From NCBI GenBank assembly GCA_016929595.1, contig JAFGIN010000122.1:55907-119906 (forward strand): a stretch of DNA of 64,000 nt. The letters are read 5' to 3'. Shown here one piece after another: positions 1 through 64,000 of the stretch (position 1 is its first letter; the number at the start of each line of letters is the position of its first letter). The position numbers were made by a program, and so were the translations under genes. This DNA comes from Chitinispirillaceae bacterium. GTDB taxonomy: Bacteria; Fibrobacterota; Chitinivibrionia; Chitinivibrionales; Chitinispirillaceae. The notes below the pieces were generated by a model. That model did not search any database, was not told the origin of the DNA, and saw nothing but the letters and a program-made list of their open reading frames with translations.

Positions 1-93
1 AATGCGAGCGGTAATCCCGGATTGTGTAGTAATAAAACCGCTCACACCCCTTTTTAATTATGAATAAAGCATGATTTGACTTCTGGATCTCTT

Positions 94-122
94 GTAAACA
101 GGAACTAATCCTTCCTGTTTAC
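94..122 (-). terminator. Hairpin downstream of the SPFH gene
   Basis: A perfect 11-bp stem (GTAAACAGGAA / TTCCTGTTTAC) with a 7-nt loop lies 8 nt beyond the stop of the minus-strand SPFH gene. On the minus strand no T-run follows, so it may be a processing or stability hairpin rather than a classical intrinsic terminator. Confidence 0.45.
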
Positions 123-129
123 CTGTTGT

Positions 130-1002
130 CTATTTTTCAGAATTGAGAATCAATGGAAGCCCATCCTTACCCCCGACTATCACAATTTTTGTATTTTGCG
201 ATCCGGCAAGCTTCTCTGTTGCCTCGATACCCTTCCACTGAAGGAGTTCCTTGTTTATTCCCTGTGAAACAATTTTCTGAAAATCAGCTACTCCCTGTGC
301 TTCAATTCGTTTACGATCCGCCTCAAGCTTCTCTTTTTCAAGGATAAACTGCATTCTCTGACTTTCCTGCTCCGCCTTAAGTTTTTCTTCGATAGCTTCC
401 GCAACTTTCGGCGGCAACTGGATATTCCGTAAAGGAACATTTTCAACAGTTATGCCTCTGGGTTCAATCTGTTTCTTCAATTCTTCTACAATTCCAGCTG
501 CAAGCTTCTCCCTGACCGACGTATACAATGCCTTTGCTTCATATCCGGCAGTGACAGTTCTCAGAACCGATCTGAACTGCGGCACAATAATTATATCCGC
601 ATAGTCTACACCAACCGTTTTATAGACCTCACCAGCCTTCTCCGGATTGAGGTGGAAAAGAAGACTCACTTCCAGATTTAATGATAACCCCTCCTGAGTT
701 GGTACAGTAGTAGTCTCTTTAACCTCCTGAGTCTTTACACTCATGATGATTACTCTGGCGAATGGATTGACAAAGTTTATGCCGGGTTTCAATGTTTTTT
801 CTGAGACTTTCCCAAAGAAATCAACCACACCGACATTACCTGCCGGAACAACTTTAACCCATTGAAAAACTACAATCCCTGTCGCTATCAGCAGTGCGAT
901 AACCCCAACAGTTTTGGGATTGCCTGAAGTCCTCCCCTGCGGTTTCATAAAAAGTAAAGCGATACCTGCTGCGAATAATCCCAGTGCAACTAAAAAAGTC
1001 AT
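130..1002 (-). CDS. SPFH/band-7 (prohibitin-family) membrane protein
   Basis: 290 aa. Two hydrophobic stretches (about residues 2-20 and 32-50) precede an SPFH/band-7 domain (about 48-235), followed by a charged helical tail rich in Glu, Lys and Arg (about 215-260). Proteins of this family form oligomeric membrane scaffolds, often linked to membrane-protease control or lipid microdomains. The N-terminus probably anchors it in the inner membrane with the band-7 domain outside the cytoplasm, as in prohibitin/HflK-like proteins. The start is supported by GGGAGAA just upstream. It is transcribed alone, and its 3' end is followed by a strong hairpin. No protease partner gene is adjacent, so the client is unknown. 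The family call is firm; the role is inference. Confidence 0.85.
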   Translation of the reverse strand: MTFLVALGLFAAGIALLFMKPQGRTSGNPKTVGVIALLIATGIVVFQWVKVVPAGNVGVVDFFGKVSEKTLKPGINFVNPFARVIIMSVKTQEVKETTTVPTQEGLSLNLEVSLLFHLNPEKAGEVYKTVGVDYADIIIVPQFRSVLRTVTAGYEAKALYTSVREKLAAGIVEELKKQIEPRGITVENVPLRNIQLPPKVAEAIEEKLKAEQESQRMQFILEKEKLEADRKRIEAQGVADFQKIVSQGINKELLQWKGIEATEKLAGSQNTKIVIVGGKDGLPLILNSEK

Positions 1003-1180
1003 AAGGTTCTCCCGATTCTTGTAATATTACAATTACGATCTGAATTAAAAATTAATGTCTTAAAAATAAAATCAATGAATTATCCAGTAAAATATAATAT
1101 TCCACTACTTGCTTTCTATCCTTTTCAACGTTAAAATTGAGGTATCTTAATTCCTTGAAAGCCAAAAAATTGCATTAAAC

Positions 1181-2125
1181 ATGACACCACTGAAAAAAAC
1201 ATTTAAAAAGGGGATGCACCTCTTTCATGAAAATGACCGTTCACGTGAACTGTATATCATTCAGAGCGGCAGTGTGAAAGTATATCGTTTTGTTGCCGGA
1301 AAAGAGATTGAACTTGCGGTCCTTAACGATGGTGCTGTCCTTGGGGAAATGGCCCTCATCGACGGGAAACCACGCAGTGCATCAGCACGCACACTCAAGG
1401 AAAGTGTCGTCATTATTATCGATGCAGATACTTTTCACGAGAAAATACGTGGCGTTCCATCATGGTTTTTATCAATCATCAGAATGACCAGCATCAAAAT
1501 CAGACTGGCCAATAAACGTCTGCAAAACATAACCAATGAACATCAGGGTGCAAATATCATCATCGCCATTTCACACCTTAACTCACGGTTTAACCAGAAT
1601 AATGTGGGACTGAAACTCACTGACCTCCAGCTGCAACTCATACAACTTCTGGGAGTTACTCATCAAAAAGTCTTAAAAATGATTGATTTTCTTCATCACT
1701 ACAACTTCATCTCGTTATCGTCTACTCACCTTCAAATCAACGACATCGCGAGAATGCTTGAATACTGCCAGTTTTTAAGATTTCTTATACGAAAAAATTA
1801 CACCAGAATGTTTCCTCCTACTGATGACATATACAAATTGATATTAACGGTAGCAGAGCAATATACGGAAATAAAAGAAAGTGATAACATTTATACAGCA
1901 ATCAATGGTTCAATCTTCTGGAATTTTTTAGAACAGAACAAGCTCATTGATGAATACGATGAGGTTCTCTGCCTTCTTGAGGCTCTCAATCTTATCTCAG
2001 TAAAACGCATTTACAGAGAACAGGGTAACAATCCAATCGCAGGCAGTACTTTTTTGATCCATAATTTTAACTGGAAGAAATTGTATCTTTACGGCAAATA
2101 CGCAGAAATGACACCATCAGTATGA
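1181..2125 (+). CDS. CRP/FNR-like cyclic-nucleotide-binding-domain regulator
   Basis: 314 aa. Residues about 5-115 form a cNMP-binding beta-roll, with the family pattern visible around GEMALIDGKPRSASA (the phosphate-binding-cassette region). Residues about 140-190 resemble a degenerate winged-helix segment. A further helical extension of about 110 residues makes it longer than typical CRP proteins (about 210-230 aa). The ligand is unknown, because the cassette lacks a clear cAMP-type RxSxA consensus apart from PRSASA. Its stop overlaps the next start (ATGA, 2122-2125), so it is translationally coupled to the secreted beta-helix gene. DNA binding is inferred; it could be a cytosolic sensor without HTH activity. 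Confidence 0.75.
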   Translation: MTPLKKTFKKGMHLFHENDRSRELYIIQSGSVKVYRFVAGKEIELAVLNDGAVLGEMALIDGKPRSASARTLKESVVIIIDADTFHEKIRGVPSWFLSIIRMTSIKIRLANKRLQNITNEHQGANIIIAISHLNSRFNQNNVGLKLTDLQLQLIQLLGVTHQKVLKMIDFLHHYNFISLSSTHLQINDIARMLEYCQFLRFLIRKNYTRMFPPTDDIYKLILTVAEQYTEIKESDNIYTAINGSIFWNFLEQNKLIDEYDEVLCLLEALNLISVKRIYREQGNNPIAGSTFLIHNFNWKKLYLYGKYAEMTPSV

Positions 2126-3189
2126 AAAACAGATTTTTATTTCTTCCGTTATTGTGCGCCATGCTGATCCAGGCCCAGAAGCATGTCGGTGGAGTTATTG
2201 ACCGTGATCTGCGATGGACGGCTGAAGAAGGTCCATACATTCTTCATTCCGATCTTGTCATTCCGAAATACCGCAGGTTAATTATCGGTCCCGGTACAAA
2301 GATTATTATTTCATCACAGCTTCATGAAGATACGACTGAACAGATCGATAATTTTGACAAATCCAGCATCTCGATAAAAGTCCAGGGACTTCTCAGTTGT
2401 GTAGGACGCCGATCAGGCAGAATAGTATTTTCCCCCGAAATCAAACCATCAGGAGAAAAGTACGGATGGTACGGAATCGTCTTTGAAAATCCCACAGAAG
2501 AAGGTAATGAGATCATCTGTACCGATATCACCGGTGCGTACATCGCTGTTAAAGCAGTATCATGCAGCCCTGTTATTCGCGGCTGTATAATAGAAAATAA
2601 CCACATCGGTATCCTCTGTCAAAGCCCGGGTAAACCTTCAATTACCAATTGTATCATCGGGTATAACCTCCTTGCAGGAATACGGGTCAGTGATGCCAAT
2701 CCGGAAATTATCTCCTGTATCATTACCGGGAATAAAAACAACGGTGTCTGGGGCGACGGAAAATCAAAAATCACCTTGAATCATAATTGCATTTGGCAGA
2801 ATATGGATGGCAACTTTCTTGAATGTGATCCGTATTTTGGACTTCATGTAAAGAAAAACAGCCGCGGTGATTCTATTGATATCCATTCGAATCTGTTCGT
2901 CTCACCGGTATTTGCAGGGTCTGCTGACGATTCCATCGCAGCAGAACGCGATCTCAATAATCCCACGGACAGTTCAAAAGTCAAAAGCACCATCATTGCC
3001 GACATCATTCAATCTTTCCAGAAAAAAAGCCGATACACACCTGATACTGACAAACCTGCCGAACGATTTACACTTTCGAAATATTCTCCCTGCATCGATG
3101 CAGGCAGTCCCGATCGAAAATTCAAGGACAGCGATGGTAGCCGCAACGACATGGGGATTTACGGAGGACCGGAGTATTTGAGAGAATGA
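2122..3189 (+). CDS. Secreted right-handed beta-helix repeat protein
   Basis: 355 aa with a signal peptide (about residues 1-19, ending at AQ). Residues about 130-235 hold repeated short beta-strand turns typical of parallel beta-helix proteins (pectate-lyase-like or NosD-like folds). The C-terminus carries the 'SPCIDAGSPD...NDMGIYGGPEY' signature that commonly ends choice-of-anchor/beta-helix surface proteins in Fibrobacterota and related phyla. No catalytic triad is recognisable, so an adhesin or carbohydrate-binding role is as likely as an enzyme. It is coupled by ATGA overlap to the CRP-like gene. Its stop codon lies inside the left repeat array that borders the next cassette. Confidence 0.75.
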   Translation: MKNRFLFLPLLCAMLIQAQKHVGGVIDRDLRWTAEEGPYILHSDLVIPKYRRLIIGPGTKIIISSQLHEDTTEQIDNFDKSSISIKVQGLLSCVGRRSGRIVFSPEIKPSGEKYGWYGIVFENPTEEGNEIICTDITGAYIAVKAVSCSPVIRGCIIENNHIGILCQSPGKPSITNCIIGYNLLAGIRVSDANPEIISCIITGNKNNGVWGDGKSKITLNHNCIWQNMDGNFLECDPYFGLHVKKNSRGDSIDIHSNLFVSPVFAGSADDSIAAERDLNNPTDSSKVKSTIIADIIQSFQKKSRYTPDTDKPAERFTLSKYSPCIDAGSPDRKFKDSDGSRNDMGIYGGPEYLRE

Positions 3190-3657
3190 AGAATGAGGAA
3201 TGAAGAATGAAGAGTGAGTGCCTATCATCACTTTGCCGCTATCGTGTCACCGGTCTGTTCAGTAAGCATTATTGGAGCAGCGTTCGTGTTATACTTCCAA
3301 TAATTTTGCATAATTCATCGCAATCGGAAAGCATCGATTCTGCCAGCTTTGTATCCAGATACGCCGAGTCTCTCAGAAGCCGGAGCCAGTAATGGGTTTC
3401 GCGACACTCCTTGTATGCAATGGACATCTTTGCACTGAAATCCTTTTTGGATTGAGCACCAATTGCCTCTTCCACATTTGCACCGATGGAAGTACCTGCC
3501 CGCAACAGCTGTTTTGATAATATATACTCCTTTGTGCTTTCGCAAAGCTGCTTGTATATCCCTATAATTCTAAGCGCAAACGCGTAACTTTTATCCCTCG
3601 CTGGATTTTCTTTCGTCTCCCCCATTTCTACAATTCCTCATTCCTCATTCTTCATTC
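3184..3657. mobile_element. Putative IVP-like cassette with perfect 20-bp inverted ends
   Basis: The 20-mer GAATGAAGAATGAGGAATGA at 3184-3203 is repeated exactly in inverted orientation at 3638-3657. Both copies sit in runs of GAATGAR-type heptamers. They enclose a single minus-strand four-helix-bundle gene. The left repeat begins inside the stop region of the beta-helix gene, and the right one ends 9 nt before the stop of the next lipoprotein gene. The unit therefore looks inserted between two convergent genes. No transposase is encoded. Mobility is inference. Confidence 0.5.
3269..3625 (-). CDS. Four-helix bundle protein (23S rRNA intervening-sequence protein family)
   Basis: 118 aa, matching the usual length of the TIGR02436/S23 family. 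The pattern is recognisable: an early 'SYAFALRIIGIYKQL' helix, 'LSKQLLRAGTSIGANVEEAIGAQSKKDFSAKMSIAYKECRETHYWLRLL' in the middle and a C-terminal helix with 'CDELCKIIGSI'. These proteins pentamerise and bind nucleic acid. Some are encoded inside 23S rRNA intervening sequences, and relatives (Avd) act in diversity-generating retroelements. This copy is not in an rRNA gene and no reverse transcriptase is nearby. It is bordered on both sides by inverted heptamer arrays. Function here is unknown. Confidence 0.88.
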   Translation of the reverse strand: MGETKENPARDKSYAFALRIIGIYKQLCESTKEYILSKQLLRAGTSIGANVEEAIGAQSKKDFSAKMSIAYKECRETHYWLRLLRDSAYLDTKLAESMLSDCDELCKIIGSITRTLLQ

Positions 3658-3665
3658 TTAATTTT

Positions 3666-4838
3666 TTAATACTCCTCCGAATACCTGAAAACCCCGTGCA
3701 TGGCCTTAAACGCAAAACCAATGGGTCGCAGACGTACCCCATATATTTCATCATATACCGCTAACCAGATTGAAAAGTTTTCCATCCTTTTGTCCAGTGG
3801 CGGGTAAAGCTTAACCGTATTACTGTCAAATGTCGGCATGCCTATTTTCACAAGATCATCCATCGCAGTGCCTGATACTTCATCTTCATTACGGTAAAAC
3901 CACTTGTGGACAAAGAGTTCCTTTTGATATGTAGCATTACTATACGTATACCCGTAATCAGCAAGACTATCAGTTTCCACAGCCTTTAAAAAATAGGTAT
4001 GCCCTTTTTCTATAAAAACAGTATCTGCCAACAGATCGGTCAGATTGTAAACAGAACGAACATATTTACTTTCAGGATCGAGAGCACTGTGATTACCGAA
4101 AACTTTATAAAGAAGCACACTGTCAATTACCGGATTGCGGTTCACTTCAACATCGATCCCCACCCGTTTCATTCTCATGGAATACTTTACAGTCAAAAAC
4201 GTTTTCAAGTTAAAATACCCGTTTACTTTTCCTGATATACGGATTTTTACCGAAAAAGCCTGAAGCAACAGACTTAAATTCTGTTTATTTAACATACCAC
4301 CATACAGAGTATCTATTAACGAAGAATTTATCGTCCCGAGAGCCGAAATGAGATCAAGCGCGTCGAAAACCTGCCCAATGGTAAGTACGGAAAGTGTACT
4401 CCTTACGGAGTCATTAACTCCTGATGGCAGCAGTGATGAAACCGGTTTTGAAAGGTCAAACTGTTTTCTGATAACATCTTCAGGTATTCTTAAATTTATT
4501 GCTATAGAATCTGTTTTTCCGCCAGCAAACTCTTTGTACGATCCGGGAATTGTTAACTCATGAATCGGTATAGAGTCGATAAAAGTATCAGCACCGAAAT
4601 AAATTCCTGACACGAGCTGTGTTGATACCCACCATTGAGCCGACCGGACAGTTTCACCACTGAAATATGCCCGCATGCAAACGGTATCCCCGGGGGCGGC
4701 TTCAGCATATCCATTATTATCGAATGTTATTGCAAGGGAACGAAGTTTTTCAACATTTTCGAACTGATCGGGCAGATTCGCCCCGCATCCAGCCAGAAGT
4801 AAAACAGAAAAAAGGATAACAATAAAGTAATGGTTCAT
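3666..4838 (-). CDS. Secreted lipoprotein, last gene of the TonB operon
   Basis: 390 aa. A lipoprotein signal is clear: hydrophobic residues about 4-16, then LLAGC with the lipidated Cys at about 18. The rest is soluble and beta-rich, with no family I recognise. Its start directly abuts the stop of the TonB-dependent receptor, so it is the terminal gene of the exbB-exbD-exbD-tonB-receptor operon. By analogy with receptor/lipoprotein pairs it may be a substrate-binding or plug-like partner at the outer membrane; this is inference from position. Its 3' end lies against the right inverted repeat of the IVP-like cassette. Confidence 0.7.
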   Translation of the reverse strand: MNHYFIVILFSVLLLAGCGANLPDQFENVEKLRSLAITFDNNGYAEAAPGDTVCMRAYFSGETVRSAQWWVSTQLVSGIYFGADTFIDSIPIHELTIPGSYKEFAGGKTDSIAINLRIPEDVIRKQFDLSKPVSSLLPSGVNDSVRSTLSVLTIGQVFDALDLISALGTINSSLIDTLYGGMLNKQNLSLLLQAFSVKIRISGKVNGYFNLKTFLTVKYSMRMKRVGIDVEVNRNPVIDSVLLYKVFGNHSALDPESKYVRSVYNLTDLLADTVFIEKGHTYFLKAVETDSLADYGYTYSNATYQKELFVHKWFYRNEDEVSGTAMDDLVKIGMPTFDSNTVKLYPPLDKRMENFSIWLAVYDEIYGVRLRPIGFAFKAMHGVFRYSEEY

Positions 4839-7649
4839 TTAAAACTCCGCACGCAACCCGAATGATGGAACAAATGGTGCCGACACTGTTGTCTGATCGG
4901 TATAATCAAAATCATAAATAGTAAACTCAGGACTTGCGTAAAGAAACATTAAAACATTCTGGAAATCAAGATACGCCGCAAGCATCCACTTATCATAAAC
5001 AAATTTTTTATCGATACGCAGATCGACCTGAAAAAATGGTTTGTTTCTTTTACTGTTTGTTTTTCCGCGAATTGCTTCATAGAAGAAACCCTCAGCATTA
5101 TACACACTTCCCAAAACCGGGGTAAATGGGTTTCCACTGACATACCGCACCCGTGTACCCACTTCGATCTGCCTTTCCAAACGGTAGTTGAGAATGAGCT
5201 GGAGATTATGGGTCTGATCCCTGCCGTATAATTCCCATTTTTTCGTTTCACGATTATAGCGCTCGCTTCGCGACAATGAATACGCAATCCACCCGAAAAG
5301 CCGATCACCCTGATCATGACGAAGGAGCATCTCCAAACCGTACATTCTTGCCTTTCCCTTTGGTAGAAATGATGGCAGTTCATTATTTTCCGTCAACTCT
5401 GTACTTGTATAGGTGTCGGGAATATCCCACTGTGAGTTATGGTACACCTGCAGATCGGCGAAAATAAGATCAGTAAATTTAATTTCGTAACCGGCAGTCA
5501 AATGACGCGCTTTGGTCGCCGGATGAGCCGGGTTGCCATAAACTTTGTGGGTTACAAACCCGACAGGCTGCGGAGTCTGATTGTATGTACCTATCGCGCA
5601 TTTCGCTGTCTGATTCTCATTAAACTTATAACGTAAAGAAAAACGCAGCGATGGTTCCCCTGAGTATCCCCTGGCATTGTTAAAATCAGAATACTCCCAG
5701 AACTCGGGTAACACCCCGCCATCATAATGTAATTCATTATAATAATCGTAACGTAACCCGGTGAGAATAAAGAGATTCTCAGTCGGCTTAATCTCAAACT
5801 GAAGATAGGGCGAAGCAAGTCCCAGTTTCAGATCCATTGTATCATAATTAAAAGTTCCATCATCTCTGGTACTTGGGAATGCCCCCTCCTGATAATGTTT
5901 CTTATGCCATAAATCTGCACCAATATCAAACTGAAGTTTATTACTGATTTTATATTGAAGCTCCTCACGAAGAGACAGCTCCCATGAAGAATACTCTACC
6001 TTTATAAATCCAAATGCGGAACTAAAACCGCTTCCGGGAATAAAAGCAACTCTTGTGTGATTTTTCAGAGCGGTGGTTATATCAGCATCCCATCCAGTTG
6101 TAAACATCGTGAATGACATCCGTTGTTTGAGCCTGTCGGTCAGTTTATCGATATCGGAACTGCCACCTCTCACAAATGGCGCAATCAATTCCATCTGGTC
6201 ACTGGAACCGAAAACAGTAAAATACAGTTTATTACTTTCGTTTACATTCGCATCAATGCGGGCAAGATAATCATAGTAATAAGGAACGATTGATACGGGC
6301 AGATTAAAATAGTCACTTTTTGTTATTGCACCCAGAATGTCTCCAATATAGCTACGGCGCGCACTTACAATAACTCCCGCATTTTTCCCGATCGGTCCTT
6401 CAATAAATGCTGTTGCATCGAAAAGATTAACGTCTGCAAAACCGCTTATCCGATCCCGCTTCGCATTGCGTCCTTTAAGTTCTATCACCCCAGCGATCGT
6501 TGATCCGTACCGGACACCAAAACCTCCGGGGTAAAGATCCACCGATTCAAGGCCATCAGAATTGTAAGTCGATTTAATACCACCGAAATGATACAACTGC
6601 GGAATCATTACCCCGTCAAGATAAAATTTGCTGTCCCAGCTTGGAGCTCCACGGACTACAACCGCTCCCCCTCCAAATGACGGACGCGCAACGCCGGGAA
6701 GAGCCTGAACAACCTTGACAGCATCTCCTCCAAATCCCGGTATTTTCTTAACCTCATTGAGTGTCAATGTACGGCGGGATACCTCTTTCTCTTCGGTTTT
6801 CCCATAAACGGTAATCTCGTATTCAGCATAAGAAGTACGCTGCATTCGATAAACAACTTCAAGGACCTCACCACTCCTGAGCGTATCCACCGTTTCAAAC
6901 TGTTCATACCCCACTGCAGGTATAGTTATTCGCAACGGACCTGATGGCAATGACTTGAACTCAAATGTTCCACTTGAATCGGTTAGCGTCATTAAGCTCC
7001 CCTGTTCAAGTTTCTGCCCGCTGAAACTTCCGATTTTTTTGAGATATACAGGAAAGGGCAGCGCAATTGCAGTGTCATGAAGTGTATCGATAAAAGAAAC
7101 ATATACTTCAACATCACGCACAACAGCTCTGGTCCCCCGTTCGTAGACAACCCCCCGGAAATTTACATACTCTTCCACCTTGTCCAAAACTTCATCAAGG
7201 GTGACCTCGTATTGATACGTAAGAATTACCGGAACAGGCTCACCATCGGCTATAGCTGGAGTGAAAACAAACTGCCGGACAGCAGCAGCAACAGCACTGT
7301 CAAGATCCGGATGTATCCCGTTAACGACATGCAGACTGTCCACCCGCCCACTGTCACTTACAAGCAGATCGAGGGTAACCACACCGGTGATTGCATTCTT
7401 GAGCAGATGCTGCGGGTACACTGCTTTAATAAAGGTTTTAAGGACCGGTTCTTTTTCAAGCCCATCGATCGTATCTTTATCGATTTCTACTGAAGAAGAA
7501 TCAACTGCAATAGCAGGAGAAATACCAGTATCCACATAGGCACTGGATTCTATTTCGAGCAGTATTTCCGGTTCCTCTGTTACCTGAGCATACAACAAAG
7601 AGCATAGTACTGCCATCAGTAAACCAATTGTACATCTCGCGTATTTCAT
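4839..7649 (-). CDS. TonB-dependent outer-membrane receptor with N-terminal TonB-C and carboxypeptidase-like domains
   Basis: 936 aa. Domain order: signal peptide (about 1-21); a TonB C-terminal-like domain (about 68-150, 'YPQHLLKNAITGVVTLDLLV...FVFTPAIADGEPV'); a carboxypeptidase-regulatory-like beta-sandwich (about 163-270); a plug domain (about 290-400, 'IPGFGGDAVKVVQALPG', 'VRGAPSWDSKFYLDG'); then a 22-strand-type barrel ending in a terminal Phe (LRAEF). It would import a large ligand across the outer membrane using energy from the upstream Exb genes. The ligand is unknown. A TonB-C domain on the receptor itself is uncommon and replaces a visible TonB box. It follows the TonB-like gene by 14 nt. 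Confidence 0.88.
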   Translation of the reverse strand: MKYARCTIGLLMAVLCSLLYAQVTEEPEILLEIESSAYVDTGISPAIAVDSSSVEIDKDTIDGLEKEPVLKTFIKAVYPQHLLKNAITGVVTLDLLVSDSGRVDSLHVVNGIHPDLDSAVAAAVRQFVFTPAIADGEPVPVILTYQYEVTLDEVLDKVEEYVNFRGVVYERGTRAVVRDVEVYVSFIDTLHDTAIALPFPVYLKKIGSFSGQKLEQGSLMTLTDSSGTFEFKSLPSGPLRITIPAVGYEQFETVDTLRSGEVLEVVYRMQRTSYAEYEITVYGKTEEKEVSRRTLTLNEVKKIPGFGGDAVKVVQALPGVARPSFGGGAVVVRGAPSWDSKFYLDGVMIPQLYHFGGIKSTYNSDGLESVDLYPGGFGVRYGSTIAGVIELKGRNAKRDRISGFADVNLFDATAFIEGPIGKNAGVIVSARRSYIGDILGAITKSDYFNLPVSIVPYYYDYLARIDANVNESNKLYFTVFGSSDQMELIAPFVRGGSSDIDKLTDRLKQRMSFTMFTTGWDADITTALKNHTRVAFIPGSGFSSAFGFIKVEYSSWELSLREELQYKISNKLQFDIGADLWHKKHYQEGAFPSTRDDGTFNYDTMDLKLGLASPYLQFEIKPTENLFILTGLRYDYYNELHYDGGVLPEFWEYSDFNNARGYSGEPSLRFSLRYKFNENQTAKCAIGTYNQTPQPVGFVTHKVYGNPAHPATKARHLTAGYEIKFTDLIFADLQVYHNSQWDIPDTYTSTELTENNELPSFLPKGKARMYGLEMLLRHDQGDRLFGWIAYSLSRSERYNRETKKWELYGRDQTHNLQLILNYRLERQIEVGTRVRYVSGNPFTPVLGSVYNAEGFFYEAIRGKTNSKRNKPFFQVDLRIDKKFVYDKWMLAAYLDFQNVLMFLYASPEFTIYDFDYTDQTTVSAPFVPSFGLRAEF

Positions 7650-7663
7650 CTTTTTGCCACAAA

Positions 7664-8476
7664 TTAAATGATCTTAAAATTGAAACGGATGGTAATCCAG
7701 GATGCAACGGCATCAGCTCCAACATACGCAGGTTCAAAAAGCAGCTTCAGACATGCTTCATACACCTTTTCTCTGGAACCGAAACCCAGGTCATCCATAA
7801 CCACCACCTTTTTGACTTTTCCATCTATATCAATAAGTATTTTTGCTTTTACAAACCCTTCGACTTTATTATCAAGCATCTCTTTTGTATATTCGGGTTT
7901 GGCATTCACCTTTAATTTAGGCTGTGCCGTAACAGTCGTAATTGAAACCAGAGACCCTTTGAGGTCCTCACTTGTAGCAGTAAATGTATCGATCTCGGTA
8001 TTCAATGTATTCCCAAGCTTCCCGATTACTGCATCCGTTGCATCTCCTGATGCACCAAAGCCTGTTGAGTATACTCTTTTCAATCCATAAACCCTGCGAA
8101 CCGGTTTCGGAGTCTCATTTATTGCAGGCTTTACAATATCATCCTGTTTCTGATTCAAAAGCGGTTTTTCTGTCAGATCAACAGGCTCTTTTGGCTTCTC
8201 TATTTCCGGTTTCTTTTCTTCAGGCTCGGGAATTCGTTTTGGTTTTACCGGTTCTTTTACAACAGGTTTTTCCTCGATGATAAACTCTGTCTGCACACGC
8301 GCCATACGCTCTTCAATCGTTTCCTGTGGTGGATTATTCACTTTTAAATACCAGCCGGCTCCCCCGGAAAGAAGAAGCATCAACAGAAGTATCGGCGTGA
8401 AAAAATCTCCGTTTCCCGTCTTGTCGCGTTCCTCCGTGTAAATTTTCAACAGCAGTTCGTTACTCTGACTACTCAT
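7664..8476 (-). CDS. TonB-like energy transducer (AgmX/PglI-type C-terminus)
   Basis: 270 aa. One inner-membrane anchor (about residues 27-47), a Pro/Glu/Lys-rich periplasmic spacer (about 70-125, repeated PKP/EKP), a variable linker, and a C-terminal domain (about 185-270) with 'VEGFVKAKILIDIDGKVKKVVVMDDLGFG' typical of TonB/AgmX C-terminal folds. It should link the ExbB/ExbD motor to the outer-membrane receptor encoded next. Its start overlaps the stop of the second ExbD. Basic residues before the anchor are consistent with a cytoplasmic N-terminus. Confidence 0.82.
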   Translation of the reverse strand: MSSQSNELLLKIYTEERDKTGNGDFFTPILLLMLLLSGGAGWYLKVNNPPQETIEERMARVQTEFIIEEKPVVKEPVKPKRIPEPEEKKPEIEKPKEPVDLTEKPLLNQKQDDIVKPAINETPKPVRRVYGLKRVYSTGFGASGDATDAVIGKLGNTLNTEIDTFTATSEDLKGSLVSITTVTAQPKLKVNAKPEYTKEMLDNKVEGFVKAKILIDIDGKVKKVVVMDDLGFGSREKVYEACLKLLFEPAYVGADAVASWITIRFNFKII

Positions 8477-8943
8477 TATTCCTCCCGAATGACAAGTACC
8501 GAAAAACGATTAAATCCCGCTCTGGAACAGGAGTACATGACCTTTTTGACATTTGAATACGGAAGTTCCCTGTCACACTGGATCATCAGTTCCCTGCCCT
8601 TTAATGAATCACCGCACTGAGTACTCTTCAATTTCATCCATTTGAACAGCGGCTCGATCAGCAGAGAATCTGTTGCGGCTACATCGTTGAGTTTTGCGAT
8701 AATCTCCCCTTCACCGATGATCGCACTGCCGGTTATCTCTATGGTACACTGCTGTCTGGGGCGTTTTTCTGAACTGGAAACAGGAAGTATCAGGTCATCG
8801 GATGGCGTTATTAAATTTCCATCCACCGAGAAACTTTTGATCAGAAACACAAGTAAAATGGTCATGACATCGATAAGTGATGTCAACTGTGGACGAAATG
8901 TGCCATCGATTTCAGAATTCGCCATTCCCTTGACAATACTCAT
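8476..8943 (-). CDS. exbD: ExbD/TolR-family protein, second copy (with the conserved Asp)
   Basis: 155 aa. A single membrane helix (about 20-40) contains 'SLIDVMTILLVFL', in which Asp25 matches the proton-pathway Asp of ExbD/TolR/MotB-type stators. A periplasmic domain (about 45-155) ends with 'DRELPYSNVKKVMYSCSRAGFNRFSVLV', the usual ExbD C-terminal pattern. It overlaps the first ExbD by 4 nt and the TonB gene by 1 nt, so all are co-translated. It pairs with a first ExbD that lacks the Asp, and probably forms a heterodimer inside the ExbB pentamer (inference). Confidence 0.85.
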   Translation of the reverse strand: MSIVKGMANSEIDGTFRPQLTSLIDVMTILLVFLIKSFSVDGNLITPSDDLILPVSSSEKRPRQQCTIEITGSAIIGEGEIIAKLNDVAATDSLLIEPLFKWMKLKSTQCGDSLKGRELMIQCDRELPYSNVKKVMYSCSRAGFNRFSVLVIREE

Positions 8944-9434
8944 TTCATTTCACCACCCGGACTTACCGTCGCGCTGGAAAGCCCGACATTGACAAACCCG
9001 GCACTCCTGCAAACATCCATTACTTTAACCACATGTTTGAACGCAATTTCATCCAGAGATGCAATCACGATATCATCATTGGCCGCAAGAAGCAGCTTTC
9101 TGCTACGCAGGCGCTCTTCAAGTTCATCAAAAGGATATATTCCATTATTAACAGACAGTGAATCATACAACGTATCACCCAGTACAACACCGAAATAATC
9201 CGTCCCAACTCTCACAGTTAATTTTGGCTTTGGTTTCTCCGGCGAACTGTTCATCGATGCCCCGACATTTGGCGGCAGAGAGAATTCGATTATTGATAAA
9301 TTAGTAAACACTGCCATAGATACAAGAAACGGGATGAGAATAATGAACATGTTCATCACCGGTGTGACATCCAGTTCAGCAGACTCAAGCTGCTCTGATG
9401 GCGGGCGTTGCGATTTATACAATGTAAGTGACAT
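8940..9434 (-). CDS. ExbD/TolR-family protein, first copy (Asn replaces the proton-carrying Asp)
   Basis: 164 aa. One transmembrane helix (about 26-48) reads 'VTPVMNMFIILIPFLV'. The position normally held by Asp in ExbD/TolR (TPLVDV) is Asn28. The codon is AAC, read directly from the sequence. The periplasmic domain (about 60-160) retains the ExbD C-terminal pattern 'DEIAFKHVVKVMDVCRSAGFVNVGL'. It overlaps both neighbours (TGATG with exbB, 4 nt with the second ExbD). A similar 'TPxMNxxxxLIPFL' helix occurs in a recognised ExbD subclass encoded beside Asp-containing ExbDs. The arrangement is therefore probably functional rather than decayed. Confidence 0.82.
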   Translation of the reverse strand: MSLTLYKSQRPPSEQLESAELDVTPVMNMFIILIPFLVSMAVFTNLSIIEFSLPPNVGASMNSSPEKPKPKLTVRVGTDYFGVVLGDTLYDSLSVNNGIYPFDELEERLRSRKLLLAANDDIVIASLDEIAFKHVVKVMDVCRSAGFVNVGLSSATVSPGGEMK

Positions 9435-10066
9435 CAGGATTTCTTATTCTTCAGGAAGTTGAGCAGCCGGACCGATGATTCATCAAGGTCCTTCACAAGC
9501 CGGTTCTGTTTATTAACAAGCATTGTATAGAGCACCATACAGGGTATCGCAACAATCAACCCGAATGCTGTCGTAATCATAGCCTGCGAGATTCCATCAG
9601 CCAGCATTGATGCTTTTTTTGCGGCTTCAACCGTAGCAAGTGAAGAAAATGAGAGCTGTAACCCTGCGATGGTACCAAGAAGCCCCAGCAATGTCGAAAT
9701 ATTAGCAAACAGGGAAAGATAGTTGAGTCGCTCCGAAAGACGTGGCACCTGCTTAATAGCGGCCTCTTCAACTCCATCACGGATCTCCTCGTTTGATAAA
9801 CCTGTCTCAAAACGCTTAAGAGCCGTTTTCAACAAAACAATCGCTGGAGAAGAACCTTTCTGTACCAGTTTCATTGCATCTGCAGTTCTATTTTCACCGA
9901 TTAATCGCGCAATAGATTCCACTAAAGGTGTATACGATTTCTTACAAATGACGAAATAAAAAACCAGCCGCTCCAGGGTAACTGCAAGCGCTACAGCTAA
10001 AACAGCAAGAATACCCCACATAAATGGTCCACCGTCGTTGAACCAGGCTGCTGTTGACTCAACCAT
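9434..10066 (-). CDS. exbB: ExbB/TolQ/MotA-family proton-channel protein
   Basis: 210 aa. Three membrane helices (about 14-36, 115-140 and 155-182) with a cytoplasmic loop between the first two. The hallmark segment 'LSLFANISTLLGLLGTIAGLQLSF...ADGISQAMITTAFGLIVAIPCMVLY' is present. It would form the inner-membrane pentamer that, with the ExbD pair, converts proton-motive force into movement of TonB. First gene of the minus-strand operon that runs to 3666. The 306-bp divergent gap upstream should hold the promoter. Confidence 0.9.
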   Translation of the reverse strand: MVESTAAWFNDGGPFMWGILAVLAVALAVTLERLVFYFVICKKSYTPLVESIARLIGENRTADAMKLVQKGSSPAIVLLKTALKRFETGLSNEEIRDGVEEAAIKQVPRLSERLNYLSLFANISTLLGLLGTIAGLQLSFSSLATVEAAKKASMLADGISQAMITTAFGLIVAIPCMVLYTMLVNKQNRLVKDLDESSVRLLNFLKNKKS

Positions 10067-10372
10067 ACAAGGCTCCTCCTAAAAAGTGAATGGAAAGAGG
10101 TAAAATATACTTCGAAACGCTTAAATTCAATTTCATAATGCATTATTCCTGTTCCACCCCGGTAGACTTGCATTCAATTACCGAATATTCTATAATTCTA
10201 CAGATACCGATAATCTCAGTTCAGATTGTCTTTTACCATCATGTTAAAAGATTTACGGAGTTGGTGCACATTAACTTGAAAAAACATCTATACATTCGTT
10301 CCGGCATAATTGTTATTTAATAGTAATAGAAGTGATCTATAAAGCCCAAGCCAGATTAAGGGAGAGTCAATA
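10067..10372. other. Divergent intergenic region (306 bp)
   Basis: AT-rich gap between the start of the exbB operon (minus) and the lytic transglycosylase (plus). It must contain promoters for both. AAGGGAGAGTC (about 10359-10369) just before 10373 gives the Shine-Dalgarno site of the plus-strand gene. I see no convincing coding frame, RNA structure or operator dyad. Confidence 0.5.
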
Positions 10373-12637
10373 ATGGGTAAGCAGAAATTTTCGTTGATAC
10401 TGATTCTATTTCTGATGGTTTTCAGTAGTTCAGCCGCTCAAACAGACACCATTTTCCCGACCCCCGAAATTCTCAAACAAAATGTAGCGTTCTGGAAAAA
10501 AATCTATACCGAAATTTCACTGACTGAAGGCCTGATCCATGATCGTGATTACCCGATGGTTATTTATGATCGTTTAAAAGGTGACTACAACTCTTCCTCA
10601 GTAAAAAAACGTAAAGATGAAATTGCAGCATCACTGCGCTTGATTATTTCCAAGTCCGGTAAAGGTTTATCCAGGGAAGAAGAAGCACTTTATACTGTTT
10701 ACAAACAATTTGGAGACATTGCGCTTTTTAAGGATGCTCCCGAACGAATCCGTTTTCAGATGGGGCAGAAAGAGCGATTCAGGAAGGGACTGGAACGTTC
10801 CGGATTATATCTGGATACGATCCGCGCTATTTTGAAGTCTTATAAAGTGCCCCTTCGCCTTGCATATCTTCCTCATGTGGAATCATCATTCAATACTGAA
10901 GCATATTCAAAAGTTGGAGCAGCCGGATTATGGCAGTTCATGCGGGGAACCGGAAAAATGTTTGGTATGAAAATCGACTACACCATTGACGAGCGACGGG
11001 ATCCGATTATTGCAACCGTTGGTGCCGCCAGATACCTCTCCTCCAGTTACAACGAGCTCAAATCATGGCCGCTGGCTATCACTTCGTATAACCATGGTGT
11101 CGCAGGAATGAGACGGGCTGTCGCACAAACAGGTTCTAAGGACCTTGCTGTAATCATTCAGAAATACTCCAGCCGGTCATTCCGGTTTGCGTCAAGCAAT
11201 TTCTACGGATGTTTCCTTGCTGCAAGTGAAATCGCCGAAGACCATGCGACCTACTTCCCGACAACAAAGCTGATGCAGCCGCTTCAATTTCATGATGCTA
11301 AATTGCCGATTTTCATGTCAACTGATCTTATATGTACCGTTCTTGGAATAACACCTCAGCAATTATCCGATCTGAACCCGGCACTACGCCCGTCAGTCTT
11401 CGAGCAGAGAAAACGGCTGCCCAAAGGGCTTGTCATACACCTTCCTGCAACTCTTACTGCCAAAAACGTCCATATGGCCTTTAACAATATACCAGATTCA
11501 CTGAAACAGCTCGGTCCTGAACGTCCCAACTATTACACGGTAAGCAGAGGGGACAATCTATACGGCATTGCCGGCAGACTTGGCGTTTCTGTCAAGGATA
11601 TCGCAATTGAAAATAACATCACGAAATATAACAGGATATATGCCGGACAGGTACTGCGCGTACCAGGTACCACTGTTGCATCAGCAAAGACAACAACACT
11701 GGCATCCGCAACAAAACAAGGAGCAATCTCCAACAAAAAAGCTGTTGAAGCTGCGATTGAATCCTCATCAGTCGAAGCTGCGGCCGAAATCGCACAAGCC
11801 GAGATTGCACAGATCACTCCTCCTGAAGACACAACACAGATTGTCAGTAACGTAGTCGCATCAGTAATTGAACCAAAACCTGTAAAACCACAGCAGGCAT
11901 CAAAAACCGAACCAGTTCAACAGCAGCCCGTAGAATCAACCAGAACAGCAAAAAAGGAAGAACCAGTTCATTTCCAGGTGGAACAACTTAGTGATTCACT
12001 GGAAGATATTGCAATGGCTCCTGCACTACCTGAACCGACAGTCAATTTGCGTGTAAAGCCGGTATTACCAACAGTCTTCGATGTAGGTCTTTACAATCTT
12101 GATGTCGTACTATCATCGGGAGGATCACGGGCAACTATATCTGTCAGTATCGATGAAACTATCGGTCATTATGCGGACTGGCTGGGAATACCAACGTGGC
12201 AGATCAGAAAATTGAACGATATGGGAAGAGGATCAACGATCCGAGTACACCAGAAACTGCAGATACCGATAGATAAACAGGATGCACTGGACCGTTTCTC
12301 GTCTGCACGTCTGGAATACCACATGGCAATCGAAGAAGACTTTTATGCGCAGTATATGGTTTCTGATGTAAAAACTCACATTGTAAAGAGAGGTCAGACA
12401 CTCTGGGATCTCTGCAATCAAAACGAGGCATCCATACCACTGTGGCTGCTCAATAAATACAACAAACAGGTTGACCTCAACAAACTTACCGCAGGTATGA
12501 CCGTCTGGATCCCTGAGATCAGCGAATTGACTCAGGAAGAGATCGATCGCCGCGCGAATCTCTCCTCAGTGCCAAAGCCGCAACCAGCTCGCATTCCATT
12601 ACAGCGGGTACCTCAGAAGAGTGTGATTACCCCTTGA
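10373..12637 (+). CDS. LysM-domain membrane-bound lytic murein transglycosylase (MltD-like)
   Basis: 754 aa with a signal peptide (about 1-22, ending SSAAQ). An SLT/GH23 domain (about 150-270) carries 'LPHVESSFN', where Glu170 is the expected catalytic acid, followed by 'GAAGLWQFMRGTGKMFG' and 'ITSYNHGVAGMRRA'. Three LysM-type repeats follow: a clear one at about 384-428 ('YYTVSRGDNLYGIAGRLGV'), a divergent one at about 575-630, and a clear one at about 665-715 ('HIVKRGQTLWDLC'). A Gln/Pro/Ala-rich linker (about 430-560) separates the first and second. It cleaves peptidoglycan glycan strands in the periplasm, forming 1,6-anhydro ends. A strong AGGGAGAG ribosome site precedes the start. Confidence 0.9.
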   Translation: MGKQKFSLILILFLMVFSSSAAQTDTIFPTPEILKQNVAFWKKIYTEISLTEGLIHDRDYPMVIYDRLKGDYNSSSVKKRKDEIAASLRLIISKSGKGLSREEEALYTVYKQFGDIALFKDAPERIRFQMGQKERFRKGLERSGLYLDTIRAILKSYKVPLRLAYLPHVESSFNTEAYSKVGAAGLWQFMRGTGKMFGMKIDYTIDERRDPIIATVGAARYLSSSYNELKSWPLAITSYNHGVAGMRRAVAQTGSKDLAVIIQKYSSRSFRFASSNFYGCFLAASEIAEDHATYFPTTKLMQPLQFHDAKLPIFMSTDLICTVLGITPQQLSDLNPALRPSVFEQRKRLPKGLVIHLPATLTAKNVHMAFNNIPDSLKQLGPERPNYYTVSRGDNLYGIAGRLGVSVKDIAIENNITKYNRIYAGQVLRVPGTTVASAKTTTLASATKQGAISNKKAVEAAIESSSVEAAAEIAQAEIAQITPPEDTTQIVSNVVASVIEPKPVKPQQASKTEPVQQQPVESTRTAKKEEPVHFQVEQLSDSLEDIAMAPALPEPTVNLRVKPVLPTVFDVGLYNLDVVLSSGGSRATISVSIDETIGHYADWLGIPTWQIRKLNDMGRGSTIRVHQKLQIPIDKQDALDRFSSARLEYHMAIEEDFYAQYMVSDVKTHIVKRGQTLWDLCNQNEASIPLWLLNKYNKQVDLNKLTAGMTVWIPEISELTQEEIDRRANLSSVPKPQPARIPLQRVPQKSVITP

Positions 12638-12956
12638 AAAAGTGACATTCCTGCGTTGTGATCCCGGGGAACACCCAGACTATCTGGATGCCCACTACGG
12701 TCGGTCCCTTGGACTTTTACGAAAATCCAGCGCGGCTGATCTGTTCAACTATTCCTGCACAGTCCCTGAGCATTAAAATCTAATTAACATTTAAAAGTAT
12801 ACAGAGTACCCATCTGCATGAAATGTGGGCATTTTTCGCCACACTTTTTGATAATACTTCACCTTAAAAACAGCATTTGGGGTACTTAGAGTATAGATTT
12901 ATTCCAAGTATCTTCTTTTTTTTAAATCCGTTCTCATTTATACCCGGAGGACAAAC
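12638..12956. other. Intergenic region with a short coding-like frame
   Basis: 319 bp between two plus-strand genes. The only structure I see is a 44-codon frame at 12642-12776 (described separately) and a T-rich stretch before a good AGGAGG-type site (CCCGGAGGAC) at about 12943-12952 that serves the esterase gene. Confidence 0.4.
12642..12776 (+). pseudogene. Possible gene remnant or small ORF (44 codons)
   Basis: A GTG-initiated frame starting 4 nt after the transglycosylase stop, in a different frame, reads a protein-like string with 'HPDYLDAHYGRSLGLL'. It ends at TAA 12774-12776. Composition looks coding, but there is no clear ribosome site. I do not recognise the family. It may be the tail of a decayed gene or chance. 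Confidence 0.2.
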
Positions 12957-13997
12957 ATGTTAAATTTCGTGAAATCAACTACATACCATACAATATTTCT
13001 GGGAATTTTTTCCATTCCTGTTATCGTTATAGCTGAGCCTGTGTATCTTTTTTTACTGGGTGGTCAGTCAAATATGTCGGGAATGACAGGTTCAGGAAAT
13101 CTTTCATCTGAGCTCAAAAGCAAACAACAAAACACCAGAATCTACCTTAACCCATCTATGGATGGTGCCACATCATTAAAAGGTAAATGGCTTACTCTGG
13201 AACCTGGATTCGGGTACTCAAATACACAGTTTGGACCGGAACTCTGTTTCGCCGCCAGCCTTACAAAAAAATACCCTGCGATTAAATTCGCTCTTTACAA
13301 GTCATCCGTTGCCGGAACCAACCTGGATAAGCAGTGGCGACCACCGAGTTCCGGGGGCACTGCCGGTAATTTGTATACCAGCTTTGTGAGTGAGCTCCAA
13401 AAAGCCATTACATCGCTTAAAAATGCCACTACCGATACGATAATTATTAAAGGTATGTTATGGATGCAGGGTGAATCTGATGCCATGGATAAATCAATGG
13501 CAAATAATTACGAGAAAAACCTCAAAAACCTTATCAATGATATCCGTAAGGAAGTTACGGTTGACGATATGCCGTTCATTGCAGCCAATATCGATGAACA
13601 AACCATGTGGACAGATTATAAGATTGTCAATACCGCGATGAATAATCTGGCAAAGGAAATGACTAATGTCATCACCTTTCCAACCAAAGGTTTTAAAACT
13701 GACAGGATCCATTATCAGAATGAAGGGATGGTTGCACTCGGTAATGCATTCGCCGATGCAACTATCGATGGAAAATTTCTTGAGAATACCGTACGTATCG
13801 TTTCTGGAAATTTTTTCAAAGGATATAGTCGGACATTAGAAAACAACAGTCCCTTAATTCCGGAAATTTATGATCTTAGTGGAAGAAAGATAAAAGGTGT
13901 AACTATTTACACAAATAGTTTACATGTCCTTATCCGGAAAAATGGAGCCAACGGATCGTATCGAGTTCCATCGGTTGGAAATAATCAGAATCAGTAG
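12957..13997 (+). CDS. Secreted sialate O-acetylesterase-like carbohydrate esterase (SGNH/SASA domain)
   Basis: 346 aa with a signal peptide (about 1-26). The SASA-family esterase blocks are visible: 'LLGGQSNMSG' with nucleophile Ser38, 'WMQGESDA' at about 165-172, and 'DRIHYQNEGMVALG' near 245, containing the catalytic Asp-x-x-His pair. The enzyme should remove acyl groups, typically acetyl, from plant or microbial glycans, as in the carbohydrate-esterase family that includes acetylxylan esterases. The last 55 residues ('IPEIYDLSGRKIKG...') resemble a short type IX sorting domain. The start is set by CCCGGAGGAC upstream. No other polysaccharide-degrading gene is adjacent. Confidence 0.85.
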   Translation: MLNFVKSTTYHTIFLGIFSIPVIVIAEPVYLFLLGGQSNMSGMTGSGNLSSELKSKQQNTRIYLNPSMDGATSLKGKWLTLEPGFGYSNTQFGPELCFAASLTKKYPAIKFALYKSSVAGTNLDKQWRPPSSGGTAGNLYTSFVSELQKAITSLKNATTDTIIIKGMLWMQGESDAMDKSMANNYEKNLKNLINDIRKEVTVDDMPFIAANIDEQTMWTDYKIVNTAMNNLAKEMTNVITFPTKGFKTDRIHYQNEGMVALGNAFADATIDGKFLENTVRIVSGNFFKGYSRTLENNSPLIPEIYDLSGRKIKGVTIYTNSLHVLIRKNGANGSYRVPSVGNNQNQ

Positions 13998-14046
13998 TTC
14001 GCCACAGCCTGATTTTTTTGTGTCATTCAGGTAAACGGAGTATACA

Positions 14047-14820
14047 ATGGAACATTGTACAATAATCGATACAACAATGGAAAATGTTTGCAAATTCGGT
14101 CTATGTGGTTACAAGGATCCCAAAAAAGGTGGTTTTCCAGAAAAATACGAATGGCTTAAAAAACGCTTTCAGGAAGGCCTTACCATAAAAACAGTATACT
14201 CACAAAAGGATGGTATGCAGGGGATGATCGAATATATTCCGGGAAGGTATTGCTGGAGACCCGTTGAAGCTACTGACTACATGTTTATTCACTGTATATT
14301 CGTCGGCTTTAAAAAAATCTACAAAAATAATGGGTTTGGCTCCTCCCTGATCGCAGAATGTGAGAATGATGCAAAAAAGCTCAAGCTCAAGGGTATTGCA
14401 GTCGTAACGCGTAAAGCTTCTTTTATGGCGGGTAACGATCTGTTTATTAAAAATGGTTTTGAAGTCGTTGATTCTGCCAAACCGGATTTTAATCTGCTGG
14501 TTAAAAAGTTCACCCAAAGCACTCCTTCTCCATCATTCAAGACCAGAAGCACAACTATAGAGAGTTACGGAAAAGGACTTACAATAATCCGTGCAGATCA
14601 ATGCCCATACACAGTCAAGAATGTCAAGGAAATAGCTGATTTTGCCAAAAGTGAGTATGGGTTGACCGCAAATGTAATAACTTTGAAGAATTATCAGGAA
14701 GCTCAAAACTGCCCCAGTCCTTTTGGTACATTCTGTATTATATACGGTGGAAGTATCATTGCAGATAGTCCCATCAGCAAAGGGCGTTTTGCAAATATCA
14801 TGAAAAAATTGCACAAGTAG
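14047..14820 (+). CDS. GNAT N-acetyltransferase with C-terminal YoaP-like domain
   Basis: 257 aa. Residues about 55-150 form a GNAT fold; the acetyl-CoA loop is seen around 'YKNNGFGSSLIAECENDAKKLKLKGIAVVT'. Residues about 185-257 match the YoaP domain, a thioredoxin-like module with 'IRADQCPYTVKNVKEI'. This two-domain architecture is known in firmicutes and anaerobes, but its acceptor substrate is not established. The protein is cytosolic, with no signal peptide. A GGTAAACGGAGTATACA leader gives the ribosome site. It stands alone between the esterase and a repeat-rich gap. Confidence 0.82.
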   Translation: MEHCTIIDTTMENVCKFGLCGYKDPKKGGFPEKYEWLKKRFQEGLTIKTVYSQKDGMQGMIEYIPGRYCWRPVEATDYMFIHCIFVGFKKIYKNNGFGSSLIAECENDAKKLKLKGIAVVTRKASFMAGNDLFIKNGFEVVDSAKPDFNLLVKKFTQSTPSPSFKTRSTTIESYGKGLTIIRADQCPYTVKNVKEIADFAKSEYGLTANVITLKNYQEAQNCPSPFGTFCIIYGGSIIADSPISKGRFANIMKKLHK

Positions 14821-14988
14821 GAGCCTCCTGCACGGGTTTTTTTTTACTTCTGCAAAACAGAAAGAACGAGGGTTTACATTTTATTTGTAACAGAGGTAAA
14901 ACGTGCCCGAAAATGCTCTCAAAAACACTCTAATCCCCTCTTGTTACGCGTTCTCCATCTGCCTTTCGGCTTACTCCAAAAGCTCGTT

Positions 14989-15088
14989 CCCCTATCCCCG
15001 CCCCTTCCCCCGTTTACGAGGGAAGGGAGACAAATGCGACAAACTCATCTCCCTCCACCGTAATCGGGGGAGGGACAAAGGGTAGGGG
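14989..15088. repeat. Imperfect inverted element (MITE-like)
   Basis: The left arm CCCCTATCCCCGCCCCTTCC and the right arm GGGGGAGGGACAAAGGGTAG are imperfect reverse complements. An inner pair (CGTTTACGAGGGAAGGGAGA versus TCTCCCTCCACCGTAATCG) extends the fold to about 100 nt. Elements of this look are common non-coding intergenic repeats. No ORF lies inside. Confidence 0.5.
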
Positions 15089-15165
15089 TTAATATTTGAG
15101 GTGATGGAGAAATTCGCGGATTACCCAAACTGCTCGTTCCCCTACTGCGTCAGAGATTTTTCAGA

Positions 15166-15196
15166 AAGTCCCCCTGCGGGGGATTTAGAGGGCGTC
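15166..15196. repeat. CCCCCTGCGGGGG hairpin repeat, copy 1
   Basis: The 31-bp sequence beginning AAGTCCCCCTGCGGGGGATT and ending AGAGGGCGT recurs with few changes at 37892-37922. The core is self-complementary (CCCCC TGC GGGGG). Confidence 0.6.
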
Positions 15197-15353
15197 AAGA
15201 AGGACGTGAGTGTAAGGAGTATTTTGGATACGGATGCTGATGCGATGGTACTCAGTGTAACACTTTCTGTTTAGAAAGGTGGGCATTTCCATAGTGAAGG
15301 CTATTCAACCCTAATGTGACCTCTTAAGTTCCTTTGCCCACCATCGATAAAAA

Positions 15354-18300
15354 TTACCGCCGCTTCAGAATCCCCAGCAGTTCATCAAACCTCCTGTCAA
15401 GATCATAAAAATCTTTCCCGCGCAGTTGCTCGCCGCTTTCCCAGATATCAATAATTTCAAAGGCCCGTTTTCTGATATTGTTGTATGTCTTTTCCGGGTC
15501 TCCATCAACAATCAGCTGACTTCGAAGATCGATACCTTTTTTAAGAATCTCTGCAGCCGATTGCTTTTGGGATGTTTTAAGCAGATGACTCTTACCCGCA
15601 ATACGAACCATTATCTCCAGCTCATCAATTAACTGCTGCTTTTCCTCAATACTCTTGCGAACAATATTTTTTCTGGAATCAAAGTAGGCCCGTCGTCTCC
15701 CGAAAAAGGTATCTCCCGCCGCCTGAAGTCTTTTCCAGAGCGCCTGTTCATCACGACGGGATGCTTGCCCGATTGATTTCCACTGATTCCGGATCTCCTG
15801 AAATCTCAATGATGTGCCATCCCAGTCTTCTGATAAAGCAATCGACTCAGCTTCTTTTACAAGTAACTCTTTAGGTTCCAGATTCTTTTTGTGCTCCTCA
15901 TCAATAATCGCAAACACATTTCGCAAAGTACCATTGAAACGTTCCCACAGCTCCTCTGAGCGTTCCTTTGTTCCGGCCCCACCCTCTTTCCACAATTTCT
16001 GCAGCTTTATAGCTGCACTCAAAATGCTCCCGTAATTGACACGGGACCATTTGTCAGTTTCATCTGCATCACTCTGCTGTGAAGATTCAACCACTGCACT
16101 TTCTGACTGAACTCCGGCAGCAGTGTCATTCTCTACATCAGAAACAGATTCAATAACCACGGTTTCAACCTCTTCTTCCGTCAGCACGGAATCATCTACA
16201 TGAAGACGGTTAAGTAACTGCTCTGCTTTTTGACAAAGTTCTTCTTTTTGTTTGTCATTTTCGGTCTGAAAAACATGGTATTGTTCAAAGAATTGATCCC
16301 TGCTCCTGCAGAACAGGACCCACAACTCCTGACTTCTCTTATGTGGTGCCGGCCATGATTCATCCCATCGCTTTTGTAATTGTGTAAATGCTTCCTTCCC
16401 TGTTTTCCAGTCAGTAGAAACTGCAAGTTTCTCCGCTTCAGAACAGATTTCTTCACGAATTTTAATATTCTTATCAACCTCTTCGGCATATTTCTGGTAC
16501 TGTTCCTTGCGCTGTTCAAAATAGCTGTTACAGAGTCCATAAAAAGTATCTGGTAAATCTTTTTCCAGCTCAGGAGGCAGATACCCTATTTCATTCCATT
16601 GCCTCTGAAGCGCCTTCACCTCTTCCGCCTGATTAGTATCATCAGTGCGTGCAAGCAATGCTTTGAGCGTTTCGAGAAGTTCTGTTTTTTTTGCTACCGC
16701 TATTGAAAAAATCCTGTCACGACTTGAAGTGAAACGTTCATCCAGCTCTTTTGTTTCCCGCTCACCACCCGATGCCCGCCGCCACTGATTTTCGAAAAGG
16801 CTCAATTTACGGGCAATTCTTTTCAATGATTCACCCTGCTGCAGACTCAACTCCAGTGCAGCGATTTCATCAATGATTTTTGTCTTCACATGTTCATTTG
16901 CCCACTGATGCCACGAGTTCTGTTCTTTTAACTCATGATAGAGAGTCATAAAGCTCTCAAACGCATGTACAAACGTTTCCTGAAGTTCCATTGTACGTTT
17001 ACGGGCAAGTGGTCGGGGTTTATCCCACTCCTTCTTGAGGTGTATCGCGTAAAGATAACGTGACCGTATTTGCTGCGGTTCACTCAGAGCAATCGATTCC
17101 ATCTCCGAAACAATACGCTCAACACTTTCGATTTCATCCTGCAGTTCACTTTTCTTCAACTGTACTTTTGAATCGATCTTTTCCTGATATTTTTTCTCAG
17201 CATCAGAAAAACGTTTTTTCAGTGTCTCATCCACTGATTTTTTCGCATCGAGCCTTTTCCAATTAGCAACCATCCGCCGCCACGTTTTCTCATCGGGTTC
17301 GGCGCTTCCATTGACAAAGAGTTCAATCTCACTACATGCCAGTTCTAAAGCTTCCTGATATCGCAGTAACTGCTCACGAGCTTCCTTTGATGCCTTAACT
17401 GCCGATACTGCTTTTGAGCAAGCTCTTTTAAACCTGTCATCCAGCGATACTGTTAGGATGTCCTGAATCTTTGTTCTGTCAACAGCATTCCATTGTATCT
17501 GCACTTGTTCAAAACGTTCCTCAAGTGTATTATCCGGATTATTTCCTAACTCTTCCGCATTATGACAAATGCTCTCAAGTGTTTCCAGTATGACTTTCTG
17601 ATCATCAGCGATTCTGATCCTTTCAGTCAAGATTTTTTCAGCATCAGCATAGGTTTGAGCCAGTGGATGCTGCCGCTGCGGATCGTATTTATTCCAGACA
17701 TTCCTGGAAACATCCAGCAGCTCAAGTGCCTGACTATAATTCTGAGGCGAAACTTGAATATCCATACCAGTACAACAAAGTTTCAGTTTTCTGGTAACCT
17801 CTCGCTCCATTGCAAGCGGATCGGCAAATAACGTTTTAATTTTCTCCTGCGCAATCGTACGGATTTTTTTATTTGATGCTCTCTGAGCTATTCGTTCAAG
17901 GTACTCTTTTTCGCTGATCTGCGACAGGATTGATTCCGCGATTTCAAATGCACACTCATTCTCTGTTATCCTTGCCAGAAGCTGAGGAGATTTTACCTGC
18001 TTTATCAGCTTACGTTGCACCGAAATGTCCGGATTGTGATCACAGAGGTATGCTGCAGTTGCTTTTTCGTTACCATACTGTTCAAGCGCTGAAATCACTG
18101 CCTGCTGATCGCCTGATGATGCAACAATTTTTTTAAGCATTGATTCCCACTGCTTTCTTGCAACATCCGAAACTTGCTCCTCTTTTTCAGTTTGTATAAT
18201 CGTCCGAAGTAACTGCTCATCTTCAATCTTTTTAATCGCAGCAATCCGAACCTGCGCAGAGAGGTCTGTTTGCGCAATCTCCTGAAGAATTTTTGGATCA

Positions 18301-18383
18301 TTGCTGATAGTATCAATAGCAGCAAGACGCACTTCAGCCCTGCTATGCTTCCATTTGGGAACGATTAAATCTTTTAACGCCAT
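15354..18383 (-). CDS. Large DUF349-repeat protein
   Basis: 1009 aa from the Met followed by ALKDLIVPKW, chosen over an upstream in-frame Met (18485) because the intervening 34 residues are low-complexity and unlike the family. The N-terminus (about 1-140) has HEAT-like helical repeats ('AEVRLAAIDTIS', 'AQVRIAAIKKI'). The remainder is long charged helices containing many DUF349 units, each marked by a 'W...WKS/WNE/WKR' motif and an 'R..ELW..F' segment. DUF349 proteins are cytosolic and mostly uncharacterised, with links to ribosome or nucleic-acid functions reported in some bacteria. It is monocistronic and flanked by repeats. Confidence 0.82.
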   Translation of the reverse strand: MALKDLIVPKWKHSRAEVRLAAIDTISNDPKILQEIAQTDLSAQVRIAAIKKIEDEQLLRTIIQTEKEEQVSDVARKQWESMLKKIVASSGDQQAVISALEQYGNEKATAAYLCDHNPDISVQRKLIKQVKSPQLLARITENECAFEIAESILSQISEKEYLERIAQRASNKKIRTIAQEKIKTLFADPLAMEREVTRKLKLCCTGMDIQVSPQNYSQALELLDVSRNVWNKYDPQRQHPLAQTYADAEKILTERIRIADDQKVILETLESICHNAEELGNNPDNTLEERFEQVQIQWNAVDRTKIQDILTVSLDDRFKRACSKAVSAVKASKEAREQLLRYQEALELACSEIELFVNGSAEPDEKTWRRMVANWKRLDAKKSVDETLKKRFSDAEKKYQEKIDSKVQLKKSELQDEIESVERIVSEMESIALSEPQQIRSRYLYAIHLKKEWDKPRPLARKRTMELQETFVHAFESFMTLYHELKEQNSWHQWANEHVKTKIIDEIAALELSLQQGESLKRIARKLSLFENQWRRASGGERETKELDERFTSSRDRIFSIAVAKKTELLETLKALLARTDDTNQAEEVKALQRQWNEIGYLPPELEKDLPDTFYGLCNSYFEQRKEQYQKYAEEVDKNIKIREEICSEAEKLAVSTDWKTGKEAFTQLQKRWDESWPAPHKRSQELWVLFCRSRDQFFEQYHVFQTENDKQKEELCQKAEQLLNRLHVDDSVLTEEEVETVVIESVSDVENDTAAGVQSESAVVESSQQSDADETDKWSRVNYGSILSAAIKLQKLWKEGGAGTKERSEELWERFNGTLRNVFAIIDEEHKKNLEPKELLVKEAESIALSEDWDGTSLRFQEIRNQWKSIGQASRRDEQALWKRLQAAGDTFFGRRRAYFDSRKNIVRKSIEEKQQLIDELEIMVRIAGKSHLLKTSQKQSAAEILKKGIDLRSQLIVDGDPEKTYNNIRKRAFEIIDIWESGEQLRGKDFYDLDRRFDELLGILKRR

Positions 18384-18753
18384 TATGACCTCAAAAATTT
18401 TTTTAAAAAAGGAATTATACGGATAGATACTTCTAAAAGCAGAAGACCGTAACCACGATGTTGAGTTTTTATCAAAATAACACAATTTTAAGGCAATAGC
18501 ATAAAATATTTTGTTTTAAACGTTTCGAAAACACCTGTTAACGCTCCCTTTTTTACCTTTACAATTCTCACCATGGATGGATGGCATCAGGCTTGATCAT
18601 CTTATTGCAGATGATATCCATACATCTGAAAACAGTTTTGGTTCTACCGATCCGTTCATCCAAACTGTTTTATCCATAATTGAAAACTAACTGCAAGCTA
18701 ACGAAAAACTAACAAAATGCATCTATTTTGTGTTCTATCAAGAAAGGCTTGTT
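18384..18753. other. Divergent intergenic region with a short coding-like frame
   Basis: 370 bp between the DUF349 gene (minus) and a GNAT gene (plus). An open frame from 18520 to the TAA at 18688-18690 reads 'FSPWMDGIRLDHLIADDIH' and later 'DPFIQTVLSIIEN'. This looks protein-like but has no clear start signal, and could be the 3' remnant of a lost gene. AAGAAAGG at 18740-18747 is the ribosome site of the GNAT gene. Confidence 0.4.
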
Positions 18754-19341
18754 GTGACGTTGTTTCCCGAAATTAAATCCAGACGATTACTTCTAAGAAA
18801 CTTTGTAAGTACCGACATCAATTCGGTATTTACTATTATTTCCAAAGGACTGATTACCGAACTTCATGATTCCACAACTATCTCCAACGTTGCACAGGTG
18901 GAAGCCATGCTGAAAAAACGAATATTCAGGAATAATCAGGAGTTGGATTATAGTGGGAAATGGGCAATCGTACCTGAATCTGATCCAACACAGCTTATTG
19001 GCTCCTGTGGTTACCATAATAGCAACAGAAACTGTTGTTCTGTAGAAATTTGTTACAGACTTTACCCCGAATACCGGAACAAGGGTTATGCATATGAGGC
19101 AGTTTCATCCATGATTAATTATTGTTTTACTTATAATTTTCCATTCTACCTGAATAGAATTTCAGCCATAACCGATACTGACAGCTCGAGATCGATCTCA
19201 CTTCTTAAAAAAGTTGGTTTTTGGGAAGAAGGTATTTTATCACAAAATGACTCCGGAATAAACAACATTCATAACTATCGTTGGTTTTCTTTACTCCGCA
19301 GTGCATATTTATCTAAAAAAGCTGACCCTTTCTTGATCTGA
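18754..19341 (+). CDS. GNAT-family acetyltransferase (RimJ/RimL-like)
   Basis: About 195 aa from a GTG start placed 6 nt after AAGAAAGG; an upstream GTG at 18730 is in frame but precedes that site. The GNAT core is clear: 'IKSRRLLLRNFVSTDINSVF' at the start, 'VEICYRLYPEYRNKGYAYEAVSSMINYCF' for the acetyl-CoA loop, and 'RISAITDTDSSRSISLLKKVGFWEEGIL' at the end. This is the RimJ/RimL-type pattern (acetylation of protein N-termini or small amines). The actual acceptor is not predictable. Monocistronic. Confidence 0.85.
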   Translation: MTLFPEIKSRRLLLRNFVSTDINSVFTIISKGLITELHDSTTISNVAQVEAMLKKRIFRNNQELDYSGKWAIVPESDPTQLIGSCGYHNSNRNCCSVEICYRLYPEYRNKGYAYEAVSSMINYCFTYNFPFYLNRISAITDTDSSRSISLLKKVGFWEEGILSQNDSGINNIHNYRWFSLLRSAYLSKKADPFLI

Positions 19342-19428
19342 ATCAACCACCTTTTTCACTTCAATTACTCAACCATCCCTCTGATCCAACTTTCGTCAAC
19401 TTTAGCGGGAGGTGAGTTATTTTGCGTT

Positions 19429-19464
19429 GGCTCCCTTTCTCCATAAGTGGAGAGAGGCGAATGC
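19429..19464. repeat. CTCCCTTTCTCCA intergenic repeat, copy 1
   Basis: GGCTCCCTTTCTCCATAAGT followed by GGAGAGAGGCGAATGCC is shared, with small changes and one insertion, with 51444-51493. The core is palindromic (CTCTCTCCAC-type). Non-coding; origin unknown. Confidence 0.5.
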
Positions 19465-19552
19465 CTGCGTTGATTGCAGTGGCGCTCAGAACTGGGCTGT
19501 AAACAGTTTTTGATTCACTTAGTCACTTAGATCGATTCAGCAGAAATAAAAA

Positions 19553-19578
19553 GCGTCCTGTAAATCACTACAGGACGC
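19553..19578 (-). terminator. Intrinsic terminator of the first HzsA-like gene
   Basis: Perfect 10-bp stem GCGTCCTGTA / TACAGGACGC with a 6-nt loop, followed on the minus strand by TTTTTATTTC. It lies 30 nt beyond the stop at 19608. Confidence 0.85.
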
Positions 19579-19607
19579 GCAACGTTATATTACAGAGTAA
19601 AAAAAAG

Positions 19608-22334
19608 TTACTTAACAACAGAGATCATCTGTTCACATCTTTCACCTGCACCATCAAATCTGACAACGTAAGCACCTGTACTGAGATTTGATGGGAGCGA
19701 AATAGTTGTCGACCTTATCGCATCCTGTTTTGACAATTTCGTACGAAACATTACTCTTCCACCCAGGTCTGTTACCATGAAAATGCCAGCAGCGCTTCTT
19801 TGTAAAACTATCTGCTGCTGTTTTGCAAAATACTGAATGCCGGCATTTTTGACTAAGTTGATTGCGCTGAAATTGCTTTGATCACTATCAAAATTAATGG
19901 CATTTGGTACAGGTCCATTCTTGATTAATTCTTCAATATTCTTCTCTTCAATCGTTTCCCATTTCAAGCGTTTATCAAGCAACTTCATATACTGAGTTGA
20001 ATCTGCAGCTTTCATGTAATCGGTATAGAAACCCGAATGGGGGCAGCACAGATCGATCCAGCATGCAATAATCTCTTTCTCTTTTTTTGTAAGTTTAACA
20101 TCATTATGTTTGGCATTAATAACTTTTGTCATTAAAGGGCTCTTTGATGAACCAAAAGCATAGGCTGACTGCTGTTCAGACATGGAGAAAATAGATAAAC
20201 AATTGATATATGTTCCTGAACCAAAAGACGCTGCTTTTTCGGTCAGATTAACATAAGATCTTGTCCAGTACCGTTTGGAATCTTTGTAATCTGCATCAGA
20301 GAGGTCTGCACCCCATATAAGATCACCCCGCAGGTCCAGCCCTGACTCGTGACCAGCCTTATGACAAGTTATACAATGCTGATCCAGAATGGGCTGTATC
20401 ATATCTCCATATTTAAAGTGCCGGCCCTCGATACCTAGAGGTTTATCAAGTTCTTTTGGTTCCCCTGCTAATGCTACCTGCCCAGGGTTTGGCGATTCGG
20501 TCTTTGGTTCATGACAGCCAACGCAGGGAAATTGCTCACCCGGCATAAGCGTTGACCAGCTTCGCATCGTTGCAATACAGTATCCATTGGAATCGAGTAC
20601 CTGAAAATAGACAGGTGTGAGAGCAGGAACTTTAAAAGCTGCTGAACCATCATCATAAATTTTCGCTTCACCCAGAACAGTTTTCGATTCCCATGATGCA
20701 CCAAATTTTGCAACAGGGCAGGATACAAATCCGGATTGTCCACCAGTCTGCCCTATCGTTGCACCCTGAACACGGTAATCGATCTTTACAACGCGAAGTC
20801 TTTTCGCAGTACCTTTGGCAACTGTACCGGATCTGGTTTTCAACCCTGCACCCACGTATACATTCTGCATCGTGAATATTGCATCATTCTTTGAATAATC
20901 TACTGATGATGCAAGTCTTGGAGGTATTTTGGCCCGTGCTTTTAACAAAACCGGCTGACTTACCGACTGATTATCCCAGGCAAGAAGTTCTCTATTTCCA
21001 TCGACATCCATAAAATACAGTTTGTAAAGTTTTTCTTTTTCAGTCTTACGCCATGAAACAAGAAATTCGTTCTCATTTAAAGGCAGTGGATTCTGAAACA
21101 GAAATTCAACATCTCCGGCAGACATATCATCTTTCTTGACAACAGCTTTTGTTGGACGTTTAGGAGCAATCATCTGAATTCCTGCAGTTCCGTTAGTAGC
21201 TTTAATCGGATCAATGATCATTAACTCACCCGAATAAGGCGCATGATGTCCCCCTGCAACCGCCATTAATTTTTCGGAATTCGGTATCGGCCGAGCATGA
21301 ATCATAGTCATGGGCCAGGTAGTCTGGTTTCCATAAAGTTCAGTCTGATGGGTGCCATCGGGATGCATATAGAACAGCCCCATACATGAAGTAAGAATTC
21401 GGTCATTATATTCCCATCGTGTATAAACAACTGTTCCATTATCCGTCACTACCGGATAAAACGTATGCACCTGATCATATCCTACCCGGCGAAGAAACTT
21501 CCCTTCTCCATTCATCAGATACATGTTTGATACAGGATTCCAGGCACAATCGACCATACCAAAACAACGGGTCGAACTGAACATGATATCACCATTTGGC
21601 AGATAACATGGTTCATAATCAGCTACAACGATATCTGTTGCCGGATCTGTAGTCAGTTGTTTTGGTTTGGATGGATTATCAACCTCCAGCTCATAAAGCT
21701 TATAACCCTTACCTTTTTTACCCGAGATAGCAAATACTACTTTTTTCCCATCAAAAGAAACACAGGGATCTCTGGGAACACCGTCACTCTTTTCAAAAAG
21801 ATAATCGTGTTTTGAATAGTAATTTGTCATTTTAAGATCACAAAGAGCACCACCATTTTGCCAGTTGTCATCAAGAGTTGGCATCCCGATCGTATTTGAG
21901 CTGACGTTTTCATGATATCCTACCAGGAAACCACCGAAATTGTGATGCTTGGCAAATAGGATACGCCCCAGATCAGCTTCATGTTTTTGCATTTTTGAAA
22001 CACGCCGCCAGTGGCATGCCAGCAGATACAGTTTTTCTCCGGAAAGGCTGCCTTTTTCAGCTTCATATTTTGCTTTATAATCAGCCGGCAGTTCTCCAAC
22101 AATTTTTTCGATTGCAGCATCGTAGCTGGAACCACTGACACCATCCTGATCCTTCCAGTCAGCAATAACTTCCGCCGGTATTGTTGATGGCATTTTTTCA
22201 TCAATAGCAGCCAGCAAACCCCGGCCAGGACCAAAAAGTGGACACACCATTAAAACAGCTGCAGCAACAATAAACAAGAACACCTTTTTGTTTAGACATT
22301 CCGCTTTTAAACTGCCCATACATAATTCATACAT
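19608..22334 (-). CDS. HzsA-related secreted di-haem protein with C-terminal sorting domain (paralog 1)
   Basis: 908 aa from the Met placed 5 nt after GGAAGGAGG, rather than an upstream Met at 22358. Signal peptide about 12-45. Residues about 150-560 form a WD/PD40-like propeller ('PCVSFDGKKVVFAISG', 'EPCYLPNGDIMFSSTRCFGMVDC', 'VVTDNGTVVYTRWEYNDR'). Two c-type haem motifs follow: CVGCH (about 602) and CITCH (about 655). A T9SS-type C-terminal domain (about 825-908) ends the protein. The family is named for the hydrazine synthase alpha subunit, but members occur far outside anammox bacteria and their reactions are mostly unknown. Paralogous to 38377-41088. Confidence 0.8.
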   Translation of the reverse strand: MYELCMGSLKAECLNKKVFLFIVAAAVLMVCPLFGPGRGLLAAIDEKMPSTIPAEVIADWKDQDGVSGSSYDAAIEKIVGELPADYKAKYEAEKGSLSGEKLYLLACHWRRVSKMQKHEADLGRILFAKHHNFGGFLVGYHENVSSNTIGMPTLDDNWQNGGALCDLKMTNYYSKHDYLFEKSDGVPRDPCVSFDGKKVVFAISGKKGKGYKLYELEVDNPSKPKQLTTDPATDIVVADYEPCYLPNGDIMFSSTRCFGMVDCAWNPVSNMYLMNGEGKFLRRVGYDQVHTFYPVVTDNGTVVYTRWEYNDRILTSCMGLFYMHPDGTHQTELYGNQTTWPMTMIHARPIPNSEKLMAVAGGHHAPYSGELMIIDPIKATNGTAGIQMIAPKRPTKAVVKKDDMSAGDVEFLFQNPLPLNENEFLVSWRKTEKEKLYKLYFMDVDGNRELLAWDNQSVSQPVLLKARAKIPPRLASSVDYSKNDAIFTMQNVYVGAGLKTRSGTVAKGTAKRLRVVKIDYRVQGATIGQTGGQSGFVSCPVAKFGASWESKTVLGEAKIYDDGSAAFKVPALTPVYFQVLDSNGYCIATMRSWSTLMPGEQFPCVGCHEPKTESPNPGQVALAGEPKELDKPLGIEGRHFKYGDMIQPILDQHCITCHKAGHESGLDLRGDLIWGADLSDADYKDSKRYWTRSYVNLTEKAASFGSGTYINCLSIFSMSEQQSAYAFGSSKSPLMTKVINAKHNDVKLTKKEKEIIACWIDLCCPHSGFYTDYMKAADSTQYMKLLDKRLKWETIEEKNIEELIKNGPVPNAINFDSDQSNFSAINLVKNAGIQYFAKQQQIVLQRSAAGIFMVTDLGGRVMFRTKLSKQDAIRSTTISLPSNLSTGAYVVRFDGAGERCEQMISVVK

Positions 22335-22673
22335 AAATCCTCCTTCCAGGGAGCTCATATTTGAAGGTACTATTTTATTGTTCCAAAGAATTAATCGCTG
22401 TTCCTGTTATATATGTTATTACATTATTACAGTAGGTTTAAAAAAAGAGCAATTTTTTTCCTTTTTTTACGAACAAACGATTTAACAGGATCTACCAATC
22501 AAACGATTAGGATTTAACGTAACCCAATTTAAGGTAACCCAATTTAACGTACTACAACATTTGAATTTGAAGAAAACTCTTGTCATAATATAAGGAATAA
22601 AGTCAAAGAATTCCTGTTTTTATTATAGTGGGGATGAAAGCATCCAACTGCACCTGTTTAAATGATTAAATGC
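22335..22673. other. AT-rich intergenic region with a short direct repeat
   Basis: 339 bp upstream of the HzsA-like gene and downstream of the CcsA-like gene, both minus strand. It should hold the promoter of the former. At 22513-22551 a 16-17-bp unit (GTAACCCAATTTAA plus A/C/G) is repeated in tandem. No gene seen. Confidence 0.5.
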
Positions 22674-24584
22674 TTAGACATGTACAACCGGCAAAGTTTT
22701 GTTTTTCTTTCGTAAAAACATCCAGGTAACTGCTAAAAAGATGAACTCTATAATAAGATAGGTGACAAAAACCTCACCCCCGCCGGAAGCCTTTCCGTAC
22801 GAGTGAAGACCAATACCCATTAAATTTACACCAATCCAGGTACACATAACCATTACGACACCCACTACAGCACCTGTTGCGAGCCCATTATTTTTGATTA
22901 CCCCGGCAACACGTGCATGAAATACAATAAGTCCCCATAATATGATCAGCAGTGCTCCATTCTCTTTTGGATCCCATCCCCAGAATCTTCCCCATGCCTG
23001 ATCAGCCCACAAACCGCCTAAGACAGTTCCGGTAACGGTAAACAGTAGTCCGAAAGCAAACAGCCCATAAATCGCCCGAATACTCTGCAACAGTTGATCG
23101 TTTTCCTCTTTTCTTACAACTTTCTGTATCAGATAAAGATGTGCAACCAGCCCCGCTCCTACAAATCCTGCATAACCCAGTGAAATAGTAACAATATGCG
23201 TTGTCAGCCAGAATGATGAATCCAAAACTGCGATCAGCATTCCCATCGTATCGCCATCACGGGAATAACGGGAAGCAATGTGAAGGAAAATGAAACCTGT
23301 CACCGAAGATATCAGCACACCTATATTTCTCATCCTGATGATTTCAAGCACGATCCCGATAATTACCAGAACCCATGCAGTGAATACAAACGTCTCGAAT
23401 AGATTAGACACGGGAGGATGCCCCATAATCACAAATCGCATTATCAGCCCGATAGTCTGAAAAACCAGTCCGGCCAGTATCAATGTTAAACTTATATGAT
23501 ATGAATATCTCCACAAATATGATATCGCAAGCAGAGAAAACAACGCTGCTATTCCGTACAATACTTTGGAGAAGAAAAACGGGTTCAATCTATTATAGAG
23601 TATCTCGACACCCGGATCGTTTATTTTTGCCCTGTTGCTTTCGAATGTTTTAACAGTGTATTCCCGATACTGCGTAACAGCAGCATCAAAATCAACCTGG
23701 CTTTTCCTCAGATAGCATTCTCGTATGGTAAGCATCAGATTCATCAGTACATGCGGCATCGCATCTGTATGGTAACGGTTTAACAAACCCCAGAGACTGT
23801 ACCACTGCTCTCCCTCAAAAGAAAACTCCGGAATAATATGCGGTTGAGGATTTCCGATCATTCTTTCCATTTCCCGCATTCTTCTTAAAATGTTAATTGC
23901 TTCCTGCTCAGAAGCAGTCAGAGAATCGGCGCTTTTTGTTTGAATTTCCTCTATTTTTCGGGTAATTCTCTGAACTCTATAAAGTAACTGCAGATGCGAC
24001 ACTGGCCGAAGTACCGAAATTCCTAACATTGCTGATACTATTGAATCTGTAATCTGAAACTGTTCTTTAGGCTCGCCAAAACTGAATACCGAACGCAACG
24101 ACATATACTCTCTGACATTTCTGTTAACTCTCGCCATCTCTTTATCGAAAGCCGTCCACTCTCCCGGATCTTTTTTGACAATATCAGCAACCAATTTATC
24201 CATCTGACTAATGGATTTGTATAATTCTGAATAATTGTAGCGCCTTCTTATCCGAGGTGTAATACCTAAAGCATCAGGAATTTCAGGATTATTTATAATG
24301 AAAATCAGATCATCTTCTGCATTTTGAGGCTCAAGCAGTACCCTGCACATCCACTTGAGTGCAGACTCTCCTTTGACGGTCTGTTTACCGGAAAATTGTA
24401 CAAGTTTATTACGGGCGTACGTGTCCATGGGTTTCTTACGTCCGGATTCGAGCACCATTATCTTTCCAAACTGCTCTATTGAAAAGGTGTCCACTGAAGA
24501 ACTGAACGATTCTGTCCACGGAAGTAAGTGTGCCAGACAGGTGATAATCAGTATCCTGTAATTGTAGCTTTTTATATTTTTCAT
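22674..24584 (-). CDS. ccsA: CcsA-like cytochrome c maturation protein (System II)
   Basis: About 636 aa from the Met of 'MKNIKSYNY'; an alternative Met lies at 24620, and neither has a strong ribosome site. After an N-terminal signal/anchor segment comes an extracytoplasmic domain of about 320 residues, then at least eight membrane helices (about 355-630). The haem-binding WWD-type motif is visible as 'WADQAWGRFWGWDPKENGALLIILWG' (about 515-545), with conserved His in the flanking helices. CcsA (CcsB/ResC) exports haem and, with ResB/Ccs1, ligates it to CXXCH motifs. It follows the ResB-like gene by about 50 nt, so the two are co-expressed. Confidence 0.88.
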   Translation of the reverse strand: MKNIKSYNYRILIITCLAHLLPWTESFSSSVDTFSIEQFGKIMVLESGRKKPMDTYARNKLVQFSGKQTVKGESALKWMCRVLLEPQNAEDDLIFIINNPEIPDALGITPRIRRRYNYSELYKSISQMDKLVADIVKKDPGEWTAFDKEMARVNRNVREYMSLRSVFSFGEPKEQFQITDSIVSAMLGISVLRPVSHLQLLYRVQRITRKIEEIQTKSADSLTASEQEAINILRRMREMERMIGNPQPHIIPEFSFEGEQWYSLWGLLNRYHTDAMPHVLMNLMLTIRECYLRKSQVDFDAAVTQYREYTVKTFESNRAKINDPGVEILYNRLNPFFFSKVLYGIAALFSLLAISYLWRYSYHISLTLILAGLVFQTIGLIMRFVIMGHPPVSNLFETFVFTAWVLVIIGIVLEIIRMRNIGVLISSVTGFIFLHIASRYSRDGDTMGMLIAVLDSSFWLTTHIVTISLGYAGFVGAGLVAHLYLIQKVVRKEENDQLLQSIRAIYGLFAFGLLFTVTGTVLGGLWADQAWGRFWGWDPKENGALLIILWGLIVFHARVAGVIKNNGLATGAVVGVVMVMCTWIGVNLMGIGLHSYGKASGGGEVFVTYLIIEFIFLAVTWMFLRKKNKTLPVVHV

Positions 24585-24631
24585 ATGATAAATTCTTTTT
24601 GGAATCCGGTTCACTATCATTCGAATCTGGT

Positions 24632-25747
24632 TTATTTTTTATCTGAGTTGTTGTTTTTCAGTCTTATTACACTCCCTGCAAATTTCCCTGTGAAAGTTAT
24701 AAACAAACCGACTATTATTATAAGCCCTGAAATATAAGGAACAAATCTGAATGGATTATCAACTACAAATAACGTCGTCGCATTAAAACTGTTCTGAGTC
24801 ATAAATCCATTTTGATAAAACGTCAGGGATTTGTACCTGAACGGCCGGTTCATCGTTATTACAACATCCCTGTTAATCCCATCGCCCCTTACCGTTAAAT
24901 GACTCTCATAGCTTTTAGCATCTGTAGTACCCGGATGATTAATATTTACAAACCTGTTCAACGAAATTTCAAAGGGCAGCCTTATTTCGTGTGGCTTCAG
25001 CATAAAATACAAGGTATCATCTGCCATTGTGAACAGAACAGGATCAATTTTTCCACCATACAGTAACAATCTGTTTTCAGAGTTTTCTATGTTATTTTTA
25101 CTGATAACAACAGCTTCAATACCTGGAAAATTTCCAGCCTGATCAGCTGATATTTTCTGGGGTTGTAAAGAATCAATTGACGGTGCAGTACAATTCTGAT
25201 ACAATTTTTTAAACGCCAGAGAAATTGATGTATTCGGGAATGTTATTTTAGTGTCGTTTTTTAATTTATTAAAATGAACTGTATCTGAAACGAAATAGCC
25301 ATGATTGGCACTATTATGTTGTTTTTTAAGTACGATTAATTCCCACAAACTGAAATCACGTGAAAATGTAGTCTTCTGTCGTTCGTATATTGTCAACACT
25401 GATTCTTTTATGTAGATTGAAGCTAAGGCTGTACCGGCAAACAGCACAATAATTCCAATATGCATCAGAAGGACGCCCGACTTTTTAAATGAAAGAGAAA
25501 ATGATTTCAAACCATTGAGAATGAGATTTAAACTCAAAATAATAGCAATAGTTTTCATACCCGGGAAAAGAATAAACCCGAAGAGAAACAACCCCCAGGA
25601 TGAAAAAAATCTATCCTGTGCTGCCAGTAAACCATTATCAATCTGGTAAACAGTTCCGCCGGCAACAAGTATAAAAGTTATTATCAGACAAATGATGGTA
25701 AGTTTGATTGAACCTGACAACCTGATACAATTTTGAATAAAGCGCAT
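24632..25747 (-). CDS. resB: ResB/Ccs1-like cytochrome c maturation protein (System II)
   Basis: About 371 aa from the ATG 6 nt after TTGGAG (an in-frame TTG at 25759 would add four residues). Membrane helices at about 15-35, 42-65 and 85-105, an extracytoplasmic domain (about 110-330, 'LTIYERQKTTFSRDFSLWEL', 'RPFRYKSLTFYQNGFM'), and a last helix at about 335-358. This four-helix layout matches ResB/Ccs1, which holds apocytochrome and haem for ligation by CcsA. The adjacent ccsA-like gene supports this. The pair would serve the c-type cytochromes encoded on either side. Confidence 0.85.
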   Translation of the reverse strand: MRFIQNCIRLSGSIKLTIICLIITFILVAGGTVYQIDNGLLAAQDRFFSSWGLFLFGFILFPGMKTIAIILSLNLILNGLKSFSLSFKKSGVLLMHIGIIVLFAGTALASIYIKESVLTIYERQKTTFSRDFSLWELIVLKKQHNSANHGYFVSDTVHFNKLKNDTKITFPNTSISLAFKKLYQNCTAPSIDSLQPQKISADQAGNFPGIEAVVISKNNIENSENRLLLYGGKIDPVLFTMADDTLYFMLKPHEIRLPFEISLNRFVNINHPGTTDAKSYESHLTVRGDGINRDVVITMNRPFRYKSLTFYQNGFMTQNSFNATTLFVVDNPFRFVPYISGLIIIVGLFITFTGKFAGSVIRLKNNNSDKK

Positions 25748-25885
25748 CAAAAACTCCAAGAAATAGCTTTTTGTGGCCAGGCAGAAAAAGTATTCTAAAG
25801 TCCACTCAGGAACTCAAAACCACGATTATAACCTTCCCAAATAGAATAACATTATTGTTATTCACCTTTCTCTATCTATAAAAAC

Positions 25886-25916
25886 AACCGGACACACCTG
25901 TGCAGTGTATCCGGTT
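25886..25916 (-). terminator. Intrinsic terminator of the outer-membrane protein gene
   Basis: Stem AACCGGA(c/t)ACAC ... GTGT(a)TCCGGTT with a 7-nt loop, followed on the minus strand by GTTTTTAT. It sits 22 nt after the stop at 25938. Confidence 0.75.
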
Positions 25917-25937
25917 AATCTCTCTGACTCAAACCAA

Positions 25938-27320
25938 TTAGAATGCGTAGGAAACTCGTGTCATCCAATACCAGTCGGTACTTCTCTGACAAAGCTCAGT
26001 ATACCTATAACTTGTTGGAGGACCGAGCATGTAGGGTGCACGTATATGATGGTCGCTTGCAATTTGTCCGCTGATTCGAAATTTCCCAAACTTTCTTGAA
26101 GCATAAACAGACCATTTGAAATCGTCATTAGTAATTGCGCCAGGCTTTCCATCGGGCCACTGGTCATCTTTACTCAGATTGTAATACGTTTTTCCCGGTA
26201 TATATGGCAGAGGTGAACGCTGCTTCCATACCCGTTCTGCAGTATTTGTATATGGTGATGGATTATGCTCGATTTCAATAGCAAGAACATCAAGCAGTTT
26301 GAATGTAGGAAAATTAAAACCTGCCATTACAGGCATTCTCTCGAGCCTGTTTTCATACCATACCGGATAGTTTTTAAATCCAAGAATTGCTGATTCAAAA
26401 TATAATTTCAAATCTTCTTTACCTAATATACCATCACCTCCCCCAAAAATCACTTTAGGATCTATAGTAAATCTTCCCATTAGTTTAGTGCCTCTAAATG
26501 TAAACTTCGTTGTATCACCGGTATTTGTATCTGGAAGACAGACATCATACATTTTATCTCCTCCGTCAAAGATCTCTTTGTCATAAAACGGAGTAGACTT
26601 TCTTCTGTCAACTTCAATAAGGTGCGCATGCATTGCTCCAGCCGAAACCTCTAAGAACCGGGCTAAATTCAGAGAGAATATATACGATAATGAAAAACCA
26701 TGTATAGGGTAGTCTCTCATATCATTCGTAAAATAAAGGTCTGCTTTAAAATCACTTTTCTCACTGAAATATTTGGTGAACCTTCCATGCAGCCCGACAA
26801 GTTTCTCCTTATCTGCCAGTTCAAAACCTGAAACCAGATACGGATAATATGTACCACTTCTAAACAGGTATTCTCCAAGATTTCTTGATTGAGAATTGTA
26901 TTTTACCGGAAAATAACCAAATTCACCAAAGAACTCATGTGAGTCTGAAACATACTTCTTCTCAACCGCAGCATCGATGATATAAGGAACAAAACGTTTT
27001 CTGAGATACTCTGCAGAATTTGCATAGGAATGATCAGCCACCATAAACGCAGTTGTAAGCCCTATATGGAATCTTCCTTTAGTGTTTTCTCCCAATAAAA
27101 ATTCGGCCTTTATACCAGCATCAAAATCAGCCAGGGCCTCCCCGTCAAACTTATAATCTTTTACTGCGTTACCCTTAGCGCTTTCTTCGTGAGACTTTCT
27201 GATACTTCCAAATGTCAAATACCCCCAACTTGACAATTTCACCTTCTCCGAACATTGTTCATCTGCAAAGCAGATAGCAGATAATGCCAGACTGCACAGT
27301 AACAACTTACAAACTTTCAT
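25938..27320 (-). CDS. Putative outer-membrane beta-barrel protein in the cytochrome region
   Basis: 460 aa. Signal peptide (about 1-19, cleaving at CFA-DE) followed by alternating short beta-strands rich in Tyr, Phe and Lys, ending in an aromatic residue ('WMTRVSYAF'). These features fit an outer-membrane barrel. I recognise no family. It lies 43 nt after the beta-propeller cytochrome gene and ends with its own terminator, so it is the last gene of an operon with 27364-30107. A porin or cytochrome conduit role is possible but is inference. Confidence 0.65.
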   Translation of the reverse strand: MKVCKLLLCSLALSAICFADEQCSEKVKLSSWGYLTFGSIRKSHEESAKGNAVKDYKFDGEALADFDAGIKAEFLLGENTKGRFHIGLTTAFMVADHSYANSAEYLRKRFVPYIIDAAVEKKYVSDSHEFFGEFGYFPVKYNSQSRNLGEYLFRSGTYYPYLVSGFELADKEKLVGLHGRFTKYFSEKSDFKADLYFTNDMRDYPIHGFSLSYIFSLNLARFLEVSAGAMHAHLIEVDRRKSTPFYDKEIFDGGDKMYDVCLPDTNTGDTTKFTFRGTKLMGRFTIDPKVIFGGGDGILGKEDLKLYFESAILGFKNYPVWYENRLERMPVMAGFNFPTFKLLDVLAIEIEHNPSPYTNTAERVWKQRSPLPYIPGKTYYNLSKDDQWPDGKPGAITNDDFKWSVYASRKFGKFRISGQIASDHHIRAPYMLGPPTSYRYTELCQRSTDWYWMTRVSYAF

Positions 27321-27363
27321 AATATTTTTTCCTTTACCGCCTTAAAGAAACATTAAAATTAAA

Positions 27364-29265
27364 TTAAAGTGACAATGAGTACTCCATAAGATCCCTGAAT
27401 TCATCATCTGTTAAACTTGTTTTACAATTAGAATGAAGTGAATTCTTGAGCAATGTTTCATAATCAGTTGTCGTTCCAATGTGATCCCATGGTCCTGTGC
27501 GCCATGATTCAATCACTGTCGGTGTATCAAAAGCAGGTGAACCATCCCACTGATCTTTAACTATCGACTGTTCAAGTTCAAGATTAGTAAACAACGGCGC
27601 GGGATGACATTTTTTGCAATCTGTTTTGTCACCATAATAAATGACTCTTCCTTTTTTGGCAGATTCACTTAAACGTCCTTTTACAAGAAAAGGGCTTGGT
27701 AATGGTTTGAGTCTATTAAAAAATGCTTCTATGGGAGTCGCTACGGAGTCAATAGCTTCCATACCTAACTCCTGGATAATTCCATACTCGATTGACTCTC
27801 TAACACTATTGCGTTTGGAAGCCCAGTTCATAGGTGGTGTATATGAAGCGAGTAACATTGTTTTGGCATTTTTCTGCATTGTCACGCCTGCTGCAAGCAT
27901 CCAGTCCAGTGCATCAGGACGGGTAAAAGGATGACACGAGTGACACGATTGCCATGCTCCCTGACAGTGATACTCATCACCGTTGTAAAAGTGGTATTCC
28001 CCTTTACGCTCAACGGTAAACGTTTGTTCGGGAGCGAGTGAAATAGTTGCAGATGATTTTGATGTTTGCAAATTGATTTCGAATTCTTCAATAGTATTAG
28101 TAAAATATCCTGCAGTATACGCTTTATTGTCAACAATTGCAATCACACGCGGGTTTAAGCCCTCAACTGGAACCCGTTTTCGTATTGTTGTCGGGTATAA
28201 AAGGTTAATCTTATGAGCGAGCCATTCTTTAACATCCGCTAATTCGATCATCTGATCTTTATCAATAATTGACAACATATTAGCTCCGGCATGAGCAATC
28301 ACAACATATTTCCCGTCTTCAGTACACTCAATACCCCAGGGATTTGACATTCCAATCTTGTCGTAGTGATCAACGGAAATGTCATTAATCAATTTTTTGT
28401 TCTCAATATCAACAATACACAAATTGTTTGTATGAACCCATCCGCCCGTTATCTGTGTGGCCGGAAGATTGAACATTGCGACCAGATGTGTAATGAGAGC
28501 ATATTTTCCATCAGGAGTAATTGTCATTCCAAAAACAGAGTGACTTCCCTGTGTCAGACCAAGGTGAACCGTTTTTGAATTATCATTTAAATCAACCAGA
28601 GAAATTTTACAATGCGCTTCAGCCGTATCAGTGGAATTACACAAGGGAAGTGAATTCGCTACAACAAGTATCTTTTCATCAGGAGTAACGCGCGCACTGT
28701 AGGGTTCCCGAACTACTTTAATTTTTTTGTCTTCTTTTCCTGAAGCAATATTAACAACGGAAATATCATCATTGTACTGGTTACATACATATAATCTCTC
28801 ACCATTGGGACTCAGAACCGGACATCGTGGGCTGTGACCGACTTTAATTTTTCTGTCGATTTTTCCTGAAGACTCATCAACTACACACACATACCCTTCA
28901 GGCCATCGCTCCGAAGTAATGGTTACATATAATTTAGATCCATCCTTTGAAACTGCAATACCCGATGGTTCATTTGGCAGTTGAATCCTTTTGACTACCG
29001 ATCTGTCTTTTATGTTTACTACTGCAATTGTCTTGGATGTCTGCTCTGCCACATACAGCTTTGTCTTATCAGGTGATGGCACAATATCTGTTGGCGAAAG
29101 ATATTTCGGTTTTGCAGGAGTTGGAAGGTCCTTGTTAAGAGCGAGTGTTTCAAATATAACCCCTGGTGACAGCAACGATTTAATGTTGTCCTGGGACAAA
29201 GCCAGGGCACAAAACGATACTATCGCGGCAAGCGCCATATGCATGTTTTTATTTACTGTTTTCAT
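27364..29265 (-). CDS. Secreted beta-propeller protein with di-haem cytochrome c peroxidase-like domain
   Basis: 633 aa. Signal peptide about 1-24. Residues about 50-390 form a YVTN/YncE-type seven-bladed propeller ('DKTKLYVAEQTSKTIAVVNI', 'DGSKLYVTITSERWPEGYVCVVD', 'NGERLYVCNQYNDDISVVNI'). Two c-type haem motifs follow: CHSCH (about 437) and CKKCH (about 547), spaced as in CCP/MauG-like di-haem domains. The partner CXXCH spacing and 'PALFTNLELEQSI'-type segment support a peroxidase/MauG-like fold. Its start overlaps the stop of the upstream sorting-domain gene (TAATG). Haem loading would need the nearby CcsA/ResB pair. Confidence 0.8.
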   Translation of the reverse strand: MKTVNKNMHMALAAIVSFCALALSQDNIKSLLSPGVIFETLALNKDLPTPAKPKYLSPTDIVPSPDKTKLYVAEQTSKTIAVVNIKDRSVVKRIQLPNEPSGIAVSKDGSKLYVTITSERWPEGYVCVVDESSGKIDRKIKVGHSPRCPVLSPNGERLYVCNQYNDDISVVNIASGKEDKKIKVVREPYSARVTPDEKILVVANSLPLCNSTDTAEAHCKISLVDLNDNSKTVHLGLTQGSHSVFGMTITPDGKYALITHLVAMFNLPATQITGGWVHTNNLCIVDIENKKLINDISVDHYDKIGMSNPWGIECTEDGKYVVIAHAGANMLSIIDKDQMIELADVKEWLAHKINLLYPTTIRKRVPVEGLNPRVIAIVDNKAYTAGYFTNTIEEFEINLQTSKSSATISLAPEQTFTVERKGEYHFYNGDEYHCQGAWQSCHSCHPFTRPDALDWMLAAGVTMQKNAKTMLLASYTPPMNWASKRNSVRESIEYGIIQELGMEAIDSVATPIEAFFNRLKPLPSPFLVKGRLSESAKKGRVIYYGDKTDCKKCHPAPLFTNLELEQSIVKDQWDGSPAFDTPTVIESWRTGPWDHIGTTTDYETLLKNSLHSNCKTSLTDDEFRDLMEYSLSL

Positions 29266-30107
29266 TAGAAACCCCCTTTAATACCCTGGATGAGAACTTT
29301 CTCACTTAACACCTTTTTGCCATTAACGGCAAGACTTAAAAGATAAACACCATTGGCGACCTCGCCATTGGCAACCCTTACCACCTCTTTACTGCTACCC
29401 GCAGAGATATCTTTGCTGAAAAGTTTCGCTACGTTACGTCCTGAGAGCGAATAGATGTTACAACTTACATGTGCAGATTCCTGAAGTCTGAGTTTGAGCT
29501 CAAAACAGTTACGTCCTTTAGAATGTAATACTGCAGGATTATCATTTTTCAGAACAGGCTTTAAACGTCCTACCCCGGTTGAACCTAATTTGACATAATA
29601 TTGCAATGTACCGCTATTATCAGTCACGTTGATCCGGTTATAATCTCCAGATCCATTTTTTTCATAATTTATCTTATTAAAGACATTTCCATTCTGAGAA
29701 ACCTCATAGCTATCCCCGGACTCTTTAAAATCCACCTTTCCACCTAACTCGTCAATGGCTTGTTGCGGAGTTTTACAATACCGATCCTTCACAGACATTG
29801 AACTGTTACCCCCATCATAGCTGAATGTTGTTACATATGAAGTATCCTGATTGAAGTTTAAAGATACCGTTTTCTCAGCTTTTCCATCTTTTTTCGAAAG
29901 AAAAACAGTCCTTACATAGGTTGAATCACTCATAAACACTTCATATGAGTTACCATCTTCAGCGAAGGTAATAAACATCAGATGATTATCTGATGCATCA
30001 AAAAAATCAGCACGCTTAACTTCTCCTGCACTGACCAGACTAAAGAAGGAAAACAGTATACCGAATACAATTTTCCTTTTTCTGCAAGTATTGATTAGTA
30101 TTGACAT
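29265..30107 (-). CDS. Secreted protein with type IX-like C-terminal sorting domain
   Basis: 280 aa. Signal peptide about 1-27. The middle (about 30-190) is beta-rich and unrecognised ('YVRTVFLSKKDGKAEKTVSLNF'). The last about 80 residues match a T9SS type A-like domain: 'HVSCNIYSLSGRNVAKLFSKDISAGSSKEVVRVANGEVANGVYLLSLAVNGKKVLSEKVLI'. Such domains direct export and cell-surface attachment when a type IX system is present. It is the first gene of the operon that includes the di-haem propeller protein. Its role is unknown. Confidence 0.7.
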   Translation of the reverse strand: MSILINTCRKRKIVFGILFSFFSLVSAGEVKRADFFDASDNHLMFITFAEDGNSYEVFMSDSTYVRTVFLSKKDGKAEKTVSLNFNQDTSYVTTFSYDGGNSSMSVKDRYCKTPQQAIDELGGKVDFKESGDSYEVSQNGNVFNKINYEKNGSGDYNRINVTDNSGTLQYYVKLGSTGVGRLKPVLKNDNPAVLHSKGRNCFELKLRLQESAHVSCNIYSLSGRNVAKLFSKDISAGSSKEVVRVANGEVANGVYLLSLAVNGKKVLSEKVLIQGIKGGF

Positions 30108-30179
30108 AACACCATTCCTTTTTGAAAAATACTGGATGAGTTCCTCACTATTTCCTTGTTACACTATAATATAACTCCA

Positions 30180-31361
30180 TTACCTGAAAACTGGAAATTG
30201 ATTTTGATCTGCCATAATACCTACTCCTTCCATTTCTACTAACCACCCTGGCCTGCAAACCGGCCCCTCTACAACTATGATAGGAACGCTTTCCGGAATT
30301 CGCTCATTAAGAATACTCTCAATAAGAGGATAGCACTTTGGATCTCTCATATATAATATCAGATACTGCATATCTGATATCAGGGCTCCCTGAGAAGCAA
30401 GAAGAGCCTCAACATTATCGATTGTCCTTATTAACTGGTTACAGACATCGCCAACATAAAGGATGTTTCCCGCAGGATCGATGCTGGCGGTACCTGAGAT
30501 ATGAAGATGCGACCTGTCACCGAAACGAATGCGCGTACCACGTTCAAATGTCACCCCATACATATGCGTACTGCGAAGATTCTCAGGTGCTTCAATCCGG
30601 ACAAGCTGCTCTTCACCGATATTTCCCATCGACAATCCATCCATACTGACCAGACAACTGGTATCAACGGTGAGACCCTGGATCCCGGTTGATGCGATGT
30701 ACCGGGTTTCATGAGTCAGTCCGATTGCTTCAAACAGCTCACGTCTTGCCTTTACCATTCCGGCATAATTGTTATCGACATCGCGCATATACAACCAGGT
30801 TCTGACTGTATTGTTTCGAACAGTCATAGTATACTTTTCCAGTACATCACGGGTTTTATCAAAAATTCTCTGCGTTTGAATCTCAGAATCAGGGGCAGAA
30901 TTATCGGTGAAACAGGTTGTCCAGACCATTGTATAATTTTTCCCGGTCGAACAAACTTCCTGACATTTGTAATCATCGGGTTTCCTGAATGTTTTAAGCG
31001 CAAATGATCCATCAGTGCTTTTAATATGATGCGCTATAATTCCCAATGAACCACCATTTACGGGCGGCTGCCCGACAAGTGAAATTGCCCCGTTGGTCAC
31101 TGATTTATATAATTCAGACTCAACAAGTTTCGGATAATCGTTGGCAATATCACTCAAATAAAAACGAATAAACTGCAATGTGGACCTGTTGAGTGCGTTT
31201 TCCTGCAAGGAGGCACTGTACAACTCAGCGATCTCCTGAAGAGCATCATTAAAAGAAATTCCAGCTGAGGATGTAGCAACAATGTAGTGCTCATCTACCC
31301 CTGAAGGAGAAGAAAATTTGCTGCTTTTGATACGTTGCGCTCTTTGTAACGAGACTTGCAT
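30180..31361 (-). CDS. Tandem Rid-domain (RidA/YjgF-like) protein
   Basis: 393 aa, three times the length of single-domain RidA. Residues about 160-265 and 275-390 each look like an RidA/YjgF unit. The C-terminal one has 'GTASIDPAGNILYVGDVCNQLIRTIDNVEALLASQGALISDMQYLILYMRDP' and 'NERIPESVPIIVVEGPVCRPGWLVEMEGVG', the usual family end with the enamine/imine-site Arg ('CRPGWLVEMEG'). The N-terminal about 150 residues may be a further divergent unit. It has no signal peptide. It may deaminate reactive imines or be related to chorismatase-like Rid proteins; this is not resolvable here. The gene has its own promoter region. Confidence 0.75.
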   Translation of the reverse strand: MQVSLQRAQRIKSSKFSSPSGVDEHYIVATSSAGISFNDALQEIAELYSASLQENALNRSTLQFIRFYLSDIANDYPKLVESELYKSVTNGAISLVGQPPVNGGSLGIIAHHIKSTDGSFALKTFRKPDDYKCQEVCSTGKNYTMVWTTCFTDNSAPDSEIQTQRIFDKTRDVLEKYTMTVRNNTVRTWLYMRDVDNNYAGMVKARRELFEAIGLTHETRYIASTGIQGLTVDTSCLVSMDGLSMGNIGEEQLVRIEAPENLRSTHMYGVTFERGTRIRFGDRSHLHISGTASIDPAGNILYVGDVCNQLIRTIDNVEALLASQGALISDMQYLILYMRDPKCYPLIESILNERIPESVPIIVVEGPVCRPGWLVEMEGVGIMADQNQFPVFR

Positions 31362-32140
31362 GTACTTCCTCCGTTAATTTTAATTGTCTTCAGTAATTTT
31401 TTTTCGAGCCTGACAACTCCTGTTTATCAGCTCAGAACATCCCCAGAGAGAACCAAGGAGAGGGCAACTTAACACCAGCAACGAGAAGATCTACTTTAAT
31501 CGATTAAATACTTCTCTTTTAGCCTGATATTCGTAACTCCACATTCTGAACCCATTGCTAAGGAACGTTGCCCGGAACCGAATCCCCGAATCTAACAGGT
31601 TTCAGTGTACAAATATCTGTCTCTATACAATACTGTCGATATTGTATAAAGCCCGGTTTAAAAAAATATTTAAAACAAACATTTTTTTTGAACCTTTCTA
31701 TCAGGTCATTTAACGCATTTATAATATAAGGGCTTCAAATGAATTTTTCTAAAAATTTATTTTCTAAAAAAATTCTAACAGAAAATGTACTACCACGTTT
31801 TTTTTATTCGATGACAGACAGCACTAATCTCTATGAACTAGTTCCTGCTAAACCTGCAAAATCATTACCTGGTTTAAGGCACAATTTTTAATCATTGAAC
31901 TTTTCTTTGCCCGTTCTCTACAATAGTTATCAGGATTATTTATGTAATTCTAAAATAGACTTGTTACTGAAGATTTTTTTGAATGAGAAACTATACAATT
32001 TACACGCTTAAGTCGATTTGTTTCTTATAGTTATTTTTCACCTGATAAAACGGATTAAAAAAAATTGCTTTGGCTATACATTCTTAGGTATTTTATTTAA
32101 TCTTTGGAATAATGACTGTTTATCATAAAAGTGAGGTCAT
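31362..32140. other. Long AT-rich divergent intergenic region with a dyad
   Basis: 779 bp between the Rid-domain gene (minus) and the DUF2271 gene (plus). Both promoters lie here. The clearest structure is the 25-bp dyad at 31624-31648. I see no ORF with coding character and no recognisable riboswitch. Confidence 0.5.
31624..31648. promoter_or_regulatory. Candidate operator dyad
   Basis: TATACAATA-CTGTCGA-TATTGTATA, a perfect 9-bp inverted repeat with a 7-nt spacer, lies about 263 bp upstream of the Rid-domain start and about 490 bp upstream of the DUF2271 start. Size and symmetry fit a dimeric regulator site. The regulator is not identified. Confidence 0.35.
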
Positions 32141-32962
32141 ATGAAACTGGTTCTCAGTAAAAAATACAGCTTAATAATTACTTGTGTATTCATGCTTTTT
32201 GGTGCATCAATTTTTGCCAGTGATGCAGAGAAGGTTGTAACAATCACTGCAAAAACGGCTACCTACGGTGGAGAATGGGCAGAAAAGTCCGGAAATTATA
32301 GTATGATCTGGATACAGAAACCGGACAGTACTTATATCAAGACTATTTATTGTGGCTTTCTTACCCTCAAGCACGCAAGCTACTTTGACAATTGGTTAAA
32401 AAACACAAAAGGCACAAAACCACCTGATAAGCTTTCAGATCTCGAAGTTGATGGTGTAAGTAGCGCAACCCGAACATCACATGATAAAGTAATCACGGTG
32501 AATTGGAACCTTACTGACAGAGAAAATAAACCTGTTCCGGAGGGAGATTATCAGTTCTGGATACAGATGACCGAAAACGACGATGCAGGATTTGCTACAT
32601 TTGGAACTATTACTATTGACGGTACAAGTAAAATAGCTAAGGGAACAACCACAGATGTATTTCCAGAACTTAAAGCCTGTATAGGTGACCTATGTGCCAG
32701 TAAAGTAATTGTCAGAAATAACAATGGTCATTCAGTCTCAATCGCACGAAGTGGTAACATTTTCAAAATCAATTTACCATCGAGCAGTCCCTACTCAGCA
32801 TCACTTATTTCCCCATCTGGAAAAATTATTACCGACAATAGAGGAAATGGTAAAACCACAACTCTTAATCTAAATAACAACCGTCTGAAAAGTGGTGTAT
32901 ATCTTATTAAAGTTGTTCAATCGGGAAAGGTGTATACCCAGAAAAACATTTTCGGTTTTTAG
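32141..32962 (+). CDS. Secreted DUF2271 protein with C-terminal sorting domain
   Basis: 273 aa. Signal peptide about 1-27 (…FGASIFA). Residues about 30-165 match DUF2271, a periplasmic beta-sandwich family often encoded near FMN-binding or redox proteins: 'MIWIQKPDSTYIKTIYCGF', 'YFDNWLK', 'VITVNWNLTDRENKPVPEGDYQFWIQMTE'. The C-terminal about 75 residues are type IX sorting-like ('SIARSGNIFKINLPSSSPYSASLISPSGKII...LKSGVYLIKVVQSGKVYTQKNIF'). Its biochemical role is not known. Monocistronic, with AAGTGAGGTC as ribosome site. Confidence 0.78.
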   Translation: MKLVLSKKYSLIITCVFMLFGASIFASDAEKVVTITAKTATYGGEWAEKSGNYSMIWIQKPDSTYIKTIYCGFLTLKHASYFDNWLKNTKGTKPPDKLSDLEVDGVSSATRTSHDKVITVNWNLTDRENKPVPEGDYQFWIQMTENDDAGFATFGTITIDGTSKIAKGTTTDVFPELKACIGDLCASKVIVRNNNGHSVSIARSGNIFKINLPSSSPYSASLISPSGKIITDNRGNGKTTTLNLNNNRLKSGVYLIKVVQSGKVYTQKNIFGF

Positions 32963-33041
32963 TGTTCTTAGTAACACCCAAAACCTGAAGCTCTTATTTA
33001 ACTGCCTCATAATAAACGCACAGATTTTCATTTCGCAGTCT

Positions 33042-33120
33042 GGGTCGGAATCGCTATCGAAAAATACAGCAATTGAGGATCGATTCCGATTCCGATTCCG
33101 ATGCCGACAACGACCCCGAT
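33042..33120. repeat. CGATTC hexamer array with inverted flank
   Basis: At 33081-33120 CGATTC is repeated three times, followed by CGATGC, CGACAA, CGACCC. Upstream (33042-33060) GGGTCGGAATCGCTATCGA is its approximate reverse complement, so the region can fold. Non-coding, after the DUF2271 gene. Confidence 0.5.
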
Positions 33121-33221
33121 AATACTTTCAGAAAATTGTCGATAGTTATGAGACTGCTAATAAGCGTAATCGGTTTAATTTTTCGGGTGCCACCTTTTCT
33201 ACTAAACACAACAATTAACTT

Positions 33222-34604
33222 TCATGGTATCATACTTTGTATTCCGCAATACAGCCCATACCGTGTTGGAAAATCTTTGGCGACATCCTCATTGAAATAG
33301 GTATAATATCCACCAAGAAGTATCTGGAACTGCCTTTTTATTGCATATGCAAACTCAAGAGAACTTACCATCTTCATAAATGACACCTCCATTACATGCT
33401 TCTCGTAATTTTCCTGTGCTTCCCATGAGAATTTTACTGCAGGGTCAATACTGAACGATTTTGTCGCCTGAACCCGACTTTTAACATATGCAGATTGTAT
33501 TGGAAAAAGGCCACCCAGAGATGTGCAATACCCCGGTTCTACATAGGATAAATTTCTCCATGCTTTCCGTAATGATACTTCGTACCGACGCTTAAGGAGA
33601 TTGTTTCCCGTTTCAAGAAAAGCGGTACCCTTGAGGTATAAACCACGACTGATAGTAAAAACATCCCGCATATAGAGATAAAAAAGCAATCTTGTTGCCA
33701 TAGGATAACTTCTTTTCAAATATTCTTCATACATGTCTTCATCACTTGCCCGCTGATATTGCTCCAACCCCCCGTACCAGCTGAGCTGGTTGTCAGCCGG
33801 TAGTCTGGCAGTTCCATTTAACTCAACCTGATATCGGTAGAGATTCAAAAACCTGCTGTCGCTGAAATTTTGTTTCATTCTGGTATTACATTGAATGTAA
33901 ACATCATCAAACATACGAAACGAGAAAGCATAGTCAGACCATAGATCGGTGCTGAAAAACATATTAGAATCCACAGGAACTAATTCGAATTCTGAATTGT
34001 AATCTAAGAGTCTTTTTCTGTAATTCAAAAAAATCAGATTAAGATCTGCTGTTACTGTTGCCCTGCCCAGAGGTAACGACCAGTAAGCGTTAGCATACGT
34101 TCTGGCTTTTCTACACATGTCACTGAAAGAAAATTCATGCGTTGAAGTATAGGTTGTATCCATATAGTCGTGATAAAACGGGTCTATAGCCAGAGGCTTA
34201 AAATAAAGAATATTCCTTATAATCAACTGAGCATCTCCCAGCCCCGTCCAGCGTAATCCTGCGGAAGCAATATTTGATGACGGCAGAAGTTTTTCTTTTA
34301 ATGGATAGTTTTGCATTGCCACTTCGTCATCTTTATCAGAGTACAACGACTTCACACCATCGAATCTCTCTTCCAGCATTAGTTGCAGTTTGGGAGAAAG
34401 AGCATATAAACCGTTATAAATTACATGGCCTGTCAACCCTGCTGCGTAAATGCCGCTATCAGGTTTTATTTCTCCGCTTACAACTCCGGCTCTAATCTCC
34501 AGTTGTGTTGATGCTGTAGCAGCTTCGAAGAAAACCACCGAGAAACAAATGACCGTTTTAATAATCCTGCTGAGACCATCTGAAATCTTAATGAATTGCA
34601 TCAT
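33222..34604 (-). CDS. Putative outer-membrane beta-barrel protein linked to exported ferredoxins
   Basis: 460 aa. A signal peptide (about 1-32, '…VVFFEAATAS') precedes a chain of alternating beta-strands with many Tyr/Trp/Arg ('YQCNTRMKQNFSDSRFLNLYRYQVELNGTARL'). This is barrel-like, without a recognised family. Its first codons overlap the end of the lipoprotein ferredoxin gene by 17 nt, so the three genes 35084→33222 form one operon. A scaffold or conduit for the Fe-S proteins is possible but unproven. Confidence 0.65.
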   Translation of the reverse strand: MMQFIKISDGLSRIIKTVICFSVVFFEAATASTQLEIRAGVVSGEIKPDSGIYAAGLTGHVIYNGLYALSPKLQLMLEERFDGVKSLYSDKDDEVAMQNYPLKEKLLPSSNIASAGLRWTGLGDAQLIIRNILYFKPLAIDPFYHDYMDTTYTSTHEFSFSDMCRKARTYANAYWSLPLGRATVTADLNLIFLNYRKRLLDYNSEFELVPVDSNMFFSTDLWSDYAFSFRMFDDVYIQCNTRMKQNFSDSRFLNLYRYQVELNGTARLPADNQLSWYGGLEQYQRASDEDMYEEYLKRSYPMATRLLFYLYMRDVFTISRGLYLKGTAFLETGNNLLKRRYEVSLRKAWRNLSYVEPGYCTSLGGLFPIQSAYVKSRVQATKSFSIDPAVKFSWEAQENYEKHVMEVSFMKMVSSLEFAYAIKRQFQILLGGYYTYFNEDVAKDFPTRYGLYCGIQSMIP

Positions 34605-34845
34605 TTGGACACACCTTTACACATTTACCACATTGTTTGCATTTTGATGGGTCTATTACGGCTTTGCCCCCTATTAAAATGATTGCATCAGCTTCACAAA
34701 CCTTGACACACTCACCACACCCCATGCAAGATGACTCATCTACAGTTAAAAAGGCATTTTTCCCCGGTAGGTTCTGACATCCTATCAACACAGTAAATAG
34801 TATTATAAAAGTTCCTGCTATCAGTAATTTAGATTGCATTTTCAT
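34588..34845 (-). CDS. Lipoprotein with 2x[4Fe-4S] ferredoxin motifs
   Basis: 85 aa from the Met of 'MKMQSKLL', chosen because it overlaps the upstream stop (ATGA) and gives a proper lipoprotein signal; an in-frame Met 17 codons earlier lacks this. The lipobox is 'VLIGC' (Cys about 21). Two CxxCxxCxxxC clusters follow: 'CMGCGECVKVC' and 'CKQCGKCVKVC'. It would be a small membrane-anchored, extracytoplasmic electron carrier. Ferredoxins of this type are normally cytosolic or Tat-exported subunits, so a Sec/Lol lipoprotein form is unusual. Confidence 0.8.
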   Translation of the reverse strand: MKMQSKLLIAGTFIILFTVLIGCQNLPGKNAFLTVDESSCMGCGECVKVCEADAIILIGGKAVIDPSKCKQCGKCVKVCPNDAIH

Positions 34846-35084
34846 TGTGGAGCTCCGTACGAACAGGTCATTATACACAATTTGCAGCCGACACACTTAT
34901 CAATGTCTATTACTGCTTTTCCACGAACTATTGTTATTGCCTTAACAGGACATGCCCGGACACAATCACCACAGCCGACACACTTCGCACTGTTTATTAC
35001 AGCTTTTTCATTTGCCCCGGCAGCAACCAGTACTGTCGCTGCTATCACGAATAGTATACTCAAGGTACACAACGTTTTTTTCAT
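34842..35084 (-). CDS. Exported 2x[4Fe-4S] ferredoxin-like protein
   Basis: 80 aa. A Sec-type signal peptide (about 1-24, '…TVLVAAGANE', no twin-Arg) precedes two CxxCxxCxxxC motifs: 'CVGCGDCVRAC' and 'CVGCKLCIMTC'. First gene of the operon with the lipoprotein ferredoxin and the barrel protein. It is a predicted periplasmic electron carrier, provided the clusters are assembled after export. AGGGGGGATTGTG upstream supplies the ribosome site. Confidence 0.8.
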   Translation of the reverse strand: MKKTLCTLSILFVIAATVLVAAGANEKAVINSAKCVGCGDCVRACPVKAITIVRGKAVIDIDKCVGCKLCIMTCSYGAPQ

Positions 35085-35267
35085 ATCACAATCCCCCCTA
35101 TGAAATGGTATTTTTAAAAAAAAGTTACTGTTCAGCAGGTGTTCATCCCGAGTTCGGGAAGTAGTCAGAAGTAAGAATAAATGAAAAAAAGAAAAATGTC
35201 ATTATTAATTACTCAGTTACGCAGTAACATTTTCAAATCTTGAAGTTTATCATTATTGAGAGAATGA

Positions 35268-35984
35268 TTACTTTTTATGTAACAATTTAGAACGGATATA
35301 ATCAGTGTCAACCGGATAAAACACAGAAAAATCAAAGTCAAGAGTATCATCCCACCTGTTTTCTGCCAGCCTTCCTATTGACACCCCTACAGTATCAACT
35401 GTGGCAAGCTTCCAGTAAGGGAAATGAATCGTAAGTGATCTATCAAAATTCCATATTACTTCTACCCCTGCAGAATCAGGATAAATAGTTAATACCTTAT
35501 TCACTAATGCCGTTTTCATTACTTCATTGAAAGTAATATCGGCCTGAAATCCGCTATCGGTAACTTGTGGTTCATGTAAATCAAAATACTCAGAATCAAG
35601 ATTCTGACTGTTTGCCGGATACAAATATGCTATTTGTGAAGGAACACGGGCAAGAACAATATCATTACAAATATAAGCAGGTTTATCAAGAACTATCTTT
35701 GCTTCAAAAAACCGGTACCCGTCAGCCTCTACCTGAAGAAGCAATTGGCCATACTTTATACCATCAATAAAAAACTTCTGTGACCCGGGATCCCAAAAAA
35801 GTGTATCAATTTTCTCCTCTGATAAAACACGTATGATCAGATTGTTATCCGGATGTACTACTTTACCGGATATTGATCCATAGTGTAAACCATCAGGTTG
35901 TGAAATTTCTGAATCATTGATGCAGAAGAAAAAAATAGGCAATGATACTACAGTAAGAAGCTTAAAATAGATAGTTTGTTTCAT
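35268..35984 (-). CDS. Secreted protein with carboxypeptidase-regulatory-like domain
   Basis: 238 aa. N-terminal signal, probably a lipoprotein ('LPIFFFC', Cys at about 21, a weak lipobox). Residues about 35-110 look like a CnaB/carboxypeptidase-regulatory sandwich ('GSISGKVVHPDNNLIIRVLSEEKIDTLFWDP'). Residues about 120-225 resemble a bacterial Ig-like (SbsA-type) fold ('QADITFNEVMKTALVNKVLTIYPDSAG'). No known function. It precedes an AT-rich gap shared with divergently transcribed genes. Confidence 0.65.
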   Translation of the reverse strand: MKQTIYFKLLTVVSLPIFFFCINDSEISQPDGLHYGSISGKVVHPDNNLIIRVLSEEKIDTLFWDPGSQKFFIDGIKYGQLLLQVEADGYRFFEAKIVLDKPAYICNDIVLARVPSQIAYLYPANSQNLDSEYFDLHEPQVTDSGFQADITFNEVMKTALVNKVLTIYPDSAGVEVIWNFDRSLTIHFPYWKLATVDTVGVSIGRLAENRWDDTLDFDFSVFYPVDTDYIRSKLLHKK

Positions 35985-36448
35985 AATATTTCATTGAGTC
36001 TTCTGTTACAGGCCTTTTTATTATTGATCTAAATATACGTTATTTTACAAGATTTTTCTGGAATTCCCATCCTAAATTTTAACGGTGTAGTTCTTATCAA
36101 ATTCTATAATATACACTGAATGTTTAAAATAATTGAACTAATAGATCACAATATTTACCATAATATATTGAGGAGTTGTTGGTTTCCGATATTTCAGAAA
36201 GATAAACTTATAAAAACTCTAACTGTTGGTATATAAAAATCAAAAGTATAAGTTATTACTCTAGTATCCAGAATACAGTAATCAGCAGGTTTTTGACTAT
36301 TTTTGAAAAAAGGTTGATGATACTGTCAAATCATTACTGAAATAAAACAATTTTCGACAAAGTTACCCGGGAAGCTATCCGGGAAGCTATCATAGCTAAC
36401 AATACCTACTTTGTTTTTACCTGGTAGGTCGGATTTTAGAGGTGCATT
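35985..36448. other. AT-rich divergent intergenic region
   Basis: 464 bp between a secreted-protein gene (minus) and a lipoprotein gene (plus). The tandem 12-mer CCGGGAAGCTAT occurs at 36367-36378 and 36379-36390. TTTTAGAGGTGC just upstream of 36449 is the ribosome site for the plus-strand gene. No other gene or RNA seen. Confidence 0.45.
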
Positions 36449-36802
36449 ATGAAATTAAAGATTTTATTTGTGTTATTGACAATTTGGTGTTTCACAGGAT
36501 GCAATAATAGCGAAACCCCCGTTTCCAATGCTGACAATTCTGATCCTGTAATTATTGCAGTTTCATTCTCCCCAAACCCAGTCACAGCTGGCCGTTCATG
36601 TCTTATTACCTGCAAAGCTTCAGACCAGGATAATGATAACCTCAGTTATAAGTGGGTAACTGTCGGAAATGTTTCCGGAAGTGGTTCGAGTATTTTTTAC
36701 ACTCCGAGCGCCTGCTGCGGCCAACCAGTTATAGAAATTACCATTGAAGACGGTAAGGGTGGAAGTGTTGATACTATAGTAAATGTACCATTTGTATATT
36801 AG
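36449..36802 (+). CDS. Small Ig-like (PKD-type) lipoprotein
   Basis: 117 aa. Lipoprotein signal with lipobox 'FTGC' (Cys about 18). Residues about 30-115 form a PKD/Ig-like sandwich ('DPVIIAVSFSPNPVTAGRSCLITCKASDQDNDNLSYKW...EITIEDGKGGSVD'). A short surface or periplasmic protein with four or more Cys. It is followed 2 nt later by an outer-membrane protein gene, so the two are co-transcribed. Confidence 0.72.
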   Translation: MKLKILFVLLTIWCFTGCNNSETPVSNADNSDPVIIAVSFSPNPVTAGRSCLITCKASDQDNDNLSYKWVTVGNVSGSGSSIFYTPSACCGQPVIEITIEDGKGGSVDTIVNVPFVY

Positions 36803-36804
36803 AT

Positions 36805-37791
36805 ATGAATAAATCCGGATTATTTTCAGTAGCATTCATTTTTTTGTCAATACACCTGCTCGTCATCAACACATATTCCCAGGGGTGTTGCGGTATTGGG
36901 GGTTCTCTGGTTTCGGGAGGGCATCCAGTACTCAACAAGCACACGTTTTTAGTAAATACATCTGGTAACTATGCGGTCGCTGATAATCCGTCTCGACGTC
37001 GTCGGGGCAGCACTGGAATTCTATTGGCATATGGTTTAATCGACAGGCTATCTCTGTCTATAAAAACCTCGTATATCTGGGCGTCATACACAGAAAACAT
37101 GCCACCCTGGATATCAGCGGATGGCAACGATACGCTATATCTGAAAGATCAGGAAGAAAACAGTGGATTCGGTGATGGTTATGCAGCCCTTCAATTTGTA
37201 ATTATCAGGTTAACGCCAATCAACAAACAAGAACTCATTGCAGGATTAGACCTGGGAATTCCCTGGGGGCCTGATTCAAAAATGATCAACGGTGTAACAT
37301 TACAAGATAATGTACAAACCGGGACCGGCGGGTTTTCATTAAATGGCTATGTAACCTACCTGAAAGCATTTCCCAGAATTTATTACTCGATTACCACTAC
37401 AATCGCCGGACGACTCAATTTTAAAACAAGGCGGGGTAAAGATCCTGGTGATGAATTCTCTGTGCTGTTGACATCACTGTTAGGACCGTTGTTTAATACC
37501 AGAGGATCTGTTACGTTCAACTACTCCAGGAACGGTAAGGACTATTCTGATGAATTTACTAACGTTATGACCATCTCACCAAAGACATCCGGCCAGCGAT
37601 TAAGTTTCATTCCAGCACTTGAGTATTCGTTCACGTCAAATTTTAAATTTTTAATTAACGCTGACCTACCTCTGTGGCGTGACAAATATGCCACCCTCAA
37701 TGATAATGACAAAGCTTTCAGCGCACAGATCTACTGGTTTATTCCCATAACGAAAGATAACCCAGAACCGATCAAGTCCATCTCCTTTTAA
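36805..37791 (+). CDS. Putative outer-membrane beta-barrel protein
   Basis: 328 aa. Signal peptide about 1-25 (…INTYS). The mature N-terminus has an adjacent Cys pair ('QGCCGIGGSLVSGG'), then about 12 barrel-like strands with glycine and aromatic alternation ('LLAYGLIDRLSLSIKTSYIW', 'QELIAGLDLGIPWGPD', 'RIYYSITTTIAGRLNFKT') and an amphipathic end ('AQIYWFIPI'). Resembles generic outer-membrane channel proteins; substrate unknown. It is co-transcribed with the upstream Ig-like lipoprotein. The Cys pair could bind metal (speculation). Confidence 0.65.
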   Translation: MNKSGLFSVAFIFLSIHLLVINTYSQGCCGIGGSLVSGGHPVLNKHTFLVNTSGNYAVADNPSRRRRGSTGILLAYGLIDRLSLSIKTSYIWASYTENMPPWISADGNDTLYLKDQEENSGFGDGYAALQFVIIRLTPINKQELIAGLDLGIPWGPDSKMINGVTLQDNVQTGTGGFSLNGYVTYLKAFPRIYYSITTTIAGRLNFKTRRGKDPGDEFSVLLTSLLGPLFNTRGSVTFNYSRNGKDYSDEFTNVMTISPKTSGQRLSFIPALEYSFTSNFKFLINADLPLWRDKYATLNDNDKAFSAQIYWFIPITKDNPEPIKSISF

Positions 37792-37837
37792 AAGATTCAT
37801 TTTTGTAACTATTCAGGTAGTATACCTTTTACCGGTT

Positions 37838-37922
37838 TTTCGCCCTCCGCAGGAGGACTTGGAGGACAAAAATCCCATGCAGCACGTCTTTAAGTCCCCC
37901 CTGCGGGAGATTTAGGGGGCGT
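37838..37922. repeat. CCCCCTGCGGGGG repeat, inverted pair (copy 2)
   Basis: The right half (37892-37922, AAGTCCCCCCTGCGGGAGAT…GGGGGCGT) matches 15166-15196. The left half (GCCCTCCGCAGGAGGACTT) is its approximate reverse complement, giving an 85-bp hairpin unit. Confidence 0.55.
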
Positions 37923-38318
37923 ACCTGAATAGTTACCATTTTTTAATAGATTTCAGAATATTCCGCAGTGCTCTCCCTCATTGTTCATTCCCGCCTTTTC
38001 TCCTGCCTGCACTCCAAAGCTTCATACAAAGAAGTGCCGAAGAAGGGAGAACTCGGGAAAACAGTACATTTAAATTCTCCACATTCAGAATCAGAAATAC
38101 ATTCTTTCCGTTGAACCCCAAATTAACTTCGATCATTACCATCTTAAAAATCGCCTGTCATAGCTCAAAGAGAAACATTACTGAATTACTATTGAAGTGG
38201 CAACCATCAAAGTGCTCACGTTTTCCTTCTTCAGAATAGAGGAATTAATGAATTTTTGACTCATCATAATAAAACAAAATTGAAGTCGTACCGGGTAAGC
38301 AATATTCTGAAAAAAAAC

Positions 38319-38346
38319 GGCCAAACCATCATCAGATAGTTTGGCC
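38319..38346 (-). terminator. Intrinsic terminator of the second HzsA-like gene
   Basis: Stem GGCCAAAC…ATC / GAT…GTTTGGCC with one internal mismatch and a short loop, followed on the minus strand by GTTTTTTTTC. Located 31 nt past the stop at 38377. Confidence 0.85.
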
Positions 38347-38376
38347 ATGGATATCGAAAGGTCATTACAAAACTAA

Positions 38377-41088
38377 CTATTTAGTAAATGTAACCTTTGC
38401 CTGCTGGATTCCACTGGAACCTTCAAATTTAGCGAGGTAACAACCAGTGCTTAAAGATGCAGGTAGTGAAATCGATACAGTCCCACCGCTGATCTGATTT
38501 GATATTTTCATACGAGACACTACATTTCCCATAAGATCAACTAAAAGGAAATTACCCTGACCAGGGTTATTTAAAACCAGCGTACGTTGTTTTGGAATAT
38601 ACCCTATCGTTAACTGTTTAACAGAGTTAACTACGGGTTTAATGGCATTATTATTATCAGGTATAACTGCAGTGGCTAAATCTTTAAGACCTTCCTTTTC
38701 AATTTTCTGCCATTGAGTTCTTTTCGCTACGAAACCCATATACTTGGTTGAATCTGAAGACGAACGATAATAACTCTCGTATTTTCCGGAGTGAGGAGCA
38801 CACAAATCAATCCAACATGCAATAATTCGTTTTTCTTTATCAGAAATTTCTGTTTTGAACTTATCAGCATGACTGGTACCATTAAGGACTTTTGTCATTA
38901 TATTGCTTTTGCATGCGCCAAAAGAATAAGGTGCTTTCTGTTCCGGTGTTGAAAATATGGTATTGATATTTACGGCATTATTGCTTGTCCTGGAGCCAAT
39001 ACCTTTGAGCAATGACTTGTATGATGTTGCCCATTTTTTTGAGGCATCGCTAGCTGAAAGGCTGCCGGTTAAATCAAACCCTGACGCATGATTCCCTTTA
39101 TGACAGCTTGTACAATGTTTATCAAGTATCGGCTGAACCATCTTTGGATAATCAAACGGTTTATCTTCTATACCCAGCGGCTTTTCAAGCGGCTTGGGAT
39201 CTCCTGCTTTTGGAATCTGTCCTGTTCCTGGCGTAGCCTCAAGTGTGTTTTCATGACACCCAAAACAGGGAAATTTTTCACCTGGCATGAGCGTTGACCA
39301 GCTGCGCATTGTTGCGATACAATACCCCATGGAATCAAGAACCTGGAAATAGACCGGCGCTCTGGCTGGAACTTTAAATGATGCAGAACCATCTTCATAT
39401 ATTGGTGTTTCGCCTAAAACTTCCTTTGCTTCCCATGAACAACCATATTGCGATATCGGGCAGGATATAGCAGGTTGAAAAGCACCTGAAGGCACAGATC
39501 CGATCTGCATACCAATAGCACCTGTTTGAACCCGGTAATGGAGTTTAATAACACGAAGCGACTTCGCTTTACCTTTTTCCACACCAACCATACCTGGACC
39601 ATAATAAACATTCTGCAGTGTAAACTCACCCAAGCTGTCACTATAATTTGCGTTCGTTGCTATCTTTGGAGGCACCTTACGCGTTTTAACTATGACTGGC
39701 TGACTTATCGACTGATCACCCCATGCAAGAAGTTCTCTGCTTCCGGTAGTATCCATGAGATAGAGGTTAAATTTGTTACCATTGGACATAACATTTCCCT
39801 CATTTTTGCGCCATGAAACAAGAATACTATTATCGTCAAGTCCATACGGAGTCTGAAAAGTGAAATAAATACCACCATAGCCGATATCACTCTTATTTGC
39901 ATCAGGTTTCGTTGGACGCACCGGGCAGATCATCTTGATAGCCGCTTTATCATTAGGATTTTCACCAGCCATACGATCGATGATCAACAATTCACCCTGA
40001 TAAGGGCCATGATGCCCACCAGCAATCGCAACCACTTTTTCCGAATTCTGGATAGGTCGTGCGTGTATTATTGTCATAGGAAAACTGATCTGATTTCCAA
40101 ACCATTCACGCTGATGACAACCATCAGGATTCATCGTAAATATGCCCATACTGTTGGTCAGATCACGATCATTATATTCCCAGCGTGTATACATGACTTC
40201 ACCTAGATCCGTCACAACAGGATAAAATGTATTTACCTGGTCGAATCCAACCTGACGGATATGTTTTCCGTCGCCGCTCATAAGAAACATGTTCGTTACA
40301 GGATGCGTTGCGCAGTCAACAAAACCAAAACAACGTGTAGAAGTAAATGCGATATCACCATTTGGCAGATAACATGGTTCAAAATCGGCAACGACCTTAC
40401 CAACACCAGGATCTTTAGTAAGCTGCTTTATATTTGCCGGGTTATCGATTTCCATTTCATAAATTTTATAGCCGGTCCCCTTACCACCATCGGACATCGC
40501 AAAAAGAACTTTTTTACCATCAAAAGATATGCAGGGATCCCGAACAACACGATCTTTTTTCAAAATTTCTTTTAACGTAGGGTAATATGTTTTCATTTCC
40601 AGTAAACACATGGATCCTTTGGATGCCCAGTTAAAATCGCTATTACCTGATTCAGTGTTATCATGATAGCCGACCACCATACCACCAAAATTATGGTGCT
40701 TCATACACATGACATTTTCGAGATCTGATTCGTGAGGCTTCATTTTTGAAACACGTTTTAAATGGTGAGCAAAAAGATATAGCTTTTCTCCGGAATAGCT
40801 ACCTTTTCCAGCTTCATATTTTTCTTTATATTCGTCTGGCAACTTGCCGACAATTTTAGTAATTGCAGCATCATAGCTGGAGCCGCTTACTTTATCCTGA
40901 TCCTTCCAGTCATCAACGACTTCTTTAGGAAATGATGCAGGCATGGCATCATCGATTGCAGCTTGCGCATTTTGAAGAGGATTGACCGCAGGGGCCGTTA
41001 ACATCAGCAGGGTTAGAATGACAAAGCATAACCCGATTCTCACTTCGGCGTTACATTTTGCATGTAACAGGCTCTTAAAGGTACTCAT
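38377..41088 (-). CDS. HzsA-related secreted di-haem protein with C-terminal sorting domain (paralog 2)
   Basis: 903 aa. Signal peptide about 15-43. The same architecture as the 19608-22334 protein: N-terminal block ('DWKDQDKVSGSSYDAAITKIVGKLP'), PD40-like propeller (about 150-560), haem motifs CFGCH (about 605) and CTSCH (about 657), and a type IX-like C-terminal domain (about 825-903, 'VLNNPGQGNFLLVDLMGNVVSRMKI'). Similarity to paralog 1 is obvious along the full length, so they arose by duplication, but haem-proximal and N-terminal segments differ. Well expressed-looking: AAAGGAAG ribosome site and a strong terminator. Reaction unknown; not evidence for anammox. Confidence 0.8.
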   Translation of the reverse strand: MSTFKSLLHAKCNAEVRIGLCFVILTLLMLTAPAVNPLQNAQAAIDDAMPASFPKEVVDDWKDQDKVSGSSYDAAITKIVGKLPDEYKEKYEAGKGSYSGEKLYLFAHHLKRVSKMKPHESDLENVMCMKHHNFGGMVVGYHDNTESGNSDFNWASKGSMCLLEMKTYYPTLKEILKKDRVVRDPCISFDGKKVLFAMSDGGKGTGYKIYEMEIDNPANIKQLTKDPGVGKVVADFEPCYLPNGDIAFTSTRCFGFVDCATHPVTNMFLMSGDGKHIRQVGFDQVNTFYPVVTDLGEVMYTRWEYNDRDLTNSMGIFTMNPDGCHQREWFGNQISFPMTIIHARPIQNSEKVVAIAGGHHGPYQGELLIIDRMAGENPNDKAAIKMICPVRPTKPDANKSDIGYGGIYFTFQTPYGLDDNSILVSWRKNEGNVMSNGNKFNLYLMDTTGSRELLAWGDQSISQPVIVKTRKVPPKIATNANYSDSLGEFTLQNVYYGPGMVGVEKGKAKSLRVIKLHYRVQTGAIGMQIGSVPSGAFQPAISCPISQYGCSWEAKEVLGETPIYEDGSASFKVPARAPVYFQVLDSMGYCIATMRSWSTLMPGEKFPCFGCHENTLEATPGTGQIPKAGDPKPLEKPLGIEDKPFDYPKMVQPILDKHCTSCHKGNHASGFDLTGSLSASDASKKWATSYKSLLKGIGSRTSNNAVNINTIFSTPEQKAPYSFGACKSNIMTKVLNGTSHADKFKTEISDKEKRIIACWIDLCAPHSGKYESYYRSSSDSTKYMGFVAKRTQWQKIEKEGLKDLATAVIPDNNNAIKPVVNSVKQLTIGYIPKQRTLVLNNPGQGNFLLVDLMGNVVSRMKISNQISGGTVSISLPASLSTGCYLAKFEGSSGIQQAKVTFTK

Positions 41089-41522
41089 AAAACTTCCTTT
41101 CGGAGAGAATTGTGGAGGGTTGAATCGTATTGAACCAATTTAGTGACCAAGAGTTTTTTTTAATTTCATGTTAATGTATGAAAAAAAAAGAATATTTGCC
41201 AAGCTATTTCAAAAATAAAAGTACCTTTGAAAAACAGGATGTTTGATTCAAATTAATTTGATCAAAAAAAACCCATGCCGATTTAGCTCGACAGCATTCC
41301 GGCTTAAAGTTCCTGTGATGTTGCTCACTAATAATAGTTGTAATGGCTTTGAGAATTGTTCACTAATAGATTTTTTTTGTGGGAATAAGATTGTTTTATT
41401 GTACACAAAGTATGTTCATGCTCAATATTTTGACATCAGCATTACTGGTGAAGATAATGGTTTCCTGATTCCAGCAACCAGGAGAACCTGGATACGTACT
41501 CTATTTATATGATAAGAAACAT
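41089..41522. other. AT-rich intergenic region upstream of HzsA-like paralog 2
   Basis: 434 bp between two minus-strand genes. Promoter for 41088 expected here. A plus-strand open frame at 41243-41512 has poor codon character and no ribosome site. No RNA or repeat seen. Confidence 0.45.
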
Positions 41523-42155
41523 CTATTTAATGGTTTTTATCAGGTTCTTATATTGACTAATAAGAGTATCTGACACAACAGGCTTTTCCCCAAGGTTTTT
41601 CAGGGCAAACGCAATCGCCTCAATGGTGGAAAGTCCTTCCTCCTTTGACTGGTTTCTGATAGATTTAAAATCAGGATTGAGTACGATCCGGTGCAGTTTC
41701 AGAAACCAGCTGTTTCTCCACCATAATGCCTTTGCCTGCTTCCATGATCCATCAATAGCAATGATCCCCTTCAACTGGAATGATGTTTCCATTAAAGATC
41801 CGTTACGCCCGAATATTTCGACTGGTGTTTCGCTATTTCTACCCCCTTTGAGGTGAAGGATACCCCATTGGGAGGGAATTTCTTTTTCTCCGGCTACAGC
41901 TTTAAAACTTTTCCAGGAAAGGCCGGTGAGCAGAGAACTGTTCCTTAGCATCAGATGTGCCAGTGCAGCACTGTTGCTTACTTTAAACTGTTCCTGAGGG
42001 TGCTGAAGAATTATTATCCTGATTCGATTGGAAAATGCAGTGACTTTTCCACAGATACAACTTCTGCGCTGCCGTCTGCATTCCGGACAGGCGTATTCTT
42101 TTGGAACTTTCATATGTACACGAGTATCATTTCTCAGTAACAGCGGTTCTTGCAT
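41523..42155 (-). CDS. DTW-domain tRNA-uridine aminocarboxypropyltransferase
   Basis: 210 aa. Four-Cys zinc-like N-terminus ('YACPECRRQRRSCICGKV'), 'IRIIILQHPQEQFKVSNSAALA' (AdoMet-binding strand-loop), and the signature 'GIIAIDGSWKQAKAL', which has DGSW in place of the usual DTW/DGTW. The C-terminal segment 'LSTIEAIAFALKNLGE' also fits. The family transfers the 3-amino-3-carboxypropyl group from AdoMet to tRNA uridine (acp3U), as shown for TapT/TuaA-type proteins. It lies immediately upstream of, and divergent from, a tRNA-Leu gene. Cytosolic. Confidence 0.85.
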   Translation of the reverse strand: MQEPLLLRNDTRVHMKVPKEYACPECRRQRRSCICGKVTAFSNRIRIIILQHPQEQFKVSNSAALAHLMLRNSSLLTGLSWKSFKAVAGEKEIPSQWGILHLKGGRNSETPVEIFGRNGSLMETSFQLKGIIAIDGSWKQAKALWWRNSWFLKLHRIVLNPDFKSIRNQSKEEGLSTIEAIAFALKNLGEKPVVSDTLISQYKNLIKTIK

Positions 42156-42324
42156 ATTTTTAATCCTGTTGAGCTGCTTTTTGCATTACAATATTTATTA
42201 TCGGCACGGTAAACCGTTCGACCAGAAAGGGAATATGTTTTTCAAATTGTTTTTTTCAATGGAATAACATATTTTAGCAAGTTTACTGGCATAATGGTCA
42301 ATATTTCATAAAATATACATTTTT

Positions 42325-42406
42325 GCGAGGATGGCGGAACTGGTAGACGCGCCAGACTTAGGATCTGGTAGGGAGACCTGTGGGGGTTCGAGTCCCCCTC
42401 TTCGTA
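42325..42406 (+). tRNA. tRNA-Leu (anticodon UAG)
   Basis: 82 nt without encoded CCA. Anticodon stem CCAGA-CTTAGGA-TCTGG gives TAG (UAG). Long variable arm (TAGGGAGACCTGT), T-arm GGGGG-TTCGAGT-CCCCC and D-arm GGCGGAACTGGTAGACGC are all as in class II Leu tRNAs. The acceptor GCGAGGA pairs with TCTTCGT. This makes the first pair G1-U72 and the fifth G5-U68; discriminator A73. A T-run follows. It lies between the DTW gene and trigger factor. Confidence 0.92.
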
Positions 42407-42464
42407 TTTTTCATTAGATTAACATACCTGTTTTACTGTATATATTAATGAGGAGAAAGATCCA

Positions 42465-43733
42465 TTGAAAGCGATCGTATCTGAACCTGAATCATGGAAA
42501 AGGGTTATCGACATCGAGATTCCCACTGAAGAAGTAAATGCCGCATTTGATGAAAAACTCAATAAATATCGTAAGGATATGAAACTTCCCGGTTTCCGTC
42601 CGGGAAAAGTACCCACGACACTGATCAAACAGCGTTTTGGTGAATCTATAAAAGCAGAGATCCTCGATGAACTCGTTCAAAAATCGTTTAAGGATGCCTG
42701 CGAACAAAACAATATCAATCCGGTGGCACCTGCTAAAGTAAGTGATTTAAAAAACCCTGGTGATGCACCGCTGACAATTTCCATTGAGACTGAAGTCGAT
42801 CCGGAAATTGATATCACCGATTATAACTCCCTCAAAATTAAAATGTCACCAAAAAAGGTGAAAGACTCTGATGTCGATGATGCGCTGAAAAATATTCGTG
42901 ATCGTATGGCAGAATACAAAGATATCGACCGCCCGTCACAAAAAGGCGATTTTGTCAAAATTGAATACCTCAGCGTTATTGTTGAAGGTGAACGGAAAAA
43001 CGATGTCCGTAACCCTCAATACCCAGTGGAACTTGGCGCCGAAAAGCAGTTAAAAGATTTTGATAAGGGATTAATCGGTCACGCTGCGGGTGAAATCGTC
43101 GATGTCTCTGTAAAATTTCCCAAGGATTACGCACAGGAAGACGTTGCTGGAAAAACAGTTGAATTCCAGGTTAAGATTGTTGCTGTTCAGGAAAAAATTC
43201 TTCCTGAAATTGATGAAGAATTCCTTAAAAAAATGGGCAACTTCGCTGATGAAGCTACTTTCATGACGCATCTGAAAACAAGTCTTGAAAATGAAGCTGT
43301 TAAACGTGCAAAAGAAGAAGCACATGAACAGGCAATCTCCACACTCGTTGATAACAACCCCTTTGATGTGCCGCCTGCCCGAATCGAGCAATTTATCGAC
43401 TATGTATATCAGGATGCTCTACAGCAGACACCAAAGGGCACGCCGGAACCGGTGCGTGAGGAATTCTCCGAAAAATACCATGAACTCGCGATTGGCGCGA
43501 TCAGACGCCGCAGAATAATCGATTTCATCGCAAAAAAAGAAAACATTAAAGCAACTCAGGCCGAAGTTGATGAAGAGATTCAAAGACTGGCTGAGTATTA
43601 CAATTCACCGTTCGAGCAGATGAAACAGGTATTTCGTCAGAATGGGACCACAAACCGGTTCCGTGATGAAATTAAAGAACGAAAAACTCTCGATTTTTTA
43701 ATTGGTGAATACACACCTGACTCTAAAGAGTAG
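42465..43733 (+). CDS. tig: Trigger factor (ribosome-associated chaperone/prolyl isomerase)
   Basis: 422 aa, close to the usual length. N-terminal ribosome-binding domain with the signature 'LPGFRPGKVPTTLIKQRFG' (about 38-58), PPIase domain (about 150-235, 'KGDFVKIEYLSV'), and C-terminal arms rich in charged helices ('PARIEQFIDYVYQDALQQ', 'DFIAKKENIKATQAEVDEEIQRLAEYY'). It binds nascent chains at the ribosome exit. The tig-clpP-clpX order is common in bacteria. AGGAGAAAG precedes the start. Confidence 0.95.
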   Translation: MKAIVSEPESWKRVIDIEIPTEEVNAAFDEKLNKYRKDMKLPGFRPGKVPTTLIKQRFGESIKAEILDELVQKSFKDACEQNNINPVAPAKVSDLKNPGDAPLTISIETEVDPEIDITDYNSLKIKMSPKKVKDSDVDDALKNIRDRMAEYKDIDRPSQKGDFVKIEYLSVIVEGERKNDVRNPQYPVELGAEKQLKDFDKGLIGHAAGEIVDVSVKFPKDYAQEDVAGKTVEFQVKIVAVQEKILPEIDEEFLKKMGNFADEATFMTHLKTSLENEAVKRAKEEAHEQAISTLVDNNPFDVPPARIEQFIDYVYQDALQQTPKGTPEPVREEFSEKYHELAIGAIRRRRIIDFIAKKENIKATQAEVDEEIQRLAEYYNSPFEQMKQVFRQNGTTNRFRDEIKERKTLDFLIGEYTPDSKE

Positions 43734-43752
43734 TATTTTCCTTATCAGGAAC

Positions 43753-43766
43753 ACCACTTCTGTGGT
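43753..43766 (+). terminator. Possible weak terminator after tig
   Basis: ACCAC-TTCT-GTGGT hairpin followed by CTTTCTGTTTTATT, 20-33 nt after the tig stop. The 5-bp stem is weak; it might attenuate rather than end transcription into clpP. Confidence 0.35.
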
Positions 43767-43874
43767 CTTTCTGTTTTATTATCTCACATTTTTCAAAACA
43801 AACAGCAAATTCATATTGAATTGCAGTTGACAAGCACACTATAATTAAGCTTATGTACTGAGAAAGGGGAAAGT

Positions 43875-44459
43875 ATGCCGCTTGTACCAATGGTAATTGA
43901 GCAGACCGGACGTGGAGAACGCTCATATGACATATACTCAAGACTTTTAAAAGAACGTATCATTTTTCTTGGTGGTGAAATCGAAGATGTAACCGCAGAT
44001 CTTGTGATGTCTCAACTGATTTTTCTGGAATATGAAGATCCGGAAAAGGATATCACGATCTACATAAATTCTCCCGGTGGTGTTGTTTCATCAGGGCTCG
44101 CAATCTACGATACGATTCAATACATCAAACCAGATGTGTCAACGATCTGTATCGGTCAGGCCGCAAGTATGGGGGCAATACTTCTTTCTGCAGGAACAAA
44201 AGGCAAAAGGTTCGCTCTGCCACACTCACGTGTTATGCTGCACCAGCCGCTTGGTGGTGCAGGCGGTCAGGCAGCTGATATTGCAATTCACGCTAAAGAG
44301 ATTGTCAGGGTTAAACAGACGCTCAATGAAATTATTAAAAAACATTCAGGCCAGAACATCGAAGTAATAGCTCGTGATACCGACCGGAATTTTTATATGT
44401 CGGCAGAAGAAGCGAAGGCTTATGGCCTTATTGATGAAATTTTGACTGCAAGGGAATAG
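43875..44459 (+). CDS. clpP: ClpP-family protease subunit with Asn in place of the catalytic Asp
   Basis: 194 aa, co-linear with canonical ClpP without gaps. Ser98 ('GQAASMGA') and His123 ('MLHQP') are intact. The third triad position, Asp172 in Staphylococcus ClpP ('DTDRDNF'), is Asn172 here ('DTDRNFYM', codon AAT). The N-terminal '[30 protein letters not shown]' and '[20 protein letters not shown]' are typical. It should form the tetradecameric barrel that degrades substrates fed by ClpX, encoded 1 nt downstream. Asn172 is also known in Listeria ClpP1, which has low activity alone and works with ClpP2. No second clpP is seen in this window. AGAAAGGGGAAAG is the ribosome site. Confidence 0.93.
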
Positions 44460-44460
44460 A

Positions 44461-45714
44461 ATGACAGCCAGAACCCGCTACCCGGGAATTAAGTGTTCGT
44501 TTTGCGGAAAAGGTCCTGATGAAGTCGGGAAACTGATCACCGGCCCATCTGTACATATCTGTAATGAGTGTGTTGAGATGTGCAATGAGATACTGCGTGA
44601 AGAACGCAGTACCGTGCCAGGAGACCTCAGTATCGAAACGTTACCGACACCGCGTGAAATGAAAGAGTTTATTGATCAGTATGTCATTGGACAGGATGAA
44701 GTTAAAACTGGTGTATGTGTTGCGGCATATAACCATTTCAAACGGATTCTTTCCAGAGGGCAAAATGACACTGATAATGTTGAGATTGACAAATCAAACA
44801 TCCTCATGCTTGGTCCGACCGGTACCGGTAAGACCCTGATTGCGCAGACTCTCGCAAAACTACTGAAAGTACCCTTCTCTATCGTTGATGCAACGATTTT
44901 TACTGAAGCGGGGTATGTCGGTGAAGATGTTGAAAACATGCTGGTACGGTTGCTTCAAGCCGCAAATTACGACCTTGCCAAGGCTGAAAAAGGGATCATC
45001 TATGTCGATGAGTTTGACAAAATTACCCGTAAATCAGCCAATCCGTCAATTACCCGTGATGTTTCCGGTGAAGGAGTCCAGCAGGCGATGCTTAAAATCC
45101 TTGAAGGGACGGTGTCAAGTATACCACCTAAAGGCGGACGCAAACATCCGGAACAGAACCTCATACAGATTAACACCCGCGACATTCTCTTTGTCTGTGG
45201 CGGAGCTTTCGAAGGTATCGATAAGATAATCGAGGCACGCATCGGTGAAAGCAGGATGGGATTTAACGCAGAAGTCAAGCGTAAGCACCAGTATTCAACG
45301 GGTGATGTGCTCCGTAAGGTAGAACCTGATGATCTCATACGTTTCGGGCTGATTCCCGAAATCGTCGGTCGTCTTCCTACCGTACTTGGACTTGACGAAC
45401 TTAACGAAGATGCACTGTTGGCGATTTTGACAGAACCAAAGAACGCAGTCACCCGTCAATATCAGAAACTTTTTCAAATGGAAGGTGTCAGGTTGACATT
45501 TACACGCGATGCGCTCCGGGAAGTCGTGAAAATAGCCCACATCAAAAAGACCGGTGCCCGGGGTCTTCGAAGCGTACTGGAATCGGCACTCATCCCTATC
45601 ATGTTCGAGGTCCCCTCACGTAACGATATCCGTGAAGTAATGGTCAATCGCAATGTGATCCTTAAAAAGGAACAACCTGTTTACAACTTAAAAAAAGATA
45701 AAAAAATCGCCTGA
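44461..45714 (+). CDS. clpX: ClpX ATP-dependent unfoldase of ClpXP
   Basis: 417 aa. N-terminal C4 zinc domain ('[11 protein letters not shown]…ICNECVEMC', about 12-45), Walker A 'GPTGTGKT' (about 118-125), pore loop 'GYVG', Walker B 'IIYVDEFDK' (Phe replacing the usual Ile), and a C-terminal small domain ('[24 protein letters not shown]'). It recognises, unfolds and translocates substrates into ClpP. It starts 1 nt after the clpP stop, so the two are co-translated; the terminator at 45746 closes the operon. Confidence 0.95.
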
Positions 45715-45745
45715 TTCCCTACGTACTACTCAGTAATATTGAAAC

Positions 45746-45769
45746 GGCCTTGCATTAGTATGCAGGGCC
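45746..45769 (+). terminator. Intrinsic terminator after clpX
   Basis: GGCC-T-TGCAT / ATGCA-G-GGCC stem with TAGT loop and one mismatch, followed by ATTTCTGTTTT, 32 nt after the clpX stop. Confidence 0.75.
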
Positions 45770-45868
45770 ATTTCTGTTTTAAATGGTGATCCCGTTACAG
45801 GAGAAACACAAGCCCTTTTAACACGCCTCCCACCCTTTAATACTAACCTTCAGATAACGGTCCATTTT

Positions 45869-47548
45869 TTAAAAACTCTGTAGTAACCGTTTCCAGGTGA
45901 ATTTGACATACATTACAGTTGTCAACTCTTCATCAGATACCGAAAACTTAAGGCTATCAACAAGGTTAAGTGTACCGATCGGCAGAATTGACGATTTTAA
46001 CTTTGATGTATCAGGTATTATTGCTACTCTACCTGTAAAAAAGCGTTTCGGATTCTTAATCACGGCAGCAGACTTTTTTGTCACGCGTTCAAACGTATCA
46101 AATGTACTGTAAATTGAATCAGGTTTAAAATATGTACCAGCCTCAATCTTCCAACTGATACGATCATTAAGATCAGGATCATACCCGCATTTTTCCAAAA
46201 TCAAAGTATCAAAAGCACTATTAAATGGTTTGACCTGATCTTTTATTTTTATTACAGGTGGATCGTTCTTTTCTTTAACCCAGAACGAAACCCGCGGCAG
46301 TACTGCTGACTCGCCCTTTGGATCGGAAACCTTAATGGTTAGCGCAATATACCTGTCAATCCCAATCTCAACATCAGGAACATTCACATACAATGTCCTT
46401 TTTACAGGATCAAATTCGTGTTTTATAATAGAATCCGGAGAGTCAACTGATATTGTCCAGTCAAGAGAATCTTTGGAATAATGAGCGGACGAGTCGGTGA
46501 TCACAACAAAAGAATCCAGGTATAACGTATCAAACTTCTCGCGTTCGAATATTGGGGCAACATCTATCGGTTTTAATAGCGGTGGATATTTTACAGGTCC
46601 GTGGTATTCATAATTAAAGAGGAGAACGGTCCGGTTCCCTCCTTTATCCCATGCCAGTACAGAATCTTTTGTTAACCCAGTATCCAGAAATGCTTTTATA
46701 ATCCAGAGAGTATCCCGCTCCGGAAGATTCCAGTGCACGCCGGAAACCTTTACCGAATCAATACCCCAGTCATCTGAAATAATCACTTTCGCTGTGCATG
46801 GTAGAACAGCTGCAATAATTTTCGAATCGATTAATGGTTGAGCATGTAAAACTATCGGAAAAACAGTGTCAACGACGACCAGCGTGCATAGCGCACTCCT
46901 GCTGTATTGTGAATCGACATCAAAAGCCTCTATTGAAAAGTAATTAATCCGCTGTAGATTTCTGGTCGAATCCGCAAAGACTGTACCCTCCAGAAAAGCC
47001 CTGTTTGCAACTTTCACATCGACTGTATCAACCCGAATTCCGTTATGGCTTATGTAATAGGCAAGCAGATTGCTGTCCGGATCGGAAAGCACAAAATCCA
47101 GACTGGTATTCTGCCCGTAATTCATGGTAACTTTTGTTTTAGAAAAATGGCTTACCGGAACTGTTGAATAGACTGCAATCTTCTTTTGTAATGTATCACG
47201 ATAGTGAGCTTTGTATAAAACTATATCAATCGTGTAATCATCGGGCTGTAAAAACTCAACTGAAAAAAACAATGTATCTCCAACACTATCCCCTGAAGCA
47301 ACAAGAGTGGTCTGGGTGCTGGTACTTTTTTTTACAGTAAAACTATCAACGAGTGCTGAGATGTACACAGTGAGCGTACAATTATAAAAGGTGCCCATTG
47401 GAGCCCTGGATGGCAGGGTAGAAATATTTTCATCATCAATTCCAGCATACTCAGGATTTTTAAAAGGGTCAGATGGCAGGTTACACATTCCGGCAAACAC
47501 CAGAATCGCCGACAAAATAAGATACATAATACTATTTTTGCGGTTCAT
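45869..47548 (-). CDS. Large secreted beta-sandwich protein (Ig/cadherin-like), probable lipoprotein
   Basis: 559 aa from the Met of 'MNRKNSIMYL', chosen because AGAGGTG lies just upstream; the frame runs open for 63 further codons without signal-peptide character. Signal peptide about 1-21 with Cys at about 22 ('FAGMC', a non-standard lipobox). The body shows several Ig/cadherin-like modules, e.g. 'LALTIKVSDPKGESAVLPRVSFWVKEKNDPPVIKIKD'. Such domains mediate surface adhesion or spacing. Monocistronic. No enzymatic motif seen. Confidence 0.65.
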   Translation of the reverse strand: MNRKNSIMYLILSAILVFAGMCNLPSDPFKNPEYAGIDDENISTLPSRAPMGTFYNCTLTVYISALVDSFTVKKSTSTQTTLVASGDSVGDTLFFSVEFLQPDDYTIDIVLYKAHYRDTLQKKIAVYSTVPVSHFSKTKVTMNYGQNTSLDFVLSDPDSNLLAYYISHNGIRVDTVDVKVANRAFLEGTVFADSTRNLQRINYFSIEAFDVDSQYSRSALCTLVVVDTVFPIVLHAQPLIDSKIIAAVLPCTAKVIISDDWGIDSVKVSGVHWNLPERDTLWIIKAFLDTGLTKDSVLAWDKGGNRTVLLFNYEYHGPVKYPPLLKPIDVAPIFEREKFDTLYLDSFVVITDSSAHYSKDSLDWTISVDSPDSIIKHEFDPVKRTLYVNVPDVEIGIDRYIALTIKVSDPKGESAVLPRVSFWVKEKNDPPVIKIKDQVKPFNSAFDTLILEKCGYDPDLNDRISWKIEAGTYFKPDSIYSTFDTFERVTKKSAAVIKNPKRFFTGRVAIIPDTSKLKSSILPIGTLNLVDSLKFSVSDEELTTVMYVKFTWKRLLQSF

Positions 47549-47882
47549 TGGACACCTCTTTTCCATGTAAAGGATACACGTCAATGATTGCTCATTGAAA
47601 TTAGCTTTAAAAGGTATACATAGCGAATATAATTGGTGACATGAAGGAAAACCTAAACGCTTGAAAGGAAAACAAAATTCATAATAGTCTATTGAAAAAT
47701 ACTCATGAGGCAACCAACGGAACCTGAACTGCATCACTTCGAAAATTTCAAGCTGGATTACATTGCGCTTGTTATGGTAAAACCCGCAAGATCAATCATT
47801 TCGGTATTTTTGAACTTAAGCGAAGCTCAAGACTGGAAGGTTGGAAGGCAAGGATGATCTGTTGCGCCGAACCACTAACGTG
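47549..47882. other. Intergenic region upstream of the beta-sandwich gene
   Basis: 334 bp between two minus-strand genes. It includes the unused 5' extension of the 47737 frame. No coding, RNA or repeat signal that I trust. Confidence 0.4.
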
Positions 47883-48617
47883 TTATCGGCCATCCTCAAG
47901 TCGTGTAATCAAAAACTCCGGCATCTTAATCTTTTTCATCTTTGCCTGAGTTTTATCGATATTGTAACTGACTCTGCGGTAAAAATACTCTCCGGTATCT
48001 GAATCGAAAATACCGTAACACGATTTGGAATTGCGATCTCTTGGTTGACCTACACTGCCAATATTGATCAAAAGACGCGACTCTTGAACGGTACTCAATC
48101 TGATAGAAGTGTCCTGGTGAACGTACAGCTCTTTTTCTTTATCCAGGACTATAATTATGGGTATATGCGTATGTCCAACCAGACATAGTTGAGTATCAAA
48201 AAACTGGAAATTAAAAGCAGCCTCTTCAAGAGAGGTTATATAATACCACATATTCGGTTCATACGGAGTCGCATGAACCAGAGTCATTGGTGGTTTGACA
48301 TTTTTTAAAGGAAGCGCTTCCAGATAGCTGCGCGTCTCTTTTTTGAGATTTTCGGATGTCCACTCGATAGCAATTTTTGCATGAATATTAAAATGCTGAG
48401 TGGAAAGGATATCGACAGCAGCAGCATCATGATTTCCCAGAAGCGAGATGGCACACCGTTTTGAGATCAACTCGACACATTCGTTGGGGTTGGCCCCATA
48501 TCCGACAATATCCCCCAGACAAATCACTTCATTAACATTCTGAGTTTCAATATCCGCAAATACAGCCTCAAGGGCTTCAAGATTAGCATGGATATCAGAA
48601 ATAAAGGCATATCGCAT
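47883..48617 (-). CDS. Metallophosphoesterase (calcineurin-like, YfcE-type)
   Basis: 244 aa from 'MRYAFISDIHAN', the Met that gives the family start; an upstream Met would overlap the FHA gene. All metal-binding motifs are present: DxH ('SDIHANLEAL'), GDxVGYGxxP ('CLGDIVGYGANP'), GNHD ('LLGNHDAA'), 'VHATPYEP', and GHTH ('VGHTHIPII'). Two divalent metals are expected to hydrolyse phosphomono- or diesters. Nucleotide-like substrates are common, but the true one is unknown. It starts 4 nt after the FHA-domain stop, so the pair is co-transcribed. Confidence 0.87.
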   Translation of the reverse strand: MRYAFISDIHANLEALEAVFADIETQNVNEVICLGDIVGYGANPNECVELISKRCAISLLGNHDAAAVDILSTQHFNIHAKIAIEWTSENLKKETRSYLEALPLKNVKPPMTLVHATPYEPNMWYYITSLEEAAFNFQFFDTQLCLVGHTHIPIIIVLDKEKELYVHQDTSIRLSTVQESRLLINIGSVGQPRDRNSKSCYGIFDSDTGEYFYRRVSYNIDKTQAKMKKIKMPEFLITRLEDGR

Positions 48618-48621
48618 GAAC

Positions 48622-49404
48622 TTATCCGTTCTCCATGAAGCGGAAAGTACTTGCACCAACCTCTATCCTGTCTTTGTGCTGAAGCAGATGTGAGCGACAA
48701 GCTTTCCCATTAACTTTAATTTTACCCATCAATTTATTTGCAACTATATAGATTCCTTCATCCCTTTTTTCAAGAGTGATCTGCCCGGCTCCAATCATAA
48801 AACCTGTAATAAAAATATCATCCTCATCTCCACTACCAATAGTTAGAAATGATTTATCTATTTTGTAGACGACATGTTTGTTGGTTTCGATAAAAACCGG
48901 AACGATCAGATTATCTCTGTTATCCTGAACCTGGTAGCCCCCGGTTGGTGGCTTTACTGCAGAATTTTCAACCTGAACTTCTGCCTGAAGTTTTTTACGC
49001 GAATGCACATCAGTTTTCATTGAGGGTACATCGGGAACAGCACTGACTGGAATGTCTACAGAAACCTGAGGAGATATACCCTGGCCGTAATTTGAAGAGA
49101 CCTTTTCTCCCAGCCGACTCTCCTCATAAACAATGGTGTACTTGCCAATGGTAATTTTATCACCACTGTTTATCGCAATTTTTTTAACACGCTTACCATT
49201 AACAAAAGTACCATTGAGTGAATTGAGATCTGCAAGAACATATTTGCGATCCGCATCCTCCTCAATTTTTGCATGTCTTCGCGATACACCCATATTCGCG
49301 ATAGAAATGGTATTCTCGGGCAACCTGCCAATTGAAATTACGGGTTCATCGAACTCATATGTTTTAAGCGGTTCGCCATTGAAGTACACTACAAATTTCG
49401 CCAT
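48622..49404 (-). CDS. Protein with two FHA domains
   Basis: 260 aa. The N-terminal FHA domain (about 22-95) keeps the pThr-binding residues: 'ISIGRLPENTIS', 'VSRRHAKIEE' and 'LNSLNGTFVNGKRV'. A Ser/Pro/Val linker follows (about 100-165). The second FHA-like domain (about 183-258) is degenerate ('LTIGSGDEDDIFITGFMIG', 'GKIKVNGKACRSHLLQHKDRIEVG'), lacking the SRRH core. It probably reads Ser/Thr phosphorylation. No kinase or phosphatase is adjacent; the downstream phosphoesterase may act in the same pathway (inference). Confidence 0.87.
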   Translation of the reverse strand: MAKFVVYFNGEPLKTYEFDEPVISIGRLPENTISIANMGVSRRHAKIEEDADRKYVLADLNSLNGTFVNGKRVKKIAINSGDKITIGKYTIVYEESRLGEKVSSNYGQGISPQVSVDIPVSAVPDVPSMKTDVHSRKKLQAEVQVENSAVKPPTGGYQVQDNRDNLIVPVFIETNKHVVYKIDKSFLTIGSGDEDDIFITGFMIGAGQITLEKRDEGIYIVANKLMGKIKVNGKACRSHLLQHKDRIEVGASTFRFMENG

Positions 49405-49593
49405 ATTTTACTCTTTTAAACGCAGAATACAAAAAATATACAATCTACTTCTGATTTTGGCAATAATACACTCTTAGGAAAATAATCAATTCATCAGGGT
49501 TTATCTATCAAATTATACATTTGCCTGCCAAAATATGTATAGTGTATTGAAGTATTTACCGTGCATGAGGTATCTTCTTATAGAGTGATGCTT

Positions 49594-50406
49594 ATGAAAA
49601 GATTTTTTATATCCCGGATTTGTCTGTTACTGTTCTGTGTGGCGTTCTCATTACATGCCATGCCCAACGGCCGTGACAGCTCTATTATCAAAAAAAGAAT
49701 TGATCTCATCACGCAAAGCGACTCAATTGATCTGTTGAAACAATCCTTTAAGCGTAAAGGAATAGCTCTGACAGAACTGGAAGAAAAACAAAAGGCCATT
49801 CATGATACCCTGAAATATCTAAATAATCAGATTCAAAATTTTAAGTTTTCTCCAACCCGTACATCAATACCCGATCTTATCCGTTCAATGTCACTAAAAC
49901 CTGATACCATTTTTGACTGGATCATTATCGTTGTCGGCATAATTGCAATTATTTCAGGGGTGTTCCTTGTTTTTGGCGTTTTCTCAATTGCCAGATCAAA
50001 AAAGAGACGTTCTAAGAAAAAAAAACCGGTACAGAATAATATTCCGCCCCCGCAAAAGGCACCCGCACCATCAACTCACCCGATTGATGAACTTCGGGCT
50101 CTCGCTACAAACACATCAGGCACTGTTACTCAATTGAGAAGACAACTCAAAAACAGTGAACATGGGAATAATGCTCCGGACCGGGAGCGCATGAAACAGT
50201 ATCAGGAACCGGAAGAAGAGATGGCTCCACTCCCTGTTTCAGACAATGACTACACGCGTGATACTCAAACCGAGAAGAAAATTATTGAAGCAGCCCGTAA
50301 TGGTGCTAACCCGCAGGAGATTTCAAAAAAATTTCATACCAGTATAGACCAGGTCTCATTAATCCTTAAAGTTGCAGGAGTAAAGCCAAAGAAGACCGGA
50401 AGATAA
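49594..50406 (+). CDS. Membrane protein with C-terminal HTH-like segment
   Basis: About 270 aa from the Met of 'MKRFFISRI'; earlier GTG (49561, 49585) and ATG (49588) codons are in frame and cannot be excluded, as ribosome sites are weak. Signal peptide or anchor about 1-25, a coiled segment (about 35-75), a clear membrane helix (about 105-130, 'IIVVGIIAIISGVFLVFGVFSI'), a basic stretch ('KKRRSKKKKP'), a Pro/Gln linker, and a C-terminal helix-turn-helix-like unit ('AARNGANPQEISKKFHTSIDQVSLIL'). Similar small domains occur in flagellar or motility-associated membrane proteins; function here unknown. Confidence 0.68.
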   Translation: MKRFFISRICLLLFCVAFSLHAMPNGRDSSIIKKRIDLITQSDSIDLLKQSFKRKGIALTELEEKQKAIHDTLKYLNNQIQNFKFSPTRTSIPDLIRSMSLKPDTIFDWIIIVVGIIAIISGVFLVFGVFSIARSKKRRSKKKKPVQNNIPPPQKAPAPSTHPIDELRALATNTSGTVTQLRRQLKNSEHGNNAPDRERMKQYQEPEEEMAPLPVSDNDYTRDTQTEKKIIEAARNGANPQEISKKFHTSIDQVSLILKVAGVKPKKTGR

Positions 50407-50421
50407 AAATAATCCGAGTGA

Positions 50422-51051
50422 CTATCTCTTGCGACATCGCAGAAGGAATACAGGAAAAACCTTTTTTGAACCATCACTGCGCTCACGTACAATTGTTGTT
50501 ATCGTCATAAAATCCATCTCTGAGAATCCTGCAGATTTACACCAGTTGAGCAGCTCGAGGCGATCGAATCCTTTGTGCCCGGTAAAATCCCCCGCGTGGA
50601 AGGAACCATCTTCCCTGTCCAGATCGGCAATAAAACAATACCCTCCAGTCTCAAGCATTGCATTAAATGTTACGAGCAGGCTTTTAACATCTGCAATATG
50701 ATGTACTGTGAGCAACGTATAGATCAGACCATACTTTCTGTCATCTTTTACACCTGCAGTCAAATCAACCTCAAGAACCGACATATTGGTATAACCGGCC
50801 CGTTCAACTTTTTCAGATGCGATCTTCAGCATCCCCTTTGAGCTGTCGGCCATAACAATCCGAGGTAAAAATGGCTGAAGATTAAAGCTCACAAGACCGG
50901 TCCCACACCCGAACTCAAAACCGCTTCGTGTTGAAGATGTACCGATAACTTTAATTATCTCATCAGCAACCTTTTTTGCATTTAACACCTTTACAGGATC
51001 TTTTTCCCAGGTTCGGGCTTTTTTATCAAATTCATTTTCAGATAAATCCAT
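50422..51051 (-). CDS. Class I SAM-dependent methyltransferase
   Basis: 209 aa from 'MDLSENEFDKKA', preceded by AAGGAGAG; an upstream Met at 51111 lacks a ribosome site. Rossmann-type AdoMet motifs: motif I 'GFEFGCGTGLVSFNL' (about 45-58), acidic loop near 'VLEVDL', motif IV 'GLIYTLLTVHHIAD', post-I strands and the usual 'GGYCFIADLDREDGSFH'. Small-molecule methyltransferase; substrate not predictable. Convergent with the upstream membrane-protein gene (15 nt between stops). Confidence 0.88.
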   Translation of the reverse strand: MDLSENEFDKKARTWEKDPVKVLNAKKVADEIIKVIGTSSTRSGFEFGCGTGLVSFNLQPFLPRIVMADSSKGMLKIASEKVERAGYTNMSVLEVDLTAGVKDDRKYGLIYTLLTVHHIADVKSLLVTFNAMLETGGYCFIADLDREDGSFHAGDFTGHKGFDRLELLNWCKSAGFSEMDFMTITTIVRERSDGSKKVFPVFLLRCRKR

Positions 51052-51128
51052 ATATCTCTCCTTACATTCGTAAAAATAGATCGTACAGAGAAATGAATTT
51101 AAATATTTCATCAGATGATATCAATAAA

Positions 51129-51255
51129 AATGAAGGATGAAGGATGAAGGAGGAAGGATGAAAATTGAGAACAACTTTGGTCTTTCTTCATTTCACACTT
51201 CTCCCTTCTCACTTCAAACTTCAAAAATGAAGAGTGAAGGATGATGGATGGAGGA
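51129..51255. repeat. Purine heptamer arrays in +/-/+ arrangement
   Basis: 51129-51170 repeats TGAAGGA-type heptamers on the plus strand. 51186-51223 is the same type inverted (TTCACACTTCTCCCTTCTCA…). 51226-51255 returns to plus (ATGAAGAGTGAAGGATGATG). The same heptamer family borders the four-helix-bundle gene at 3.2-3.7 kb, but here no gene lies between the inverted blocks. Confidence 0.6.
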
Positions 51256-51443
51256 CCTGCGATATCCAATTCTGTATGGTTTGCAGGTTATACGAAAATG
51301 GGCTGGGGCTCTTTAATTATTGTATTAAAAAGTGCTTACCAAAATCCTCATGGAGCCAGCGTTTTAAGCTGTTATGTTTACCTATATCTCTAACATTGCT
51401 GCGAACTTAAAGACATGGAGGAGAAGGACAAATTGCAGTACCA

Positions 51444-51493
51444 GCTCCCTTTCTCCACGAGTGAAGAGAGGGCTGGAGAGAGAGGCGATTGCC
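51444..51493. repeat. CTCCCTTTCTCCA intergenic repeat, copy 2
   Basis: GCTCCCTTTCTCCACGAGTG, then AAGAGAGGGCTGGAGAGAGAGGCGATTGCC. This matches 19429-19464 with an insertion in the middle. Confidence 0.5.
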
Positions 51494-51525
51494 AAAGACT
51501 TCGGAATTTGCATTAAATGACAAAA

Positions 51526-53256
51526 CTATTTATCAGAAACTAACGTCTGCAATCTTCGAAGATGATCGCGTGCTATCCGGGCCCACCAGGTTTGGGGATT
51601 ACGGTTTGCATACTCACTGAAATATTGAAGTGCTTCACTCTTTCGCATTAATTTCAATGCAATCATCCCGGCGTTATACCAGCACATTCCTGAGTCCGGA
51701 TGCCTGGAGATGAGTTCTTTCAGAAAATCGAGAGATTTTTCAAAGATACCTTTCTGGTACAGCAGCACACTTCCCATCCAGAGTATCCGATCCTCTACAG
51801 TGGCGAGTTCCTGCTGAAGAAAGGGTTCAAGGTTCTTAATTTCTTCTTCAAATTCAGCCGGAGACAGTGCAAACGTCTGGTATTGCGGGGGTGTATAAAT
51901 TTCATTCCTTGGTGGCGCTACAGAATGTTCAAACCAGTCTTTCACTCCCTTTGACAAAACACGAAATCCGCTATATTCGGATGTCATCCATGCGATATAA
52001 TCTTTAGTTAGAGTGGAGCGCAGCTCCACAGTCGAACGTATAGTCTTTCGCTCTGCGATCTGATTATATGATGTTATAAATACCCGATCTTCATCAACAT
52101 CCAGACGATAATCGACAATTCCGGTTGAAAGCGCAGCCATTGGATTATTCCCGGGTATCACTAACGGTACAATCAGCATATTGTTTTTCCAGTCAAAGAC
52201 CGCAGCGCCCGTGCCGGGTATCAGTAAGATTCCAGGCTTCCCGAATGATGAAACCCGGTCATTATGAAATACGTGGGGATCGAACTCCTGGATCCGATCA
52301 AGGCACTCTTTAATCTTCTGAAAACTAAACACTTTCTGCTCAGATGTAATAATCGGACAAGGAGCAAGCTTCAGCCGCATGGCAGCCAGTTTAGAGAGAT
52401 CACGCATATATTCAATCTCTTTTCGTAAGCGTGCTTCAATCTCTGCAGGTGAAACATCCTGCTTCATTCTTTCGATTGCATTGATATCAGCTTTTATCTT
52501 GTCAATCGCAAGCTCAATTTCGATTATCGATGAAAGCGTTTCTGATATTTTATCGTGAACTTTATGAACCTCTGAAATACCTTCCTTACTCTGCTGCGTA
52601 TCAATGAAATTTTTAAACCAGTTTATCTCTTTCTGCAGTTGTTTCTCGCGATCAAAATGTTCACGTTTCTGCGAAACTGAGAAAAACGTCCCTAGAGAAA
52701 TCGCCTTTTTCGTACGCAAACTCGTATACATAAGATCATCCATATTTACAAGATCATCAACAAGCCGCGCTTTTGCTTTTCTGGTCGGTTCGTCAAGCAA
52801 ATCAGATATCTTTTCTTTTCTGTCCAGTTGGAGATTCTCAAGATCGTGCGTACGGCTCTTTCGCTGACTTTCACAACGGCGCAACTCTTTTTCGAGTACC
52901 TCTTTGCGGTCACCCTGCATAATTTTGGTAAACAGATGGGTAAGCCAGTCTGAAAACATCATTACAGAAAGTGCATAATCCGAAAGCTCCCTATCATGCA
53001 CATGTGCACGTATCTGATCCGTAGAATCCGGAACCTCACTGCAGATCCCATAATCAATCAGATCTTTAACTTCTCCCAGACGCAGTGCAAACTTGTCCGG
53101 TTCCCTTACAAAACTACCTGTCCAGTCACCAATCATTGACCAGAACGGACCGTTGATTCCCCCCGGATCCTCCTGATATCGGTGAACTGCCTGTAAAAAA
53201 TGCTCTGAATAATGTAATGCTGCGTTTTTTTCATTATCGCAGGGTTGTGATCTCAT
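51526..53256 (-). CDS. Large coiled-coil protein with C-terminal TPR
   Basis: 576 aa, no signal peptide. An N-terminal helical domain (about 1-120), a central coiled coil (about 130-300, 'ERMKQDVSPAEIEARLRKEIEYMRDLSKLAAMRLKL'), a middle domain around 'CPIITSEQKVFSFQKIKECLDRIQEF' that recalls cNMP- or papain-fold-like modules, and two TPR units at the end ('WMGSVLLYQKGIFEKSLDFLKELISRHPDSGMCWYNAGMIALKLMRKSEALQYFSEYANRNP'). I do not recognise the family. Its first codons overlap the upstream secreted-protein gene by 23 nt, suggesting co-translation. Confidence 0.65.
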   Translation of the reverse strand: MRSQPCDNEKNAALHYSEHFLQAVHRYQEDPGGINGPFWSMIGDWTGSFVREPDKFALRLGEVKDLIDYGICSEVPDSTDQIRAHVHDRELSDYALSVMMFSDWLTHLFTKIMQGDRKEVLEKELRRCESQRKSRTHDLENLQLDRKEKISDLLDEPTRKAKARLVDDLVNMDDLMYTSLRTKKAISLGTFFSVSQKREHFDREKQLQKEINWFKNFIDTQQSKEGISEVHKVHDKISETLSSIIEIELAIDKIKADINAIERMKQDVSPAEIEARLRKEIEYMRDLSKLAAMRLKLAPCPIITSEQKVFSFQKIKECLDRIQEFDPHVFHNDRVSSFGKPGILLIPGTGAAVFDWKNNMLIVPLVIPGNNPMAALSTGIVDYRLDVDEDRVFITSYNQIAERKTIRSTVELRSTLTKDYIAWMTSEYSGFRVLSKGVKDWFEHSVAPPRNEIYTPPQYQTFALSPAEFEEEIKNLEPFLQQELATVEDRILWMGSVLLYQKGIFEKSLDFLKELISRHPDSGMCWYNAGMIALKLMRKSEALQYFSEYANRNPQTWWARIARDHLRRLQTLVSDK

Positions 53257-53947
53257 AATACCCGCCTGCAGATTTTAGAGGTGTATATACAATGATGTAT
53301 GCCATACCTTTGGCATTGTCAGGAATTGCAACGATCTCAGTATCCCTGAGAGCACTTTCAATAACAGGAGCTCCAGGCATTCTGGCTACTCTGAGATTCG
53401 CTGTGCCCCCATAATTGCGGAGCACACATCTTTTCAAAAACGCAGAATCTGCCACATACCAGTCAACATCGTCAACTATTGATAGAGAACCAAAAATTTT
53501 TGAGAAAATCGAATCGGCCGTTTCAATATTGTTATTTGGCTCATTCTCTTTTGGCCAGGTGTGAAAAAACAGTGTATCGCGATACCTGTTTATCAGAGAA
53601 GTATTCTCTGCCTGTGGGATCAACATGTAGATGCTGTTACCAGAAATTGATAATGGAAGTGAGAAAGACGCTGTATCCCTGGTCTTATTCATCTGCGCAG
53701 TCAGCACAATATTATCTGGAAATAATTTCATTATTAATGTTGACTCCCCTACTGCGTTGCTCAACATCACTGCAATACGACCAAACGGAGCAACGGTATC
53801 ATTTATACTCATCTGAAATGCCTCAGGCTCTGATCCGGATGGAATTACACATGAAAAAGTCATGCTGAAAAACAGAACAGCCGCAATTCCACAAATATCC
53901 AATGCCTTCCCGCCGCAATTCACCCCTTGTACCTCATCCGTGCGCAA
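53234..53947 (-). CDS. Secreted protein with PPC-like repeat
   Basis: 237 aa. N-terminal hydrophobic signal (about 18-32) ending near 'FSC', possibly a lipoprotein. Residues about 130-237 resemble a bacterial pre-peptidase C-terminal (PPC) domain ('ENEPNNNIETADSIFSKIFGSLSIVDDVDWY', 'YEITTLR'), a beta-sandwich usually attached to secreted enzymes. Here no catalytic domain is present. Operon partner of the coiled-coil/TPR gene through a 23-nt overlap. Confidence 0.7.
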   Translation of the reverse strand: MRTDEVQGVNCGGKALDICGIAAVLFFSMTFSCVIPSGSEPEAFQMSINDTVAPFGRIAVMLSNAVGESTLIMKLFPDNIVLTAQMNKTRDTASFSLPLSISGNSIYMLIPQAENTSLINRYRDTLFFHTWPKENEPNNNIETADSIFSKIFGSLSIVDDVDWYVADSAFLKRCVLRNYGGTANLRVARMPGAPVIESALRDTEIVAIPDNAKGMAYIIVYTPLKSAGGYYEITTLR

Positions 53948-54064
53948 GTTATATCTTCAAGAATAGAAAAACGCACGATATGTGCTTTTAATCAGATTAC
54001 ATAATCAGATTCGATGCGCAAAACCACATTGAAATCTGTTTTTTTAGATGATACAACTATTACT

Positions 54065-55006
54065 ATGAAGAATCGATATAAAAAGAATTGTGTAGTCATC
54101 TGCGGCCCGACAGCATCCGGTAAAACCCGTCTTGCCGTAGAGCTCGCACTTCAATTTCATGGGGAGATTATCTCTGCAGATTCACGCCAGGTATACCGGA
54201 GAATGGATATTGGAACCGGAAAAGATCGGGATGAATACGCGACCGTAAACGGCATGGTAACTGCGCATCTCATTGATATTAAAGACCCCGGTGAGGTGTA
54301 CACGCTGTATCAATTCAAACAGGATTTCTTTATAACCTTCGATGAAATTGTTAAACGTGACAATGTACCATTTCTCACTGGTGGAACCGGATTATATATC
54401 GAATCCGTCCTGAGAAATTATGATATCCCTCATGTCCCTGAAGATATTGAGTTTCGAAAACTGTTTATGACAAAAAATAAAGAGGAGCTTATCAATGAAC
54501 TTAAAGAAAAATCACCACACTTATACGCAAGAACAGATCTGAGCAGCAAAAAAAGAGTTGTCCGGTCACTGGAAATAGCATCGTTTGGTCCGGGTGCTGC
54601 TATGCCACAGATTTCTCGTGAAGATACCCCTGCGCTCTGCCCGGTAGTACTCTGCACCCGATGGGAAAGAGCTGTTCTTCGCGAGCGAATCGACAGAAGA
54701 CTTGATATAAGGATAAAATCAGGGATGATCGATGAAGTTAAAGACCTTATGGACTCGGGAGTTCCCATCGAACGACTTATACAAATGGGAATGGAATACA
54801 AACACATTACGTGGTATTTACAAAGCAAGACATCATATGAGCAGATGATCGACTCACTGAAAAAAGATATTCATCAACTCGCCAAACGCCAGGAAACATG
54901 GTTCAGAGGTATGGAACGAAGAGGCACCCGGGTCCATTGGATTGACAACAGCGACTTCAAAACTGCAGAACAAATACTCTCTGATGAACTGGCACGGAAA
55001 ATGTAA
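54065..55006 (+). CDS. miaA: tRNA dimethylallyltransferase (MiaA)
   Basis: 313 aa from the Met of 'MKNRYKKN', which gives the normal distance to the P-loop; an earlier in-frame ATG at 54014 would add 17 residues, and neither start has a strong ribosome site. P-loop 'GPTASGKT', 'DSRQVYRRMDIGTGK', 'LTGGTGLYIESVLRNYDIP' and 'RIQMGMEYKH'-type C-terminal segment are all present. It adds dimethylallyl from DMAPP to A37 of tRNAs reading UNN codons. Family length and motifs are typical. Confidence 0.95.
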   Translation: MKNRYKKNCVVICGPTASGKTRLAVELALQFHGEIISADSRQVYRRMDIGTGKDRDEYATVNGMVTAHLIDIKDPGEVYTLYQFKQDFFITFDEIVKRDNVPFLTGGTGLYIESVLRNYDIPHVPEDIEFRKLFMTKNKEELINELKEKSPHLYARTDLSSKKRVVRSLEIASFGPGAAMPQISREDTPALCPVVLCTRWERAVLRERIDRRLDIRIKSGMIDEVKDLMDSGVPIERLIQMGMEYKHITWYLQSKTSYEQMIDSLKKDIHQLAKRQETWFRGMERRGTRVHWIDNSDFKTAEQILSDELARKM

Positions 55007-55187
55007 GCATCATCCATAGGCTTGTCCAGAGAGGAATCTGGTAGATGAGACCGCAGAGATTACCTTATTTTCGGAAAACCTCTGAGCAGTAACATCGCGC
55101 AGAGCTATTGCCTCAAGTTGAAGGGAAATAAACTATCTCACGGAAAATCAATACCAGAGTGATTTTTCGGGACAGGCCTTTTACGTA

Positions 55188-55988
55188 TTACTTAATCTCA
55201 TCAAGATATTTTTTTGCACGCGTAACGTACTCACTGCCGGGATACCGATCAACCAGTTTTTTCAGTTCCTCAACCGCAGGCCCCTGCTGTCCCATTTTTA
55301 AAAATGAGAGTCCGATTTTCAATTGTGCATCATCAGCCTTGGGACTGTTTTTAAACTCAGAAACCTTCCTGAATGAAACAATAGCAGATGCAAAGTCACC
55401 CAAAGCGTAGAAACACTCCCCTTTCCAGTAACATGCATTATCAGCGTACTGCCCCGAGGGATATTGATTAAGCATATCATCAAAAAGTTTAATCGCCTGA
55501 TCATACTGCCGGTTATTGAATGTCCGTAACGCCGTCTGGTAAACCTCATACTCGGAAGATGTGACCAGATCGGCTGCACTCGATGGAGAAAAGGTGGGGT
55601 CACTTTTCCGGGCAGTTCTGGAAACGGATTTCGGAGGTGTATACCCCGGCATTGCCTGAAGAACTTTTATCTGAGCCTGAAGATCCTTGAAGGCTTCAAC
55701 AAGATACGAGAGGCGATTTTCAATCTCTTCTATCTTCGCAGCTGATACAGAAGAAATCTCTTCAGATAGAACTATCTGTTTATTATCAAGTTCAGTTGTT
55801 TTGTTTGACAACACCTCAACATCAAGTTTCGCTTCCTGCGCCAGCTTGAGAGCTTCATCAGAGTTCTCTTTGACCTGGATAACATCGATTTCAGGAAGTA
55901 ACGCCTCATTTTGAATCTGTTTCATTGATCCGGCACAACCAATCAACAGTGACAAATAAGCAATCAGGGCTACATTTTTACAAATCAT
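55188..55988 (-). CDS. CpoB/YbgF-like tol-pal associated lipoprotein
   Basis: 266 aa from the Met that gives a lipoprotein signal (lipobox 'LIGC', Cys about 19); a frame-long extension to 56102 lacks such a signal. Coiled coil at about 40-125 ('LSEEISSVSAAKIEEIENRLSYLVEAFKDLQAQIKVL'), then three TPR units (about 155-265, 'EVYQTALRTFNNRQYDQAIKLFDDMLNQYPSGQYADNACYWKGECFYALGDF'). This is the CpoB/YbgF layout, linking peptidoglycan synthesis with outer-membrane constriction. No tol-pal genes are adjacent, so the assignment rests on domains. Confidence 0.78.
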   Translation of the reverse strand: MICKNVALIAYLSLLIGCAGSMKQIQNEALLPEIDVIQVKENSDEALKLAQEAKLDVEVLSNKTTELDNKQIVLSEEISSVSAAKIEEIENRLSYLVEAFKDLQAQIKVLQAMPGYTPPKSVSRTARKSDPTFSPSSAADLVTSSEYEVYQTALRTFNNRQYDQAIKLFDDMLNQYPSGQYADNACYWKGECFYALGDFASAIVSFRKVSEFKNSPKADDAQLKIGLSFLKMGQQGPAVEELKKLVDRYPGSEYVTRAKKYLDEIK

Positions 55989-56215
55989 TTCAGAAAATGC
56001 CTTTTTAAAAGGAGTTCCAGATATCTCACTGATACTATATAATATAAACCTTTGCAGGATATGGTCAAGCTTGATATAAAAATTAATGGAGGACAACTCC
56101 ACTCACCTAAGAAACCTCTTTAATTATTCCTGTTTTCCAGATATACTTTATCGCAGGATGTAACCATTTATGCTACTGTATATACATGTGAAACTGCATC
56201 TTAAGCGAGGATTGA

Positions 56216-57409
56216 GTGGTTCGATACAACATCGATGATATTCACGAAGAGATGGTTCTTGGAGAATCGATTTTTCTCCCTACAGGCGAATTACTGCTGG
56301 CAGCAGGATATCACATCAAGGAGCGTTACAGGGAACGACTGAAACAATTGGGATACAGAAACATCCTTATTGAGATGGAAGGAACAGAATCGATTGTCCC
56401 GGAATCCACTGTATCTGACACTGCCCAGAGAGAGATGCACACCTCTCTTGAAATGAGCGGAAAAGATCTCGGCAATGCTTTGCAGCAATTCAGGAACCGC
56501 AGTGTTGAAAAAGTCAGAGATATTTTTAAAGACAACAAAAAGGTTCTTAATAAATTCCTGATGACCTCCGGGACCGGAAAAGCACTTGAACAATTTATTG
56601 ATGAGATCATGAATCAACCTTCCATTTTGCTCAATCTCAGCGCATTGAAACAAGCAGAACCGGGACTTTTTACACATGCAATAAATGTAACCATTACGTC
56701 TCTCTGTATTGGTAAAAAATTCAGGTTTTCTTACGAAGAGATGAAACAACTGGGGATTGGGGCGATCAACTGTGATATAGGACTGGTAGCGCTTCCAAAA
56801 GAGATGTTTGAAAAATCATTTGCAACGTTCAATGATGAAGAGCTGAAACAGTACCGCCAGCACACAGTCTTCGGTTTTCTTATGCTCTCACAAAATCCCT
56901 CAATCCCATCGACAAGCTCCGCAGTAGCACTGCAGCACCATGAGCGCGAGGATGGAAGCGGCTATCCGCAAGGTTTGCGGGGAGATAATCGTCCTCCGTC
57001 GAAAGATATTTCAAGAAAAAATGTTATCCATCGTTTTGCAGAGATCGTTGCAGTTGCTGATGTTTATGACTCTCTGATTTCCGGACGTCACATCGAAGAT
57101 ATTAAACCATGCGAACCCCGTGTTGCAATCAGGCAGATCATTCAAATGAGTGGTACTACCCTGAATTCAGAAATTGTCAAAACCCTGGTTTCAATAATAC
57201 CACTTTTCCCTGTAGGTGCAAGGATCAAAGTTACCAATGCACCCTCACCGCAATTAAACGGCTACTGCGGAGTTGTTGCGAAAGATAATCATGACAACCT
57301 CGAATGCCCTCAGATCATCCTTTACGAAACAAAAAACCATGTAAAAATCAAACCGATACTTGTTGACACATCAAAATACAGCGGATTTACTCTGGAACTG
57401 ATTCTTTAA
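56216..57409 (+). CDS. HD-GYP-family protein with altered HD dyad
   Basis: 397 aa from a GTG placed 6 nt after GCGAGGA. An N-terminal domain (about 1-120, DUF3391-like) precedes the HD-GYP core (about 155-330). The first His region ('FTHAINVTITSLCIG') and 'HHEREDGSGYPQGLRG', 'IVAVADVYDSLISGR' (GYP and later metal ligands) are intact. But the HD dyad reads 'NCDIGLV' instead of 'HDIGK' (codon TGT for Cys). HD-GYP enzymes hydrolyse c-di-GMP. Losing the dyad His suggests weak or no catalysis, perhaps a c-di-GMP receptor. Start and stop are clear; monocistronic. Confidence 0.85.
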   Translation: MVRYNIDDIHEEMVLGESIFLPTGELLLAAGYHIKERYRERLKQLGYRNILIEMEGTESIVPESTVSDTAQREMHTSLEMSGKDLGNALQQFRNRSVEKVRDIFKDNKKVLNKFLMTSGTGKALEQFIDEIMNQPSILLNLSALKQAEPGLFTHAINVTITSLCIGKKFRFSYEEMKQLGIGAINCDIGLVALPKEMFEKSFATFNDEELKQYRQHTVFGFLMLSQNPSIPSTSSAVALQHHEREDGSGYPQGLRGDNRPPSKDISRKNVIHRFAEIVAVADVYDSLISGRHIEDIKPCEPRVAIRQIIQMSGTTLNSEIVKTLVSIIPLFPVGARIKVTNAPSPQLNGYCGVVAKDNHDNLECPQIILYETKNHVKIKPILVDTSKYSGFTLELIL

Positions 57410-57507
57410 CCCGCATTGTCCATTAGATAATAACAGGTAGAATACAGAAGTACATTTTTTAATCCTGTCCTAAAGAACAGGCACACGTAAGTTTGAATGG
57501 CTAATAT

Positions 57508-58158
57508 TTAATTACCTCTGTAATAATTTCCTGAAATAATGATCTTTTCATTTAAAATTGTTGCTTTATCGGAACCAATAACCGCAGTTACCTTCTCACT
57601 GAAAGACTCAGGAGCAGGTACTACGCCATTTAGAGATGATGCCAGAAGCGCAGCCTGCACCGTGTATGATCCCGGTGGTATCGAATTAAACTTAAAAGAG
57701 CCCTGTTGATCAAGCAGAATGTAATATCCTGTTCCGGCTATGAAGACAAGGATGCGCCCGGAACGGGTGCACTCAACTGTACCTTGAAGAGATCCCGAAG
57801 ATCTCATTTCAGATTTATATTCAACTCCCTGTCTGTTAACCGACAAGTGAGCGCTGACTTTATTTACATTGTCAACAACTTGCACATTAAGAACATTTTT
57901 TCCTATGCCATCGAGTTGAAACTTTCCTTCGTCATCAGAAGACAGCACGATTCCAAGTCCACGATCAATATACGGGATATAGCCAGTATCAAACATGTAA
58001 ATTGACGAGAATGGCGGAGTAGAACCCTCAATACTGTTATCACGCATAACCACAGTTGCTCCGTTGGTAGTCTCAACACCGGCGATCTGAATGCAACTGT
58101 ACATCATCACTGAAAGTATCACAAGAAGAGATACACTACTATTCCTGATCAGGTTCAT
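57508..58158 (-). CDS. Lipoprotein with carboxypeptidase-regulatory-like domains, regulator partner
   Basis: 216 aa. Signal with Cys at about 22 ('VMMYSC'), followed by 'GVETTNGATVVM', an ETTNG-type motif seen on lipoproteins beside TIGR02147 regulators in Fibrobacterota. Residues about 70-205 hold two beta-sandwich units ('SSDDEGKFQLDGIGKNVLNVQVVD', 'LDQQGSFKFNSIPPGSYTVQAAL'). Its start overlaps the regulator gene by 20 nt. It may be the envelope output or target of that regulator (inference from linkage). Confidence 0.72.
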   Translation of the reverse strand: MNLIRNSSVSLLVILSVMMYSCIQIAGVETTNGATVVMRDNSIEGSTPPFSSIYMFDTGYIPYIDRGLGIVLSSDDEGKFQLDGIGKNVLNVQVVDNVNKVSAHLSVNRQGVEYKSEMRSSGSLQGTVECTRSGRILVFIAGTGYYILLDQQGSFKFNSIPPGSYTVQAALLASSLNGVVPAPESFSEKVTAVIGSDKATILNEKIIISGNYYRGN

Positions 58159-58981
58159 GATTACCCCGCAGCGGTTTTCTTGAAAGTGGAAACACCTGAA
58201 AATTTACCTGATACACCTTTTCGGGTAAAGTCTCGCTATTCTCTATCTGCCGGATTTTCTCCCGGGCCTCACGGATTATTTCTGTTACACGGTTAAAATT
58301 TTCTTCACCAAGACTCACCGAAAGAGTCGAGATATCCCTCTCCTTTTTGGGAAATCTTACCAGTGCATCTGCACCAAGAGTGGCCATCATCTTTTGAAAC
58401 GACTGAATCGCAGCACTCTCCCATCTGTCACCGGTAGACAAAAAAGTACCGGTTGCCATATACCCCTGGTCCTTTTTTCGTAAAAAACCGGCTTTTTCAA
58501 GAACCTCAAGCGCAACCTCTACTTTTGCACCGCTCACCGTCGGTTCGAGAAACGAACCAAGCTGTCCCGGATCAGAAACATCCGGGACTATTTTGATAAG
58601 TTCAAAAAGAGCAACATAGTACCACTGCTCAAAAAAATGAAATTTATCATCCGGAATACAGTGACGCATCTGTTTGCGAAACGCCATGAGTTCATTGTAT
58701 AAATTCTCTTTTTCAACACTGTCACTGCATTGCTGAAATTTTAACAAAAGACGAAAATACGCTTCCTCACGATGCCGCAGCCCCAGCCATTCGATAATTT
58801 TTGGCAGCACAGATCCACCGATACCCCGTGTACCATTGAGAATCCTTGTAAAAGTACCGGATGGCACTCCACATTTTTCAGCCGCACAGCGGGATGAATA
58901 ACCGGAATTTTTCTTTTTTTTCTCTAAAAGAAAATCCCGTATATACTCCCGGTAATCTGTGTAAGCATAGAGAGAGTTCAT
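58139..58981 (-). CDS. TIGR02147-family transcriptional-regulator-like protein
   Basis: 280 aa, the usual length of TIGR02147 proteins, which are expanded in Fibrobacter. The N-terminal HTH (about 5-70) shows 'YTDYREYIRDFLLEKKKKNSGYSSRCAAEKCGVPSGTFTRILNGTRGI'; the middle has 'FYHWRE…YFRLLLKF'-like segments and the C-terminus 'LSVSLGEENFNRVTEIIREAREKIRQIENSE…VYQVNFQVFPLSR'. DNA binding is plausible but little tested for the family. It starts 4 nt from the secreted-protein stop and overlaps the downstream lipoprotein, so it belongs to the serpin operon. Confidence 0.87.
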   Translation of the reverse strand: MNSLYAYTDYREYIRDFLLEKKKKNSGYSSRCAAEKCGVPSGTFTRILNGTRGIGGSVLPKIIEWLGLRHREEAYFRLLLKFQQCSDSVEKENLYNELMAFRKQMRHCIPDDKFHFFEQWYYVALFELIKIVPDVSDPGQLGSFLEPTVSGAKVEVALEVLEKAGFLRKKDQGYMATGTFLSTGDRWESAAIQSFQKMMATLGADALVRFPKKERDISTLSVSLGEENFNRVTEIIREAREKIRQIENSETLPEKVYQVNFQVFPLSRKPLRGNHEPDQE

Positions 58982-58985
58982 GGCA

Positions 58986-59603
58986 CTACTTTCTCTTTAT
59001 GATACGAAGAGATACATCTCCATGTTTCATCTCATTTCGTAACTTTTGCACTCTTGATTGCGATATCGATCTTCCATTGAGTAAAAAACTCCTGTCAACT
59101 GATGTTTTCCGTATTCCATTTGCCATTTGGCGCCCTGGCAACGTATACACCGATGCGATTTCCGCATTCCGGACAGTACCCTGAAGATCAGTAAATTCTG
59201 CACTCAGCACACCAAAAACAGAATTTTCTTCCAGACCGGCAATTTTAAATTCGATACATAGTAACTCGGAATTATCAATAGTCACTTTCCCCATTGCAGA
59301 CAAGGTAATTTTCACCTGGTAATTTGCTCTGTTTATTGATGCACCGATTGCAATCGATGTCAATGGTGAATATACAGATGCATTATCAATATCCACCTGT
59401 GCCTTATACCCGCAGGTGATCAGACCGCTTTTAATTGTTCCAAGTGAACTTCCTGTAATACGAACCTTATACTCTGAACCTGTTTTTTCAACCGAGTAAC
59501 TGATCTTCGGAGCCGCAAACACACTGCCGACAGTTACCATTATAAAAACACAAAAAACCTGCCGTATCCGGCAGGTAAGACAATCCATTAACAGTTGTAT
59601 CAT
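58986..59603 (-). CDS. Secreted beta-sandwich protein (cohesin-like), second gene of the serpin operon
   Basis: 205 aa from the Met 7 nt after the serpin stop (GTGACGC before ATG), giving a signal peptide (about 6-30, '…VGSVFA-AP'); a later Met would destroy it. The mature part (about 33-150) resembles a cohesin-like or type I dockerin-partner beta-sandwich ('YKAQVDIDNASVYSPLTSIAIGASINRANYQVKITLSAMGKVTIDNSELLCIEFKI'), but this is only a fold-level impression. The last 40 residues are basic. The signal-peptide codons contain the 8-bp stem of an intrinsic terminator. Confidence 0.6.
   Translation of the reverse strand: MIQLLMDCLTCRIRQVFCVFIMVTVGSVFAAPKISYSVEKTGSEYKVRITGSSLGTIKSGLITCGYKAQVDIDNASVYSPLTSIAIGASINRANYQVKITLSAMGKVTIDNSELLCIEFKIAGLEENSVFGVLSAEFTDLQGTVRNAEIASVYTLPGRQMANGIRKTSVDRSFLLNGRSISQSRVQKLRNEMKHGDVSLRIIKRK
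59551..59576 (-). terminator. Intrinsic terminator inside the signal-peptide codons of the next gene
   Basis: Perfect 8-bp stem ACCTGCCG / CGGCAGGT with TATC loop, followed on the minus strand by TTTTTTGTG. It lies 35 nt after the serpin stop but within the open reading frame of the gene starting at 59603. It can act as serpin terminator or as an attenuator of the downstream genes. Confidence 0.7.
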
Positions 59604-59610
59604 GCGTCAC

Positions 59611-60942
59611 TCACTTTGTTATAGTTGGATCAAGTACACGTCCCATAAATAGAATCGACTTTGTTTGAGTATCACGTATCAGATAGATAAACGGACGATC
59701 TGCAATGAAAATCTTCGGTGCAGATACTGATGTTGTCGCGAATACAACACCCGTTGCAGCTGCAGCTTCTGTTCCATTTTCATTAACCTTTATAAAAGCC
59801 TTATGAACAACATCGCTTACATAAAGAAATGTTTCACTCATTCCCGAAAAGTCAGCATCTGTTTCACTGAAAGCATCTTCCATCCCCATAGCCACAAGCG
59901 CATTTTTAAGAGAGATCGATGAGGTTGAAAATTCAAACCGTGGAATTTTGACAGGTGGTAATGGTATAAGATTAAGACTATTGATTAATGTATCGATCAT
60001 CTGCCTTGAAAGCTTACGTTCAAAATAATCAAACGCCCCTAAATCCGGAAGTAAAATATCCATTACCAGCCGATCTCCGGAATACGGAAGCTCAAGAATT
60101 CTCGTACTGTCTACTCTTCCATAAAGATGCTTGGGTACTTTTTCATCTGTGACAATGGAGTCACCAAGCGTCATCATAGGTACACTGACTGCACTGCCAT
60201 CTTTACGGGTAAAAGTCTCGGTTTTAGTCCTGGACACATCAAATTTTACCTTCCAGTCGGCAAGAAAGTAGATCGCATTGGTGAGCACCACCCGGGTCAG
60301 CCCATTAATGCTGCCATCGGGAAGAAGATCATTTATCCGATTGTTTGTCTGCTCACTCACCCAGTCATTTATAATTATCCTTGAAGAATCGGTTTTTTCG
60401 GAGAAATTCAACAGATTTACACCTGCGCCATAGTTAAGTTCCATCTTGTCCAGATACCCCATTTTCAGGGCAAACCCCTGTCCGTTATGAGACCAGATAC
60501 TGTTAACATTTTTAAACTCAAGGTTATCCACCGTTGCAGCATGCGATTCAATACTCTGGTCAAGACCATTGAGAGCAGCATGAAAATCGTCAGCAGGTAA
60601 CTGTATTGAAAGCGCCTTTCTGATCTGCAGATCCGTTCCCCCCCTGGCACCTGCATCAGCCATTCCCAGCGCACTTACAATACTGAACGGTGAGAAAAAC
60701 AGGTTTCCGTTCTGACTTTCAGCGAGCTGAGAATACATTTTTGATGCAAACTCATTGTTGGATGCGGCCTGTACACTTATACGATTATCGTCCGAAGCAA
60801 CAGCTTCCCTGACCGCTGATTGCGATCTGTGTACAATAAATTTTGGTGAACCGGTATCGTCATTATTTTCGGAAACAGGGTTTTCTGAACATCCGACTAT
60901 AGCAATAGCCGCCGCAAGACCGAGTAATTTTTTATACGACAT
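59611..60942 (-). CDS. Secreted serpin (serine protease inhibitor), probable lipoprotein
   Basis: 443 aa from 'MSYKKLLGLAAA', preceded by AAAAGGAGGA; an upstream Met at 60990 is not needed. Lipobox 'IVGC' (Cys about 17). Serpin core throughout, e.g. 'FASKMYSQLAESQNGNLFFSPFSIVSALGMADAGARGGTDLQIRKAL', 'VVLTNAIYFLADWKVKFD', and the shutter and gate strands. Hinge 'NENGTEAAAATG' is the inhibitory type (small residues at P15-P9). The reactive loop ends near 'TSVSAPKIFIADRPF'; P1 is probably Ala or Ser, suggesting elastase/subtilisin-like targets. It would protect surface proteins from proteases. First gene of an operon. Confidence 0.92.
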   Translation of the reverse strand: MSYKKLLGLAAAIAIVGCSENPVSENNDDTGSPKFIVHRSQSAVREAVASDDNRISVQAASNNEFASKMYSQLAESQNGNLFFSPFSIVSALGMADAGARGGTDLQIRKALSIQLPADDFHAALNGLDQSIESHAATVDNLEFKNVNSIWSHNGQGFALKMGYLDKMELNYGAGVNLLNFSEKTDSSRIIINDWVSEQTNNRINDLLPDGSINGLTRVVLTNAIYFLADWKVKFDVSRTKTETFTRKDGSAVSVPMMTLGDSIVTDEKVPKHLYGRVDSTRILELPYSGDRLVMDILLPDLGAFDYFERKLSRQMIDTLINSLNLIPLPPVKIPRFEFSTSSISLKNALVAMGMEDAFSETDADFSGMSETFLYVSDVVHKAFIKVNENGTEAAAATGVVFATTSVSAPKIFIADRPFIYLIRDTQTKSILFMGRVLDPTITK

Positions 60943-61736
60943 GTATATCCTCCTTTTAAAAATATGGTAAATCATGTTAACAATCATCAAGTTCTATTAT
61001 CAATATACCATCATGGCACCAAAAAAGATATAGCGTTAACAACATACTGCTTCCTAATTATGGAAGCACCATATTTTTTATATATTATTTATTTTCAACT
61101 CTTTATATAGACTTAAATATATTTTAAACAGATTATTTTCATTGTTTTTGGAAGCACAATGCAGCTTAAATTGTATTACCGGTATTAAGTGTTGCATGCA
61201 AGGATCTGTTGATCCTCAGCTCCCTGACACTTTTTTATGAAACACTTCCGGGAACAGTGAAGTCGCATCACATTTGCGCTTATTTATCTACCCGACAGGA
61301 ATATTGAAAACACCTCCGTTAATGTATTTTTAAGAAAAAGGTATACCTCTAAAAAAAAACTTTCAGATAAGCAGATGAGCGGTCTTCAGCAGAAAAAGCA
61401 TTCCGGCAAGCATTCCGTTTTTTATGCCCTGATTGCTAAAGAGTGTAAAGACACCAGATTTTACAAAGAAATCATAAAAGAGTGCGGCTATTTCAGAAGA
61501 TTTATCGATAAGAAACAGGTTACTGCTAAGCAGGTATTCAGTAGTCAGAATATGAGGGAAATAAAAACACTTAAAAAAGTGTATCAAACCATTACATTAG
61601 AAGAAATATTCCCTTTTTTGTCATTTGACTGGATTCTGTATTCTGACTCCTGTGCAGTTCCATTGTTTTTTTCCTTTTAGTGTATTTCGTGTTTTTCGTG
61701 GTTAGAATCTTCATTTTTCTGATTTATTTTTTTATG
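60943..61736. other. Long AT-rich intergenic region
   Basis: 794 bp without a gene I trust. Plus-strand frame 61375-61680 and a minus-strand overlap have poor coding character. 'TTTCGTGTTTTTCGTGGTTAG' at about 61684-61704 is a widely seen non-coding motif. The serpin-operon promoter should lie at its left end. Confidence 0.45.
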
Positions 61737-62591
61737 TCAGGAAATCGAAGGGGTAGTCGAATCCTCATCTGCATCATTTACCCTGATGACTATAAAACCA
61801 TCAACTATTCCAAATCGTCTGAACCCACTGGGGAATCCATAGAATCCTGACGCATCAAACGGTAGTCCCGGTACTTTTCCTTTCAGAGTACCGCTTTCAA
61901 TCTTACTGAGCCTGATATAATCATTCACAGACCAGGCTGTCTCGGGATCATGAACGATAATGACTGATGAATCAGCTTCTTTACCGTTGTGTCCATACCC
62001 TGCGAATGTAACCCAGTGACCACCTTTACGTGTATACGTATTCGTTTTTTTGCTGTATTCATACCAGCCGAAATTAATAAGCACTGCATCATTGTTGAAG
62101 AGAGACAAACGCGCTGTGTCCAGAGAGGGAACTTCACGCTCATTCTGGAATTTTTTCCCGGCCAGTCTCCATCCAAAATGTTGAATCGAAACATCTTTAC
62201 ATCCACTTTCATCCAGTAGTTTCTTCAGTCCCCTGCAGATCTGTGAAGGTCCGGAACCATCCTTGTCGGTATTAATATATAATTGTGAGCCCAGCTTCTT
62301 GATCAACTCATATTGTTGACGTTTTCCAGTTACCATACTGTCGAGAATATTGAGCTTTGAATATGTTTTCTCCAGCTGTTCAAGAGCATTTGCAGCAGCT
62401 GTTGGCCCGCAATACATCGAACCACCAAGCGGAAATCCACCGAAGGCTTTATCACGCTGATAATAATCCGGAATTGAATTGATACGATCAATGTAAAATT
62501 GTGGAAATGTGTCAACTCTGGCAACCACTGAAGATTGGGCGATGCCCAACATAAGAAACAAAATAACAAGCATTCTGGTAAATGAAATCAT
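61737..62591 (-). CDS. Secreted C39-like cysteine peptidase
   Basis: 284 aa. Signal peptide about 1-24 (…SSVVA). Catalytic residues of the papain-like C39_2 fold are visible: Cys61 ('MYCGPTAAANAL'), His192 ('GGHWVTFAGYG') and Asp215 ('VIIVHDPETAW'). The oxyanion Gln is probably near residue 44 ('QRDKAF'). It probably cleaves peptides outside the cytoplasm; unlike bacteriocin C39 enzymes it has no ABC transporter. Monocistronic. The neighbouring secreted serpin is a possible functional counterpart, but it inhibits a different protease class. Confidence 0.82.
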   Translation of the reverse strand: MISFTRMLVILFLMLGIAQSSVVARVDTFPQFYIDRINSIPDYYQRDKAFGGFPLGGSMYCGPTAAANALEQLEKTYSKLNILDSMVTGKRQQYELIKKLGSQLYINTDKDGSGPSQICRGLKKLLDESGCKDVSIQHFGWRLAGKKFQNEREVPSLDTARLSLFNNDAVLINFGWYEYSKKTNTYTRKGGHWVTFAGYGHNGKEADSSVIIVHDPETAWSVNDYIRLSKIESGTLKGKVPGLPFDASGFYGFPSGFRRFGIVDGFIVIRVNDADEDSTTPSIS

Positions 62592-62724
62592 GATATTTTA
62601 CCCCCACATTAGATAAACATTACATCAGGAACATCGGGTATCAGATCAATACTATCAAAGTACTGAAAAACAGCTTTTTTGCTATTACTGATCTCCCGAA
62701 TGTCCGTGGAAATGAATTTCGAAA

Positions 62725-63474
62725 TCAATGTGGAAAAATTGCAGGGCGGGAATGCATATTTTTGGGCCATTGAAGATCCCAGGGAGCTGAGTACTGTTCC
62801 AGAACAGCCCTTGTTGACTTTTCAGTAAACCAGTTCCCGTTGTCCGGCAAACAGCAGTAACTGAAAACTCTATCATTATAAGTGAATCGCATCGCATAGG
62901 AGTGAAGATATGGACGATCTGGCTGAACCCCATACATATTATCTTTTCCGTAAATCTTATCCCCCAAAACCGGAACCCCTATGGATTTAAGGGCAACCCG
63001 GATCTGATGCGTTCTTCCAGTCCGGATCCTAATAACATACATACGGAATCCATTCCCCAGTCCGCAGCTGAAAAAGTGCGTGATGGCAGGATTTACTTTT
63101 GAATGTGTCAGCTTCCACATACCACTCCTGAGCGGTACCATATCTCCGGAAATTGTTCCCTGCTTTTTTTTAGGCTTATTTCCAGCAATTGCGCAATAGT
63201 ATTTCTCAATCGAATGGGTTGTAAAAAGTGACGACAATACTGATGCTGCAGCACGATTCCGGGCAAAAAGCAAAAGTCCTGAAGTCATACTGTCAAGACG
63301 ATGGACAGGATACAATCCGGTAATATCCAGATCCTGTCTGACAAGGTCACACAAACCCGAATCGTTTGTGCCTTTATGAAAATCAACATTGCAATTTTTG
63401 TTGATAACTATAAAATCTGACTGGGTATCGACCAACGTGAATTTGTCACTATTTTGCATTATATTTCTTATCAA
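62725..63474 (-). CDS. RluA-family RNA pseudouridine synthase (TIGR01621-like)
   Basis: 249 aa. 'DFIVINKNCNVDFH' at the start, catalytic block 'YPVHRLDSMTSGLLLFARN' with Asp61 as nucleophile (HRLDS instead of the usual HRLDR/HRLDK), 'KYYCAIAGNKPKKKQGTI', and 'IRTGRTHQIRVALKSIGVPVLGDKIYG'. It isomerises uridine in rRNA or tRNA; the exact site is not predictable. No S4 domain, and the size matches the short RluA/TIGR01621 type. Its promoter region contains the terminator of the next small gene. Confidence 0.87.
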   Translation of the reverse strand: MIRNIMQNSDKFTLVDTQSDFIVINKNCNVDFHKGTNDSGLCDLVRQDLDITGLYPVHRLDSMTSGLLLFARNRAAASVLSSLFTTHSIEKYYCAIAGNKPKKKQGTISGDMVPLRSGMWKLTHSKVNPAITHFFSCGLGNGFRMYVIRIRTGRTHQIRVALKSIGVPVLGDKIYGKDNMYGVQPDRPYLHSYAMRFTYNDRVFSYCCLPDNGNWFTEKSTRAVLEQYSAPWDLQWPKNMHSRPAIFPH

Positions 63475-63579
63475 AAATGAGGTGTAACAATCTTATTACT
63501 ACTCAGGTACGAAAAACCGCGTTTATGTCAATGTACCTGAACAGTAACCAATTTTTTACTAACAACCTGAAAAATAAAA

Positions 63580-63615
63580 AAAGACAGGATGCTTCACCAC
63601 TGGCATCCTGTCTTT
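63580..63615 (-). terminator. Intrinsic terminator of the small disordered-protein gene
   Basis: Perfect 13-bp stem AAAGACAGGATGC / GCATCCTGTCTTT with a 10-nt loop, followed on the minus strand by TTTTTATTTT, 25 nt after the stop at 63641. Confidence 0.9.
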
Positions 63616-63640
63616 CATAAAACCCCTGCTGAGAATTAAA

Positions 63641-63829
63641 CTACGCCGTAAGATCTACATTTTCACTGCGATCTGATCCTTGAGGTTGTTGGCGTACCTC
63701 GTTTGAGCGCTGATCCGCCTGAGTTTTCTTTTTCTGCTCTTCTGCACGGTTATTCTCTTCGGTACGTTTTTCATTCCGTACCTGCTCGGTACGTATAACG
63801 CCTGAATTTCCTACACCATTTACCTGCAT
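63641..63829 (-). CDS. Small disordered hydrophilic protein
   Basis: 62 aa from 'MQVNGVGNSG', preceded by CAGGGAGGCGCACA; eight upstream codons including another Met are in frame but precede the ribosome site. Almost entirely Glu, Gln, Arg, Asn and Lys with no hydrophobic core, so intrinsically disordered. Strong start signal and strong terminator argue that it is expressed. No homologous family is obvious to me; the 'QVNGVGNSG' start is reminiscent of small flagellar or motility-linked proteins, but this is only a resemblance. Confidence 0.7.
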   Translation of the reverse strand: MQVNGVGNSGVIRTEQVRNEKRTEENNRAEEQKKKTQADQRSNEVRQQPQGSDRSENVDLTA

Positions 63830-64000
63830 TGTGCGCCTCCCTGTTACTGTCACTTTATACGAAGACCTGTTATTTTTATCGGCATAAATTTTAGAAACTT
63901 TAGAGGAAATTTTTAAAAATTCTTAACAGTCCTATAATTATTGGCTCTTTTTTCGATTATAGTCATCGGTCGGTTAAAATATCATACATTAGTGCTAATG

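Follow-up and report, generated by a model that had tools for sequence, protein, structure and literature searches.

Homologues of the three hydrazine synthase subunits in a conserved haem-protein gene cluster of Chitinispirillaceae, with a possible role at plant cell walls

Every subunit of hydrazine synthase (HZS) has a homologue in a Chitinispirillaceae bacterium, encoded as an alpha protein and a fused beta-gamma protein that keep the domain order of HZS. Their genes belong to a module that also encodes the ResB/CcsB pair of cytochrome c maturation, a chorismatase-like enzyme and two further proteins, one of secreted type and one barrel-like. The reading we somewhat favour is that the two haem proteins constitute a four-haem redox complex of the cell surface, likely acting on plant cell-wall material, and that they do not make hydrazine. 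Hydrazine synthase had been regarded as having no relatives until homologues outside anammox were described in 2025.

The window, i.e. the whole stretch of 64,000 nucleotides that was analysed (contig JAFGIN010000122.1, positions 55,907 to 119,906), carries the module on its minus strand. Copy 1 of the HzsA-like (alpha) di-haem protein lies at 19608..22358 (PF18582, 101.5 bits; CXXCH motifs at 20511-20525 and 20361-20375) and copy 2 at 38377..41088 (PF18582, 90.8 bits; CXXCH at 39253-39267 and 39100-39114). With a PF18582 cut-off of 26.6 bits, this confirms the two HzsA-related di-haem genes proposed in the first-pass annotation. Next to copy 1 are the genes of a CcsB-like haem ligation protein (22674..24620; PF01578, 88.5 bits) and of a ResB-like System II cytochrome c maturation protein (24632..25759; PF05140, 45.7 bits), both above their cut-offs, as had also been recognised. 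They are followed by a 460-residue barrel-like protein, predicted to form an outer-membrane barrel and conserved beside beta-gamma (25938..27320), and by the beta-gamma protein itself (27364..29265), a beta-propeller joined to a di-haem domain (CXXCH at 27931-27945 and 27604-27618), which had been noticed as such while its nature as an HzsB-HzsC-like fusion was missed. The start of its gene is overlapped by 1 base by the gene of a 280-residue protein, predicted to be secreted and bearing a weak T9SS-type tail (29265..30107; PF18962, 17.7 bits, under the cut-off of 27). The chorismatase-like enzyme, a conserved operon member of the Rid superfamily, is at 30180..31361 (PF01042, 39.2 bits). Frames longer than 100 residues in the whole window contain six CXXCH motifs, all of them within the two alpha-like proteins and the beta-gamma-like protein; none of these frames has more than two, i.e. 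there is no multi-haem protein among them.

Other features of the window were borne out to varying degrees. The DUF2271 protein is genuine (33.5 bits, cut-off 27.3), and so are the two exported 2x[4Fe-4S] ferredoxins (34588-34896, 102 residues, and a shorter frame at 34842-35084). The genes of three outer-membrane-like barrels are present, two of them at 33222-34604 and 36805-37791, but their barrel nature is a prediction, Pfam matching none of the three. Surface-sorting domains had been assigned to both alpha proteins; copy 2 has a sub-threshold match (TIGR04183, 17.5 bits against 23) and copy 1 none listed, the only match to this domain above the NCBIfam cut-off of 23 being in the DUF2271 protein (27.3 bits).

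The relationship to HZS was seen both in sequence and in predicted fold. A sequence-based search with alpha copy 1 returned 5c2v_A as its sole PDB match, and the predicted structures (pLDDT 87.0 and 87.7) had HzsB and HzsA as their top PDB matches, with 17-26% identity to HZS chains in structure alignments of the models. The gamma-like domain has CCP_MauG homology. No CCP/MauG chain occurs among the best 50 structure matches listed for the beta-gamma model; however, since propellers fill this list, it is uninformative on the di-haem domain and a profile comparison was used instead, in which HzsC scored 97 bits vs 59.7 for CCPs. The curated HZS equivalog cut-offs are not reached by any of the subunits (alpha 70-77 bits vs 800; beta 117 vs 560; gamma 19.9 vs 625).

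The module was delimited by its recurrence in relatives. Within 12 kb of 22 beta-gamma-like genes, the 460-residue barrel-like gene was found in 17 cases, the 280-residue protein gene in 16, alpha in 13 and the chorismatase-like gene in 9; the chorismatase-like gene also belongs to the cluster in L110, L121 and L178. Three of the 22 have neither the 280-residue nor the barrel-like gene within this distance, and two of these three have no module gene at all. One beta-gamma-like protein (P0157) is fused to a region that resembles the 280-residue protein in sequence. The 460-residue family has no Pfam match and no PDB relative at E 0.1. The profile of the chorismatase-like family best matches 5ag3 (72.3 bits), which we take to be the chorismatase Hyg5, and FkbO (4bps, 63.5 bits), over residues 165-381; the protein scores 34.4 bits with TIGR04444, far from the cut-off of 325, and is therefore not a named chorismatase. 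The 102-residue ferredoxin, the DUF2271 protein and the barrel-like genes at 33222-34604 and 36805-37791 were considered as further parts and rejected, as blastp against 40 stretches from relatives matched none of them (ORFs of at least 80 residues; of the two ferredoxins, the 102-residue one served as a query). The extent first given to the module, two HzsA-like proteins together with ferredoxins, was thus wrong, and the chorismatase-like and 280-residue genes had been overlooked. The expected clustering of maturation genes with the genes of the haem proteins does recur in relatives; the 102-residue ferredoxin was not found in the 40 stretches.

The ResB plus CcsA/CcsB-type pair that is the hallmark of System II is present, the CcsB-like gene scoring 141.4 bits with TIGR03144, under its cut-off of 187.6. 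Two CcsB genes were found in the genome, one of them in this cluster. Among the 22 beta-gamma genes of relatives, 7 have CcsB and 6 have ResB within 12 kb. Seven Clostridia genomes each contain a single CcsB gene and a single PF18582 match, and in six of the seven CcsB lies in the alpha/beta-gamma cluster, five times directly upstream of beta-gamma and once (L154) located past the alpha and cohesin genes; the seventh has it on a separate contig. A search of three Parabacteroides genomes placed their CcsB genes outside the cluster. The counts from relatives and from Clostridia lend good support to the earlier proposal linking the maturation genes to their haem clients, and the local ResB/CcsB pair presumably attaches the four haems of alpha and beta-gamma.

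HZS-related alpha/beta-gamma proteins are carried by Fibrobacterota, Bacteroidota, gut Clostridia and others. Across 167 genomes of the phylum, beta-gamma occurs in 15, alpha in 21 and both in 14 (Fisher p 1.9e-14, not corrected for kinship), and the genome studied here has three contigs that bear the two together. Paired distances between alpha and beta-gamma at 27 loci are correlated (Mantel r 0.57, reached in 0 of 2000 permutations, not corrected for kinship). Among the matches listed, at least nine proteins of 1,382-1,433 residues, including that of a Spirochaetes MAG (L109), unite PF18582, a propeller and CCP_MauG in a single chain with four CXXCH motifs, and a Sedimentisphaerales MAG (L110) has a similar four-haem gene. 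Another listed protein, P0120 (NIR_SIR plus HZS_alpha), was set aside as an apparent chimaera with internal deletions. These fusions and the co-occurrence suggest that alpha and beta-gamma assemble as they do in HZS.

Carbohydrate-active enzyme (CAZyme) genes are commoner beside alpha/beta-gamma genes than in two controls. Neighbours of beta-gamma (82 of 83 eligible ORFs) and of lone alpha genes (88 of 114) were tallied by family; as each tally covers the 25 commonest among 128-180 families, singletons are mostly invisible. The tallies include GH10 (3+3), CBM6 (4+3), CBM4_9 (3+2), GH43 (3), GCE_fung (3), GH88 (2), GH30 (2), GH8 (2), arabinofuranosidase (2) and GH2 (2); nitrogen-cycle families are absent from the 25 of either tally. 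The GH, CBM and GCE_fung family names stand for roles on xylan or on the glucuronoyl ester. In the controls no GH family has two or more members: the first (104 of 104 ORFs, largely from small contigs, with two rows consisting only of X) gave two GDSL-lipase ORFs, and the matched one (every second ORF, 95 of 189) two CBM6 proteins, one alpha-amylase and one melibiase. The neighbour set from outside Fibrobacterota consists of 76 ORFs hand-picked from 17 loci, without a control. Elsewhere in the same genome, GH10 lies between alpha and beta-gamma (C50) and GH43 adjoins an alpha/beta-gamma cluster (C12). The link is weakened, however, because CAZyme genes are common in the phylum: glucuronoyl esterase is present in 98 of 167 genomes and fails as a genome-level marker of those bearing alpha, and this genome's own glucuronoyl esterase genes, seven in number, all lie away from the alpha/beta-gamma contigs. 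A Pfam search of 19 window proteins gave a single carbohydrate enzyme, a SASA esterase encoded 5.6 kb away from the cluster, besides one SLT/LysM protein of the peptidoglycan type.

In two gut Clostridia, alpha carries dockerin and F5/8 type C domains (counted by eye from the match list) and adjoins a cohesin gene; the cluster of Parabacteroides gordonii contains xylulokinase and DeoC, both above their cut-offs. The sub-threshold T9SS-type tail found here, the dockerin of Clostridia and a lipoprotein-like start in Parabacteroides suggest display of alpha at the surface. A bolder reading, less likely than not, is a haem-based redox arm of anaerobic fibre breakdown, in which the HZS-related complex would attack xylan or lignin-carbohydrate linkages. 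Such an arm might have its own private maturation pair, be displayed through T9SS, lipidation or a cellulosome, and play in anaerobes the part that LPMOs and redox enzymes play in fungi and elsewhere. As to mechanism, the bCcP/MauG-like gamma domain could activate a small oxidant, e.g. peroxide, at the first of its haems; the resulting oxidising equivalent, or a small intermediate, could then be spent at the haem site of alpha on polysaccharide- or lignin-linked groups, which might let xylanases and esterases work. An aromatic compound acting as redox mediator or quencher might come from the chorismatase-like enzyme and pass through the barrel-like protein. The host organisms are taken to be anaerobes, so that some supply of oxidant would be required for a step driven by peroxide.

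A peroxidase chemistry could also serve another end, surface peroxide scavenging or a stress response by an ordinary di-haem cytochrome c peroxidase whose proximity to CAZymes is incidental. Besides the CCP/MauG homology, the position of gamma His144 is a Trp, of the bCcP type, in 61/61 rows of the aligned set. This Trp is replaced in rows from Parabacteroides, Spirochaetes, Sedimentisphaerales, Verrucomicrobia and Victivallis and in one from Fibrobacterota (L088); as it is invariant in the 61 rows and missing from these others, the lineages may differ as to a peroxidase mechanism. We regard scavenging as unlikely, since the gamma domain is nearer to HzsC than to CCPs, it is joined to a propeller and often has alpha adjoining, and alpha fusions with dockerin and F5/8 type C domains would be odd for detoxification.

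A nitrogen enzyme built on the HZS plan, be it a surface or periplasmic reductase of NO, nitrite or hydroxylamine or a cryptic hydrazine synthase, would account for the three subunit homologues in the correct domain order and for the fit of beta to HzsB (by fold) and of gamma to HzsC (by sequence profile) above any other solved protein. It is nevertheless quite improbable. In HZS, Tyr591 is a ligand of the alpha-I haem iron, four residues past the His of CXXCH (PMC12607021). This position is Tyr in none of 69 aligned rows, nor in any of the 110 proteins, out of 120, with a readable motif. Gamma Cys165, which forms a thioether, and Asp168 fall opposite gaps or non-conserved columns in profile alignments to 5c2v_C, and no Cys is conserved at residues 495-505. 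As for the alpha-II distal His772, a His stands just ahead of a W[IL]D motif in 51 of 69 rows, one column off in the profile alignment. The genome has no match to NrfA, for which the E. coli control was positive, and none to the HAO/HDH family (PF13447), though the control genomes gave none either; carbohydrate families are among the commonest in the neighbour tallies, whose top 25 include none of the nitrogen cycle. The caution of the first-pass annotation that hydrazine chemistry is not implied is thus supported by the loss of key HZS residues.

A role in extracellular electron transfer or respiration is also hardly probable. In it, electrons would travel from the envelope by way of alpha and beta-gamma to solids, humics or partner cells, with the barrel as conduit, as the predicted surface haems, the barrel-like protein and the exported ferredoxins of the window could suggest. 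Against it, each protein has two haems only and no multi-haem protein is among the window's frames above 100 residues, the 102-residue ferredoxin was not found with the cluster in relatives, and the Clostridia pair, with one CcsB per genome and in some cases dockerin and F5/8 type C domains, hardly suggests a respiratory wire.

If the four-haem surface complex does make a redox attack on plant fibre, anaerobic biomass degradation would gain a class of oxidoreductase, and a likely raw material for the evolution of the key enzyme of anammox would be named. The pair is present in cultured Parabacteroides strains, with clusters L165 and L176 belonging to P. gordonii DSM 23371 and P. goldsteinii, which makes the question directly testable. 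Searches of an open-access library turned up nothing linking hydrazine synthase to dockerin, or to carbohydrate-active enzymes and xylan.

Among the closest known systems is HzsABC itself (PDB 5c2v), with which the proteins share the propeller, middle and cytochrome domains of alpha, the beta propeller, the di-haem gamma, and two CXXCH motifs in alpha and two in gamma. They differ in that the equivalents of Tyr591, Cys165, Asp168 and His144 are not conserved, and in their predicted T9SS-type or dockerin display, their carbohydrate context and the presence of chorismatase-like, barrel-like and ResB/CcsB genes in their operon. With the di-haem peroxidases bCcP and MauG, the gamma-like domain has in common the fold family and two haem motifs, but its score with them is below that with HzsC and it is joined to an HzsB-like propeller. 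The chorismatases FkbO and Hyg5 and the Rid proteins resemble the chorismatase-like enzyme in profile, TIGR04444 being far under its cut-off. A porin-cytochrome conduit would be expected to pair a barrel with a multi-haem cytochrome, whereas frames above 100 residues here have at most two CXXCH motifs.

Hagglund et al. (2025, PMC12758564) describe non-anammox homologues of HZS alpha and beta-gamma as clades I-IV, from Planctomycetota, Desulfobacterota and a small number of other groups, and assign them no function. None of the terms Fibrobacter, Chitinispirill, Spirochaet, Parabacteroides, dockerin and carbohydrate occurs in the main text of that paper, and the sections covered do not describe a single-chain alpha-beta-gamma fusion. 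According to the same paper, beta and gamma are fused in Ca. Scalindua japonica, as they are here. Clades I-IV resemble our proteins in the co-location of alpha with a fused beta-gamma, in the loss of key residues and in the Trp at the gamma His144 position, and clades I-III in having alpha mostly upstream of beta-gamma. Clade I, as described there, has eight extra N-terminal haems, whereas all 120 of the 120 beta-gamma proteins listed in our analysis have two CXXCH motifs.

The window lies in a 6.6-Mb genome (completeness 95%) of the Chitinispirillaceae, a family within the Fibrobacterota. The two HzsA-related di-haem genes reported in the first-pass annotation (alpha copies, 19608-22358 and 38377-41088) match the middle domain of hydrazine synthase (HZS) alpha with 101.5 and 90.8 bits respectively, for a cut-off of 26.6, and HZS alpha is the sole PDB relative of both by sequence (E 0.01). 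The System II cytochrome c maturation genes of that annotation were recovered as ResB-like (24632-25759) and CcsB-like (22674-24620) genes, each above the Pfam cut-off, and so were both exported 2x[4Fe-4S] ferredoxins, encoded by neighbouring genes on the minus strand (34588-34896 and 34842-35084). From 31361 to 19608 the genes run on a single strand with intergenic gaps of at most 315 bases; alpha, ResB and CcsB are joined there by a fused HzsB-HzsC-like gene (beta-gamma, 27364-29265), a 280-aa gene (29265-30107), a barrel-like gene (25938-27320) and a chorismatase-like gene (30180-31361).

Across 40 stretches from genomes of the phylum, these genes recur in the order alpha - 280-aa - beta-gamma - barrel-like - (chorismatase-like) - ResB - CcsB. 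All seven are labelled in three loci (L079, L080, L085) and six in two others (L084, L088). Around 22 beta-gamma genes, the window's included and several on stretches that stop at contig ends, the barrel-like gene lies within 12 kb in 17 cases, the 280-aa gene in 16, alpha in 13 (11 on the same strand), the chorismatase-like gene in 9, CcsB in 7 and ResB in 6. No other operon gene was found within 12 kb of the beta-gamma genes of L095 and L096, and that of L070 has alpha, on the opposite strand, as its sole module neighbour. Among 167 genomes of the phylum, alpha is present in 21, beta-gamma in 15 and both in 14 (Fisher p 1.9e-14, uncorrected for kinship). The lone genome with beta-gamma only (G038) carries a weak match with internal stops (G038:C542:8176-9081) and has no alpha match.

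Co-location suggests that alpha and beta-gamma form one complex, and natural fusions lend this further support. Nine listed homologues (P0105-P0113, 1,382-1,433 aa) combine PF18582, propeller and CCP_MauG in one chain with four CXXCH motifs. P0105 is the gene at L109, from a Spirochaetes MAG; a 1,423-aa four-haem gene of similar type in a Sedimentisphaerales MAG (L110) shares 76-78% identity with it in both parts. A scan of named genomes (303 stretches, 269 relatives, 79 loci kept) found alpha and beta-gamma together in Clostridia MAGs as well as in Parabacteroides isolates (P. goldsteinii and P. gordonii DSM 23371). Beta-gamma occurs at 21 of the 79 loci, 17 of them outside the Fibrobacterota, a share biased upward because the query contained the beta-gamma part. 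Several variants were seen besides. P0157 joins a 280-aa-like protein to beta-gamma in a single 922-aa chain, either a natural fusion or a stop lost in assembly, and in uncultured bacteria alpha-like genes form arrays, of five members in L164 and four in L169, with no beta-gamma on the stretch.

The local ResB/CcsB pair presumably attaches the haems. Seven Clostridia genomes (L149, L151, L154, L156, L167, L186, L187), several with gut samples named in their titles, have one CcsB and one PF18582 match apiece. CcsB stands immediately upstream of beta-gamma in five; in L154 it lies within the cluster, about 8 kb further, past alpha and a cohesin gene, and in the seventh (G170) it is on a different contig. 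ResB was recognised adjoining CcsB in L187, and matched 3 of 76 neighbour ORFs in the set from other phyla. In all three Parabacteroides genomes searched CcsB lies outside the cluster, and the pairing is therefore not universal.

Alignments indicate that the hydrazine-specific residues are lost in these homologues. In HZS alpha, Tyr591 serves as a ligand of the active haem and His587 as a zinc ligand (PMC12607021); in HZS gamma, Cys165 provides a third haem bond (PMC12758564) and Asp168 lies close to the iron (PMC12607021). Tyrosine was found at the Tyr591 position in none of 69 alignment rows and none of the 110 listed proteins readable there. The alignments place gamma Cys165 and Asp168 beside gaps and variable columns, neither being conserved. 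In the row set nearest the window, all 61 have Trp at the gamma His144 position; rows from other phyla carry a different residue there. NrfA had no match in the window's genome, nor had HAO/HDH, though the latter search had no working control.

In relatives, carbohydrate-active enzyme genes often occur near these genes. As a side observation, the window itself has a SASA-type carbohydrate esterase gene (12957-13997, plus strand; PF03629, 130 bits) 5.6 kb from the first alpha copy. In L079 the genes upstream of the operon encode GH30, SASA and GH141-type enzymes with CBMs; in L075 they encode GH95 and GH43-CBM6, and in L084 there are two glucuronoyl esterase (GCE_fung) genes. Each tally, controls included, is restricted to the 25 commonest families of its set. 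The 82 ORFs neighbouring beta-gamma include CBM6 (4), GCE_fung, GH10, GH43 and CBM4_9 (3 each) and GH88 (2), and the 88 neighbouring lone alpha genes include GH10 and CBM6 (3 each), GH30, GH8, arabinofuranosidase and GH2 (2 each). A first control (104 ORFs) has no repeated GH or CBM family and two GDSL lipases; a second, of 95 ORFs on alpha- or beta-gamma-bearing contigs away from those genes, has CBM6 (2), alpha-amylase (1) and melibiase (1). The 76 neighbours from other phyla, for which there is no control, include GH2 (4), GH43 (2) and SusD (2). In the window's genome, a GH10 gene sits between alpha and beta-gamma (contig C50) and a GH43 gene adjoins such a set (C12); its seven glucuronoyl esterase genes are all away from alpha/beta-gamma contigs. 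In G019, another genome, four of five are on the two contigs (C341, C323) that bear alpha and beta-gamma. In gut Clostridia from goat rectum (L154) and sheep colon (L156), F5/8 type C and dockerin domains are part of the alpha protein and a cohesin gene adjoins; among 120 listed of 2,150 proteins, a count by eye gave dockerin in 17 and F5/8 type C in 50. In P. gordonii, xylulokinase and DeoC genes, above cut-off, stand immediately upstream of alpha/beta-gamma. That locus (L165) also encodes two small DUF6905 proteins (5451-6313), which may be a transporter pair, and, after beta-gamma, a Mal s 1/arylsulfotransferase-like propeller (14056-14937). At four Parabacteroides-type loci (L158, L161, L176, L178), ORFs resembling DUF6905 were seen by eye upstream of a kinase-ADH-DeoC-alpha-beta-gamma run, and ORFs similar to the propeller gene follow beta-gamma.

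Alpha and beta-gamma probably assemble into a complex, likely displayed at the cell surface, for which we lean slightly towards a carbohydrate-linked redox role. Its specific chemistry is a far more tentative proposal: a peroxidase-type gamma site would feed the alpha site, which would act on groups linked to xylan or lignin, and an aromatic compound derived from chorismate would serve as mediator. The family profile of the chorismatase-like gene is closest to FkbO/Hyg5-type chorismatases and matches 5ag3, presumably chorismatase Hyg5.

Co-located alpha and beta-gamma homologues were described in Planctomycetota, Desulfobacterota and others by Hagglund et al. (2025; PMC12758564), who report key residues as lost and assign no function. 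The main text of that article makes no mention of dockerin, carbohydrate, Parabacteroides, Fibrobacter or Spirochaet, and searches of an open-access library yielded no paper linking hydrazine synthase with dockerins, or with carbohydrate-active enzymes and xylan. As far as our searches go, the members from Fibrobacterota, Spirochaetes, Parabacteroides and Clostridia, the operon, the one-chain alpha-beta-gamma fusions, the private maturation and the link to plant polysaccharides are new.
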